Assembly: GCA_023374045.1 (NCBI GenBank)
Contig: JAIOTZ010000145.1
Span: forward strand, 17,809 to 81,808
From: Limonium bicolor
Taxonomy: Eukaryota; Streptophyta; Magnoliopsida; Caryophyllales; Plumbaginaceae
Direction: 5' to 3'
DNA length: 64,000 nt
How positions within the stretch are numbered: the first letter of the stretch is position 1; the number at the start of each line of letters is the position of its first letter. This document shows positions 1 to 64,000 of this stretch, piece by piece. The position numbers were made by a program, and so were the translations under genes. The notes under the pieces are model-generated. The model saw only the letters and a program-made list of their open reading frames with translations, ran no database searches and was not told where the DNA came from.

Positions 1-657
1 TATCACCCCCAGACAAACGGCCAGGCAGAAGTTTCCAACCGAGAGTTAAAATGGATCCTTCAGAAGACGGTTAATTCATCACGGAAGGATTGGGCACTTA
101 AACTGGATGATGCGCTTTGGGCTTACCGTACCGCATTCAAGACTCCCATCGGGATGTCTCCTTTTAAGCTAGTCTATGGAAAAGCATGCCACCTTCCGGT
201 AGAGATGGAGCATAAAGCATATTGGGCAATCAAAGCCCTAAACTTTGACATGTCTTCTGCAGGAGAGAAGAGAAAATTCCAACTTACCGAGCTAGAAGAG
301 TTGCGAGATCAGGCTTATCAGAATGCTAAGATCTATAAAGAGCGCACCAAAAAGTTCCACGACAGGATGATTCTCAAGAAGGACTTCGAAGTTGGTGATT
401 GGGTTCTCTTATACAACTCGCGATTAAGGATTTTCCCAGGGAAGCTCAAGTCACATTGGGCCGGCCCTTTTCAAATTGTTAGTGTGACCCCGTACGGTGC
501 CTTTGAACTCCAGAACAAACAAGGCACAACTTTCAAGGTTAACGGGGCACGACTTAAAAGGTACAATTCTCATTCCAATATTTCAACTGACCTATCTGCT
601 ACTTACTTTGTCCAAGAACAGCGGGACAATTTGCCCTCAGAATCTTCTCCAAACTAA
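1..657 (+). CDS. Athila/Tat-type Ty3/gypsy pol, integrase C-terminal part (partial)
   Basis: This is the end of a retrotransposon polyprotein and is open from base 1, so the true start lies outside the window. The first residues, [15 protein letters not shown], are the end of the integrase catalytic core, including the conserved glutamate. They are followed by the family-typical stretch [20 protein letters not shown] and an integrase C-terminal region ([20 protein letters not shown], then HWAGPF and GAFEL). [17 protein letters not shown] is characteristic of Athila/Tat-type plant elements. The protein stops at 657 with no chromodomain, as expected for this clade. The AGTGTGGGGG motifs and 3' LTR downstream belong to the same element. 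Confidence 0.9.
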
Positions 658-1700
658 AACTTGGTCAAATACGTCTAGCTAGAGACGTTAAACCCGGGCA
701 GCTCGGTGGGAGGCAACCCACTATCTATCTTTTATCTTTCCTTTAATTTTATATGTTCTTCCTTTTGCATTATATTTGCATTTTATTTGCATTATGTTCT
801 TCCTTTTATTTGCTAAATAAAATGCAGGCTTCACTTGAGTTCTTCTCGCTGTGTAGAATATTCTTTACAGGTTCAAATTCATGACATTCCACAGCAACAC
901 TCAAGTGTGGGGGAACTCTACACACTCTACGAAATCTGGGGAGTACACTCTTTCCTTTATTTTGCTTGCCCTATTAATTTTACTTCATCTACGCAATGAG
1001 GGCATTGCTTAAGTTTAAGTGTGGGGGAAAGAGCCTTTTCAGGCAGCTCATCTAAATGCTTAAAATTGTTAAAAATTGACCTCTCAAGCTTATCTTCTGC
1101 TTACCTCACATTTGTTCTAATTGAATTATGTACCCTGCTAATGAAGGTTGTTCTCTTTAAAAACTAATACTATTATGAATTGTAGGATAAAGGGGTAAAA
1201 TTTTTAAAATTTTTGACATTTGATTACTTTTGAGGAGCATTTTTATATGCGGTGTGACCAAATGATCTGCAAATTGGTTGGATTTTATTGCTCAGGGTTT
1301 CTTTCTGACTTCTCTCTTAGGGATTGCTAAGGGGTACTTCTAAAAAAAAAAAGAAAAAAAAAGAATACAAAGAATAAGGGGCTTTAGAGACACCATTGGT
1401 AACCAACAAAAGAGAGTTGAGTGTTCTTGAATACAAAGGCATTATGCCTACTTTTTCTCATCCCTCTTGCAAAAGTGAAGCAAATTGCATAAATCTTTTC
1501 TTCCTTTATTTTCTCCTCAATGCCCATTCTTGAGAGAAGTTGGCCATGGTAAAAGTTCTCAAGAGTTACCTAAACAAAAGAAGCATTGAAGTACCTTAGA
1601 TCATACCCCGAAACTCTATATTTTGTTTTTACTCTGAGCACACCTATGCCGCCAGCAGATAATTTTTCACACTCCTCGATAAGTATTAAAGATCATGAAC
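658..1700 (+). other. Athila-type element, 3' non-coding region
   Basis: No coding capacity is visible. The stretch holds family hallmarks: the GGGAGGCAACCCA box near 708, repeated AGTGTGGGGGA motifs near 904 and 1018, and purine- and AT-rich filler. It continues at 5563 after the solo LTR inserted at 1706. Confidence 0.75.
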
Positions 1701-1705
1701 TATTG

Positions 1706-4700
1706 TGAAATACCCCAAACCTAGTTATGTTGTTTAAACACCTAGTAGGGTGTAATAAGACTAAAAAGAGTCTTAGAAACCTTAGTAAACAAATCTAAAC
1801 GAAAGGAAATACAAATGTGCTTTAAAGTCAATAAGAGCTAAAATGTGCTCTAAGCTTGGGATAAACTTGAGTAAGACCTAATGAGCTTACCAAGACCTCA
1901 TTTATACACTAATGAACATATTAAACCAATTATCAAAGAAAACCAAGCTTGAAAACAAGTTAAAACACAAAATGTGCTTTAAGAAGTCTTAAAGCACGTT
2001 TTTGAAAAATTGTCTTGTAAATGAGTTTTGAGTGGCTAAATGTCCATCATTACTCTTAAATATATATGTGTACTATATAGTATCACATTTGGGTGGCTAT
2101 ATTAGTGGGAAATCAAAAATTTCACTTCTATGTGCCTTGTATAGGTGAATAGTACTTTTTATAAGCTAGTTTGTAACATATGTTGTATTAAGTAATTAAA
2201 TTGACAAACAAAGACTAAAACACCCCCACACTAATATAAGGGGCCGGTTTTTATAAGGGTGTGACTCACCACTCTCTTATTAATGTATTAAGTAAGTAAA
2301 GATAAGTAAATAAGCTACCTTTTTACTTTATAAGTATAAATATCTCTTAAAAGCAAATTCTATCTTCATTCTCTCATTTCCCTTCCTTGCTCACACGGTT
2401 TCCCACTCATCTCCTTCCTTCTTCTTTGTTCTCTCACGATAAACCACTACCACCATTAAAACACAAGCTTTGACCACTTGCTAAATCTAGCTCACTTGTC
2501 CAAATCAAAAACAAAGACCACCAATCTCTTCCTCTCACCAAGCTCTTCATTCCTATCTTCTCAAAACTCCAAGAGCTCCATTTCGGTGCCAAGGTGTTCC
2601 ACCATTGAAGGAGCTTGAGCTTGGATTTCTACATATTATTACTCTCCTTTGCTTCTAGGTAAGGAATCTCAAACAAAAATCAAGTTTCCTCCTTGTTTTT
2701 GTCATGTCCGAAAATACACATTGATATAGCTCATTGTGTGACTTTGTTCTAGCTTCATTTCAACTCTTCATGGACTAGGTGGAGTCCTCTCTTGTTGTAT
2801 ACCCAAACTCTCTTCAAAGAACAAGGTAAAACAACTACATTAATGTTTTTGAAACAATGTCAATTAGGGTTTACAATGAGATAAAGCCTATAGCTTGAAT
2901 ACTCATTATAGAGTTTGTATATTGTTTAGAACTTGTCAAGGAATCAAGTACTCTATTGGTTTTCTAAAGGAAACAAGAAAGAAGTTATCTTGCAAAAGAG
3001 GTAAATCTACTAACCTAATGCTATTTTAATGCCTTAGGAGAAATGAGCTTATAATGCTTATTAAAACTATCTAAAGAGCCAATGGGGAATGACTTAGTAA
3101 AGTGTTCTTAAGAGACTAGTAAAGAGCATATGTGTATGTTGAGTGTATTTGCAGGTTAAAGGCATATATATTGTGGAAATTCAGTGTTTATGATTTAAGC
3201 ACTTTAAGGGCCTAAGAGCCATGCATTTTAAGGGCCTAAGTGCCATGCAATTTAAATTATGCACTATATTGTGATGTAGTGTAAATTTGGTGAGATTGTG
3301 TATGAGAGTGTTCTTGGTGATTTTGGATGTTCTTGTGTGTTTAAAGGAGAAGGTAAAGTGTTTAGTCATGGTAATGTTCTAGGGGAACCCATGTCAAAAT
3401 CTAGGTAGGAAGTAAGAAGTTCTAAGTGTTTACATAAGGTTTGGTGAGTTAGAAAGTGTAGGAAATGATTAAGGAGTTCAAGATGTTGTAAAGGAATTTT
3501 GATGAACTAGGATGTGTTCTAGAGTGTAATAGGACTTAGGCATGATCTTGAGATTTTAGTATATACCAAAGTCATTTAGGGACTTAGGTAAAGACTTAGG
3601 CAAACTTTGGTAAACTAAGGAGAATGTATGAACTTGAGAAAGGATTTGAAGTAATGATATAAGGAGTTAGTTGTGAGAGATGATGCTTGGGAGATGATGT
3701 TAAAACAAGGAGAAAGCATTTTGGGATAGTAGTTACCATAGGTGAGAAACACCATCTAGGAAACCTAGTATGAAATAACATAAGTGTTAAGGAATTTTTA
3801 CAAGGAAATAAGTAAAGGCTTAAGGAGTTAGAAAATGAGTTTCATGGATGTTGTATGTGGATGTAAAGTTACCAAATGTTGCTAGGAAGCATTAAGAGGC
3901 CTTAGGAGAAGGTTGGTGAAGAATTGGCAAAGTTTGGGTAAGATTAGAAGGCGACCGACCCAGGGGCCGACCCAGTTTTTGGGTCGGTCGAGCCTCTGTA
4001 AGATGTTGGGAAAATGTTCGGTGATGGTCCGACCCAAAAGGGTGGGTCGGACATGGGTCGGTCGGGCAAGTTTCAAAGGAAGGAAAATGTTCGCACATGG
4101 ACCGACCCAGAAGGTTGGGTCGGACATGGGTCGGTCAAGGTAAAGTTTTTCAGACCCGAAAACCACTGGGAGGGTCCGACCCAGTTGTGGGTCGGACGGT
4201 GGGTCGGTCGGACCAAAACTTGTAAAAAAAAAAACAGAAAAGAATGTGACTTATGTAGTTAACCCTAGGGTGTATAATGAAGGTAACCTAGGGTAAGATA
4301 GGCATTAAAACATGTCATACAATCATGTTAAATACTTAGTAAGTTTGGAGTTAAATAAATAATTAACCGATATTACTAATGTGTTTAGGATTCTCTCAAG
4401 GTGGAAATCAGTTGAGGCAAGGACCAAGGTATGGTTTTCTTGCAGTCTGTTGCCTACCGGTTTACACCGGCTTGTGTGTTGTTTGTTTTTCTGTGTTTAT
4501 GACTTTGTAAGATTAAACCATGTAAGAGTTTACAGTTGTTAATATATATTTTGTTAATTATGGCTCTCTCTTCCTATGTGAGTTCGCAAGACTTGACCTA
4601 TTATGGTGAAATGTTGTTGTGCTCAATGTTGAACTACTAATATGGGCTAACGGGGAAGTGAGGAGTCCTCTGTTCCGGCCACGCGTGTGAGTATGGGAGT

Positions 4701-5557
4701 CGATGTCATAACCGGTTTGATTCTCTCTGTATGTTATGGTTAAGTTTCCAATTTGGTTTCTAACCTTCCCTTTAGCTTAACCAAGGCTATTTTACTGACT
4801 CACGTCGGGCCACAGGGGCATACTATGTGTTTTGTTTCGGTGTGCTTGGATCACTATATCCGGGGCACCTGGTGTTAAGTTAACCGTTCAATCTAACCGG
4901 ACGGTAACGAGTTATGTAACGAGCTAAGTATGAGCGTGGCAACATTCTCGAAGCTCTCAATGGGGACTAACTGTGTTGGTTCTCTTCCTAAAAGGAACTG
5001 TATGTGTGTGATGTGTGTTATGGTGTGTTAATACCCTGTGTTATGTTATATATGTATATGTTGTGTGTTTTAAAATAAATATCATGTCATCATGACAATT
5101 GGTTGCGCGTATCCCGGTAGCCGATGGGCTGCGCGTTAGCCATACCAGCAAAGGTGCTGACCCCCTCGGGGGCTCCATATTTATATTGCAGGATGAGGAT
5201 CGAAGAGGCAGAGTGGCTCTAGGTCCTAGAGAGTAGTTTACTTTTGAAGTACTTTTGGATGTTTGCCCGGGTTGCGCCTGTGCACCCGTGGCGTATTATA
5301 TACTTGTTGGTGACGGTTTACAGTGAAGTATACAGTGAAGGATTTATGTAAATACTCGGTATTGTATCGTTATATATGTGGTTGTTAGTTCTATGCTCGG
5401 GAGTCTGATCATCAGACCGGTACAATTGTATTTATTCAGCCTTGTCAGCCACGTGGGTGGTTGACGGCATTGTAGCACCAATCGTTTAGTTACCGTTTAG
5501 TTGTTTATTTTCCGCTGCGATTCCAAGTATAGTTATGTGCGTAGTAGGGGTGTTACA
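1706..5557 (+). mobile_element. Solo LTR, Tekay-like family B (copy 1), 3852 bp
   Basis: The sequence begins TGAAATACCCC and ends GGGGTGTTACA, and is flanked by a perfect 5-bp target-site duplication TATTG (1701-1705 and 5558-5562). No primer-binding site, internal region or second LTR is present, so this is a solo LTR, presumably left by LTR-LTR recombination. It lies in the 3' non-coding region of the Athila-type element. Shared landmarks with the copy at 53119 include the AAGGGCCTAAGAGCCATG tandem near 3205, a GGTATGGTTTTCTTGCA block near 4428, and a CCGCTGCG block near the 3' end. The family resembles Tekay chromoviruses by its LTR ends and length, but its clade is inferred because no coding region is attached. 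Confidence 0.92.
3952..4213. repeat. Hairpin array in solo LTR B1 (word GACCGACCC/GGGTCGGTC)
   Basis: Four units about 70-80 bp apart each contain GACCGACCC or TCCGACCC followed, after a short spacer, by its reverse complement GGGTCGG(A/T)C. Spacers between units share fragments such as AAAATGTTCG. The array is GC-rich inside an AT-rich LTR. Confidence 0.85.
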
Positions 5558-5562
5558 TATTG

Positions 5563-5670
5563 ACTTTTTTATCCTACCCTTCATAATAATATTTGTTAGT
5601 ATTGAGCATCTCCTACTTGCTTAAGTACATGGTTTTACTTGAGGACAAGCAAAAGATAAGTGTGGGGGTG
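5563..5670 (+). other. Athila-type element 3' tail and polypurine tract
   Basis: This resumes the Athila-type element after the solo LTR. It ends in the polypurine tract AAGTGTGGGGGTG (about 5658-5670), directly abutting the 3' LTR start at 5671, where plus-strand DNA synthesis would be primed. Confidence 0.8.
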
Positions 5671-7353
5671 TGATGAGTGTCCAAAATGAGCATATTTATT
5701 AGGTGTATTTCATGTATAATATTAGCACTTTTCTTGCTCATTTCCTCCACTTCGGTTGATTTTCCTCTAGTTTATGTTTTATTATTTATCTCACAAAATT
5801 ATTGGTTTAACATGAGGAAAACCAAGCCGGGAGTAAAATAGACGAAGAGACGAACGCGTAGACGCAGACGGCTCAGAAAACGGAGTCCAAACGAAGAATC
5901 TAGAGCCGGTCAAAGTTTGAAGGAAAATAGGCCACGAAGGGGTGTAACCGCCCAAGAAGAGGCGGTCAGAAACCGCCTGTGGAACCGCCCATATTGGGGC
6001 GGTCTTCTCTGTGGGCAACCGCCCAATTCGGGGCGGTCAAGAACAAACCAACCGCCTGTGTTTGAGGCGGTCAAGACATAACAGAACCGCCCATTTTGGG
6101 GTGGTCAGAAACAACAGAACCGCCCAAAATGGGGCGGTCAGCACAAAGGGAACCGCCTCTTTAAGAGGCGGTTAAGGCTAAATTATCAACCGGACTAGTT
6201 TTCTTCTTCGCGCAGTCGTCGTCTTCAACTTCAAACGGCGTATCTATCTACTCCGCACCGCCTACCATTTTTCCCTCACGCACTGAGCTTCTGTCCCCTG
6301 CAATTAATGCTTCAATCAATGAAGCAATTAATGAAGCAAATATGTACGGAAGACCTCTTCATTTCTTCTATAAATACCCAACTCCCACAGCCTTCTACGA
6401 GTGCACGGAGAAAACCAGAAAATCATTCACTCTCACCCCATTCATTCTCTTCCATTAAAACACTCACGTACATCTCATTTCCCAGTTCATTAATTCTCAA
6501 ACTCACTCACTTCACTTACAAATAACTTACGTACATGTTTCACTCTTCGACCTCTCCATTTCTCCATTCACTAATCACGTCTCCGTGCTGTTATTACGTC
6601 CAACCTCTGTCAGATTTATTACCAGTTAATATGTCTGGCTAAGGAGGATTGCTTCGGGCAAGGGTTAAAATATGGTTTGTTTAATTATGTAATCAGTATT
6701 TTTACCGGTTTTAATAAAGACAGTTTGTACGCTTAAAGGTTTACTCTCTTCATTTAATAAATTACATGAATTTATTAAAATGCTTTCCTAAGTCTATTTT
6801 GATCAGACCAGGTGATAAATAGACGGTTTATTTACGCCGTAAATCTGGAGAAAACTTATATAGATTAAAATAGTTAGTATTTACAGATGCAATTATAATT
6901 CCTCATTATAAACCGTCCGTTTGCATATAAATTGCTTGAACCATGATTTGAACCTTGCAATTTTATGGTAAACGAGTTCTTTTGAGTTTATGACTTAAAC
7001 CTTAAGATAATAAGAGGAATTTTTGCCAAACTAATTTATTAAACCGGTAGAGATAGCATAATTAATCAAATTATATAAAACCTGAACCCGGAGTTCCATT
7101 TAATTCATCTGCATTCAGTAATTTAATCTGTTACTTTAATTCTCTAAACAAGTCAATTAACTCCCCCTTTTTGTGACAAGCTTAGGTAAAAATTAATTCA
7201 CCTAGTCCCACGGTTCGATATCCGGTCGCTTACACTTAGCTACACTACTACGACCGGGATTAATTTGCAGCCCGACTGTTATTTTGGGTTTTAATTTCTC
7301 TTCTTTTACTTAAATCTCACCTGCATAATCACTCACTTAATAACAAGTCTGCA
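5671..7353 (+). mobile_element. Athila-type 3' LTR
   Basis: The LTR starts TGATGAGTGTCC immediately after the polypurine tract. It ends in ...TCTGCA at 7353, where the sequence switches to one matching the A-minus LTR (26872 onward). Length is about 1.68 kb. The left LTR and its TSD are outside the window, so the right edge rests on the switch to Tekay LTR sequence and the CA terminus. Bases 6500-7330 are AT-rich non-coding LTR sequence. Confidence 0.75.
5946..6173. repeat. Hairpin array in the Athila-type LTR (word AACCGCCC/GGGCGGTC)
   Basis: About seven inverted-repeat units at roughly 35-bp spacing have the form AACCGCCC, 5-8 nt, GGGGCGGTC, for example near 5992, 6026 and 6117. Loop sequences vary and stems are conserved. 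The array sits 275-500 bp inside the LTR. Confidence 0.85.
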
Positions 7354-7847
7354 GTGAGAGAGGAGAGAGAGTGCTAAAAGTGGGGTTTGCTTTTTATTTG
7401 TTTTGTTTGTTAGCACATAAGGAGGGAATTAAGAGAGTGGTGTGAGAGAGGCTAATAAATCGGCCCATACTGCACACACACACACTTACATTTTATCTCA
7501 AAGTGGACACACTAACTTATTTTAATTACACTCTCACCCACAACTTCCCGTTTTTGACAGTTTTACTATTTCCTCGTTTTATTGATTTTATTGGTCCTAG
7601 ACCTTCATTAATGTTTATTAGTGACTATTTAGTTGACCAAAATTGTTACGAGTCTATTTGACCCGCTTAAAGTCACGTTTTCCCGGTTACCTCGAAAAAC
7701 GTGCTTTAATATTCGTTTGTGTTTTTAATCCGTTTTAAGGATCCGTTTCCTTCGGGATTTGCTCCCTAATTTTTATTTATACTTAATTAAGCTTCTAAAT
7801 TATTTATTAGCCTAATTAATCACTATTTTTAATTACGGGGTATTTCA
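7354..7847 (-). mobile_element. A-minus 3' LTR, first 494 bp (rest displaced)
   Basis: It reads TGAAATACCCCG from 7847 leftwards and matches the start of the 5' LTR at 27365. Homology stops at 7354, at the end of the Athila-type LTR. The remainder probably lies left of the window on the other side of the Athila insertion. Confidence 0.85.
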
Positions 7848-7868
7848 ATCTACCCCCCTTAAGAAACT
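7848..7868 (-). other. A-minus polypurine tract
   Basis: On the minus strand this reads TTAAGGGGGGTAGAT directly before the LTR start, the expected position and composition for a plus-strand primer. Confidence 0.8.
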
Positions 7869-8315
7869 TTGCCCTCAAAGTTGCTCAAGGGTTAATAGTT
7901 TAATAATTCTACCCATTAGGCAAACCAATTGCCCTAATGTGTCTTACTACCACCTATGAGGTGTTTACTTCTTATACATTACAAGCATACACAATTCAAG
8001 CACGATACGAATTCACATACACAATCCACATTTCCATACCTACCATCACACAATACATAATTCCATTCCATAATACACATTACACAACCACATTACACGT
8101 TGCACATACACATCCATACATTCACATTGCACATACATACATTCACATACCAAATACACTACCAAGTACACTCCGCACTACATGTGCCATCTAAATGTAT
8201 TACAATACTTACACACTATGCAATGCTCACCCCGAAGCAATGCAAAAGCAAAAAGGCTCTACCCCCCTTAAAAAGGGGTACACCCCGTACCCGTATCTAC
8301 AAGACACTAGACTAT
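7869..8315 (-). other. A-minus 3' untranslated internal region
   Basis: This is non-coding sequence between the pol stop and the polypurine tract. It holds a CA-rich run (about 7960-8180, variants of CATTACACAT). I see no gene. Confidence 0.6.
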
Positions 8316-9017
8316 CTAGTCTATGAATAACTGTGGGTACTTCGCCTTCATGGCGTCTTCTAACTCCCATGTCACTTCTTCGACATCATGGTTTGACCAT
8401 AGGACCTTCACCATTCGTATAGACTTATGGCGAGTGTCTCTGGTCTTCCTATCAAGGATTCTCACTAGGGTCTCGACATATCTCATGGTCGGCTCAATTG
8501 ATAGTCTCTCGGGCTCTAGGACATGAGAAGGATCAGAAATGTACTTCTTGAGTTGTGACACATGAAAGACATCATGTACACGCCCCAAGTCCTCAGGTAA
8601 TAATGCTAACCTGTAGGCTACAACTCTAACTCTTTCGGTGATAGCATACGGCCCTACAAACTTTGGGCTCAGCTTGCCCTTCTGGCCAAATCAGAAGACA
8701 CACTTCATAGGTGAAACGCGCAAGAACACTTGGTCGCCCACGGCGAACTCAAGGTCGCGTCGTCGCATATCCGCATAGGATTTCTGTCTATCTTGGGCTG
8801 CCTTCATATTGGCTCGAATCTGCTGAACTTCAGCTTGTACTTGCTCAAGGTACTCCGGTCCTATGATGACCGCTTCACTTGACTCTCCCAACACAAGGTG
8901 TACGGCAAGGTCTACCGTATAGAGCTTGAAAAGGCGACATCTTAATCGAAGCGTGATAGCTATTATTGTATGAAAATTCGATAAGATGAAGCCTATCTAA
9001 CCAACTCCCCTGAAAGT
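8316..9017 (-). pseudogene. A-minus pol, integrase C-terminus and chromodomain-like tail
   Basis: This is the 3' part of the minus-strand pol, separated from the rest by the element at 9018-18087. Starting at the target-site copy (9017) the integrase continues as FQGSWLDRLHLIEFSYNNSY and GRPCRTP, then shifts frame near 8900 into a segment with QRQKSYADMRR-like residues and VGDQVFLRVSP. Further on it reads GRVHDVFHVSQLKKY and ends in a chromodomain-like module (VRILDRKTRDTRHKSIRMVK, then VTWELEDAM) with a stop at 8316. The order is typical of Tekay-type chromoviruses, whose tail helps target insertion to chromatin. The frameshift and a stop near 8691 make it non-functional. Confidence 0.88.
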
Positions 9018-10500
9018 TGATAAGCCGCAGACTTATCATATTTTATGCACTAGATTTAGTATTATATTTATCTAAATAAAGTTATATTTATGTTATTTAT
9101 GCTTATAGTGTTAAAGTATAATATTTGTACAGATTTATGTTTTTATGAGTTTTCTGTGCAAGGAATGATTTTCTAGGCAAAAGTTCAGTTGAAGCCGGAC
9201 TCCATGCCGGGTAGTTCTGCACGGCATAAGCACAGAACAGAAAAGAGGCCTTGCCGGACCTAATGCCGGGTAGATTCCATCCGGCATAAGTAAAGAGTCA
9301 CCACGGTTGACCAAGCGATAGCAGTATTGACCGTTGGTGAAAAGGATGCTGCCGGGTGTGATGCCGGGTATATCTACCCGGCATATGCACTGTTTCGCGC
9401 GGAATTGATGGTTTCGACCGTTAACAGTTGGGCAACATTTATCACGTGTGCCGGCTACTGGTGATCCGACACGACGCCCGGCAACGACACATTTGATGCC
9501 TATAAATAGGCCGAGGAAGGCAACAATTGAACAGACTTCAACACCATATTATACTCCATTCATTACTCCATTTCCGCCCATATTCCAAGTGTTGGTGTCC
9601 AAGGCATTTCTACGGATCCATCCACGAGAAGAAGAGAAGATTGAAGGGTGAGATATTAAAAAATCTACTTTCCTAATGTATTTCTTCTTTATTTAAGTGG
9701 ATGGTGAAGTAGAAATCCTTGTTAGTTCTTGGTTAGGGATGAATTCCTTCGTGTAAACACTATGATTATCTCAATATAATTTCAAGCGTTCATTAAGATA
9801 TTGGTTCTTATTGCAAGGGAATTAGTTGATCCCTCATTCCCTTTGTGCAAATCCTACTTGAGGAAGAAAAGCCCAAGAGTAGGATAGGTTAGACTAATCT
9901 TAGTGGTCTTTAATGTTTTCATCTATGATTTAGGGTTAACATAAAAGATTTCGAATTAACCCATCTTCCCCCATTTCCTTTTCATTTCGTGGCATGATAT
10001 ATGCTCGATTTGTTAATAGGATGAGTTTCTTGTTGTCAGACCCGAAGCAAGAGAATGGTTTTCACACACGAACGTGCCGGGTGCACTGCCGGGTCTCTTG
10101 TGTCCGGCACATTCAACGTCTTTGAATGTGCCGTGCATCTGGTGTCCGGCAGGATGTCCGGCGCTTTCAAGTTGTTTGGTTAAGTTCGAGTTTTGAGATT
10201 CATGCGTGATCATATTATTGCTTGGTTGATGTAATCCCGAATCTAGGACAAATTATTAGTAAGTTAGTTTATTTTCTTAGTTTAGAATCAACCTTTACTT
10301 TTCCCCCCTTGTCTTAGAATAGGTATTACCGGATTAGGACTAATTTTCTATAAGTCCCTTGGGTACGATACTCTCGGTCGTAATATATTTACACTATACT
10401 CCGACCGGGTTTTATTTTGCTACCTGTAGTAGAGTTGTAGGTTTAGTTATTATTTTATTCTTTTTATGTATATAGTTTTCCTACAATTTCTCGTTTAGCA
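9018..10500 (+). repeat. LARD LTR copy 1
   Basis: It runs from TGATAAGCCGCAGAC to CGTTTAGCA. It is nearly identical to copies 2 and 3 apart from scattered single-base changes and 1-bp deletions. A TATA-like CTATAAATAGGCC (about 9500) may mark the promoter. Confidence 0.93.
9192..9484. repeat. GCCGGGT/ACCCGGC hairpin words in the LARD LTR
   Basis: Repeated units such as TGCCGGGTA, 5-10 nt, TACCCGGCATA occur here and again at about 10076-10163. They recur in the internal regions (about 10630-10805, 10900-10990, 11118-11205) and in the corresponding places of the other copies (12970-13265, 13860-13955, 14420-14990, 16770-17060, 17660-17755). Confidence 0.85.
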
Positions 10501-12792
10501 AATTGGCGCCGTTGCCGGGGACTTGGAATTAGTCCAAGTCCTAAATTCGGTAATACGCCCTATTCTTTATTCGTTTTTTTTTTCCTTGATTTATTGATTA
10601 AATTTGTACATATTTTAGTTCGGTTGAATATGCCGGGTGCCAAGCCGGATATTTAGTACCCGGCACATTCAACATTTTTCCTTTAATTCTGTTGTTTTTG
10701 TTCGCTAAGTTGAGTATGCCGTGCAACAGGCCGGATAAAACACGTCCGGCATCATGGAAAAAGTCTTAAGCCGGACGGGATTCATCCGGCGCAATCCGGC
10801 ATTTAATCTCAACTTTTATTTTTGCATTTTTTTTCCTTTTTCGAATCTTTGATTTATCTATAATATTCCTTTCCTTTTCTTTTTTTTTTCAAGTTTGAAC
10901 ACGCCGGGTAATATGCCGGGTAAATCCAACCCGGCATTAGTGGAGGAAGTCCACTGCCGGATACGCAATGCTCGGCACCATGTCCGGCACGTTCATGATT
11001 TTTTTATTTTATTTATTTTTCGTTAAGTGTTAAAGTTCTTTATAAATTCTCTTTGTTTTCTTTACTCCCTCATAATACTCCTTCGTTGATCCTCTTATTT
11101 TGCTTTCGTATTGATTAGGCCGGGCTTGGCGCCGGGTAAATATAACCCGGCATGTATGGAGGAAGTCCAATGCCGGGTAGCCTACACCCGGCATGATGCC
11201 CGACATTTGTTTTTTTTTTTGCTTTGTAAATTTTATTATTTACCTTGTCTTTATTTTTAGGACCAATTTTTTTAATTATTATTAGTTTAAATTCTTTTAT
11301 GTATTTAATATTATTATTTTTTTTATTATTATTATTTATTATTACAAAATTATATTGTTTGTGTGTTACTCCTCCAAAGAAAATCAGGTGAATGCACTTC
11401 AAGCACACTCCCTACACAAATAATCAAATACCGCAGGCGAATGGCAATAACCTTCCCTCCTTAGCAGGCGAATGTGGAAAATTGCACGACCACACGCCCA
11501 ATGCTCCGAATTGCCAGATTTTATACCACCTGAGGAAGCGGAACTTGCAAAAACATCGATCATTCGCATGGAGCATAGGTCGATGCAGTTGCAAATACAA
11601 CAACTTTTGCTCAACTATGACCACTTGGTCACTCCCGTCTCCAACACTAAATTGATCGACAGGAGTAGGCGAGATCGATCTTCGTTTCTATCGAGATCTC
11701 TAATCACTTGCCAAGTAGCCTAAAAGGCTAAGTGTAGGGCGGTTCCTCCTCATGCATTTTCACCTCAGGGGAGTTCCCTCTATCTTTATTTTTTTTATTG
11801 ATTTTTCTTTGTCTTCTCTCTTTATTTTGTTCCTTTTCGGTCTTTTCAAGTTTCTTAACAAAAAAAAACACACATTTTCTTTTTGAACACTGGGGACAGT
11901 GTTCCTGCCAAGTGTAGGGCAGGGTCCCCCTTAAAAAATATATTTTATTTTTAAATTTATATATTTTATAGAAATAAATCACTAGTACATTTGATATAAT
12001 AATTTTAGAGTTTTATCGATGTTTTACTAAACTTTTTGCATGTTTTGATTAAGATGAGATTAGGAATGACTAAAAGCTTGTTCTCTCAAGAGGTAAGCTC
12101 TCTAATGACTTATAGATTCCTGTTTTAACTCTTTGATTCTTTTTGTTTATCATGAGTACATGATCTTTCTCCTAATTCTTCCTTTATGTATTTCTGGGTA
12201 TTTATTTCTTTTCTTTTCAAATTGTGAAAAATCTTTTGGGTGAAAATCTTAAAAAGGGTTTTGTGCAAAAGAAGAAGAAAAAGAAAAAAGAAAGAAAAAA
12301 TCTTCTTCCAAAGGAAAAGCATTATATTCCTTGAGGTTGCAAAGATGCCTCAGAATAAAAGCAAGAAACAAGAGTTTTTCCTTTTATTTTTCTCCTAAAT
12401 TCCCCGTTCTTCAATGTAAAAAAATTCATGGTTGATTCAGAAACCCTTGCAAAATAGGGCTGAATAATAAAAACCATTGATGAGAGTCTTGGCCACATTC
12501 AGAAACTCTTGAAAAATAGAGCTGAATGATGGAAACCGGAAAAAGGAGAGATTACAAAAATCCCTTATGCAAAATAGCCCAAAAGTTTTTGATCGATTTT
12601 GAAGATCTTTTTATACCCATTAGTATGTTTTGATAGAATAAGGTAGAGTACGTGATACTTATGAATTAGAGTCATATAGTTGGAAATATTTATCTACATT
12701 TCATTCTAGAGTTTATCTGTTTTGTGCATAAGTAATTAGTCCTTTCTAATCTTGTTTTGCTCGAGGACTAGCAAAAGGTAAGTGTAGGGCCT
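10501..12792 (+). other. LARD internal region 1 (non-coding)
   Basis: The region is 2.29 kb with only short reading frames. A short stretch near 11392-11720 (FIPPEEAELAKTSIIRMEHR in one frame) may be a gag relic but is not recognisable with confidence. AGTGTAGGG motifs near 11730, 11910 and 12781 and the inverted motif GAACACTGGGGACAGTGTTC near 11884 resemble the 3' region of autonomous Athila/Tat elements. The region ends in the motif before LTR 2. Confidence 0.8.
10504..10521 (+). other. Primer-binding site, tRNA-Asp type (unit 1)
   Basis: TGGCGCCGTTGCCGGGGA begins 3 nt after the LTR end and is complementary to the 3' end of plant tRNA-Asp, the usual primer for Athila-type elements. Confidence 0.88.
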
Positions 12793-14288
12793 TGATAAGC
12801 CGCAGACTTATCATATTTTATGCACTAGATTTAGTATTATATTTATATAAATAAAGTTATATTTATGTTATTTATGCTTATTATGTGTTAAAGTATAATA
12901 TTTGTACAGATTTATGTTTTTATGAGTTTTCTGTGCAAGGAATGATTTTCTAGGCAAAAGTTCAGTTGAAGCCGGACTCCATGCCGGGTAGTTTCTGCAC
13001 GGCATAAGCACAGAACAGAAAAGAGGCCTTGCCGGACCTAATGCCGGGTAGATTCCATCCGGCATAAGTAAAGAGTCACCATGGTTGACCAAGCGATAGC
13101 AGTTATTGACCGTTGGTGAAAAGGATGCTGTCGGGTGTGATGCCGGGTATATCCTACCCGGCATATGCACTGTTTCGCGCGGAATTGACGGTTTCGACCG
13201 TTAACAGTTGGGCGCATTTATCACGTGTGCCGGCTACTGGTGATCCGGCACGACGCCCGGCAACGACACATTTGATGCCTATAAATAGGCCGAGGAAGGC
13301 AACAATTGAACAGACTTCAACACCATATTATACTCCATTCATTACTCCATTTCTGCCCACATTCCAAGTGTTGGTGTCCAAGGCATTTCTACGGATCCAT
13401 CCACGAGAAGAAGAGAAGATCTTGTCAGGGTTGAGGCTATAACCAATCTCCTTCTCCCTCATGTATTTCTTCTTTATTTAAGTGGATGGTGAAGTAGAAA
13501 TCCTTGTTAGTTCTTGGTTAGGGATGAATTCCTTCGTGTAAACACTATGATTATCTCAATATAATTTCAAGCGTTCATTAAGATATTGGTTCTTATTGCA
13601 AGGGAATTAGTTGATCCCTCATTCCCTTTGTGCAAATCCTACTTGAGGAAGAAAAGCGCAAGAGTAGGATAGGTTAGACTAATCTTAGTGGTCTTTAATG
13701 TTTTCATCTATGACTTAGGGTTAACATAAAAGATTTCGAATTAACCCATCTTCCCCCATTTCCTTGTTCATTTCGTGGCATGATATATGCTCGATTTGTT
13801 AATAGGGATGAGTTTCTTGTTGTCAGACCCGAAGCAAGAGAATGGTTTTCACACACGAACGTGCCGGGTGCACTGCCGGGTCTCTAGTGTCCGGCACATT
13901 CAACGTCTTTGAATGTGCCATGCATCTGGTGTCCGGCAGGATGTCCGGCGCTTTTAAGTTGTTTGGTTAAGTTCGAGTTTTGAGATTCATTGCGTGATCA
14001 TATTATTGCTTGGTTGATGTAATCCCGAATCTAGGACAAATTATTAGTAAGTTAGTTTATTTTCTTAGTTTAGAATCAACCTTTACTTTTCCCCTCGTGT
14101 CTTAGAATAGGTATTACCGGATTAGGACTAATTTTCTATAAGTCCATTGGGTACGATACTCTCGGTCGTAATATATTTACACTATACTCCGACCGGGTTT
14201 TATTTTGCTACCCGTAGTAGAGTTGTAGGTTTAGTTATTATTTTATTCTTTTTATGTATATAGTTTTCCTACAATTTCTCGTTTAGCA
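12793..14288 (+). repeat. LARD LTR copy 2 (shared middle LTR)
   Basis: This has the same termini as copy 1. It is preceded by a polypurine-like tract and followed by a PBS, so it acts as 3' LTR for unit 1 and 5' LTR for unit 2. Confidence 0.92.
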
Positions 14289-16592
14289 AATTGGCGCCGT
14301 TGCCGGGGACTTAGAATTAGTCCAAGTCCTAAATTCGGTAATACGCCCTATTCTTTATTCGTTATTTTTTTTATTCCTTGATTTATTGATTTAAATTTGT
14401 ACATATTTTAGTTCGGTTGAATATGCCGGGTGCCAAGCCGGATATTTAGTACCCGGCACATTCAACATTTTTCCTTTAATTCTGTTGTTTTTGTTCGCTA
14501 AGTTGAGTATGCCGTGCAACAGGCCGGATAAAACACGTCCGGCATCATGGAAGAAGTCTTAAGCCGGACGGGATTCATCCGGCGCACAATCCGGCATTTA
14601 ATCTCAACTTTTATTTTTGCATTTTTTTTCCTTTTTCGAATCTTTGATTTATCTATAAATATTCCTTTCCTTTTTTTTTTTTTCAAGTTTGAACACGCCG
14701 GGTAATATGCCGGGTAAATCCAACCCGACATTAGTGGAGGAAGCCACTCGGATATGCAATGCTCGGCACCATGTCCGGCACGTTCAAGATTTTTTTATTT
14801 TATTTATTTTTCGCTAAGTGTTAAAGTTCTTTAAATTCTCTTTTTTCTTTACTCCCTTATAATACTCCCGATTCGTTGATCCTTATTTTTGCTTTCGTAT
14901 TGATTAGGCCGGGCTTGGCGCCGGGTAAATATAACCCGGCATGTATGGAAGAAGTCCAATGTCGGGTAGCCTACACCCGGCATGATGCCCGACATTTGTT
15001 TTTTTTTGCTTTGCAAATTTTATTATTTACCTTGTCTTTATTTTTAGGACCAATTTTTTAATTATTATTAGTTTAAATTCTTTTATGTATTAATATTATT
15101 ATTATTATTTTTATTATTATTATTTATTTATTACAAAACATTATATTGTTTGTGTGTTACTCCTCCAAAGAAAATCAGGTGAATGCACTTCAAGCACACT
15201 CCCTACACAAATAATCAAATACCGCAGGCGAATGGCAATAACCTTCCCTCCTTAGCAGGCGAATGTGGAAAATTGCACGACCACACGCCCAATGCTCCGA
15301 ATTGCCAGATTTTATACCACCCGAGGAAGCGGAACTTGCAGAAACATCGATCATTCGCATGGAGCATAGGTCGATGCAGTTGCAAATACAACAACTTTTT
15401 GCTCAACTATGACCACTTGGTCAACTCCCGTCTCCAACACTAAATTGATCGACAGGAGTAGGCGAGATCGATCTTCGTTTCTATCGAGATCTCTAATCAC
15501 TTGCCAAGTAGCCTAAAAGGCTAAGTGTAGGGCGGTTCCTCCTCATGCATTTTCACCTCAGGGGAGTTCCCTCTATCTTTATTTTTTATTTGATTTGTTC
15601 TTTGTCTTCTCTCTTTATTTTGTTCCTTTTCGGTCATTTCAAGTTTCTTAACAAAAAAAAACACACATTTTCTTTTTGAACACTGGGGACAGTGTTTCTG
15701 CCAAGTGTAGGGCAGGGTCCCCCTTAAAAAAATATATTTTATTTTTAAATTTATATATTTTATAGAAAATAAATCACTAGTACATTTGATATAATAAGTT
15801 TAGAGTTTTATCGATGTTTTACTAAACTTTTTGCATGTTTTTGATTAAGATGAGATTAGGAATGACTAAAAGCTTGTTCTCTCAAGAGGTAAGCTCTCTA
15901 ATGACTTATAGATTCCTGTTTTTAACTCTTTGATTCTTTTTGTTTATCATGAGTACATGATCTTTCTCCTAATTCTTTCCTTTATGTATTTCTGGGTATT
16001 TATTTCTTTTCTTTTCAAATTGTGAAAAATCTTTTGGGTGAAAATCTTAAAAAGGGTTTTTGTGCAAAAGAAGAAGAAAAAGAAAAAAAGAAAGAAAAAA
16101 ATCTTCTTCCAAAGGAAAAGCATTATATTCCTTGAGGTTGCAAAGATGCCTCAGAATAAAAGCAAGAAACGAGAGTTTTTCCTTTTATTTTTCTCCTAAA
16201 TTCCCCGTTCTTCAATGTAAAAAAATTCATGGTTGATTCAGAAACCCTTGCAAAATAGGGCTGAATAATAAAAACCATTGATGAGAGTCTTGGCCACATT
16301 CAGAAACTCTTGAAAAATAGAGCTGAATGATGGAAACCGGAAAAAGGAGAGATTATAAAAATCCCTTATGCAAAATAGCCCAAAAGTTTTGATCGATTTT
16401 GAAGATCTTTTTATACCCATTAGTATGTTTTGATAGAATAAGGTAGAGTAAGTGATACTTATGAATTAGAGTCATATAGTTGGAAATATTTATCTACATT
16501 TCATTCTAGAGTTTATCTGTTTTGTGCATAAGTAATTAGTCCTTTCTAATCTTGTTTTGCTCGAGGACTAGCAAAAGGTAAGTGTAGGGCCT
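14289..16592 (+). other. LARD internal region 2 with PBS at 14292-14309
   Basis: This is a near-identical copy of internal region 1, with the same PBS, hairpin words and AGTGTAGGG motifs, and differs by small indels. It has no pol coding. Confidence 0.9.
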
Positions 16593-18087
16593 TGATAAGC
16601 CGCAGACTTATCATATTTTATGCACTAGATTTAGTATTATATTTATCTAAATAAAGTTATATTTATGTAATTTATGCTTATTATGTGTTAAAGTATAATA
16701 TTTGTACAGATTTATGTTTTTATGAGTTTTCTGTGCAAGGAATGATTTTCTAGGCAAAAGTTCAGTTGAAGCCGGACTCCATGCCGGGTAGTTTCTGCAC
16801 GGCATAAGCACAGAACAGAAAAGAGGCCTTGCCGGACCTAATGCCGGGTAGATTCCATCCGGCATAAGTAAAGAGTCACCACGGTTGACCAAGCGATAGC
16901 AGTTATTGACAGTTGGTGAAAAGGATGCTGCCGGGTGTGATGCCGGGTATATCCTACCCGGCATATGCACTGTTTCGCGCGGAATTGACGGTTTCGACCG
17001 TTAACAGTTGGGCGCATTTATCACGTGTGCCGGCTACTGGTGATCCGGCACGACGCCCGGCAACGACACATTTGATGCCTATAAATAGGCCGAGGAAGGC
17101 AACAATTGAACAGACTTCAACACCATGTTATACTCCATTCATTACTCCATTTCCGCCCACATTCCAAGTGTTGGTGTCCAAGGCATTTCTACGGATCCAT
17201 ACACGAGAAGAAGAGAAGATCTTGTCAGGGTTGAGGCTATAACCAATCTCCTTCTCCCTCATGTATTTCTTCTTTATTTAAGTGGATGGTGAAGTAGAAA
17301 TCCTTGTTAGTTCTTGGTTAGGGATGAATTCCTTCGTGTAAAAACTATGATTATCTCAATATAATTTCAAGCGTTCATTAAGATATTGGTTCTTATTGCA
17401 AGGGAATTAGTTGATCCCTCATTCCCTTTGTGCAAATCCTACTTGAGGAAGAAAAGCCCAAGAGTAGGATAGGTTAGACTAATCTTAGTGGTCTTTAATG
17501 TTTTCATCTATGATTTAGGGTTAACATAAAAGATTTCAAATTAACCCATCTTCCCCCATTTCCTTGTTCATTCCGTGGCATGATATATGCTCGATTTGTT
17601 AATAGGGATGAGTTTCTTGTTGTCAGACCTGAAGCAAGAGAATGGTTTTCACACACGAACGTGCCGGGTGCACTGCCGGGTCTCTTGTGTCCGGCACATT
17701 CAACGTCTTTGAATGTGTCGTGCCTCTGGTGTCCGGCAGGATGTCCGGCACTTTCAAGTTGTTTGGTTAAGTTCGAGTTTTGAGATTCATTGCGTGATCA
17801 TATTATTGCTTGGTTGATGTAATCCCGAATCTAGGACAAATTATTAGTAAGTTAGTTTATTTTCTTAGTTTAGAATTAACCTTTACTTTTCCCCCCTTGT
17901 CTTAGAATAGGTATTACCGGATTAGGACTAATTTTCTATAAGTCCCTTGGGTACGATACTCTCGGTCGTAATATATTTACACTATACTCCGACCGGGTTT
18001 TATTTTGCTACCCGTAGTAGAGTTGTAGGTTTAGTTATTATTTTATTCTTTTATGTATATTGTTTTCCTACAATTTCTCGTTTAGCA
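16593..18087 (+). repeat. LARD LTR copy 3 (right end)
   Basis: It ends CGTTTAGCA at 18087 and is followed directly by the target duplication AAAGT and the interrupted integrase gene. No PBS follows, as expected for the outer 3' LTR. Confidence 0.93.
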
Positions 18088-18092
18088 AAAGT

Positions 18093-20769
18093 CTAAAGCA
18101 CATGCCCGAAGCATGTCCTCTAGTGTCTGGATGGTCCTTTCTGTATGACCATCGGTCTGAGGATGGAAGGCGGTACTCAGCTTCAATTCTGTACCCAGCG
18201 CTTCCCGTGTAGCTCTCCAATATCTCAAAAGAAATCTGGTGTCGCGGTCAGATACTATGGTCTTTGGGACTCCGTGATGTCTGATAATCTCCTTGTCGAA
18301 TAGCTCTGCGAGCTTCACTACCTTCCAGGTGTCCTTCATCGGTATGAATCTAGCAACCTTGGTAAGGCGATCGACTACAACCCAGATCATGTTGAGTCCT
18401 CCCCTAGCAGGTGAGAGTCCTACAACAAAATCCATGGAGATATCATGAAATTTCCACTCCGGAACTGGCATCGATTGTACCATTCCGCCCGGTCTACGAT
18501 GTTTAAATTTCACCTTCTGGAATGTTAAGCATCTCAATACATACTCTGTCACATCTGACTTCATTCCAGACCACCAGAAGTATCTCTTCATGTCTTTGTA
18601 CATCTTGGAGGCTCCTGGATGGACTGACAATGTGGAACTATGTGACTCTCGCAGGATGCGATCCCTTAGCTCAGCATTGCTTCGGGGGACGCATAGCCTG
18701 CCATTCATCCGAATCAGACCATCTTCATGCAACTTAAAATCATACTTCTTCTTCTCAAATGTACCATTCTCGATCTTTTGTCTGATTTCGGTTAGGTAAA
18801 GGTCGCTCAACTGAGCTTCTCGCACCTCGTCAACCAAGCTGGAAGAAGCGAGTAGCGAATGGAGTGAGTGTGCTCGACGGCTCAGGGCGTCGGCTACAAT
18901 GTTTGCCTTCCCTTCCTTATACTGTAGGTCGATGTCGTAGTCTGAGAGAAACTCCATCCACCTTCTCTGTCTCAAATTCAGTTCTTTCTGTGTGAATACA
19001 TACTGCAAGCTCTTGTGGTCGGAGTAGATGGTGATGCTTACCCCATAGAGATAGTGTCGTCATATCTTCAAGGCGAAGACAATGGCTCCTAACTCTAAGT
19101 CGTGTGTCGGGTAATTCTCCTCATGCTTTTTCAGCTGGCGGGAGGCATAAGCTACAACCTTGCCATGCTGCATGAGTACGCATCCCATTCCCTTGCTTGA
19201 TGCATCATAATACACCTCAAATCCCTCTGTGCCCTCTGGAAGAATAAGGATGGACGCTGAGGTCAATGAGTCCTTTAGGCTCTGAAACGATAATTCACAC
19301 TCATCTGTCCATACAAACGGTGCATCTTTCTTCATCAGTGTCGTCATGGGCTTAGCGACTTTCGAGAAGTCCTTGACAAATCTCCGGTAGTAACCAGCTA
19401 GACCAAGAAAGCTCCTAATGTCGGTAATAGTCTTGGGTCTAGGCCATGATCGTACAGCTTCAATCTTAGAAGAGTCAACTGAGATACCCGTGCTCGAGAT
19501 GACGTGACCAAGGAATGATACCTGGTCTAGCCAGAACTCGCATTTGGAGAACTTCGCATACAGTTGGTTCTCGCGCAGTGTCTCAAGCACTTTCCTCAAA
19601 TGAATTTCATGCTCTCCTGCTGATTTTGAGTATACAAGGATGTCGTCGATGAAGACAACAACCGAAGTGTCCAACTGCTCGCTGAATAGTCAATTCATGA
19701 GATCCATGAATTTTGCTGGTGCATTTGGGAAACCGAATGGCATTACGGTGAATTCGTAGTGGCCATATCTGGTACGGAATGCCATTTTCTCGATGTCTTG
19801 TTCTTTGATAGCAATCTGATGATACCCAGAACGGAGGTCAATCTTGGAGAAGACTGAGGCTCCTTTCAGCTGGTCGAATAGGTCGTCGATGCGTGGCAAT
19901 GGGTATTTATTCTTGACTGTAACCGCATTCAGCTCGCGGTAGTCAATGCAAAGTCGGAGACTACCGTCCTTCTTCTTCACAAAGAGGACCGGTGCTCCCC
20001 AGGGTGATACGCTCGGGCGTATGAACCCTTTGTCGAGTAGATCACGTAATTGCTCCTTCAGTTCTTTCATTTCAGCAGGTGCCATACTGTACGGTGCCCT
20101 AGCAATGGGACCGGTACCTGGCAAGAAGTCAATTTCATACTCTACCGCTCTCTGAGGTGGCATGCCGGGTAGCTCCTTAGGGAATACATCAGGGAATTCG
20201 GATACAATCGGTACATCATCACTGAACTCTGGATCTCTCTCCAGGTCTTGCACATAACATAAATAGACTTCTTTGCCCTTTCTGAGCTCCCGGTACATGG
20301 CCATGGCGGAGATGACTGTGGTCGAAGGCTCTCTTGGTCTCTGGCGGTAAGATACAGTAACCCCAGAAGGACTCTTGAGCAGCAATCGATGCTCGGCGCA
20401 GAGGATTCTACCCTTGTGCCGCTCCAACCAATTCATTCCGATGATCAAGTCGAATCCCAACCCATTGAACTCGATGAAGGAGATGGGAAACGCTTCGCCT
20501 TTGATTTCAATCGTGGCTGATTTGTAATACTTGGTGCACTGTACTCGCTCCTTCGATGGGAGAGTAACCAGAAAGTTCGGTAGCTCATCCGCATCTTGCT
20601 TCAACCTCTTCACAAAAGATGGTGATACGAAGGTGTGAGAGGCGCTGGAGTCGAATAACACATTGGCTTCAATGCCGTTCACTGGGAATGTTCCCGCCAA
20701 GATGGTGCCGCTTTTGCCGGCTTGTGCTTTGGTGAGGATACTCAGGTTACCTTCGGTACCGAGTCCAAC
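18093..20769 (-). pseudogene. A-minus pol: protease, reverse transcriptase, RNase H, integrase core
   Basis: Read on the minus strand from 20769 this is a retrotransposon pol. The aspartic protease ([11 protein letters not shown]) has an unusual DSS where DTG/DSG is normal. The reverse transcriptase shows [10 protein letters not shown] and [12 protein letters not shown], and RNase H shows [13 protein letters not shown] and [10 protein letters not shown]. The integrase has an H2C2-like zinc region, DFVVGLSPARGG, and SDRDTRF followed by FHPQTDGHTE. Stop codons interrupt it at 19692-19690 and 19062-19060 (the latter where Trp is expected), so it is dead. The integrase is cut at 18093 by the LARD insertion and resumes at 9017. 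Confidence 0.94.
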
Positions 20770-21803
20770 CTATTGAAGTCATAATTTCATAAGTATTGAT
20801 GGTGGACACAAGTGGAATTAAATCAACACTGCTCTTTATTGATAAACCAACCATCATACATACCGTGTCTCTAATACACGTTACTAATAGATTACATGAT
20901 ACTATGAATTTAATACTTCCTAAAGGTAAGGTTTAGGCGTCCTGGTTTCATGTGTGTGGCATTGATTATTGCCGGTGGTACCGTATTCAGCTTGATCTTG
21001 TTGATCTCGTGATACAACATCCTAGAGTTTCCACCCATGATTAGGACATCTCCTAATCTCAATACCAGTTTCTGTGCGAGGTCCACACGCTTCTGCTCGC
21101 TATACAAAAAGATGGTGTCATCACCAATGGACCAAGACACTACGGGCACTCCTTGTTCAAGAGATTCTGTTGTCTCGTCCTTGTCTTGGTGTAACCCAAG
21201 TCGTCCTTCTTTCTCATAGAAGTTGACGATACAAAGGTCCGCTTCAAGTGCGGGGATCGGATCATTTTCGCATCGTTGTGCAAGTTCTACTGCTTGTGTG
21301 ACAAGTGTCTAAAATTCTGGAGGTATTGTCGGTGGCGTCGTTCCGTCTTGTGTTCGTGTCTCTTGGTATGTCTTGGTATAAGGATTTCAGTCCTTTCCCA
21401 AGCACATCATTTTCAGCTTCATCTTCGCTCCACCGGGGAATTCGGGTGTATAAAATCCACCTTGACCCGTTCCTAGCTCGTTGCATCGTCGGATGATTGA
21501 GATTTGGGCTTCGGGTGTCAGGTATCCCCTTAATAAAATCATACCTGGGCGGATGACCTGACACTGCTCACTGGAGTAGTGGTAAGTGGTGCTGTCGGTT
21601 TCTTCTTGATTCGGTTTCGAAGGTATCGGATAACAGATACTAAAGCTTCCTATGGTCATAAATTGCATCTACGGTGAGTACTAGTTTCAACTATTTCATT
21701 TCATGCTCAATACACACTTCTATTCATTTACTCATGCATTCACTCAAACAGTTACTTCAATACTTAGTCATGCTTCTCAAGGATTAAAAGTTTAGATAAT
21801 TAC
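20770..21803 (-). other. Inferred intron between gag and pol, containing an AlkB-like sequence
   Basis: On the minus strand gag ends at CCCAG|GTAATT (21804/21803) and the pol-side frame begins after CAATAG (20770/20769). This gives a 1034-nt GT-AG interval. The junction phase is not perfectly in frame in this copy. Splicing is inferred from the boundary motifs and the lack of retroelement coding inside. Confidence 0.5.
20910..21668 (-). pseudogene. Captured AlkB-family 2OG-Fe(II) dioxygenase (ALKBH1-like), two stop codons
   Basis: A single minus-strand frame of 253 codons reads as a plant ALKBH1-type demethylase. Family members use iron and 2-oxoglutarate to remove methyl groups from nucleic acids. 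Visible features are VIRPGMILLRGYLT, GGFYTPEFPGGAK and KMMCLGK, then EADLCIVNFYEKEGRLGLHQ with the metal-binding HxD (HQD). Next come VVSWSIGDDTIFLY and GDVLIMGGNSRMLYHEI with the distal metal His, and finally RLNLTFRKY with the 2OG-binding Arg. Two stops, TGA at 21389-21387 (where family members have Trp) and TAG at 21311-21309, break it. It contains no introns, begins right after CACCGTAG, and has an AATAAA-like signal near 20832, which suggests capture from an mRNA. Confidence 0.88.
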
Positions 21804-23284
21804 CTGGGTCGGACTTAGAACCGGACCCATCACGGTTAATGACATGCAAGACAGGCTGCCTCTAGGGTGCGCCCCTCTGAGGACCCCGGGATCCCTGTCC
21901 CTGTGGTGCCTGCTGGGTCAGTGCATCACCAGATGCAACCTCCTTGCCTTCCCTTTGTTTGTAGCTTTGGAAGTTTCCTCTTGGTTTAGCATTTTCGGGG
22001 CATACATTGGCTCGGTGTCCGGGCTTCTGACAATTGTAGCACCGGATTTCTCTCCCCTGCCAATCCTTGCCGGGATGATCTTGGTTGCACTTCCGGCACA
22101 CATAGGTGCGGCCATCGGAGAAGTTTTTGGTGAAACCGGAGCCAGAACCTAAGGTTTAGAGAGTTAGCACATTTGTGCGTGGATATACTAGATATTATAC
22201 TTGTACGATTACGAATTTAAATTAGAATTTTATCCTTAGGGGGGTGTGATCTTTGTGGCTTCGCAGCCACCGGTGCAGAAGACCCTAGCTGAAGAATCTC
22301 AACCAGGTTGCCCTTCTCAGCATGGGCACTGCTCTCACTTGGGAAGTTCTTTTGAGTTTGATTGAAGAATTTCCCTTTCTTCTTTTTCCAGCTTTTACCC
22401 TGGTTCTGCTCCTCTGCACTTGTGTTCTTACTGTTGGCTTTGCGCTTCAGCGCGGTTTCTTCATCCCTTAGTTGGCAAGTGATCTCAACGCGAGAAGCCG
22501 CGTGATAACACTCTTGAAGTTTCAGGTATTAGCCGGGATTCTTATTTAAAAGATAGAGGTAAGAATTTAAGAATTTAAGGAATTGAAGAATTACAATGGT
22601 ACTAAGGGTTTAACCGATATTTACCTGGAGGGAGGTAAACCTGGTATAGCCCATACCGTACCGAAGGCGATGGCTCAGACCGCCATAAAAGCGATCGACC
22701 AACACCTGGCCGGTGTACCCAAGGTCGGGTAGTAGACGGAGAAGAGAGGTGAAGGTGCGGTAGTACTCATCGACAGACATTTTCTCTGTCATTTTCAAAG
22801 CATCCAACTCAAGTCTTTTTCTGGTTTTGACGTGTTCAGGATAGTACTTGGATCGGAGGAGGGCTATGAAAGACTCCCAGTCAAAGGTGGGGTCATCAGT
22901 ATGGTCGTGCTTGATTAGTTTCCACCAATCCATGGCTGCATCCTTAAGGTAGTAGGCGGCTAATCTCACTCGAACTCCAGCAGGACATTCGAGGGTTTCG
23001 AAAGCAGTCTCCATTTCGGAGATGTAAGCTTCAAGTTTAGCAGGATCGCTCTCGCCTCTAAAGCATGGAGGTCGGAGATCTGCGATAGCTTTTACCCAGT
23101 TTACTTCTCTGGGTGGAGGGGGCGGGGTTGGTCCCGTTTGAGTCTGTTGGTTCTGTTGATTTTGTTGCATAGCATTGATTACTTGTGGTAGCATCTGCGC
23201 TACCGTGGCGGCGACGATCTCAGCTATCGTCTACGCGCCCGGTCCGTCGTTGGCCCCTCGGCGACCTGGACCTCTTCCTGACAT
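21804..23284 (-). pseudogene. A-minus gag with internal intron and zinc knuckle
   Basis: Gag starts with MSGRGPGRRG at 23284. Exon 1 (to 22625) holds the retrotransposon gag domain (FRGESDPAKLEAYISEMETA, then YYLKDAAMDWW and YYPEHVKTRKRLELDALK). A probable intron spans 22624-22514. Exon 2 resumes with ECYHAASRVEITCQLRDEE and a basic KKKKGKF stretch. A later segment (from about 22148) carries CRKCNQDH and a CCHC knuckle (CYNCQKPGHRANVC). Stops at 23233-23231 and 21864-21862 and a mutated splice acceptor (AA instead of AG before 22513) show decay. Gag would form the particle and package RNA. Confidence 0.9.
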
Positions 23285-23520
23285 CTGAATATTTAACATT
23301 CGCATTAGGTTGTGACATATGACATTGTGACAGGTGACAAGTGACTTGAGAACCATTGGTCATGAATTTAAGCAAAGGTATTGTTCATAAGAACGTCAAG
23401 GGTATCCGTTGTTACAAGGGTAGTTCCTAGTTAGGTTTCTTAGTATCCGTCTTAAGACGGTTGAAATCCTAACTCGGTAATCCCTATGCTCGGTAACTAA
23501 GGACATCAGAGCGTAACTAC
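23285..23520 (-). other. A-minus leader between PBS and gag
   Basis: This is a non-coding leader with similarity to the plus-strand copy (62576-63094). Nothing else is seen in it. Confidence 0.6.
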
Positions 23521-23532
23521 GCTCTGATACCA
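23521..23532 (-). other. Primer-binding site, initiator tRNA-Met type
   Basis: It reads TGGTATCAGAGC on the minus strand, 5 nt after the LTR end. This is complementary to the initiator tRNA-Met 3' end, the standard primer for chromoviruses. Confidence 0.92.
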
Positions 23533-23537
23533 CTTTT

Positions 23538-26500
23538 TGTAACACCCCTACCGTTAATCCTATGCTTACCGTCCAATCATCCCATTAATACTATCAGTTC
23601 GCAGCGGAAGACTACTACTACTACGGAGGGTGGTACAACGCCGCTAACCGCCCATACGGCTAGCTAGGCTTACATTACTTACAGTCACGATCTGATGACA
23701 TAGTATACCGAGCTACTACATTACTTACCAATACAAAAGAACATATACTTACATTGATGGATTACCGAGTGCCAAGTATATTCAATTACATCTTTCCCAA
23801 GTTTACCAAAAATTAATGAGTTCCTACAAGCTACTCATCTATGCCCAATTCCAATACTTTCACTATCCAAAAGGGTGTACCCCATGGTACACCGGCTAAA
23901 AAAAACCTACAGCCGTGTACTACTTAGTACACCATTCAAAATTCATTCATTACTGCCCAAAAGAAATCAAACTAAAACACTTCGTCATCTTCACCCTTCT
24001 CGTGTACCTGCATTCATATTAAAAACATCACCCCAAGGGGCTCAGCAAAAGCTGCGCATGAACTTCGCATATACCGCGTGCTAACAAGGGCACGCCGACT
24101 AATTAAGGTTAGATAGGCATGTTCATTAATTTCATACATGCATGCTTTACATACAACATACATTCATTCACAATACCATTCACAATCCATACAACAATAC
24201 AATCACATACACATTACTTACCTTTCCAAGGGTTAGCCAAATTGTGCATCCAGGTTAATCGGAATGCTTATTACTCTTTTACTCATTACACCTTGCTTGC
24301 TCTTGCTTTACTTACTTACTCATTCTTACTTACTTACTCTTACTCATGTTAAGTCGGTATGACCTCCGGCCCGGGGACTACACCGTCCCACCACCGGGAT
24401 TTACTTGACTCACCAATCCGGGATGCTACCCATTTAAGGGGTGTGGGCCGCGGACCAGTTTAAGAGTCAGGACTTGGATCCAACCTCTTGTGTCTCCGCA
24501 TCCTCACGTGTGGCCGATACTATATCGGACTTCTACTCATTCCAATTTAATTACCAATTTAAGTTAGATTGGTTTGCTTGTTAGGAATCAGTTAGAAGTC
24601 CAATCACAATCGCATTCGGTCACAATACAATATATCATACATACATACACACACTCATATTCATCCATACATTTCATGAATTATACAAAATATGAATTAA
24701 AGATAATATACAACAATATACAGCACTACATATTCACAAGTAAGCATGATAACTCCGATTCATGCATTTATCTTATTTGGTGATCAATTAGCACACAACA
24801 CACAAATCAGAGTAACCAAGGTAGCATACGGGGCATGAGAAATTCATACCATTCACCGTTGTACTTGTATCCGACGTTCCTTCGGTGTTCACAATCCAAG
24901 TCCTAGCATATACATACAATTTGGTGGTTAATTACCCTTACTTAACCTTACTAATTACTTTACTAACATTGCCTGGTTTATACTTACTATTTCATTGTTT
25001 TTCAAATACTTATACTTAGGTTATCTACTTACAATTATTTTCTAAGCTTGTTTATGGCCTTAATGACCCTTAAACATCATTAATTATGTCTTAATCATCT
25101 TATAATATCATTACCCACCATTACCCATCCTTACCTAAGTTTTAAAATACATTCTGGATAGATTTTGTGTTGGTCCGGGTTGTTGTCCGGGTTTACAAAC
25201 CCGGACCAACACGCTGGGACAGTCCTCGGGTAAGAAAAATGCATGGTCCGGGTTTACATCCTAGTGTACAAACCCGGACCACCTGTTTGAAGTTGCTACG
25301 GGTGAGTTTTTCGCATGGTCCGGGTTTGTGTACTACTTTGCAAACCCGGACCACTTGTTTTGGTATGTTGCGGGTATGTTTTTGGGGTGGTCCGGGTTAG
25401 TGTCTTGGTTTGTAAACCCGAACCACTCCTTTGTAAAACTTTCTGTCGAGTTTTCATGCTAGTCCGGGTTTGTGTGCTGGCACTAGTGGAAAACCCGGAC
25501 TAGCTACATTATTGCAATTTATGTAAGTTTTTGAACTTGTTTCAATTTCAAACTTCTACCAATCTCTTCCCTAGTATTTCTACATATAATCTAACATGTT
25601 TTAACTTTGTTTAAGCATTTCAAACTAGCCTAAACCAACACTATAAAAATCTGTTACATTAACCCATTACTGTAAGTTTTCCTCCTCTGTTAATATTTTT
25701 CCTTCTCCAAGAAATGCTACAGACCTTCCCATTCTTCTTCCCACTAGCTCAATGACTCTTACACTAGCCTAACTTAGTTAAACAACTCCCAGTATACCAT
25801 TTACAACTCCACTCAACTACATCACCTTTTCCTGTTACAAAACAAAGTGAAAAACCTTATTCTTTCCTTCTCTGCAACTCTCTTCTGTTTCTTTCTTTTC
25901 TCACATCAACCAAGTCTCTAATTTCTAACCAAATTTTGACAGAGGTTCCCTACATTTCTAAGTGTTCTCACCACATAATTTTTTGCACACTCAATATATT
26001 CACAACCTGTTCAACATATACATTATTCTCACATATATTTCTAATACCTCCTGCACACTTAGCATTTACACTTAGCATATTATTTTCTTGTTTTCAAAAG
26101 CTTCAAACCACAAACATAATTTACACCAATATACTCAATCCCTTCCTACTGCTACGGTGGTTTTTAAATCATTGCTAAAGCAATATACTTATACCTACAC
26201 AAGCATTAAAATTGTACAGAGGCTTCTCATTACCTTTGGTTTTCTTGATTCTTTTCCTTTCTCTCCTTCTCCTTTCTTGCTCCTCTTTCCTTCTTTGTTT
26301 TATTGATTTATTTAAGCCAAGCTACACCATGTAACAAGGCACACACATACACACCAAAAATAGTAAATTTTCTATCTCACGTGTTAACCCTAGATTATGA
26401 GAAACCACTTAAAACACTTGGTAGGTCTTACCTTGAGTTTCTAATGGAGTTTTTGAGTAGAAAATGGCAAGGCTTCAACGCTCAAGATGGAACACCAAAC

Positions 26501-27365
26501 CGGCTGACAATGGAATAGTGGTGTTACGTGAGTTTTGTATTTTTGCAAGGAAAATGGAAAAGAGTGAAGCTTTGGGTCTACTTCTTACCTTAGGACATGG
26601 AGAAAAATGTAGATCTTGAAATGGTGCTCCTCAAGCTCTAAAACGATTATACCCTCAAAAATAAAGTCGGTGGTTTTAGATTTTTGAAGGGTGGAGAAAG
26701 TTCTCCTTGACGATACGAATTCAACGGTATGGTTTTCGTAGCATTTGGTGGTGGTTTGAGGTTTCAAAAATGGAGAAGAAGACAGCTCTGTGGGTGGCAA
26801 CTTCAAATCGCCATGGCTGGACCAGAGAGGAAGAAGAGAGGTGCAGTACGTGGGGGTTGTGTGTGAAAGAGGAGAGAGAGTGCTAAAAGTGAGGTTTGCT
26901 TTTTATTTGTTTTGTTTGTTAGCACATAAGGATGGAATTAAGAGAGGGGTGTGAGAGAGGCTTATAAATCGGCCCATACTGCACACACACACACACACTT
27001 ACATTTTTATTCTCAAAGTGGACACACTAACTTATTTTAATTACACTCTCACCCCACAACTTCCTGTTTTTGACAGTTTTTACTATTTCCTCGTTTTATT
27101 GATTTTATTGGTCCTAGACCTTCATTAATGTTTATTAGTGACTATTTAGTTGACCAAAATTGTTACGAGTCTATTTGACCCTCTTAAAGTCACGTTTTCC
27201 CGGTTACCTCGAAAAACGCGCTTTAATATTCGTTTGTGTTTTTAATCCGTTTTAAGGATCCGTTTCCTTCGGGATTTGCTCCCTAATATTTATTTATACT
27301 TAATTAAGCTTCTAAATTATTTATTAGCCTAAATAATCACTATTTTTAATTACGGGGTATTTTCA
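23538..27365 (-). mobile_element. A-minus 5' LTR, 3828 bp
   Basis: The LTR is TGAAAATACCCC... to ...GGGGTGTTACA on the minus strand and is followed by the PBS. It aligns at its start with the plus-strand LTR at 58567, so both are family A. It contains the hairpin array (25170-25504), a CT-rich stretch and CA repeats (about 26980-27000). Short frames in it are not convincing genes. Confidence 0.92.
25170..25504. repeat. Hairpin array in the A-minus LTR (word TGGTCCGGGTTT)
   Basis: Five units at about 70-80-bp spacing each consist of (T)GGTCCGGGTTT, a variable 6-17-nt loop, and AAACCCGGACCA. Between hairpins the text is loosely repeated (CGGGTATG, CGGGTGAG). Confidence 0.88.
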
Positions 27366-28424
27366 GGAGTGTGGGGCTGGAGGGGACTAGAGTCAGAAGT
27401 TAGAAGGCAATGTAGTTATTTCCATTAAGTCCAAATGTAATAGGTTTAAACTCCTTTTTGCATAAGCTAATGATGAGTTTGAAAGAAGATGATAGTGGGT
27501 AAAGGTTGTAAAATTTTAAATATGGTTTTTGAAGTACAAGTTGTTGAAAGTTGTGGCCAGATCTTGAATATATAAAGTGGTGGTTAGATCTTGAATACAT
27601 AAAAGTTTAAAAGTTCAGCTTAATTTGGTATAAGTAGTGGTAGTAAGCCTTAGCATCCACAGTGAGTGTGTGTGTGGCGATAGCACCTCGATTAGTTATG
27701 TGTATTCTGTTGTGTAAGATGAGAAATAGAAAGTGATGAAAATAAAATTTAGAGTCAAAATTTACGGTGTTATAAAGGCATTCAGTATGAAGGTGGCTTT
27801 GGATGGCCTCAAAGTCGCTAAGGGGAATGAGGGTAAGGGTTCATAATTGCATGGGAAGGGGCACTACTCATGCAATTGGCAGTTCACGGAACCTTTTTGT
27901 TGATCTAGTGTTCATCTTTAACTTTCTCAGCTATGGATTTGTCCTCCTTTATATGTTTCTTGTTGTCTTGTTTTTTAGTGAGGTACATATTTGGCCTCTT
28001 TTGGATGACTTGGTGATAGTTCTTTTGTTTTTATTCTCGTAACAATCTCTTTAGTTGATGTTTGTTGGTTAGCTGGTTGGATTTTGCAAAGTGATGTAGT
28101 TAGAGGTCAGGATGTCTTAGACCTAAAAGAAGTTAAACATAAGCTTGTCAAGCTTCCATGGCCAGCTCATGTTGTTGGCGAGTCCCCTTTTAAGTTGGGC
28201 GTCATTTCATTCTCGTAATGGGGTGAGTGCACTACAAGACCTCGGCACTTAGATCTTCTCGTCTCCTAGCTCTTCTTTCTGAACAGCATTAGCACCCATA
28301 TGAGATTTTCCTTCAGGAACACTCTATGGACCAATATTTCATTTTCAGAACCAAAAAGACATGTGCCAAAATAACCGATGCTAAAAAGACCTTTGACTAT
28401 TTATTCCTTTGTTAGAGGTGTTCC
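27366..28424. other. No convincing gene
   Basis: This is the flank of the A-minus element. It is mostly AT-rich non-coding DNA. Bases 28230-28420 look organelle-like in composition but I cannot place them. Confidence 0.4.
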
Positions 28425-28650
28425 AAAAATGTCTACGATTGAGTAAATAGTTCTACGAATGAATAGATCCTTATATATCGTATTAACAATCGAAATATGG
28501 TTGAAAGAAAAAATCTCTATTTGTAGGGCTTTTCCTATACCTATTAATTCAATTGGGTCTAGAAATGATACACTGGGAGAGTCCTTTAGGTCCTCCATCT
28601 CTTTCATTCTCATTCGCTATGCCCTTTCCTCCTCTACAGGTTTTCCATAG
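28425..28650 (+). pseudogene. ycf2: Plastid ycf2 fragment (NUPT)
   Basis: The plus-strand frame reading LKEKISICRAFPIPINSIGS followed by RNDTLGESFRSS matches the N-terminal part of plastid Ycf2, a large plastid import/AAA-type protein. The fragment is short, carries an upstream stop and is surrounded by nuclear transposons, so it is a dead piece of plastid DNA transferred to the nucleus. Confidence 0.75.
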
Positions 28651-29035
28651 GTCGAAGGGATCTCTCTTGTGTGGAATGAATGAAGAATGAATAAATAGGA
28701 ATGCGGAATCAAAAAAACTTTATGGAATCATGAAAGGCGGAAAGATCTGGTTTTCTAGTCAAAGAAACTTCGTCACTTTTGTGTACCCATCGGACTCTGC
28801 CCTTTCAGGGGTTATGCTCGTCTTTTTGTAGTTGGATCTCCATGTTTTTAGAATGCTCCACATTCTACTTGACATCTAAATCTAGGTCAATACTAGCAAA
28901 TTAATCATCTTTGAACAAGGTTCCAGCCCCATGTCAAATGTGTCCGAAGGATCTTTAAAGATATGAAAGATCTCCCCCAAACTTTACGTATGACTTTAAT
29001 CGAATATGGCTTTCCACAAAATTATGTATGTATCA

Positions 29036-29170
29036 GTGAGATACCACTCTAGAAGGGCTAGAATTCTAACCTTGTGTCAGAACCCACGGGCCAAGGGACA
29101 GTCTCAGGTAGACAATTTCTATGGGGCATAGGCCTCTCAAAAGGTAACGGTGTAAGCCTTTCCTCGTTTG
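29036..29170 (+). pseudogene. Plastid 23S rRNA fragment
   Basis: AGCTAGAATTCTAACC-like sequence is followed by GGGCCAAGGGACAGTCTCAG, TTTCTATGGGGC and CTCAAAAGGTAACGG, a conserved segment of plastid/bacterial 23S rRNA (domain IV/V region). Several mismatches (for example GGCATAGGCC where GGCGTAGGCC is usual) and the small size mark it as a relic. Confidence 0.8.
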
Positions 29171-29353
29171 AACCTCACCCTTAACTTTAAGGCTAGGCTT
29201 CCAGGAAAAAACTTTGAATTGGGAGGGAGATCCTGTAACACCCTGGATTTTACCTTAAATAAAAGCTTATGAAAATACGATTCTAATGGCGTGAACGGGA
29301 TCAAAAACAGACTTCAAACGATCCCTGAAAGTGAAAAACAAAACCTATATGAC

Positions 29354-29779
29354 CTTGTGTCCGGAAGTCTGACGTTCGGACACAAGCCGAGGAGAAATAA
29401 ACTGCGAAAGTCCACTTGTCCGAACTTGTGTTCGGACATTGGTGTTCGGACACAAGTCGAGAGTTGAAAAATTGAAAAAACAAAAGCGTCTGAACTTGTG
29501 TCTGGACATTGATGTTCGGACACAAGTCGAGAGTTAAAACCCAAAGAGTCCGAACATGTGTCCGAACATGTAAGTTCGGACACAAGTTCTGAAAAATTCC
29601 TTACGTGGTCCGAACTTGCAAGTTCGGACATAAGTCGAGACTTGCAAGTTGGATTCGTCCTCGCATGTTGTCCGAACATTGATGTTCGGACAGATGTTCG
29701 GACACACTCAATACTGCGAAATTGATTTAAACTTTTGGGGCCTGTCCGAACATCGATGTCCGGACGGACGTTTGGACAG
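29354..29779. repeat. Hairpin array in LTR C (word TGTCCGAAC/GTTCGGACA)
   Basis: Six to seven units at about 65-bp spacing combine GTCCGAAC or GTGTCCG with TGTTCGGACACAAGTCGAG. The array lies 120-550 bp from the LTR 3' end, unlike the more internal arrays of families A and B. Confidence 0.85.
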
Positions 29780-30415
29780 GTCCTAAATTACAAATTTCAG
29801 TACGAATTCAGAGTTAGAAAATCACCAAAACACTTACAAAATCAATGTCAATATGTAGAGAAACGCTTAAGTAAATAAAGTTAGCAGTAGGTACCTCTTG
29901 GATATGCAGAAGCAATATTTAAAACCTTATAAGAACATCTCAGTCCGATCTATAAAATACCAAAGAATGTTGTTGTAAACATCATAAACAAGTATGACTT
30001 CAAATTTGCAGCGGAAATAAATCATCCAGGGTATTACCACCACACCCAAACCCCTGGGTGCTCAGGCTAATGAACCAATAAAATCAACGAAAATAATTGT
30101 TAAACTCATAATTCGATTTATGCGGAAGCTCCAAATAACTATAGTAATGTAATCATAAAAACCAACATATTGAATCTCAAATACTGTAACTTAGATATTG
30201 TCTCAAAACAACTCATGTTCTCCTATTCTATGTGATAGCGCAATCCCGGTCCCCAATTTAGTCATCAATACCTGCGATCAGAAAACAATAGACAAAAAAC
30301 AAAAGGGATCGCACAAATCAGAAAAACTGAGTAAATCCTACCTTAATATGTAAAATACATTTTGAAGTTCATTTTATCATTTGTCAAACAGACGAGAGGG
30401 ATCACTAGTAGAAAA

Positions 30416-30530
30416 AAGGCCTATTTCGGCGGTTCCAATGGGCCTATTTCGGCGGTTCACCTATTTCGGCAGTTCCAATGGGCCTATTTCGGCGGTTGTG
30501 AACCGCCAAAATGAGCACCGCCGAAATAGG
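30416..30530. repeat. CACTA left subterminal repeats
   Basis: Several direct copies of CCTATTTCGGCGGTTC and one inverted partner, AACCGCCGAAATAGG. In the En/Spm system such subterminal repeats are transposase-binding sites. Confidence 0.85.
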
Positions 30531-30534
30531 TGTA

Positions 30535-30726
30535 CCTATCTCGGCGGTTCTTAGAGAACAACCGCCGAGATAGACCCATGGGATTGACCGATGCTGAGAT
30601 TGACCATGAGTCTATCTCGGCGGTTGTTCTCTAAGAACCGCCGAGATAGACTCATGGTCAATCTCAGCATCGGTCAATCCCATGGGTCTATCTCGGCGGT
30701 TGTTCTCTAAGAACCACCGAGATAGG
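30535..30726. repeat. Near-perfect 91-bp-arm palindrome in the CACTA left end
   Basis: The arms 30535-30625 and 30636-30726 are reverse complements with about one mismatch around a 10-nt loop. Each arm contains smaller hairpins CTATCTCGGCGGTT...AACCGCCGAGATAG, a variant (TCTCGG) of the TTTCGG word elsewhere in the element. Confidence 0.88.
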
Positions 30727-31059
30727 GGTATTTTTTTTTGTTTTTTTCCATCCCAGCTTATATATATATATATATATATTCACCGCATTTGGTTCAATGA
30801 GACCTGTAATAAAGCTTCATCCATACAGGGAGCTCCAGCACACATTTAAAAAGTTATAAAAGCTCCCAATTAATACCAACGACGCACCACAATTTGAGAG
30901 TTAACAAAACCAATGCAATTACACTTAATTACACACTTTCATTACAAATAAAAAACAACATTACAATTCAAATCTACCATTACACCATCCACAAGTGTAC
31001 AGAGTTACAATTACATACTCGAAAAAGTTCACAAAACATCTTCATGATCATCAATTCAT

Positions 31060-34000
31060 TAAACTTGTGCAGACGAACTCCGACCATTCCTCAAGCATCT
31101 CAACAATTTGAGCATCATCATACTGACCACCTTTGAACACTTCTTCGTAAGCCTTGAAAAAAAATGAACATTAATCTAAAACGTACAAGTCTAACAACAT
31201 GTAAAGAGCATAACTGAAACTTTCAAAGAATGTTACCTTGTCTAACGAGTGCTCTGGTAAAAGGTTCGCCGCTCCTACTATGTCACTCATGAATCTCATG
31301 ACATAGTATCCACATTCTGAACCCCCAGGCTGCACCGGACACTATACAAACGCACATATTGACAGTTATAAACAAGTTTAAACATTATCACACAAATTTA
31401 TCAATTAATAGAGTACCTTGACAGTGTTCCAAGGGATGTTACTCTTCATTGTTTTATTCTGGAGAGATAATGCAGCTCTCGTGGAACTATATACATCAGC
31501 AATATATAGTTTTAAGCATCAGTATCAAGTTATGAAACAGTTAATGTTAAGTAATAATAATTGTTGTTTACGATAACAAACTAATTACCCCAGTATTGCG
31601 GTGGAGATCTTCGGTCTCTTGGCACCCGTACCAAGTGAGTCAAATTGCAAGATTCGTGGGTGCTTCAACATCACCAGCACAAGCAATGACCAATGTCGAC
31701 TGTCCACAAATTACACAATGTGTTGAAATCATTAAGCAACTAACACAAACTATATGTTTTAGATAATACTAAGAGAAATAGTCAAATATCATACCCTGAA
31801 TGATATGGCAGCATAATAAATGACTTGTTAGAACATTCAAAGAGGGCATTCGTCATATATTGCATAAGGCCTTCCATATCACTTGTCATCTGGACTTCAC
31901 TGCACATAGCAGGACACAGGAATCCAAATCTGTGATCTTCATAGACATTGATCGCCTTATTATGCACCCACCTATGAGGCAATATCATTAGTCATTAACT
32001 TTTTATTCAAACATCTAATTCATCACCAATCAATGAATTCAAAATATAAAAGGTAGAAGTCACTCACATGGCGGCCGACTTGATAATCGACACATTCAAC
32101 CAATCCCTCCTGAAGCACTCCTCGAAGTCGGACATATACATCCCAAATCGATGTATATCTTCTCCTTGAACTATATAGTGAAATATCCGCTCGGGATCTT
32201 CCACAGTGAGGGAATCACAATCAGGTGGTAGCAGCAACAACGATGAATGCAGAATCTGCATATTAGTCGACAAGCCGGCCAATATTCTTTCTCCACCAAA
32301 GCAGGTCTAAGCAAAATTTGTGGATGCCTTTGATTGCACAGGTGCGGCAATTCTTTTTCCTTTGCCCTTATCAGTCTTCGGTCGGCTCATATCCTATGAT
32401 ATTAGTCTAATTAAGTATATGGATGCAAGGTGGTATACCAATAGTTTTATAGCAACGGTTAAGAGTAAATACCTGCCCAGGGAGTCTGACCAATCGTACA
32501 GGCCACTGCACTGTCGCAGTTTGTGCGGAACGCAAGGTAGGTCTTTGTGGGATCGGCACCGGTAAACCGACGTCAGCATGCTCTGCAACAAATTCGTCCA
32601 GAAGCACTCGTGCATGGTAATGTCGGAGTGGTTCACCGTGCACAATATCACTTGGAAGAAGGGAAAAGTTTTCCCCATGCCACCATGACCTCTTCTACTC
32701 CAATTTGTAAAAACAGATGGCACTCAGTGGGTGCCTGAGTGTTATGTGGAACTTGTTTAGATAAAAATTGAGAATTCCTCTATGATGATATTAGTGATCA
32801 AGTGAAAAATCTTAATCGTCATGTACTCAATTGAAATGTTAGTCTAACCTTTAGAGATGCATAGGGAAACGGATCAGCCGAGTGGACACTACTTCTCACT
32901 ACCGGTGCACTCTGCTGCTGAATGGGTGACTCAACTGGTGGTCGAGAAACCTCTTGGCTGTCATGCTGCTGTGGCTGAAGCCTTGACATAGCCTGAGCGA
33001 TCCTCTCGTCGACGCTCTGAGTAATCCTCTGCTCCATCTCAGCCAACGCTCTCAGGTGCTCCTCGTAGCTAATCGTCTTTCCCTGGCTGATTCTGGACCC
33101 GGGTACGCCAAATGCCTGGCGGATACCAACGTGCCCACCCAAAACCCAAAACCCAATGGCACGACCTGGATGATCCTTCTTACCAAAGAGCGCGTGTAAG
33201 AGGATCATCATTCCTCTGTGAGGTCCAGGTGCCCTGGGTGAGCTGAGAGCTTAATTCACCCTAATACAAACACAAATACAGTTATTAGTTTAACATAAGT
33301 TCATATACAAATGAAATGAACAGTTTGACTAAAAATGAAATGATATCACTTACCATTTGAGCAATAACTGCTCTCGTGGCTTCATCGTATTGAGGATTTT
33401 CGGGAGTAGAGTTCTTCGGAATGTGGCTTAACTCCCACACTTTCATTCTTCTGCCACTGGCATCCAATGAGCCATCCGTGGGCAGATATCCCTTTTGCTC
33501 CCATTCTGGTACCCTTTGAGCAATACTTTTTCCACCTAAGTGGTGAGGGTACAGATTCTTCTTAGCATTTGCTTGTTGTTGCGCACGGAGAGCCTGCATA
33601 AATTAATGGGATCATGTTTAGTGAAATTGAACACAAAAAAACATAAGAAATTAAGATTAATTTATGTATGTATGACAATAAAGTGCACCTGGAACTCCGG
33701 TGTGTGACGCTCTCAACAAATTGTACCCATTGCTCTTTGTATGCCCTCGTAAACCTCCCATGGTGGTCTCTCACCGTCTCCACCATGATCTGGAGCATCT
33801 GGATCTTCTGGAGCAGGCATCTTGTAGATGTACTTGTCAGCCAACTTATTCTTGTGGTCCCGGAACTGTTTCGACATCGCTGATAGCACATCCTTTTTAA
33901 GTGCGGGATCCACGGAGAAACGAGACTACGTACATGATCATTCAGTTAGTAAAGTAAACATAAATGTTCTATTATTTCACAAAAGATCATAGTAATAATG

Positions 34001-34380
34001 TAGAGATTTACCTGAAGACGCTGAAACATAGTATCCTTCAATGATTGAGGCACTTGCTTCCAGTTGTGGTTTATGTTGCAATATGACTTCACCAAATGGC
34101 TACCGTAAGCGGTGAAGTCATTCTTCCAATTTCCATGGGGTTGGTTGAACTGATTGAAGTCCACCGGTTTTGTAGGAGGGCCCTTGTTAGCCTTCAGCCC
34201 ACGTGTTGCACCTCTCTTCTTTTGCTTCTTCGCCTCTGGTGGGACAACTGACTCCTCTTCGGTCTGCTGTGAAGGGCCAGCCTCAGTCTCGTGTACTGCT
34301 AACTGGTCCTTCTTCTTCTTTCCTCTTGTTGTGACCCGCTTACTTGGTCTATTCAGCTGTGGCTCAGGTTCTCCAGTCAA
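31060..34380 (-). pseudogene. CACTA accessory gene: TNP1-like (Ptta/En/Spm) plus Ulp1-type cysteine protease
   Basis: The minus-strand coding pieces have intron-like gaps and frame changes. The N-terminal part (34380-33946) is basic, with KRVTTRGKKKKDQ. The TNP1/Transposase_24 part follows with DPALKKDVLSAMSKQFRDHK (about 33915), QALRAQQQANAKKNLYPHHL and LGGKSIAQRVPEW (about 33600-33530), and a helical EHLRALAEMEQRI segment (about 33060). Downstream lies a C48-like peptidase domain: WVHNKAINVYEDHRFGFL (about 31980), HWSLLVLVMLK (catalytic His), FDSLG (Asp) and CPVQPGGSECGYYVMRFM (Gln and Cys, about 31340-31280). All catalytic positions remain, but a frame change around 33720-33770 suggests damage. 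Ulp1-like domains are known passengers of plant CACTA elements. Confidence 0.8.
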
Positions 34381-34557
34381 GAGAAGCGTCCAATGGGGTC
34401 ATCCATAGGGTGATCATCCACTGCAAAAAAAATAATAAAGCATTTTCATCAGATAAAGTCATAACATAAATACTATGATGCATAACAATAACAGTTAAGA
34501 TGACATTACAGTCTACATTCTACTAACAACATTACCTGACACGTACAAAAACATAAA

Positions 34558-35745
34558 TCATTTCATATTTTCTACCCAAACACCCTCATCATGGTCTGAT
34601 CGTGCGTAGAGCAAATCGTTTTCGGTATCATCAATCGAATCCGGTAATCCAGTAGGAAACAAGGATGTTTCCTCTACAGTCCCATTTTCATCGTTATCCT
34701 CATTTTCATTTTCGATTACAACCGGCCTTCTTCCTGGAAGAACAACAGACCATCTGCAGTCTTTCGGATCCTCAACATACCACACTTGTTCGCAATCCTT
34801 TCCCAGAACAAATTGATCATCATTATAACCGTGTAACCGTGAAAGATCAACCAAGGTAAGCCCTCCATCATTTTGGTACCCGCGTCGGTTGTCCACCCAC
34901 TTGCACCGGAACAACAGAAAGGAATCAATGTCATAGTCTAGTTCCCAGATGTCCTCGATGACACCATAATACCAACTAAGTTACTAACTGGTTGAGATCG
35001 GTTACCGCTGTGGTACTCAGTGGCAGCAGCTTCAATTTTTACCCCACTATTCTGGTTTATCGATTTGGCATCTTGGCGTGCAGTGTAGTATGTATACCCA
35101 CTAATATCATACCCCTCAAATGATGTAATATTAGTTTCAGGTCCGATTGCCAAACATCTGATCTCTTCGCTTACAGCTTCTGGATCTGATGATGCTAATG
35201 TCAACACATGATCTTTGAACCATTGGATAAAAACTCGGTTTTGTTCCTTTGTCAGCCAAATGTGGCCTTTCAAAGGATTTTGATGCCTTAACTCAACCAT
35301 ATGGGTTTCCAAATAGGTTCAACAACCTCAAGATGTTGTAAGACAAACAAATGTGCTTGATGAATAAGTAGACGCGAAACTTGCACGATCTTTCTACCAA
35401 TAACACCTTTACCCTTAAACCTGCCATAGTGTCGTGGTTTTGGGATACCAATAGACTCTGCCTCACTCAATAATCGGTCACAAATTCCGTGACTTCCTCA
35501 GTCACTGTTGCTTCAACAATGCTCCCCTCTGGTCGATACCTATTCTTCATTCTACTTTTCAGAATACCCATGTACCGTTCAAAAGGGTACATGTACCGTA
35601 AGTATACCGGACCACAGAACTGTATCTCTCGAACGATGTGCACAATTAGATGCACCATTATATCAAAGAAAGATGGTGGGAAATACATCTCAAGTTGACA
35701 TAATGTGACAACCACAAACATTCCAACAATGGCAGCAACCAACAA
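34558..35745 (-). pseudogene. CACTA TNP2-associated remnant (DUF4218, DUF4216)
   Basis: The upstream part (35745-35290) reads LEMYFPPSFFDIMVHLIVHI, CGPVYLRYMYPFERYMGILK and NRYRPEGSI, then ESIGIPKPRHYGRFKGKGVI, typical of DUF4218. The downstream part has GYDISGYTYYTARQD and FRCKWVDNRRGY, NDQFVLGK-like and QVWYVEDP, typical of DUF4216. Both domains normally follow the transposase core in TNP2 proteins. Frame changes near 35300 and 34960 break the reading frame, and the core domain upstream is missing. Confidence 0.85.
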
Positions 35746-38225
35746 TTAAAATAAATCAATTCTTTACTAGCTAACTGAAAACCAATTGCAAATTCAGATC
35801 ATCAAATCAACATTTTCAATTCTCCACTGTATAAGTTCAAAGTGGTTTAGAGATTAAAACAAAATCGAGAGTTAAAATACGTACTTGTTTTTTAAGGATT
35901 TATGGACAGGGGAGACTGGTGCCTGGGAGGTAGGCTTCTGTGCGGGAGATGCAGCAATACCACTTATGATATGTCTCTGCAAGGGAGCAATAAAAAATAA
36001 ATTACAAAAGAAATGCATCAACAATATGGAATGAAGCTAAATTATGTACTAGCACTTATATTTAAATACATAATTGCATTTATTAAACAAAAATAAGGTT
36101 TAGTTACTTACTTGTGCACAGAGGAGGAAAGTGCAACAGTAATGGAAGAAGGCGGGAAACAAGAGAGGTGATTCACGGACTTGAATGTAGTGAGACTGAT
36201 AAAAAAAATTAGATATGTTAGACATATACACATACATCAAAAATATTAATTACGAAGAGATTTTGAAAAAAAAAAATCGGCATGACTTTTGCATAATTTT
36301 ACCTATCCCATGCTTATTATTAAGCATTCACCAATCATTCATCAACACAAATTTCCATCACAAATCAAACTAATACCAACTTTCTTTTCCATCAAACCAA
36401 ATTTTAATAATTTGTGGAAATCAAATACAAAGTAAAAAAAAGACACAACCATGCCTATTATTAAGCATTCAACAATTATTCAACAACACAAATTTCTATC
36501 ATAAACCAAACTAATATATACCAAATTTATTCATCAAACGAAATTCCAATAATTTTGTGGAAATCAAATACAAAGTACAAAAGAGAAAAATGATAAGTTA
36601 GATTATATTACCGGTTCAAAAATGAATTGTTCTCCGCTCCGTTTTCAATCTACCATCAAATGGTAAAGAAGCTTCTTAAGTATTTATCTGTAGAGACAGA
36701 AATACGTATAGACACAAGAGAAACTCAGTAGTTGTGTTTGTTCCTATATGCAGTTAGGTTGCAAATTTACATGAGTGAAGAGAATGAAAGAATGAAGAGT
36801 TAAATTAAAAAAATTTTACCGGTTCCTAAATGAATTGTTTTCAGCCCCTCTTCTCAATCGGGCGTGCGAGACGCGTGTAGCAATACCAATATCTATAGAG
36901 GCAACGCAGACGCAAAATAAATATGAATTGAGGGCGCAAAACTATATTGCTTACAATCAGGGGTGGAGCTAGGAATTTTACATTAGGGGGGCTGGGATAT
37001 ATTTTGAATATTTTATCAGGATAGACAATGTGTGAGTGTAAGTAACTATTAATTGACTAAATGGTTGTTGTACAGTTAGTTGTATAGTAACATAGTACAT
37101 AAATCAACAAATAATTTTCACACTCAATCTAAACGACTCATAAAGATTGAACAACATTCACATCAATTAGAATAATTTTATATTAAACTTAACGACTATA
37201 CAATACTCATATATATATATGCACTACCGAATGTTTAATAGTATTTTTACCAATGAATGAAGTTGTTCATAACAACTCATAAATGATAAGATCAAACTAT
37301 AACTTACATAACAACCTAAATGTATTTTTCATGTTTAACATGTTATCCATAATTTTCAATATACCTCTTATGCATCACACTCTTGTATTAATGATAATAT
37401 AATATCATAATCAAATATGTAAATTATAAACATTATCGTTAGCTCATTCAAACAAGCACAATAAGAATTTTTTTTAGTATAACTCTAATACAATCTACAG
37501 AGAGTGGGGAACTTAGTGTCAAAGATGATAACTCATCAACTCGACTACATTGTTTATGAAGACAAGGAGAAACTCTTAATTGATTAACTTATATTACTTG
37601 TTCGAACAAGTAACTTACATTTGTGATTAGTACAAATTTTGTGCAATTAGATAAAAATATACATGCCATTTTCATTGCATAAGGAAAAATAATTTAAAGA
37701 TCCCCACCGCACTTTTACTATTAAATAAACAATACAATATTTAAAATCCTTTTCTTGAAAACAAATTTAGTTATGAAATTTTTCTGATTTATGTGTTGTT
37801 TATTTATGCAAATAACTAGCAGAGATCTCACTCACCAATGTATATTTACAATGTATATTTACTTATGAAATGTGAATTAACAAGTAATTTTAAGTGGACA
37901 AATAAGCTAACCTAACTTACTTAAACAAATATGCTCAACATGTTCACCCCTATATAAAGCATAATAAATCTAGCCCAAATAAGCTAACCTAACTATACTT
38001 AAAAGAAGGGCCAAAAACAGCAAAAAATTCACTCGGACATTTCGCAAACACCTTGTGTGCATACATAAATTTATTAGTTTAACAACCAAATCTTGAAAAA
38101 GATTTCCACACACAATAAATATCAGCATCCACAATCACAATGTGACAACAATCTATCAATTTTAACAACACATTAACAATTAATTAAACAAAACCGAAAC
38201 TTACAAGTTAGGGTTTATACTCACC
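35746..38225. other. CACTA interior without recognisable transposase
   Basis: This is AT-rich non-coding DNA where TNP2 would be expected. A GGGGTGGAGCTAGGA-type motif at about 36961 resembles the end of another small transposon, but I found no second end. Confidence 0.5.
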
Positions 38226-38400
38226 TGGCGCGTCTGTTTGCTGGGCGGGAGGGGCGGCGACGACCACCGACGCGACAACCACCGGCGGCGCGATGTCCGC
38301 GAAGGCGGGAGGAAAGGAGGAGGGCGGGCGACGGCAGTGAGGTGTGGTAGCGTCGGGGGTTTACCAAATCGCCGCGAGAACAGAGAGAAGAGGGGTTATT
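38226..38400 (-). promoter_or_regulatory. GC-rich block next to the CACTA promoter end
   Basis: A sharply GC- and CpG-rich segment (GGCGGCGACGACC, CCGGCGGCGCGATG) lies between AT-rich interior and the right subterminal repeats. En/Spm elements have a comparable GC-rich first exon beside the promoter, so this is inferred to be the transcription-start region. Confidence 0.5.
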
Positions 38401-38453
38401 ATGTTTAATGAAACCGTAATTGCGTCAAGGGCGGTGGGGGCTAATTAAACAAC

Positions 38454-38800
38454 CTATTTCGGCGGTTCTTGTTAGAAACCGCCGAAATAGGCCCTATTTA
38501 ATAATAAAAAAAATAAAAGAGACCTATTTCGGCGGTTCCTAACAAAGAACCGCCGAAATAGATGATTAATTAAAAAAAAAAAGAAAAATAGAAACACCTA
38601 TTTCGGCGGTTTCGTGTAAGGAACCGCCGAAATAGGTCTCTTTTATTTTTTTATTATTTAAATAGGGCCTATTTCAGAGGTTCATATCTAGGAACTGCTG
38701 AAATAGACCCCCTTCTTTACATACCGCATATATCTCGGCCCCCTATTTGCGGCGGTTTTTATCTACAACCGCCGAAATAGGGGCGCCGAAATAGACGTTT
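38454..38800. repeat. CACTA right subterminal hairpins
   Basis: At least four hairpins CTATTTCGGCGGTT, 8-14 nt, AACCGCCGAAATAG lie within 350 bp of the terminus, separated by A- and T-rich spacers. This is the same word as at the left end. Confidence 0.88.
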
Positions 38801-40470
38801 TTGTACTAGTGAGAATTGACCAACTGAATAACTTTTCCAGAAACACAATAACCAACCAACTAGTAGGGAGCTTTCAACAGGACCAGCCATAATTCCAAAT
38901 ACGGGGTCACCTATGGGACCCCGACAATAATTCCAGACAATCACCTATGGGACCGTCAAACAACCACCACCCTAAGTCCTTAAGTGTGCACACCCCCTAT
39001 GAAACAGCAGTAACTATAGTGATCATATAGCATAAACTGCAACATGTGTGCAGCGCAATAATAATATGAAGGAGCACCTGTGGCTCTAAAACATGATATT
39101 AATCCTGTGAAAGACTCCAAAATCCATAATCGAATCACCATAAAAATATTCCAATTTCACCATTCTCAATAAGCGGAAATTAAATCCCATTCGCAAAACC
39201 ATAATTTGAGAATAAATTATCCTTCCACAGAAACCACGTCGGAGTTACAAAACATTTTCCCTCAATTTGCAAATCATGAAACCAAGCAAACATGAGCATA
39301 GAGATTTACCTGAACAATCAACTACTCATGAGAACAACTCCAAAGAATTATTGGTGGCGCCCGTCGTCGTAATCGGGATCTAGATATGTAATGAGCAGTA
39401 ATCAGATGCTACCAATCATAACCAAATAAAGTAATACACCAACTAAATGGTAAACTTTACCCGTTGTAATTCCTAATTTGCTCCAGGGGAAGAGTTTGAC
39501 AACAGTGGCAGGAAGAGCGTGAATTCGAGAGTTCAAAGGAGAAGAAGCGAGAATATTTTAGTGGAAAGGAGAGCGTAGAATAGTCGTGTTGAGGATGAGG
39601 AGATATTGAAGAAGATCAATGATTTAAATAGAATTAGTTTGTAAAATAAAGGAAAGCTATTATTAATAAGTAACAACTTACTTTAAAGAAGAAAAGAAAA
39701 ACAATGAATAATTTTAAGGAGAGTTCTACTAATTAGTATTTAGATATTTAAGAAGTAAAAATATTTAACGTTATGGAAAACCGAAAGAAAAACGCGATCG
39801 CTAGCATTATCAGTTTAGAAATAATTTTAAATAATTTCCGATTCGAAATAATAGGAGAAAGTAATCCAGCCGTTGTAACAAGATAAGAAAGAGAGCAAAT
39901 ATGTAGAAAAGGAGTTAATATATATTTATTGTTATAAGAGGAAAATAAAAATAAGTAGAAGTGGAAATAAAACAAAATCTGGAATCTCTAACAAAAACAA
40001 TGTAATTACGTTAGAAGAAGTCTAGAATACCAACAATGAAAATATCAAGAGAAGAATAAGGGTTTGATAATTAATTAATTTTGGAGAAGCAAAACTAGAG
40101 TTGAACTCTTAAGGCTAAGGGTAATTTAACAAGAAGATGTAAAATTGGATTTGAACTCTTGAAATTAAGAATAATTAATTAAAAGGAAGTAAAGCTAGAT
40201 TTGAATTCTTAGGGTCAAATTAACATAATAAGTCCATAGAATGAAAATTAAGTATTTGAATAATAATATCGGTGGGAAAAATAAGGAATCGTATATTGAA
40301 TAATTCTTAGAGTAAAATAGGTAATCATTTATCGCCCCTGGGTCTACTATTAATCCTAAAGTCGGACTATACTTCCTTATCGCATTTATCCTAATATGAC
40401 GTTCATCCTTCTTATGACGACTATATATTATACTAATTCTAACTCAAGAATTCGTGGGTATTTCAGATCC

Positions 40471-42137
40471 CCCAGATGAACTTCAACCTCAACCGAATAA
40501 AGATCAGGATCAGAATCAGAAGAAAGAGAATAGGATATCCCAGATCGTAGGGAGATCCTCGACGTAAGCATTTAGTTCAATATCAACGGCTTTTTTCAAA
40601 AGGTGTGAATACAAATAAAAAACATCTCCAGGGGCTCTAAGTCGTGTCTTAGTCCTAATGTGGTTGATCATCCTCTCGGAACCCTTTAATCCGACTGGCA
40701 GAAGATTATAAATGGATTAGTTTTTTTTTATTTTCACTGGAGACTAGGAATATATAGGATTTCAAAAATGAAACTGACCCGTCGTAACCAAACAACCTGG
40801 AAAGAAGAAGCAATCTCCTTCCTTAGGTCTTTCAGTCCATCAAGCTAAAGCAGCACACCTCCTACCAGAAGAGGTAGGCATAAACGTATTTGCTCCAAGA
40901 AAGAATCCTAGAATTTTGTCTGTTTCCGGGGTTTGGGTCAATTGATTAATACGAGTTGATTTTCTGTTACGATAAATTGACGAAAGAATAGCTGATCTAA
41001 TAGCTGCTTCAGTGGGAATCATTACATATTTTGTTTGTGCTTAATATTTCCATTTTTTTAGAAATCATTGAAAAACGTCTTCTAAGCGTATTTTTTTATT
41101 ATTTCATTTAAAAAAGTTTGAGTTAAGAATCCACTCTTGACTATACAGGTAGCCCTTGGGGACTATTACTATTATAGGCTAGGAGACAAGGGGAAGCTAT
41201 TCCCTTGCAATAACCAAAGGTCCAAAAGTAGCAAACACTTGAGCCAAAATAGCAAGGCCTAAACGGCGAGCAAACACTCGAACTTGAAATCAAGGGATCA
41301 CTCAACAATGAACGAGCTTCAAGGAGGGAGGAAATAAGAAGGCAAGAATCATGCTTTCATAAAAGTGGCGGTTCTTATCCCCCTCTCATCGACTGAAAGA
41401 AAATGAACGGATATACTCGAAAGTTTTCGATTTATGGGAAGGTAAAGTCAAGTGAATGAAGGGTCTTCGCTTTTTGGGGCGAGAGTACTTGGTCGTTGGG
41501 CTTTCGCCCGCCCCTCAACCAATTTGGTTGTGTTAGCTCTGAGATTGGTCGTTTCATTTTGGAGGGTCAGTTGAACGAGCAACTCATGAATGCTGCAAGT
41601 GCTTACACACTTACTTCTAGTGACGTCTTGGCTTGGGAGCACTCATCCATAAACCGGTTACTGGTACAAATAACATAAATAAATGTAACCAATGTTTATT
41701 GTCAAGAAATGAATTTTATAGTGTATGTACTCCCGAAAAACATATGGTCCACGTGAGAAATTGAAAAACCAGACATGGTACGCATAATAGTAGAACTCTT
41801 TTTTATCATGTCTAGTGTTAAGATGTGTAAGCATCATGGTTATGATCTCCATCTACTATGTATTTTGTTATGTTAATGAAAGTTGACTGGTTGTTTTGAA
41901 GAAAAAAAAATTATGAATCACCATATTATTTTAGTGTATAAATATAAAATGTATAAAGATAAAATTTTACATTTTCAAAATATGTCAATGACTAATCTTG
42001 TGTAAAAAGCTTCAATATGGATAAACAACACAAAAATATTTTTTCAAATTATATTTTATACTAATATATAATAATATAATATGTATAAGATATCAGATAA
42101 ATAATCACATAAGCTACCAATCCACAACCACTTTTAC
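40471..42137. other. Intergenic, partly organelle-like
   Basis: This holds no gene I recognise. Stretches around 40540-41440 have an organelle-DNA look (for example a 60-codon minus frame at 41022 beginning MIPTEAAIRSAILSS), but I could not assign them. Bases 41660-42130 are AT-rich. Confidence 0.35.
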
Positions 42138-42145
42138 CTCGCTAC

Positions 42146-42597
42146 TAATGGTGGCCTTCGAAATCGAAAACCGGAATCGATTGGAACTAGCATCGGTCGG
42201 AACCGGTCCGGAACCGATTCGGAACCGATTCGGAACCGGAACCGTGGCCAAACGAAGCGAATACGAATACAGATCTAGGGATTCGTGACCGAACTAGGAC
42301 CGGAACCGCCTGGAACCGACCAGAACCGACCTTTGATTCAAAACCGCCAGAACCGGAACCGGTGGAACTGCCCCGGAACCGGTCAAACGTCAAAATGACG
42401 TCATTTTGGCCCTAACAACCAGAACCGGGCGGAACCGCTTCAGAACCGGCCGGAACCACTCCGGAACCAACCAGAACCGGAATTGAAATCAGAACCGCTG
42501 TGAAACCAGCCGAAACTGATTTTTTTAAGTGAATCCGAAACAAATACAACATATTTCAGAACCGGAACAGGCAGAACCAGAACCGTGATCACTGTTA
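42146..42597. mobile_element. Small hAT-like non-autonomous element, 452 bp
   Basis: The ends TAATGGTGGCC and the inverse GATCACTGTTA form imperfect terminal inverted repeats. They are flanked by an imperfect 8-bp duplication, CTCGCTAC (42138-42145) and CTCGTTGC (42598-42605), six of eight matching. The interior is crowded with CCGGAACCG-type words, as in hAT subterminal regions. No coding region is present. Confidence 0.6.
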
Positions 42598-42605
42598 CTC
42601 GTTGC

Positions 42606-42614
42606 TATAAAAAA
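42606..42614 (+). promoter_or_regulatory. TATA box of the WLM gene
   Basis: TATAAAAAA lies immediately right of the hAT-like element and about 570 bp before the start codon. The inferred transcript begins around 42635 and contains a 5' UTR intron. Confidence 0.55.
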
Positions 42615-42839
42615 CCTTCCCGCGAAAGCCACGCTCAGCCTCAATCGACCTTCCGTTACATTCAACACCGCTGATGTCAGCGCAACCGTCACTGGTAGAA
42701 CATGTTTTAATAGCACATATACTCGGACTATTCGTCCTTTGGTTTTCCCCTCTCGCAAGATTCTTATTTCATTCCTAAGATCGATATAGATATCGCTCCC
42801 GAACCTGATTTCTCTGGATCCTCGACTGCTCTTTTTCGA

Positions 42840-43165
42840 GGTATTGTACCATCTCCGAGTTTACTTGCATTTGCTCACGTATGTTATCGGTTATTAGTCT
42901 CGTGTACTGGAATTTTATAGTTCAATTTATGCCGCTAAGTCTTAAATTTATGGTTGGTTGGGATCTACGGTTTCGTGTTTGATTGAGAATTTTCTTGCTG
43001 AAATTGAAGTTCCGAAGTGAGTACTTGCGTTTTTGCCATTGGGGATTCAGTTGCTCGTAATCGTCTAGCCAAATTTGGGGGGACAAAATCTTAGGGCATT
43101 TTATTTCAGTTATTGTATAGAGTTCATGTAAGTTGTTCTTCATAAGTATCTCGCTTCTACTCTGC
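42840..43165 (+). other. 5' UTR intron of the WLM gene
   Basis: TTCGAG|GTATTG at 42839/42840 and TCTGCAG| at 43165 give a GT-AG interval with a T-rich 3' end just upstream of the start codon. This is inferred from motifs only. Confidence 0.5.
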
Positions 43166-43174
43166 AGAACTTCT

Positions 43175-46100
43175 ATGGATCAACAAGAAAGCGTCCTCGT
43201 TATTCCCGTTGTATGGCGAGGAAAGAAGTTGATGGTTGAGATTAACTCAGGAGCAAGGCTTAAGGAATTTGGGGATGAGTTGCGAAAGTTGGCCGATGTT
43301 AAACCAGATTCTCTGAAATTGATTGTCCCTCAATCATCTGATAAGGTCTCCGGGCTCCTGTCGCCTTTCTCGCATGAGCATGCACATCTAAGGTTGCAAG
43401 AGACTTCAATTCCAGAGGTATGGTTCCTTAAGCTATGTAATGGATGCGCATCTACTTTAGTTTTCTTTTGGTAGAACCGTTTGTTTTGCACTTGGGAAAC
43501 CGCTTTTGATGGGTTTGTTCCAATAGCTAGAGACTTTAGCTGCTTCCTCCCTTTACCATTGACGATTTTACATGTTTTTCAGCTTCCCGGAGGCTACTTT
43601 AACTTGCTATTAACCTGCTAAGTCGTGGAATGCAAGGAGTGAGATATATGACTGAGCAACTAACTTTCAGTTATTAGAGTTTGATATATCTGATCTGTGC
43701 CTTACAGGTAAAATCTATAAGAATGATGGGTGTTTATGAGGGGGAAGTTAGTAAAGTCTTACAAGGTGAAAAGTCAGATCTGAGGATCATCGGTTTTGAG
43801 GAAGAAGATAGAAGAATGAAGCAAAGAATGTCGTACATGCCCCTGACTTCTCTCAAGCTCCCGGATGGGCCTTATATCTTTTGCGAATTTCAAACTCTTG
43901 AACTTCCTGGAATTCAGGTAATTAAGGGTTTTTCTGGAAATCAGAATATCTGTATTATGTTCGAAGCTGAAAGCTGGATATATTTATGAGAAAACAAGGT
44001 AAAAGCATGATTGAATGTTTGTAAGTGATGTCGTATTATATTCATCTCATTATAGCTTACACATTGATTTTTCTTTTGCCAAATTGAATAGCTAAATCCA
44101 CCACCTTCTGAGGCGCTTCGGAGAATGCATAGATTAGCTGCAGACCCAGGCATTGTTGCCATCATGAAGAAGGTAGTAATGGATTCTAATTCCTTTCTAT
44201 TTACTTGCTAATAGAAGTTAGCTTCTTTCTATACTTGGTCTGATTGAAATCTGGCTGTTTGAAGCATCGTTGGAGAGTGGGAATCATGACAGAGTTGGCT
44301 CCTGTAGGTTATGTTGGTGTAAGCCCTAAATGCCTCCTTGGTTTCAACAAGGTAATTGACTTTTTAAGCAAAGTGTCTTAATATCAAATGTTCTACTTGT
44401 TTCTTTTTTGGCGGGGCAAAACTGTTCAAGTTGTTTCCTGTTCATCCTTTTCAGAACCAGGGAGAAGAAATTTCACTGCGCCTTCGAACTGATGACCTCA
44501 AAGGTTTCCGTAAATATGATAGCATCAAGAAAACCCTTCTCCATGAACTTGTAAGCTTGATACTGCATTCAGATCCTGTTTGCCACATGGAACTTTCTTA
44601 AAATAGCGCTATTTTTGCTCTTATCTTTTGAACAAGTTTTGAAACCAATCTTCTCTATCAGGCTATATATATACGGAACACGATGCTAACTTTTACGCCC
44701 TAGATAAACAGGTGATTCCTTTTGTGTTCTGGCACTACTTTCGTATCCTCCTCCCGCTTTTGGGTTAAGTGCTCTTTTGCTATCCTATTGGTCACCAAGG
44801 TTTCATCCTTCTTGTACAGCTCAACCAAGAAGCTGCTTCCTTAGATTGGACCAGATCAAGAGGTCATTCGCTGTCTAGCGTGACCTCGTCAGATAATTAT
44901 GACGTTGATAGAGAATTCGAATCCCAAAGCCCCTCGGCCCATAAACTTGGAGGAAGCACGTCAGTTGCAGCTAGTAGTGCTCGTGAAGCTTCTGTGGCTG
45001 CTGCATATGACCGTTTTACTTTAGCCAGTGACACAGAGAAAGAAGAGAAGGAGCCAGAACCAATTCAGATTAAAAATTATTCTACAGGAACAGGAGAGAA
45101 AGCCAAGATTCTTGCTAACGAAGTATATGGGTTTAACCGTGAACCTGATCTAGATTGCCACAGTCATGTTCATACTGTGCTCGAACCAGATCCTGATGAC
45201 TCTGGTGGCGAGTCTATGAAAGCAGAGCCTTATTCTTGCACCATGAGTGTAAGTAAGGTTGAACCCGGCCATGATGATACTGTGATAGACAGTGATAAGC
45301 AGAATGCCGACATCAGTGAGATATTGCACTTTGAAGCAGCAAACGAAGAACAATATGCCTATAGTAAAGATAAAGGTAATTTAGAACCCTTAGTTCCATT
45401 CCACTCTGAAATTCTCGTTTGATAAAGGCTAAAAATAAGAAGGTAATATGGTCAGGGACTTGTAATGATCTAGACACGGATGATTCCTTGACAAAGATGA
45501 AATGTTTGCCAGCTCATGGTCATAGTAGTGTAAAGAATGAGGATGAGAGGTGCGAGGTTGAGATGGTAATGGAACAAGAAGATACTCATGAGAGAAAAGT
45601 TGTGAAGGCTGAGCCAGTCGAGATTTCTTGTGTCAAGACTTATGAGCCTGATCCTGATGATCACGATGAATTACAGAGGATTCAAGATCCCGTGACAGAT
45701 TTCTGTGACCGGTTAAACAAGTCAATTAAGACACTTCATTCTGAAGTTGATCCTTCAGTGATTTCCATGGTCCTTCAAACGCTCTCCAAAATCATCAGGT
45801 ACCAAATGTCTCTAATCTTACTACCTTAGGTTGAGTTGGAGAATTGAAACATTCTCCTATGATGAATTTGTAATTTGCGTGTATATGCAACGAACAAGCA
45901 CTGGTATGTTCAGATATAATGTATATCTTATCTGTATGCTTGTTGTTGACACAGTTGCATAAATGTCTTGTAGAAATTTGCTTGAACACTCTAATGAGGT
46001 AAAATATCGAAGGCTGCGCAAGGTATACTTGTCCTGTTGGTTTAATTTTCATAGTAGATCTGTTTTCTCTTTTTCACTTGTGGATATCTCACTGATATTT

Positions 46101-46459
46101 GTCATTCAGGGAAATCCCTCTTTCCAGAGAAGTGTTGCAAGCTACAAAGGTTTAGCTCTTCACACCGAAAGATGTTTTAAGGCCTTCTCACATATACTGT
46201 CAAATATGTTTCCTTTTTGATGATTTGTGAAGGCCTTTAATTTCATAAGAGCAACCTGCTCATGAAGGTCTAATCTTCTTTTTTTTTTTGTTCGTTTTCT
46301 ACGGCTACAGCTGCAATGGAGATTCTTTTTTTAATTGGGTTCAGTGAAGATACGGTGTTAGATGAGGCTGGCGTGACAGAAACGTACATTGTACTCAAAA
46401 GGGATGACCCTGGGTTGCTATGGTTGGCAAATTCAATCCTCGAGGCATGCATGGCATAG
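43175..46459 (+). pseudogene. Ubiquitin-like / WLM metalloprotease / PUB domain protein, damaged
   Basis: There are ten exons: 43175-43417, 43708-43917, 44092-44172, 44265-44351, 44455-44550, 44662-44711, 44820-45798, 45974-46022, 46110-46149 and 46311-46459. All but the damaged ones join in phase with GT-AG borders. The start is MDQQESVLVIPVVWRGKK, an N-terminal ubiquitin-like domain. Exons 3-6 are the WLM (Wss1-like) zinc metalloprotease (NPPPSEALRRMHRLAADPG, HRWRVGIMTELAPVGYVG). The acidic linker in exon 7 carries EPDPDD twice, and the C-terminus is a PUB domain (FCDRLNKSIKTL to WLANSILE). Relatives are linked to DNA-protein crosslink repair and Cdc48 binding. Exon 6 is 50 nt instead of the expected 54, losing the second catalytic His and the frame. 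A second frameshift gives a stop at 45420. Skipping exon 6 would stay in frame but abolish the active site. Confidence 0.88.
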
Positions 46460-47684
46460 TGGTTGTGGTAAGATTCAATGGAGACATCTGGTTGGACGTC
46501 ATGAATTCTGAAGATGGAGAGTTCTTTTTAATGAATGAGAAAGATGGTGACTTCTGGTTTAAACAGTTGTGTCCGATTTGTGTATGCTATACATTTGACG
46601 CGGCAACATGTAAGGTTCTTTGTATATTTGGCACACCTTAGTATTTACCTGTAATCACTGTCTACTATTCATGTGAATATGTCAAGATAACCTCACCGTC
46701 ATTGGTCAAATTGGCCATTTTCCATGTTTGGTCATGATGCTCACTACAAGATATAAGGTCCATGGGGTAAAATTTTATTGCCCTTTTTTTTATTAATAAC
46801 TGTCCTCGTAGAAGATTAAGGGCAATATATATTGCCTTAAGTTGTCTGTAAAGACTTGTATCAGTAACTTGAAAGGCGATTCTTGAAAACATATTATATT
46901 GCCCAGTTTGTAGTATAAAAGAGAGGTAAAAAGATCCAAAGCTGGCGCCAGTTTGTCTGCGGCGATGGAGCATTTTGGTCTATCATTTGGGGTATAATTG
47001 TAATCTTACCTCTTTCCACTAAAAAATGACCGATATTTTGAATAGGAGGTTGTACATTACCTTTTTTCGATTTCTACCCTAACCATTCATGGTCATCATT
47101 GTTCTTACCTAATAACCTCCACCATCTTCTTTGCTCTTTTTTTATAACCTTCATCGTCTTTGTTGCTTTTGTTGATAATTGCTCCATGTCTTCAACATTG
47201 TGTCATCTTCAATTACTCGATAATCTCATCTCATTTTCTTTGCTCTCCCAGTAATCTCTCCCTGACTTTGATATCATCCTCAACCTAGACCATATCTTAC
47301 GTTTTTATTTTTTCTCCTATTCCATTTTAGAGGGTCATTACGTGCAGTCAAGTTTTCAATTCACTCAGTCTAGAAATGACAATTTTCTCTTCCCTTGTAA
47401 TTGTTTTAAAAATTAAAATATATCCAAAACTTAACACATATTACAAGGAGTGCCCAAATTTCATTATATAAGGAGGATGAATATGATATGAAATCATATT
47501 CAAATTTAGAAATCATATAGTAAGAGAGAGGAAGAGAAGGAAAAGGTTATGAAAGGTTTGAAGAAATTTTTAGACGGCACGGAGACCCTAGTGCAAGCTT
47601 GGGACAGATGTCAAAATCCTATTGGAGAAGAAAAGGAGTAAAAAAGCGGAAAAACATATGTATCGTAACCAGGGGAGTTTGGGG
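46460..47684. other. 3' flank of the WLM gene, no gene seen
   Basis: This holds a probable 3' UTR followed by AT-rich intergenic sequence. Nothing else is recognisable. Confidence 0.5.
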
Positions 47685-49082
47685 GGAGGGGGCTATTAGG
47701 AGAGAGAAAAATATATTTTTTCAAAATATTATAACACAAAATATAAGTGTGAAAATAAAAACAATTATACCATTGTTCATCATATTTCGTGCTCTTCAAA
47801 CAAGATGCATCATGGATATGATTTGGTAAACTTAAAATTTTATGTTTTTAGAATGAGTATATATTAAGTATTTTTTAAGTGAATCTTATTCATTAACAAA
47901 ATGAATCTTCTTTTATAATAAAATGAACTTTATTCATTAACAAAATGAATTTTCGAGAAGATTTACTTTTCTTAAAATTGAAATTCACTTTTAGAAAAAC
48001 AAAGGATTCACATTATTTAAAATAAAAGGTTCACTTTTCTTAAATATAAAATTCATTTTTCTTGAATATTTGAATAGCTTTTCTTCAACGAAATATTCAC
48101 TTTTAAATAAATGAAAGGTTCATATAAATTTGTGGTAAGATTCACTTTTCTTAAATATTGGATTCACTCACTTTTCTTAAACGAAGGATTCATATTATTC
48201 TCACATAAGTTTGTGATATGATTCATTTTTACTAAACATAAGATTCACTTTTCTTAATTAAAAGATTCACCTTACTTAAAACATGTGATTCACTTTTTTA
48301 AAACAAAATATTCACTTTTCAGTAAACCCTTAACCACAAACCCTAAAAAACTGTCGAGTCATTGACGATAATATAAAGTGTAGAACTAATGCCAAAAAGA
48401 TTACCTTACCCCCCCCCCCTAAACACCCTAAAAACCACCCTAGGAATGCTAAAAATGTGACCCTAGACTCTAAACCACAAACCCTAAAATATTGTTGAGT
48501 CAGTGATGACAATATAAAGTGTAGAACTAATGCCAAAAAGGTTACCCTACCCCCCCCCCCCAAACACCCTAAAAACCACCATAGGAATGCTAAAAATGTC
48601 GAACACATTTTTTGGGTTTGTAGTCTAGGGTATAGGGTCTAAAGATCCTAAACCCTTAACTACAAACCCTAAAAATTGTCAAGTCAGTACGACAATATAA
48701 GTGTATAACTAATGCCAAAAAGATTACCCTACCCCCCCCCCCCCAAACACCCTAAAAACCACCCTAGGAAAGCTAAAAAGTCGAAGACATTTTAGGGTTT
48801 GTAGTGCAGGTTTAGGGTCTAACAACCTTGGATTCACTTTTTAACAACCTTTTATTCACTTGTCTTAAACTCAAGATTCACAATGAATCTTAAAACATAT
48901 ATACATACAAAAAATATAAAATTTAAATTTATCAAAACATATTCATGTTGGGTCTTATTTTGAAGAGCTCAAATTATGATGAACAACGGTATAAAATTTA
49001 TGATATTTGGGCTTATATCTAATAAACTACAACATTTAAAATTTACAAACGACAAAGTAGAAAAAGACAAAATAGCACCAGC
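47685..49082. mobile_element. Inverted-repeat element of about 1.4 kb (MULE-like?)
   Basis: Left arm 47685-47870 and right arm about 48890-49082 are imperfect inverted copies. For example, ACCATTGTTCATCATATT at 47771 pairs with the inverse around 48980. The interior holds degenerate GATTCACTTTTCTTAAA repeats (47870-48320) and the C-rich tandem repeat. No transposase is present. Long terminal repeats suggest a Mutator-like derivative, but no 9-bp duplication was verified. Confidence 0.45.
48331..48838. repeat. Three C-rich tandem repeats (140-185 bp)
   Basis: Units start at about 48331, 48471 and 48656. Each has ACAAACCCTAAAA, then AATGCCAAAAAG, a pure C run (11, 12 and 13 C at 48409, 48550 and 48732) and AAACACCCTAAAAACCACC. 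CCCTAAA is the plant telomere-repeat word. Confidence 0.85.
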
Positions 49083-49639
49083 GCCACCTTCGAATTTATG
49101 TTTTTTAAAGGAGGACAAAAACGAAGGAGGAAATATTGAAGGTGACTGATGTAGGAATCTTCGACGAACACGTAGATGATCTTAACTTCAACGAGAACAT
49201 AAAAGGGGCACATTCAGAGGAATTCTTCATGCATTTGGTGTTTTTTAAGTTATATTAGGGTACAAATATAAAACAAAAAAAGGGTAAAAAGTAGTCAGAA
49301 ATGTTAAAAAGAGACAATATACTTGGGTAGCTGGCAACGACACGTGGCCGATGACGATGGCAATCATTTGAGACGCGCATCGATGGTCACCGTTTGAGAC
49401 GGGCATCGACGACCACCGGCGTCGAAGAAAATGATGAAGGGCTCGGTGTCAGCACCCACCCTGGATGGATATTTTTGACATTTTATTTTTTTTGTTGGCC
49501 CGTTTTGAAGATATATTGATCCTTTTAGATGAGTTTTTGCTTGATATCTTTGTTTTTTCTTAATTACACATTTGTACAATTTATGTTGACCATACTGCGA
49601 GCATTAATTGACCGCACATTATTATGTGTTGTCACTATC
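49083..49639. other. No gene seen
   Basis: This is AT-rich sequence with one GC-richer patch (49325-49450). No feature can be supported. Confidence 0.4.
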
Positions 49640-50773
49640 AAACAGAGGAAAGATGCCATGGAGGATCTGGAAATTCCAACACCATAAGAGAAGCACACAT
49701 ACACAAACCACACTAGAAGTACAAGTCTAGATTATAGTACAATTTAATGAAGAATCAAGGGAGGAATAAGGCTGGAGCTCTAATCCTTAGAGGTACTGAA
49801 ATGGCACTGATCCAAGAAGGAAGAGGGAGAAGGAATACGCCAAGTTCAGCCAGGAACAGAATGCCAAAAAGAGAGGAGAGAGAAAAATTAGGGATTTCAT
49901 GTTTTAAGTAACTAAGGGATTTAACTTGATGTATTGATAAATAAATTGGTGAGAGAGTTGTTAATTACTCACTCACTCAGCTATATCCATGAATACACAT
50001 CGAATAACTCAAGAAAAAACATGATACAAAAAGGAGATAGGAAGAAAAATAAGACATTAAGGGATTTAGGGAGTTTAAGTGAGTTAAGGAAGTTGAAAGG
50101 TCTAATTTAGCAAAAGGATGAATAGATGGTATGGATGAATTCAAAATTGAATTTCCTGACTTATATAGAGATAAAATTCGTGCTGTAATATGAAAATATC
50201 AAACCAAGTTTTAAAACACAACTTAAAGGTCATTAATGACAATTTTGTGCATTAAGTAGTTAATGAGGGTTAATTAGTAGAAGGACATGTAAAAGGAGTA
50301 TGTAACTTTGAATAACGAATACCCTAACCTATTAAAGAGGAAAGGATCCTGCACTACCAGATAATTGAAGTGCAAATGTTAAAACATGATCTTACGGTTA
50401 AATATGACATTTTCATGCTCTAAGCGTAAATTTGTGATTTTGTCCGGAGTTAAACTCGGATTCACCCAGATTTTACAAAGTCAACCCCATAACCATGAAG
50501 AATGATTAGAATTCAACCAAAATTTAAATTTCAACTTTTGGGCCGTAGGGTCAAAATTACCAAAATGCCCTTATATGGTCAAAGTCAACCGTTGGCCAGA
50601 ATGACCAAAATGCCCGTTGGCTTAACTTATGAAAATGAAATTATAAACCTGATGGAACACATACCATCTCTCAACGCCACTTTATAAGGCTCTATTCCCA
50701 TTTTACTCTAAGAAATGACCAAAATTGCGCATTAAGGTCTTAAAGCACGAAAATAGAATTTTAGGGTATTTCA
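49640..50773 (-). mobile_element. Chromovirus-type 3' LTR fragment, minus strand
   Basis: The minus strand starts TGAAATACCCTAAAATTC at 50773, directly after a polypurine tract, as in the A-minus 3' LTR. No TGTTACA end was found to the left, so the LTR is truncated and the left edge is approximate. Confidence 0.6.
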
Positions 50774-50900
50774 CTACCCCCCCCAAAGAAAAAAGCTTCA
50801 TCCCCAAATCTTGTTCTCCTACCTATGAATTCAAACCCTAACCGTTCTCATTTTCAATAGCTTCCAATCTATGTGGCAACGCAGGTGACTCTAACCACGT
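50774..50900 (-). other. Polypurine tract and 3' relic of the minus-strand chromovirus
   Basis: On the minus strand a purine run CTTTGGGGGGGGTAG (50788-50774) precedes the LTR. The 110 bp before it read like the degenerate 3' tail after a chromodomain. It is cut at 50900 by the Ogre-like LTR. Confidence 0.6.
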
Positions 50901-52605
50901 TGTTATACCCAAAATTTTGACCCCCATCAAAGGGTACCTTAATACACAAGTGCTACGAAGGTTAGTTTAGTCAAAGAACACGGAATCTAGGGTTGATTAG
51001 CATGTTTTAGGACATTGGTGGCAGCTTGGTCATCACGAGGTCTGTTTTCATAATTTTCACGACTTCTAAGCCATCTCGTAAACTTTCTCTCTCCTCCGAA
51101 AATAACTCAAATCAACTCAGAATGCTTTGAAATTTTAAAAAAAGATAAAAGATGACATTTAAAGCATAAAAACTATGGAATTTTGAATTTTTGAACTTCG
51201 AGTAGTTTCCTAGTAATATCTGAATGAATCTGATGAGAAATTGAATTTAAAATATTCCATTATCCAAAACTTCTAATTTCTCTTAAAAAAATCAGAAATA
51301 TCTTCCTCTACGTGTGGTTAATAATTCATAGTAAGATTCCTTTGGGAAGTCACTTAATCAATTCCCGGTAAACTTCACACTTTTACCGAGGTAACTCTAT
51401 CTTTAGTGTTGCCTATATAAGGAACCTTACCTCTTGGTCAAATCAGAACTCCAAGAACCCTAAACAATCAGAATAGCCAGCCATCTCAAGTCTCTCACGT
51501 TTTTCAACTCCCAATCACCGAAATCCCATAAAAAATCTTCCAAAATCACCACATAAACACGTTTTCCAACTCCCATTCCCATAATAATCATCAAACCCAA
51601 TCAAACCACCTTCAAAATGTAAAGAACATCACCAACCACCAGTAGTCAGAGCCTCGGTTTGATTTCAATCCGGAACCGACATCAAGGTGGCTTCCGTAGA
51701 ATATGGATGTGAAAAATCCATCTATTCCGAAGGTAGACTAGGTTAGAATTCTACTTTTCTAACTCCTCATGAATTTATTAGCTTTCTGTTAAAATTTGAG
51801 TTTGAACTGACCCTTTTCGGCTTCTGAGTTGCTATTTGTTTTTGTTTCTGCCTAGTAACTTGTTCATTAAGTTTCAGCTTTAACTTGAAGTTAATTTGAG
51901 ATCAGTCAATCACTAACGTACTAAGAATTTTTCAGGCTACACCTTTATAAATTTTGATCCAAAAACACCGCCAGGAACCGCTCAAACGCCACCGTCCGAG
52001 GGTAGTCCGTACCCACGGACGCCATGTCTGGGGTCCCAGATGTCCGATTCGTAAGCTCGGATGGCATCGGATGGTGGCGAGATCTTTATTTTTTCAAATT
52101 TCTAGGGTTTCTAACACATGTCCGGGCCCACGGACACCCTGTCCGTGGCCCCGGACTTTTCAAAATCTCATTTTCTTGTAATTACAACTTTTCTGATTAT
52201 CTAGGCTAATTAGGGTCCGTAGGTGTGGACATTAGGTTTGTGGCTACGGACAGATTTAAAATTTGACCTAATTCGGCTCTCAAAACCCTAATTTATGTAA
52301 TTTCAATTTTCAGGTAAAATATGTCGACAAATACAAAAAAATCAGAAACTCGCGCACTTTAGTTTAACCGACTTCGTAAAAAGCTGTAAATGACGTAAGT
52401 AGAGGAAAACCGGCTTAAAAGGGTAGTAAAAGTAATTTGAACCCGGAAAAGTTGTATACCAAGCCCCGGAATCCGAACTCAACCTTTCCTAATTTACCAA
52501 AGGCTAAAATTGGGTGGTGACTCGTAATAGGCTCCAGTGGGCTAGCTTAGAACCCGTTAAGATCCGAATCAGCATAGGATAGTGGTTCGAAAATTTAGGC
52601 TCACA
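50901..52605 (+). mobile_element. Ogre/Tat-like 5' LTR, 1705 bp
   Basis: It begins TGTTATACCCAAAATTTTGA, a start typical of plant Ogre/Tat LTRs, ends ...GGCTCACA, and is followed after 3 nt by a tRNA-Arg-type PBS. A core promoter may lie near TATATAAGG (51415). Confidence 0.82.
51993..52251. repeat. GTCCG/CGGAC hairpin words in the Ogre-like LTR
   Basis: Loose units such as TCCGTACCCACGGAC, GTCCGGGCCCACGGAC and GTCCGTGGCCCCGGAC recur. The array is less regular than those in the Tekay LTRs. Confidence 0.6.
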
Positions 52606-52608
52606 GAA

Positions 52609-52627
52609 TGACGACTCTGTTAGGGAC
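52609..52627 (+). other. Primer-binding site, tRNA-Arg type
   Basis: TGACGACTCTGTTAGGGAC is two changes from the Ogre/Tat consensus TGGCGACTCTGCTGGGGAC, so it has decayed slightly. Confidence 0.7.
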
Positions 52628-53036
52628 TAACTCTTAATTTTAAAATTGTTTAATTTTAAGAAAGAGGGCTTAATTTGAAAATTGTTTTTTTACAACTTTT
52701 ATGTTATGTGTTTACTTTTATCCGAAACACATAGGCCCAAGTACTTGTCCACAAATACTTTGGCTCAAGTGCCATGTTTCTATAATGTCCAGGCCCAAGC
52801 GCCTATCCTTAGTCTTCCAAATACTCTGACCCATGTGCTTCACATAGTTTGGTCTTGGTGGCCCCGTTTTTGTTATACTTTGGCCCACGTGCCTCATCTT
52901 TAACTCAGAATACATCCCGGTCTAAACATCACTACATTTCGGATCAAGTCTTCATTCTCCAATATGGAACTTTGGTTCAACCCTTTTTCTTGATTCTAGC
53001 CTTTATTGTTGGTTGACACCTTGAAAATAGGTGAGC
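52628..53036 (+). other. Ogre-like leader with short tandem words
   Basis: This is non-coding leader. Between about 52725 and 52905 a loose repeat of TTTGGCCCAAGTGCC-type words occurs four to five times. Confidence 0.55.
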
Positions 53037-53118
53037 ATGGATGCCCAGTTAGCTGTTGCGGTGCAGAAGTGTAAGGTCTTAGAGTCAATCATTGAGGAAT
53101 TGAGGAGTAAGGTTAATC

Positions 53119-56100
53119 TGAAATACCCCAAACCTTGGTATGTTGTGTAAATGTTAAACTATGGTATTTAAAGGCTAAAAAGTGCCTTAGAAACATAAAT
53201 GAACCATTTAAACCATGGTAAAACACAATAAAACACTAAGACACGGTTTGAGCAAAAACATGCTCTAAGCTTGGAGTGAACTTGGCTAGGACCCAAAGAG
53301 CCTACCAAGATTTGATAATATAAAATTATGATTTTATAAGGCTAATTAAGTCCTTAGGAAACCTTGGTAGACAATGAAACCAAACAAAACACAAATAAAT
53401 ACCTTAAGGTCAATATGGGCTAAAATGTGCTCTAAGCTTGGGATAAATGTGTATAAGACCTAATGGTCATACCTGCCTTATTTATATGTTAATGAACATA
53501 TTAAATCAATTACCAAGAAACCAACCAAGCTTGAAAACAAGTTAAAACACAAAATGTGCTTTTAGGAGTCTTAAAGCACATTTCTGAAAAATTGTCTTGT
53601 AAATGAGTTTTGAGTGGCTAAATGTCCATCATTACTCTTTAATCTACATGTGTACTACTTAGTATCACATTAGGAAGTCTAGATCAATGGGAAATCAAAA
53701 ATTTCACAAATATGTGCCTTAATATGTGAATAGTGCTCAAATAGTGCTAGTTTTGACTTAAGTCAACTTTGATTAGTTAAATGGTCAACAAAGACCATAA
53801 ATATCTTTTAGAATGAAGGGGGCACGGTTTTTAGAGTGTGAGTCACCATACCAAGCCAGCCAACTAAAGAAAAGAAAAATAAATAAAGTAAAGTTACTAT
53901 TTACCTTTATAAGTCAAAATATCTTAACAAAGCATACCTCTCACCTCCTTTCTTCATTTCCTCTTGTTCCCACCGTGTTCTTCCTCCATTCTCCCAACCA
54001 ATCTCGTTCTTGCTACAGCACATCTCTTCTCCAACTTCAATTGCTCACCAAATGTTCAATATTGCTCCAAATAAAAAACTAAGCACATATTTGTCTTAGT
54101 TGAGTCAAGGCCTTTCATCCTCTCTTTTCAAAATTTCAAAAGCTCATGTTTGATGCCATGAAGAAACTCCATTGAAGGGGGAAAGTTCTGTTTGAAGAGC
54201 TCTTTTGCTTCTTCTCTCATTCTAGGTAAGGAAAATCAAAGAAAATCCAGGTTTCCTTCATTTTTGTGTATAGCCGAAAATTCACCCCTTAATGGTGCCT
54301 TGTCTTGCTCTCTTCATAGCTTAATTCAAACTTCAAAGGACTAGGAGGAGTCCTATCTTGCTACTTAACCAAGCTCTCTTCCGAATTCCAAAGGTAATCA
54401 TCAAATTTTGGTGTTTTAAGACACATATGTAAACCTAGGGTTTAACTATGAGTTTGGGTATTAAACTTAATGCTCATTACCCTTATATGTGTAATGGTTA
54501 GAAGATTGACAAGTGATAAAAGCTCCTTGCCGATTTTCAATCAAGAAAGAACAAGAGAAAACAAGTGAGAAAACTTGGAAAACAAAGAGGTAAATGACCC
54601 TCATAATGTATTTTTATGTACTAGGAAATTGAGCTATACTTGCTTAATAATTAACCTAAAGAGCCAATGGGAAATGAGCTAGAAAACTATCCACAAGGTG
54701 GACTAAAAAGACATGGGAGCATTGTTGTGTGTATTCGCAGGTTGAAGGCATTTAAATGTGGAGATTCAGTGTTTAAGTTTAATGCAATTTAAGGGCCTAA
54801 GAGCCATGTTATTTAAGGGCCTAAGTGCCAAGCAATTTAAGTTTATGCACTATATTGTGATGTAGTGTAGTTTAAAGGTTTAGTTGTGTGTAAAGAACAT
54901 CTCTTGTGAAGGTGAATGTGTTTGATGGTTAAAGGATGAAAAACCATATGTTTGTGTATAAGAGTGTGTATTAAGAGATTGAATGTTCTTGATTGTCTAA
55001 AAGTGAAAAACAATGTGTTTTGGTGTAAGGTGATACAAGAGAAGCTATGGCGAAATTTAGTTGATAAACAAAAGAGTTTATGTTTTGTAATGAGATTTTA
55101 TGACCTAGAAGGTACTAGGAATTTTTAAGTGTTAAGATGGTGAAAGAAAGTGAATTAAGGTGTTCTTAGGTGTTAAGATGCCTTAGGCATAGTCTTGGAG
55201 ATTTAGGGAACTAATGGATGATTTCTTGATACACCAAGGTGATGGTGGAGGTGTCGTAAAGTCTTGTGCAAAGTTTGGTGAACAATGGAAGTGTAACGCC
55301 TTGTGAAGGTTTATTTATGAACTTGTGGGAAAGACTTGAGGAGTGTGTATAAAGGGGATGAGTGTAGGGCAAATGATGTTAAAAGGGTGGTTATAAGGTA
55401 GTGAGGGAGTACTTTGGTTAGGTGAAGTTTTAGGCAAGAATACAAGTTACAAGTGTAAGAAAAAAAATGTTCTAAGTGTTAAGGACTTAGTAAAAGTTGA
55501 GTAAAAGTTTAAGGAATTTTTGGGATGTTTTGAAAGGGTTTAAGTGTGCCCAAAAGATGTTAAAACATGTGGGAGAACATGTGTAAAGCATAGGAAAAAA
55601 TTGGGATGAATTTGGAGTTCATAAAGAGGAGAAAAGCACATTAGAAAATTGGTTCTGCAGTGGACCGCCCCTACGGACCGCCCCTGTGGGGAGGTCCAGT
55701 GCAGAGAAGTGAAAAAAAAAAGGGAACGTGTAGCATCTGTTGTGGACCGCCCCTGGGACCGCCCCAGAGGGGCGGTCCAGACCAGAAATGAAGAAAAAAA
55801 TTTGTTTAAGGCTCCTAATGATGGGGGATTGAATGGTAATGGTTTTAGATGATGTTTAGGCCTTGTTTGGTGACATGTAAAGGCCTTAAGAGGTGTAAAC
55901 AAGTATGAGGTGTAATGAGAAGTGATTAACTTATATGATTAAGTTTAAACTACAATGACTTAGTGGTCCAACATTAGGGAGTGATGATGGTTAGAAAGAT
56001 AAGCATTAGACTTTAAACAAGCATGTTACTCCAATGTTAATGAAAGTAATTGTAATGTTATCAGTTGTTCGAGAATTGCTCGAGGAACATAAGTGGACAT

Positions 56101-57756
56101 GATAAAGTGGACTCCGGTGACAGGTATGGTTTTCTTGCAACCTGTGTCCTACCGGATTACACCGGCTTGTATGCCAATGTTTTTCTGAGTGTTTGCCACC
56201 TTGTAAGATTAAAACATGTAATGAGTTTATAGTAATTCATTTATGTGGCGAATTTGGCCTCCGATACCATTTAACCTCAAATATGTGTTAAACCTTAGCT
56301 AACCAAAACTAAACATGAGTTATCGGTATTCGGAGTTGACGGCCCAAACCTTGGGAACGTGCTAACCACGGCTATGTGTGAGTTAGTTGGACATTGTTGT
56401 TATATGCAAGTGTGTGAACCTCCCTTGTGTGCTTAACTCGGTTATGATACCGTATGGTGTGTGGATGTGGTAGGCTCCATAATGGATCTCTAACTACTTA
56501 TTTATAAGTGTATATGTACTAATGGGGGGTGAGGAGTCCGGTTGTTCCGGCCACGCGTGTGATGGACGGGAGTCGATGTCATATCCGGTTCGGCTCTCTT
56601 GGTGTATGTATAGGTTGTATTCCAATTTGGTTTCTACCTTCCCTTAGCTTATCCAAAGCTAGTTACTGACTCACGTCGGGCCACAGGGGCATACGTATGT
56701 TATTTCGGTGTGCTTGGGATTACTATATCCGACACACCTTGGGTATAAGTTAACCGTTCTATATAACCGGACGGTAACGAGGTTGGTAACGAGCTTAACA
56801 TGGGATTGGTAATAATCTCTAGGCTCACTATGAATACTAACTATGGTGGAAGGTTCCTTGTGAGAACCGATTTATGGTGTTATTATGGAGTTGTGCTATG
56901 CAAATTCCCTTGCTATGCTACGATAAGTATACGTTAGGTGTTTAGAATGACGGTGATGTGTCATGTGTACGTCGAAACAAGAAAGTTTTGTTATGTTTTG
57001 TTATGTGGAATGAGTTATGTTGTAGGATATGGAATGTGTGGATCATGGAAATGAATCCCAGTTGGTGACAAGAGGCGTTTAAGGATAACCCGATTAATGG
57101 GTACATGTCGTTCGTTAAGGAAGTAGCTCCGCTTTAGAGGAGAGCCACTCTAGGGTTTAAGGAATCATTGGATGGTTGGTTAAGTGTGGATGTGTTGGTT
57201 ATAGGTTGAGCCCATTGAGGCGAAATGTTATGTGTTGTATGTCTATGGCTTGTATGCATGATTTAAATATAATCAACTGCATGCTAAGACGACAATTAGT
57301 TGTGCGTGGCCCGGTAGCATGTGGGCTGCGGGATTACCATACCAGCAAAGGTGCTGAGCCCCTTGGGGGCCACCCTTTTCTACCTTTTCTATTTCAGGTA
57401 CAAGGAGCTGGAAGCCGTTCGAGAGTAGGACGGGGTAGCTGACTGTACATGGGTAGCCATTTAAATTGAGTATGTACTGTAGGCGTAGTAAGACCGAAAT
57501 TGTTATCGGCATTAGTTTGTAAATACTCGGTACAGTGGGAGTGTTTGTGTATAATAATTGTTGGAAATGGGATAAGGATTGTATTGTGTAGTGCTCGGGA
57601 ATTTAGCCCATCAGACCGGTACAATGTACATGTATTAGCCTTGTTAGCCACGTGGGTGGTTAACGGCGTGTAACACCAACAAATTAAGTTATTTAATGAG
57701 GTGTGTATTCCGCTGCAGATTGTTGTTATGTGTTTGTTGTTGGATGGGGTGTTACA
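53119..57756 (+). mobile_element. Solo LTR, Tekay-like family B (copy 2), 4638 bp
   Basis: The ends are TGAAATACCCC and GGGGTGTTACA, with a perfect 5-bp duplication TAATC at 53114-53118 and 57757-57761. It is clearly related along its length to the solo LTR at 1706, with the same landmarks (AAGGGCCTAAGAGCCATG near 54785, GGTATGGTTTTCTTGCA near 56125, AGGCACCTTT-region blocks near 57340). It has no PBS or internal region. It lies inside the Ogre-like gag. Confidence 0.93.
55662..55779. repeat. Hairpin array in solo LTR B2 (word GGACCGCCCC/GGGGCGGTCC)
   Basis: Two units about 80 bp apart each have GGACCGCCCC twice, then GGGG(C/A)GGTCC. The position corresponds to the GACCGACCC array of copy B1. 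Confidence 0.82.
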
Positions 57757-58566
57757 TAATCTCCAAGAAGCAAATCAACGAACTCTAGAGAAACTTGCGG
57801 ATGAAATTTTTAACCATGGTTGCATCAAAATTGACTCCGTTAGAGCCTAGGGTTCTCAAGCACATGTGGAGAAAGAAGTTCCAGATAACCAAATAGCTAC
57901 AGAGTTTAAAAGGGCCTTAAAGAGGATCGAGTGCATGGAGAAAGCCAACAAACCGGCTGGCTTCGAATACTTCTTCATGGCATCATATCCCGAGGTTGGC
58001 CTTCCCCCAAAGCTGGAACTGCCCACACTTGCTTTATACAAAGGTTCCTCGGACCCACAAATTCATTTGGCTATGTTCGACTAGGTGTCTATCCTCAAGC
58101 TCAACGACATGCAGAAGGCCAAAGTGTTTTCTTGCTATATAGACGAGATTCCTCAACGTTGGTATCTCACCCAGAGGATGAATACCAAGACCCACGAGGA
58201 GGTTTACAAAGCTTTCCTACACCATTTTGAGTATGCTAAGAACCTTGAAGTCACCAGGGCTGATCTTGCAGGCACTCGACAGAAAGACAGTGAGTCCATG
58301 TCTGACTTCATCAAGCGTAGGAGGAGGAAGGATGCTGCTATGCCTACCAAAATGGACGAGCAAGAGCAAATCCACATGATAGTGGAAAACACGCGGGAAT
58401 AGTACAATGATGAGTTGAAGTGCATGTACTTCCCAAATCTCGAGATGCTGATAGGACAAGTTGGAATCCTAGAAGAGAGGATCCATAAGGGAGGATTTGG
58501 ATTCAAAGCAGCACCTTATTCCCGGGGTAGCTCCAGGCAGCACGAAGTAAACATTGTTCGGAAATC

Positions 58567-61500
58567 TGAAATACCCTGAAATTAAAAATAGTGATTAATT
58601 AGGCTAATGAAGATTTTAGAAGCTTAATTATGCCTAAATAAACATGAGGGAACAATTCCCGAAGAAAGCGGATCCATAAAACGGATTAAAAACACAAACG
58701 AACCTTAAAGCGTGTTTTTCGAGGAAACCGGGAAAACACAACTTTAATTAAGCGGGTTAAATAGACCCGTAATAGTTTTAGTCAATCAAATGTCTTTAAT
58801 TAGACATTAGTGAAGGTCTAGAACCATTAAAATTAATTAAACGAGAAAACATTCTTGAAAACGGGTTCTGGTGAGGGAATAGTGCAAAAACAAAACATGT
58901 GGGGTACTAGTTGTAATAAAACCAAAATAGCTTCCCCCATTTTTAAATAAGAATCAGAAAATTGCGTGTGTGGGCTGTGTGGGACGGCTGACTAGTCTTC
59001 CCACCTTCCTTAATTCATTTTATGCACAAAAGGACAAACTCATAAAGTAAAAGCAAATTTAAGCCACTCTTTCTCCTACACTCATGCCCTCTCACGATTT
59101 TTCTCCCCCCATTCAGACTCCTATTCCTCCTTCAGCCTCTCTAATGGTGATTTGCAAGCCCCTCTCACAAGTCTCTCTCTCTCTCTCTCTCTCTCCATTA
59201 TTGAAGACTCAAACCTTGTCCAAATCCCATAAAAACTACACCATTGAACTCCCCTCACTTAGGAGAGTATTTCGCTCTTTTCAAAATAAGAAAAACTCAC
59301 ACTTCATCTCCATGGGTGTGGCTCTTCTTGAAGCTTGAAGGTGACCATTGGAAGCCAAATCATCTTCTAGTTGTTTTAAGGTAAGAAAGGAATCTTAAAA
59401 CTCATTTTTTTCTAGCTCTTCTTCTTCAACCAAGAATTTTCCAGATTTTTGAACCCTTGTTATCCCTCTTGCTCTAGCTGATTTTAGCCCCTTCAAGTAG
59501 TGCTGGAGCTTGTTGATTTAATGCTCAAAAACTCACCTAGAAGTTCCAAGGTGATACTCTTTTAAAGCTTTAAACCCTTCTTGCATTGTAGAGTTGATAT
59601 TAGTTTTTTAGGAGTTACATTAATGCTCATTAGTATTCCTTGGTATGGGCTGTAGCATTAGAGTTTTGAACTCCCCCATAACCGGTTGTGAAAGGAAGAG
59701 CAAGGAAGGGAAGAAGAAGAAGGAAAGGAAAGAAAGCTAGCAATTCAAGGTAAATGAGCTAAACCTTGAGCTAGTTTTGTATGTAGAAGAAAACAGAATT
59801 TTAATGCCTAAGTATTGTATAACAATAATAAAGGTAAACAAATGATGGAGAGGTATTCTAGTATGAATTGTGTTGATGTTTAAGGGCCTTAGAGCCAAGT
59901 ACTTAAATTATTGTACAATGGGACTATTGTTGAACTTGTGCAGGAAAAAATTAATTAAGAGATTGAACTATGCTAATGTTGTAGTGTGTGGAATAATGTG
60001 GTTATTGGGATAGATTGGTCGAGCTGAATATGTGGTGAGAATGATAGAATTTTAGGGGAACCTCTATCAAAATTTGGGTAGAAATTAGAAGACTTGGGGG
60101 TTTAGGAAGATAAAATAACCTAGGATATAACTAGGGTGTCTTGGTGTTTAATGTGAGTAGTTAACCACCTTGAAAACACATTTGAGAGAGTGTTAAGTAG
60201 TGGGAAGAACTAAGGACGAAGATAACGCAATGTGGATTCTAGTAATGGCATTAGTTGAGAGAACATTGAATGGTGAGAGTGAGAGTTAAAATCTGTAGCA
60301 TAGAAGAAACTAGAAAACTAGAGCAAGTGCTGAAATGAAAGTGAGAGAATTGTGTTAGTAGATGGTTTAGGAAGGTTTGAAGTGCTAAAATTGGTGTTAA
60401 ATATGTTAGAAATGCTTTGGAAAAGATTAGGGAAGATATGGGTAAAGAATGGAGCTGAAAACAAAGTTAAAATAAGTATACTGGCTCCGACCGACCTTAG
60501 GACCGACCCTGGGAAGGTCGGTCAAGCCAGAATTTTGCAAACACGGAAGTCTACTGACTTCGACCGACCTTGATCTTGGCAAGGTCGGTCGAGTCGTAAT
60601 TTGTAAACCCAGAAGTCTACTGACTTCGACCGACCTTGGGATCGGTCTTGGCAAGGTCGGTCGAGTCATAATTTTCGAACCCAGGAACTTACTGACTTTG
60701 ACCGACCTTCAGACCCACCCTGCAAGGTCGGTCGGGTCAAAATTTGTAGAATAGAAGTCTTCTGTCTTCGACCGACCTTGGGGAAGGTCGGTCGAAGTTG
60801 ACTGTTCCAGAACCGTAACCTACTGACGACTGACCTTGGGGCCGACCCTGGGTAAGGTCGGTCGAGTCAAACAAAAAATAAAATAAAAATAATACAGTAA
60901 TCATATATGTGTATATATATGGGGCTTTAGTAGTATACCATTGATGGAGTAATGATGGTGAGACAATATACACATAAGTAAGAAAAAAATCTTAAGAAAT
61001 AATGAGAAGGAAATGATTTTCATGATTAAGTATGAGTTGTAAGAACTAGTAATGATAAATTCAAAATACTAATGAAAGAACGGGATAGGTTGATAATATA
61101 TAATTAACCGTACAATCCTGTGTATGTTATAGGAGTTGAATAGTTGAACCTCGAAGGAAAATTGGAGTCCAAGTACGACGGTGAACAGTATGATTTTCTC
61201 ATGCCCCGTATGCTACCGTGGTTACCTGATTTGTGTGATTGTTTGTTATGTGTGATCACCTAAATAAGATAAAATGCACGAATCGGGTTTATTGCACCTT
61301 CTTGTGCTAGTAGTGTATTGTTCCTTGCTGGATGGTAATTGAACTCATAGTTTGTATAATTCATGAAATGTATGATTATGAATGAAGTGTTTGATTGCCT
61401 TGGTGTGAAGTGTACTAACCAAGTAGTATGGAAAGAATGATTCTCACTAACTCGTAACTAAGTAACCCTTCTAACCTTGAGTAAATTGGTAGATTGGAGT

Positions 61501-62558
61501 AATGTGAGAAGTCCGATATAGTTTCGGCCACGCGTGAGAATGAGGAAATACGAGGTTGTTTCAGTTCTGGCCTATTCTTTCTTGCGGTCCAAACCCCTTA
61601 AATGGGTAGCAACCCTAGGAAGTAAGCCACCCTAAAGCCCGGTGGTGGGATATCGTAGTCCTTGCCCGGAGGTCATACCGACTTGACTTGAGTAATGAAG
61701 TAGGAAGAGTAATTGGCCAAGTAAAGATCATGACTGGTGTAAGTCAAGTATCTCGAGTAAAAGAGTAAAGTACACCCGATTAACCCGGGTGAGTATGTAA
61801 CTAACAAAGTAATGTGTATGAACTTGAGAAGTGTATCCCAGTGCCTTGGTAAGTATGTATGGTTGACCTGTGATTGTCTTCCTTTGTATGTATCAGATTG
61901 CATGTATGTATGCACTATGGTATGAATGTATTATTGTTCATCATGGCATGTACACATGAATAAATAAAATGAACTCCATGTATGCGACCAAGTAGTCGGT
62001 GTACCCCCGTTAGCACGCGGGCTATGCGAATTTATATGCAGCCTTTGCTGAGCCCCTTTGGGCACTGTTTTTATTTCTTCCAGGTACCCGTGAAGATTGA
62101 TGGTCGAGTTAAGACCAAGATGAATGCTTTTTGGTGTAGTTAGTAGATTGGAAACGGTGTACCGAGTTGTACACGGCTTATAGCCTTTTTGAGTAGCCGG
62201 TATACCATGTGGTACACCCTTTTGGATATTGGAATTGTGAACTTGGTAGGAATGAGTAGTGGTATAAACTCATAGCCTTTGATTAGGCTTGTAAGAATGG
62301 GATGTAATTTGATATGAATTTGTATACTCGGTAATCCAAGGATGTAAGTAAATGTTGGGAATGTAATGGAAGTATTTGTTATTGCTCGGTATATTCTATT
62401 CATCAGACCGTTACAGTAAGTAGCATGAGCCTTGTTAGTCATTGGGTAGCTAACAACATTGTATCACCCGCCGGGAGTATGTGGGAATTCCGCTGCGAGT
62501 AGAGTTGTAATGGAGACATTTAGAGGATAATGACAGGATTAGCGGTTGAGGTGTTACA
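58567..62558 (+). mobile_element. Tekay A-plus 5' LTR, 3992 bp
   Basis: The ends are TGAAATACCCTG and GAGGTGTTACA, followed by the iMet PBS at 62564. Its first 250 bp align with the start of the A-minus LTR. It contains a (CT)n run near 59165 and an array of hairpins at 60487-60867. The left 5 bp AAATC (58562-58566) is the candidate target duplication, whose partner is outside the window. Confidence 0.9.
60487..60867. repeat. Hairpin array in the A-plus LTR (word CGACCGACCTT/AAGGTCGGTCG)
   Basis: Six units at about 65-70-bp spacing each have CGACCGACCTT, a variable loop, and AAGGTCGGTCGAGTC. The spacers are themselves repeated (AGAAGTCTACTGACTT). Confidence 0.9.
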
Positions 62559-62563
62559 AAACG

Positions 62564-62575
62564 TGGTATCAGAGC
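62564..62575 (+). other. Primer-binding site, initiator tRNA-Met type
   Basis: TGGTATCAGAGC lies 5 nt after the LTR end, the same spacing as in the A-minus element. Confidence 0.92.
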
Positions 62576-63094
62576 GTAGTTGCGCTCTAATGGTTAGATT
62601 ACTGAGCGTAGTGATTACTAAGTAAGGATTACAAACCGTTTTCTAACGGAGAAGTGGAAACCTAACCCTGAATGACCGTTTGTAACACCCCCAAAACTAG
62701 CCGGTATATTATTAAGGTCGAAGTTAAATTAACGTCAATTTTTTTTCCTATCATCTACTTAGCAGCGGAAGACAAAACCCTAATGGGGTGTTACCGCCAC
62801 ACTCACTAAGCCGCAGACCGGGAAAGAATGAAGTTTTTGTATTTAGCCTTAGCACTCACTAGGTTGGTGAGTGTGGCGGTAACATCCCATTAGGTTTTGA
62901 CTTCCGCTGCTAAGTAGATGATAGGTTAAAAACTGGTTTTAATTTCTACTTCAACCTTAATAACATACCGGCTAGTTTTGGGGGTGTTACACAGTTAATA
63001 ATAATGGATACCCTTTAATGTCTGAGAAGACGATACCATTGCTTAAATCAAGACCATTTGGTCACAGTATCTAATGTAATCCATACTTGTTCAG
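62576..63094 (+). other. A-plus leader (interrupted by the fold-back insert)
   Basis: This is non-coding leader similar to the A-minus leader. The 311-bp insert at 62681 accounts for most of the difference in length. Confidence 0.6.
62681..62991. mobile_element. 311-bp fold-back element made of two inverted LTR ends
   Basis: The arms are about 62681-62812 and 62862-62991. Both start TGTAACACCCCCAAAACTAG when read inward and both contain AGCAGCGGAAG and GTTACCGCCACACTCAC. TGTAACACCC plus CAGCGGAAG is the reverse of the 3' end of the Tekay-like LTRs in this window. The flanks CCGTT (62676-62680) and CAGTT (62992-62996) match at four of five positions. The insert is absent from the equivalent place in A-minus. 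Confidence 0.8.
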
Positions 63095-63959
63095 ATGTCA
63101 GGAAGAGGCCGTGGTCGTGGTCGAGGGCGCGGGGAGCAGGCTGGTGATGAGCCTGGTGTGCAGATGGTCGCCGAGATCGTCGCCGCCACTGTGGCACAGC
63201 TGCTGCCCCAATTAATGACTGCAGCCTAGCAACAAGTACAACAAAACTAGCAACAACTTCCCGACCCGCCTCAACCCCGAGAAACTAATTGGGTAAAAGG
63301 TGTCGCCGATCTCCGATCTCCCTACTTTAGAGGCGAGAGCGACCCCGCCAAACTCGAAGCCTATATCTCCGAGATGGAGACGGCTTTCGAGACCCTCGAG
63401 GCTCCTGTTGGAGTGCGGGTTAGGATAGCCGCGTACTATCTCAAGGACGCTGCTATGGATTGGTGGAAGCTCATTAAGGCTGAGCACGTTGCCGACCCCA
63501 CCTTTGACTGGGAAGCCTTCACCGCTCTTCTCCGATCCAAATACTACCCCGAGCATGTCAAGACCAAGAAGCGTCTTGAGCTTGATGCCCTAAACTGAAG
63601 GAGAAGATGACGGTCGATGAGTGCTACCGCACATTCACCTCTATCCTCAGACTACTACCCGACCTTGGGTATACTGGCCAGGTCTTGGTCAACCGCTTCT
63701 ACGGCTGATTGAGCCATCGACTCCGGTATGGCATGGGGTACACACGGTTTACCTCACTCCAGGTAAACGACATTTAAACCCTTAGTGCCGTAGTCTATGT
63801 GAATTAATCCCTTGCATGTAACGAATGTTATCTAATGCTTGGTGACTCCAGGAGTGCTATCATGCTGCATCCCGTGTTGAGATCACATGTCAGTTGAGGG
63901 ATGAAGAGCAAGCACTTAAGCGCAAAGCAAATAACAAGAACACCAGCTCAGAGGAGTAG
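63095..63959 (+). pseudogene. A-plus gag (5' part, intron-containing, damaged)
   Basis: The frame starts MSGRGRGRGRGRG at 63095. The gag domain matches the A-minus copy (FRGESDPAKLEAYISEMETA, YYLKDAAMDWW, YYPEHVKTKKRLELDAL). An 89-bp GT-AG intron (63763-63851) falls at the same codon as in A-minus, and exon 2 resumes ECYHAASRVEITCQLRDEE. TAG stops at 63227-63229, 63248-63250 and 63957-63959, a 1-bp deletion near 63592 and a TGA near 63707 inactivate it. The frame continues to the window edge. Confidence 0.9.
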
Positions 63960-64000
63960 AACAAGAGTAAGAATTGGAAGAAGAGGAAGGGGAAATTTAA

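What the first reader, a model, noticed from the sequence alone, without database searches (positions are those of the whole stretch)
23538..62558. Same LTR slot, different hairpin word: rapidly switching inverted-repeat arrays in Tekay-like LTRs
Four related LTRs (B1, B2, A-minus, A-plus) each have an array of short GC-rich hairpins about 215-340 bp upstream of a conserved landmark (GTATGRTTTTCTYRTGC type). Period (65-80 bp) and layout (arm, variable loop, inverse arm) are kept, but the word differs: GACCGACCC, GGACCGCCCC, GGTCCGGGTTT and CGACCGACCTT. A-minus and A-plus align at their LTR starts yet do not share the word. Conserved architecture with replaced sequence suggests selection on structure, or concerted turnover, for example binding sites that evade silencing or hairpin RNAs.
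Basis: partly seen in the sequence, partly recalled or inferred. Interest (0 to 1): 0.88.

Follow-up and report, generated by a model that had tools for sequence, protein, structure and literature searches.

The report
Swappable hairpin cassettes in plant LTRs
In a very large family of retrotransposons in one plant genome, the long end repeats carry, at one fixed place, an array of inverted repeats that is predicted to fold into hairpins and is built from one of several short 'words'; copies that are 96-98% identical on both sides can carry different words, most likely because the segment is exchanged as a block by recombination, which would let the element change a regulatory or silencing signal in one step.

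Summary
In detail: the four LTRs carry GC-rich inverted-repeat arrays ending 215-346 bp before a conserved landmark. In the window's own 2.92-Gb genome the two landmark types have 13,298 and 49,690 exact copies. Across 64 LTRs (60 fetched, four here) hairpins are 76 times above shuffles, 165 of 203 in one slot. 57 of 64 carry one of seven word classes, usually one per array; six classes hold CCG/CGG; four occur on both LTR backbones. Word change is largely block exchange: LTRs 96-98% identical on both sides differ in a cassette of about 0.8-1.1 kb whose nearest relative is another lineage. Between elements with the same word, arms vary about two- to fourfold less than loops and spacers. Pairing is kept across words; unit-by-unit compensation was clear in one of three tests. 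One word shows 12,126 G.U against 96 A.C pairs: a hint of RNA pairing, but lineage history could also give it. Closest known: palindromic CGG-CCG motifs of Sirevirus (Ty1/copia) LTRs and mosaic HERVH LTRs. I read this as an exchangeable, likely cis-regulatory cassette in a Ty3 family: a new variant of a known kind, function inferred.

The parts
23538..27365 (-). A-minus 5' LTR (TGAAAATACCCC...GGGGTGTTACA), followed by a primer-binding-like site TGGTATCAGAGC and gag
   Evidence: gag by Pfam; the PBS reading (initiator Met tRNA) is recalled
25167..25504 (-). A-minus hairpin array, word GGTCCGGGTTT (class W6)
   Evidence: RNA fold z -10.8
24833..24849 (-). A-minus landmark, 1 mismatch
58567..62558 (+). 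A-plus 5' LTR
60486..60869 (+). A-plus hairpin array, word CGACCGACCTT (class W1-3)
   Evidence: RNA fold z -9.2 on 60474-60871
61188..61204 (+). A-plus landmark, exact
1706..5557 (+). B1 solo LTR with TSD TATTG (1701-1705 and 5558-5562)
3952..4214 (+). B1 hairpin array, word GACCGACCCA (class W4)
4429..4445 (+). B1 landmark (B type)
3199..3255 (+). conserved block with 24-bp repeats near the 5' border of the variable cassette in B1
   Evidence: conservation peak at -1215
53119..57756 (+). B2 solo LTR with TSD TAATC (53114-53118 and 57757-57761)
55659..55780 (+). B2 hairpin array, word GGACCGCCCC (class W8), two units
56124..56140 (+). B2 landmark (B type)

Best explanation
The array is the variable core of a cassette of about 1 kb inside the LTR of a huge, recently active Ty3-type retrotransposon family; cassettes with different words differ as whole blocks between otherwise near-identical LTRs, most likely through recombination between element lineages, and the array likely works as a cluster of inverted CCG/CGG protein-binding sites that would control transcription. 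Shown: fixed slot, mostly one word class per array, the same words on two LTR backbones, block-wise mosaic LTRs, CpG enrichment, and arms that vary less than loops and spacers between elements with the same word. Inferred: the exchange happens by template switching between co-packaged RNAs (gene conversion is the alternative), with conserved blocks on either side of the variable stretch as homology. Inferred: the dyad sites bind a host factor, as was suggested for the CGG-CCG motifs of Sireviruses, and a change of word changes the regulatory input or the host's recognition.
For: Slot: 165 of 203 hairpins at -800..-200. Words: 57 of 64 LTRs in seven classes, four of them on both backbones. Non-circular complementarity: 647 of 1,308 repeated 8-mers have their reverse complement in the same slot, 178 on average in other slots. 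Mosaics: L049 and L058 agree at 96.4% upstream and 98.2% downstream but not at about -1100..-280, where L049 is nearest to L059 with the same word; L015 and L048 likewise. Nearest relative shares the word in only 5 of 19 (upstream) and 6 of 19 (downstream) B-type LTRs. Conserved blocks at -1215 and at the landmark flank the most variable part. CpG denser in the slot in 54 of 57 LTRs. Arms vary less than loops and spacers. Recent activity: no substitutions in the slot between the two LTRs in 3 of 8 elements (gaps not counted). Sirevirus parallel: PMC2829016.
Against: No expression, binding or small-RNA data. Promoter position is unclear: the TATA-like box after the array is present within 150 bp in 40 of 57 LTRs and decayed in several copies, and another TATA-like site lies about 2.1 kb before the landmark in some, in which case the array would be transcribed. 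L017 has the slot without an array. Word and backbone are not fully independent in A-type LTRs: nearest relatives share the word in 19 of 29 (upstream) and 22 of 29 (downstream). The arm constraint is conditioned on same word and its pairs share sequences.
Confidence: 0.55

Rival explanations
1. The arrays act as hairpins in the sense RNA (packaging, dimerisation, stability or processing), and selection keeps pairing while sequence drifts through G.U intermediates.
For: At one W1-3 pair, oriented counts are A-U 19,642, G-C 11,600, G.U 12,126 and A.C 96, as sense-RNA pairing predicts. In 100 listed units arms match their own partner in 73 against 59.8 in within-array shuffles, 0 of 5,000 as high. 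Folds with z -9.2 and -10.8.
Against: Three of four combinations is also what one lineage history without recurrent change gives. Other core positions do not repeat the asymmetry: all distinct units 21 sense G.U against 15 A.C type, and W5 shows 2 against 7. Unit-level matching was not above chance. Orientation by the middle copy is imperfect: 6 of 38 arrays are mixed.
Confidence: 0.2
2. Word switching lets elements escape recognition by small RNAs or other sequence-specific silencing.
For: In maize Sireviruses the palindrome-rich LTR region is a hotspot of small-RNA matching and of variability (passages of PMC5311732 and PMC10760457, which cite Bousios 2016; that paper is not held). Elements with a switched cassette are young: L014 and L015, the two LTRs of one element, show 0 substitutions over 577 aligned slot bases.
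Against: No small-RNA or methylation data here. A handful of words recurs on very many copies (113,913 units of W1-3 alone), so an escape would be short-lived.
Confidence: 0.12
3. The arrays have no function: palindromes arise and are copied by replication slippage and hairpin-templated repair or reverse transcription, which makes both arms agree, and recombination spreads them.
For: Within an array arms agree as well with other units as with their own partner in two of three tests (weakly, 70 not at all), so homogenisation can explain the pairing. Arrays of similar look occur in other element types in the window.
Against: A fixed slot on divergent backbones, recurrent CCG/CGG in six of seven word classes, and arms that vary less than the loops and spacers between them.
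Confidence: 0.13

Closest known systems
Palindromic repeated motifs (RM boxes, CGG-CCG core) of Sirevirus (Ty1/copia) LTRs, Bousios et al. 2010, PMC2829016 (section 9 read whole, other passages)
   Same: Many copies of short dyad motifs clustered in one part of the LTR, CCG/CGG core, CpG-rich, words differ between elements; stress-factor sites suggested, function untested.
   Different: There Ty1/copia and reported as absent from the other copia elements examined, upstream of a conserved TATA box, words differ between families. Here a Ty3-type element, order CCG...CGG with longer loops and often a third copy, TATA relation unclear, words switch between near-identical LTRs by block.
Palindromes of maize Sirevirus LTRs as small-RNA hotspots (Bousios et al. 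2016, not held; seen through passages of PMC5311732 and PMC10760457)
   Same: The palindrome-rich region is the variable part of the LTR and can fold.
   Different: Small-RNA targeting not tested here. PMC10760457 (passage) reports that Ty3 elements in maize generally lack an obvious peak of such structures.
Mosaic cis-regulatory evolution of HERVH LTR7, PMC8912925 (passages)
   Same: LTR blocks exchanged between subfamilies by recombination, giving new motif modules.
   Different: A human endogenous retrovirus with expression data; there the modules are ordinary factor sites, here hairpin arrays; no expression data here.
Retrosat2 of rice, LTR over 3.2 kb, PMC3485330 (passages and section 8)
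   Same: Ty3-type element with very long LTRs; its inverted LTR ends (TGTCACACCC-GGGCGTGACA) resemble the ends here.
   Different: Its reported repeats are seven CTTTTT copies in R, not hairpins. That it belongs to the Del/Tekay clade is recalled.
VANDAL elements with their anti-silencing proteins and motifs (recalled, no paper seen)
   Same: Arrays of short motifs that differ between related elements and are read by a sequence-specific protein.

Membership tests
Ty3/gypsy LTR retrotransposon | gag, then protease, RT, RNaseH, integrase in that order | tested here: met
   A-minus pieces on the minus strand: Retrotrans_gag, RVP_2, RVT_1, RNaseH, Integrase_H2C2 (rve below its cut-off)
Chromovirus, Tekay/Del lineage | chromodomain at the end of integrase | tested here: inconclusive
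   SH3_Tf2-1 67.1 bits, Chromo 21.8 bits below the cut-off of 25.1; relatives often carry both domains
Chromovirus, Tekay/Del lineage | place in an RT tree with named lineages | not tested
Sirevirus RM boxes | carried by a Ty1/copia Sirevirus | tested here: not met
   Ty3 gene order
Sirevirus RM boxes | clustered dyad motif with CGG-CCG core in the LTR | tested here: met
   six of seven word classes hold CCG/CGG; order is CCG...CGG rather than CGG-CCG
Sirevirus RM boxes | cluster forms a CpG island | tested here: met
   CpG per kb 76, 48, 50, 70 in the four arrays against 15-20 in the rest of the LTRs; higher in the slot in 54 of 57 LTRs; no island program was run
Sirevirus RM boxes | lies shortly upstream of a conserved TATA box | tested here: inconclusive
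   TATA-like hexamer within 150 bp in 40 of 57, random windows 0.29, decayed in several copies
Mosaic LTR evolution (HERVH type) | blocks with conflicting nearest relatives | tested here: met
Mosaic LTR evolution (HERVH type) | exchanged block changes promoter activity | not testable with these tools
   needs reporter or expression data

The most novel reading that the evidence does not exclude
The LTR holds a one-slot 'word' locus that works like antigenic variation: a retrotransposon family keeps a pool of interchangeable, structure-constrained hairpin words and changes its regulatory or silencing identity in one step by cassette exchange, with the words kept under selection as sense-strand RNA hairpins that tolerate G.U but not A.C.
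Probability: 0.15. Interest if true: 0.88.

Novelty: new variant of a known kind. Interest (0 to 1): 0.6.

Why it matters
Palindrome-rich LTR regions are proposed hotspots of host-transposon conflict in Ty1/copia Sireviruses. A Ty3 family with 113,913 and 35,604 hairpin units of two word classes in one genome, recent insertions and natural swaps on near-identical backbones gives matched LTRs that differ mainly in the cassette: a natural experiment for asking whether such arrays drive transcription, attract silencing, or act as RNA.

Tried and rejected
Intron model: donor-like AGGTAAG before and acceptor-like sites after the array are not kept across LTRs (10 of 21 B-type share one donor-like bin, no such bin in 38 A-type); dropped.

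G.U asymmetry as proof of RNA selection: not accepted as proof, because it rests on one pair of one word and a single history also predicts it. An apparent T.G excess in W5 is, on reading units, a one-base bulge.

Unit-level compensation in fetched LTRs: not above chance (1,165 of 5,000 shuffles as high), weak (25 of 2,000). My core-only unit finder mispairs the middle copy in some classes, so both tests are poor; avoids this but covers one word and a list of 100 places.

One search's 'within-element' list held 4 of 11 pairs that lie too far apart to be one element; replaced (8 pairs, 8.3-9.7 kb apart), where too few changes (3 of 638 arm positions, 19 of 2,772 flank positions) allow a contrast. 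The exclusion list likewise held 7 of 14 pairs that are not clearly one element, so its 3 of 7 and 6 of 20 different-word pairs are examples, not rates.

Rfam: no match in the window. Insertion of a separate hairpin transposon into each LTR: thought unlikely, since arrays lie in an alignable slot and words are shared between backbones; target duplications were not searched for. Solved structures gave only weak matches to the chromodomain piece.

Literature: nine answered searches listed no title on hairpin arrays in Tekay or chromovirus LTRs; only open-licence PMC papers are held, and I saw listings, not each paper.
Full report
Setting. The window lies in a 2.92-Gb plant assembly (G000, contig C421; plant by its protein relatives). 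It holds two Ty3-type elements with 5' LTRs (A-minus 27365-23538, A-plus 58567-62558) and two solo LTRs with 5-bp target duplications (B1 1706-5557, B2 53119-57756), read. A-minus shows gag, protease, RT, RNaseH and integrase in Ty3 order and, beyond nested insertions, an SH3_Tf2-1 domain with a sub-threshold chromodomain (21.8 bits, cut-off 25.1). 'Tekay-like' fits but the lineage was not tested.

Observation. Each LTR has an array of GC-rich inverted repeats whose last arm ends 215 (B1), 346 (B2), 323 (A-minus) and 324 bp (A-plus) before the landmark. The words are as reported. All four hold CCG/CGG, and B1 and A-plus share GACCGACC.

Family scale. The A-type landmark has 13,298 exact copies (reversed control 0), the B-type 49,690 (control 1). 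I fetched 40 of the first 41 listed A places and 20 of the first 27 listed B places, all at the start of one chromosome, and added the four window LTRs: 64 in all. This is not a random genome sample.

Slot. Hairpins with arms of at least 9, GC at least 0.55 and loop up to 30 number 203 against 2.7 in dinucleotide shuffles; 165 lie at -800..-200 of the landmark; 55 of 64 LTRs have at least one there. Of the nine without, L010 and L062 show arrays that miss these thresholds, L013, L027 and L032 show other sequence upstream and L017 has the slot without an array; L047 is classed W1-3; L018 and L033 I did not look at. A test that finds arms only as direct repeats agrees: 647 of 1,308 repeated GC-rich 8-mers have their reverse complement in the same slot, 178 on average in another LTR's slot, 11 reversed without complement; in background stretches 42 of 404.

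Words. 57 of 64 LTRs fall in seven classes: W5 GTCCGGGACTT 24, W1-3 GACCGNNCTTG 15, W4 GWCCGACCCA 5, W6 GTCCGGGTTT 5, W7 GTCCGAAC 5, W9 GACCTACC 2, W8 GACCGCCCC 1. Most arrays hold one class; a few hold one to three copies of a second. W5, W1-3, W6 and W4 occur on both A and B backbones. A unit is often a triad: arm, a second copy, inverse arm. Genome-wide there are 113,913 units of W1-3 and 35,604 of W7, reversed controls 0; the tool calls counts of repeats lower bounds. CpG per kb is higher in the slot than upstream in 54 of 57 LTRs.

How words change. LTRs that are near-identical outside can differ in word. L049 (W7) and L058 (W1-3) agree at 96.4% upstream and 98.2% downstream but not between about -1100 and -280; from about -950 to -300 the nearest relative of L049 is L059, also W7, while on both sides it is mostly L058, L055 and L056. 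L015 (W4) and L048 (W5) are 96-100% identical at -1900..-1150, unlike inside, and similar again from the landmark on. In B-type LTRs the nearest relative shares the word in 5 of 19 by the upstream block, 9 of 19 by the 5' part of the cassette and 6 of 19 by the downstream block; in A-type 19, 24 and 22 of 29. Conservation in 12 B-type LTRs is lowest in the slot (0.34-0.57; beyond +800 the alignment ends) and high at -1215 and at the landmark. I infer exchange by template switching between co-packaged RNAs or by gene conversion, with those conserved blocks as homology. Insertions are recent: of eight same-element LTR pairs, three show no substitution in the slot and seven none in the arms (gaps not counted).

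Constraint. In 61 pairs of different elements with the same word, 4.1% of arm positions differ, 17.8% in loops, 17.2% in spacers and 12.9% in the flank; in 13 disjoint pairs 4.2, 9.6, 7.6 and 5.8%; in 107 pairs regardless of word 10.3, 20.3, 21.9 and 16.4%. The first two are conditioned on same word, and pairs of the larger sets share sequences.

Pairing. Across LTRs both arms change together (4.24 of 5 tail positions match within units, 4.17 with other units of the array, 2.15 between LTRs). Unit by unit the evidence is mixed: 25 of 2,000 within-array shuffles reach the observed value,165 of 5,000, and 0 of 5,000 (73 matches of 100 against 59.8). At one W1-3 pair, counts oriented by the middle copy are A-U 19,642, G-C 11,600, G.U 12,126 and A.C 96. 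Matched by eye, ten G.U places listed lie 467-554 bp upstream of B landmarks on the matching strand, which supports the orientation; the first two A.C places sit next to G.U units of the opposite orientation, so some of the 96 may be misread G.U. Sense-RNA pairing predicts this table, but so does a single lineage history, and other core positions do not repeat it. I leave it open. As RNA the A-plus and A-minus arrays fold with z -9.2 and -10.8.

Place relative to the promoter. A TATA-like hexamer lies within 150 bp after the array in 40 of 57 LTRs (29% of random windows), often 66-68 bp after it, in a conserved block, but it is decayed in several copies. Another TATA-like site, in some LTRs with a CT-rich leader, lies about 2.1 kb before the landmark. 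I cannot say which is used.

Comparison. Sireviruses (Ty1/copia) carry clustered palindromic motifs with a CGG-CCG core, CpG-rich, upstream of a TATA box, with family-specific words (PMC2829016, section 9 read whole, other passages). Passages in PMC5311732 and PMC10760457 report palindromic LTR regions as small-RNA hotspots, and the latter that Ty3 elements in maize generally lack an obvious peak of such structures. HERVH LTRs evolve by block exchange (PMC8912925, passages). The present case joins the two: Sirevirus-like motif arrays in a Ty3 family, exchanged as cassettes between near-identical LTRs. It is not a Sirevirus by its pol. I call it a new variant of a known kind.

Noticed in passing
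window 5947-6173: Another array of inverted CCG/CGG repeats (AACCGCCC...GGGCGGTT) about 200 bp before a TATA-like CTATAAATA, inside what reads like the LTR of an unrelated element (from about 5671; my reading, Pfam found nothing in the ORF at 1-654).
   Followed up: partly
window 29354-29779, minus strand: An array of the W7 word (GTCCGAAC), 77% identical to the array of L053 and L054, in surroundings that do not match the other LTRs; the same word may be carried by a further LTR family that ends in GGGTGTTACA.
   Followed up: partly
window 30404-38815: A CACTA-like element (both ends read CACTAGTA; name recalled) with subterminal inverted repeats of AACCGCCGAAATAGG at both ends, a look-alike of the LTR arrays.
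   Followed up: partly
window 62681-62991: A foldback sequence with ends TGTAACACCCCC...GGGGGTGTTACA between the A-plus LTR and gag; its ends resemble LTR ends of this family.
   Followed up: no
window 9017-18089: Three LTR-like copies of about 1.5 kb, 97% alike, with two short internal parts: a tandem short element nested in the pol of A-minus.
   Followed up: no
L017 (C1 about 1.10 Mb); L018 also falls in no word class: An A-type LTR that keeps sequence on both sides of the slot but has no array: a natural array-less control.
   Followed up: no
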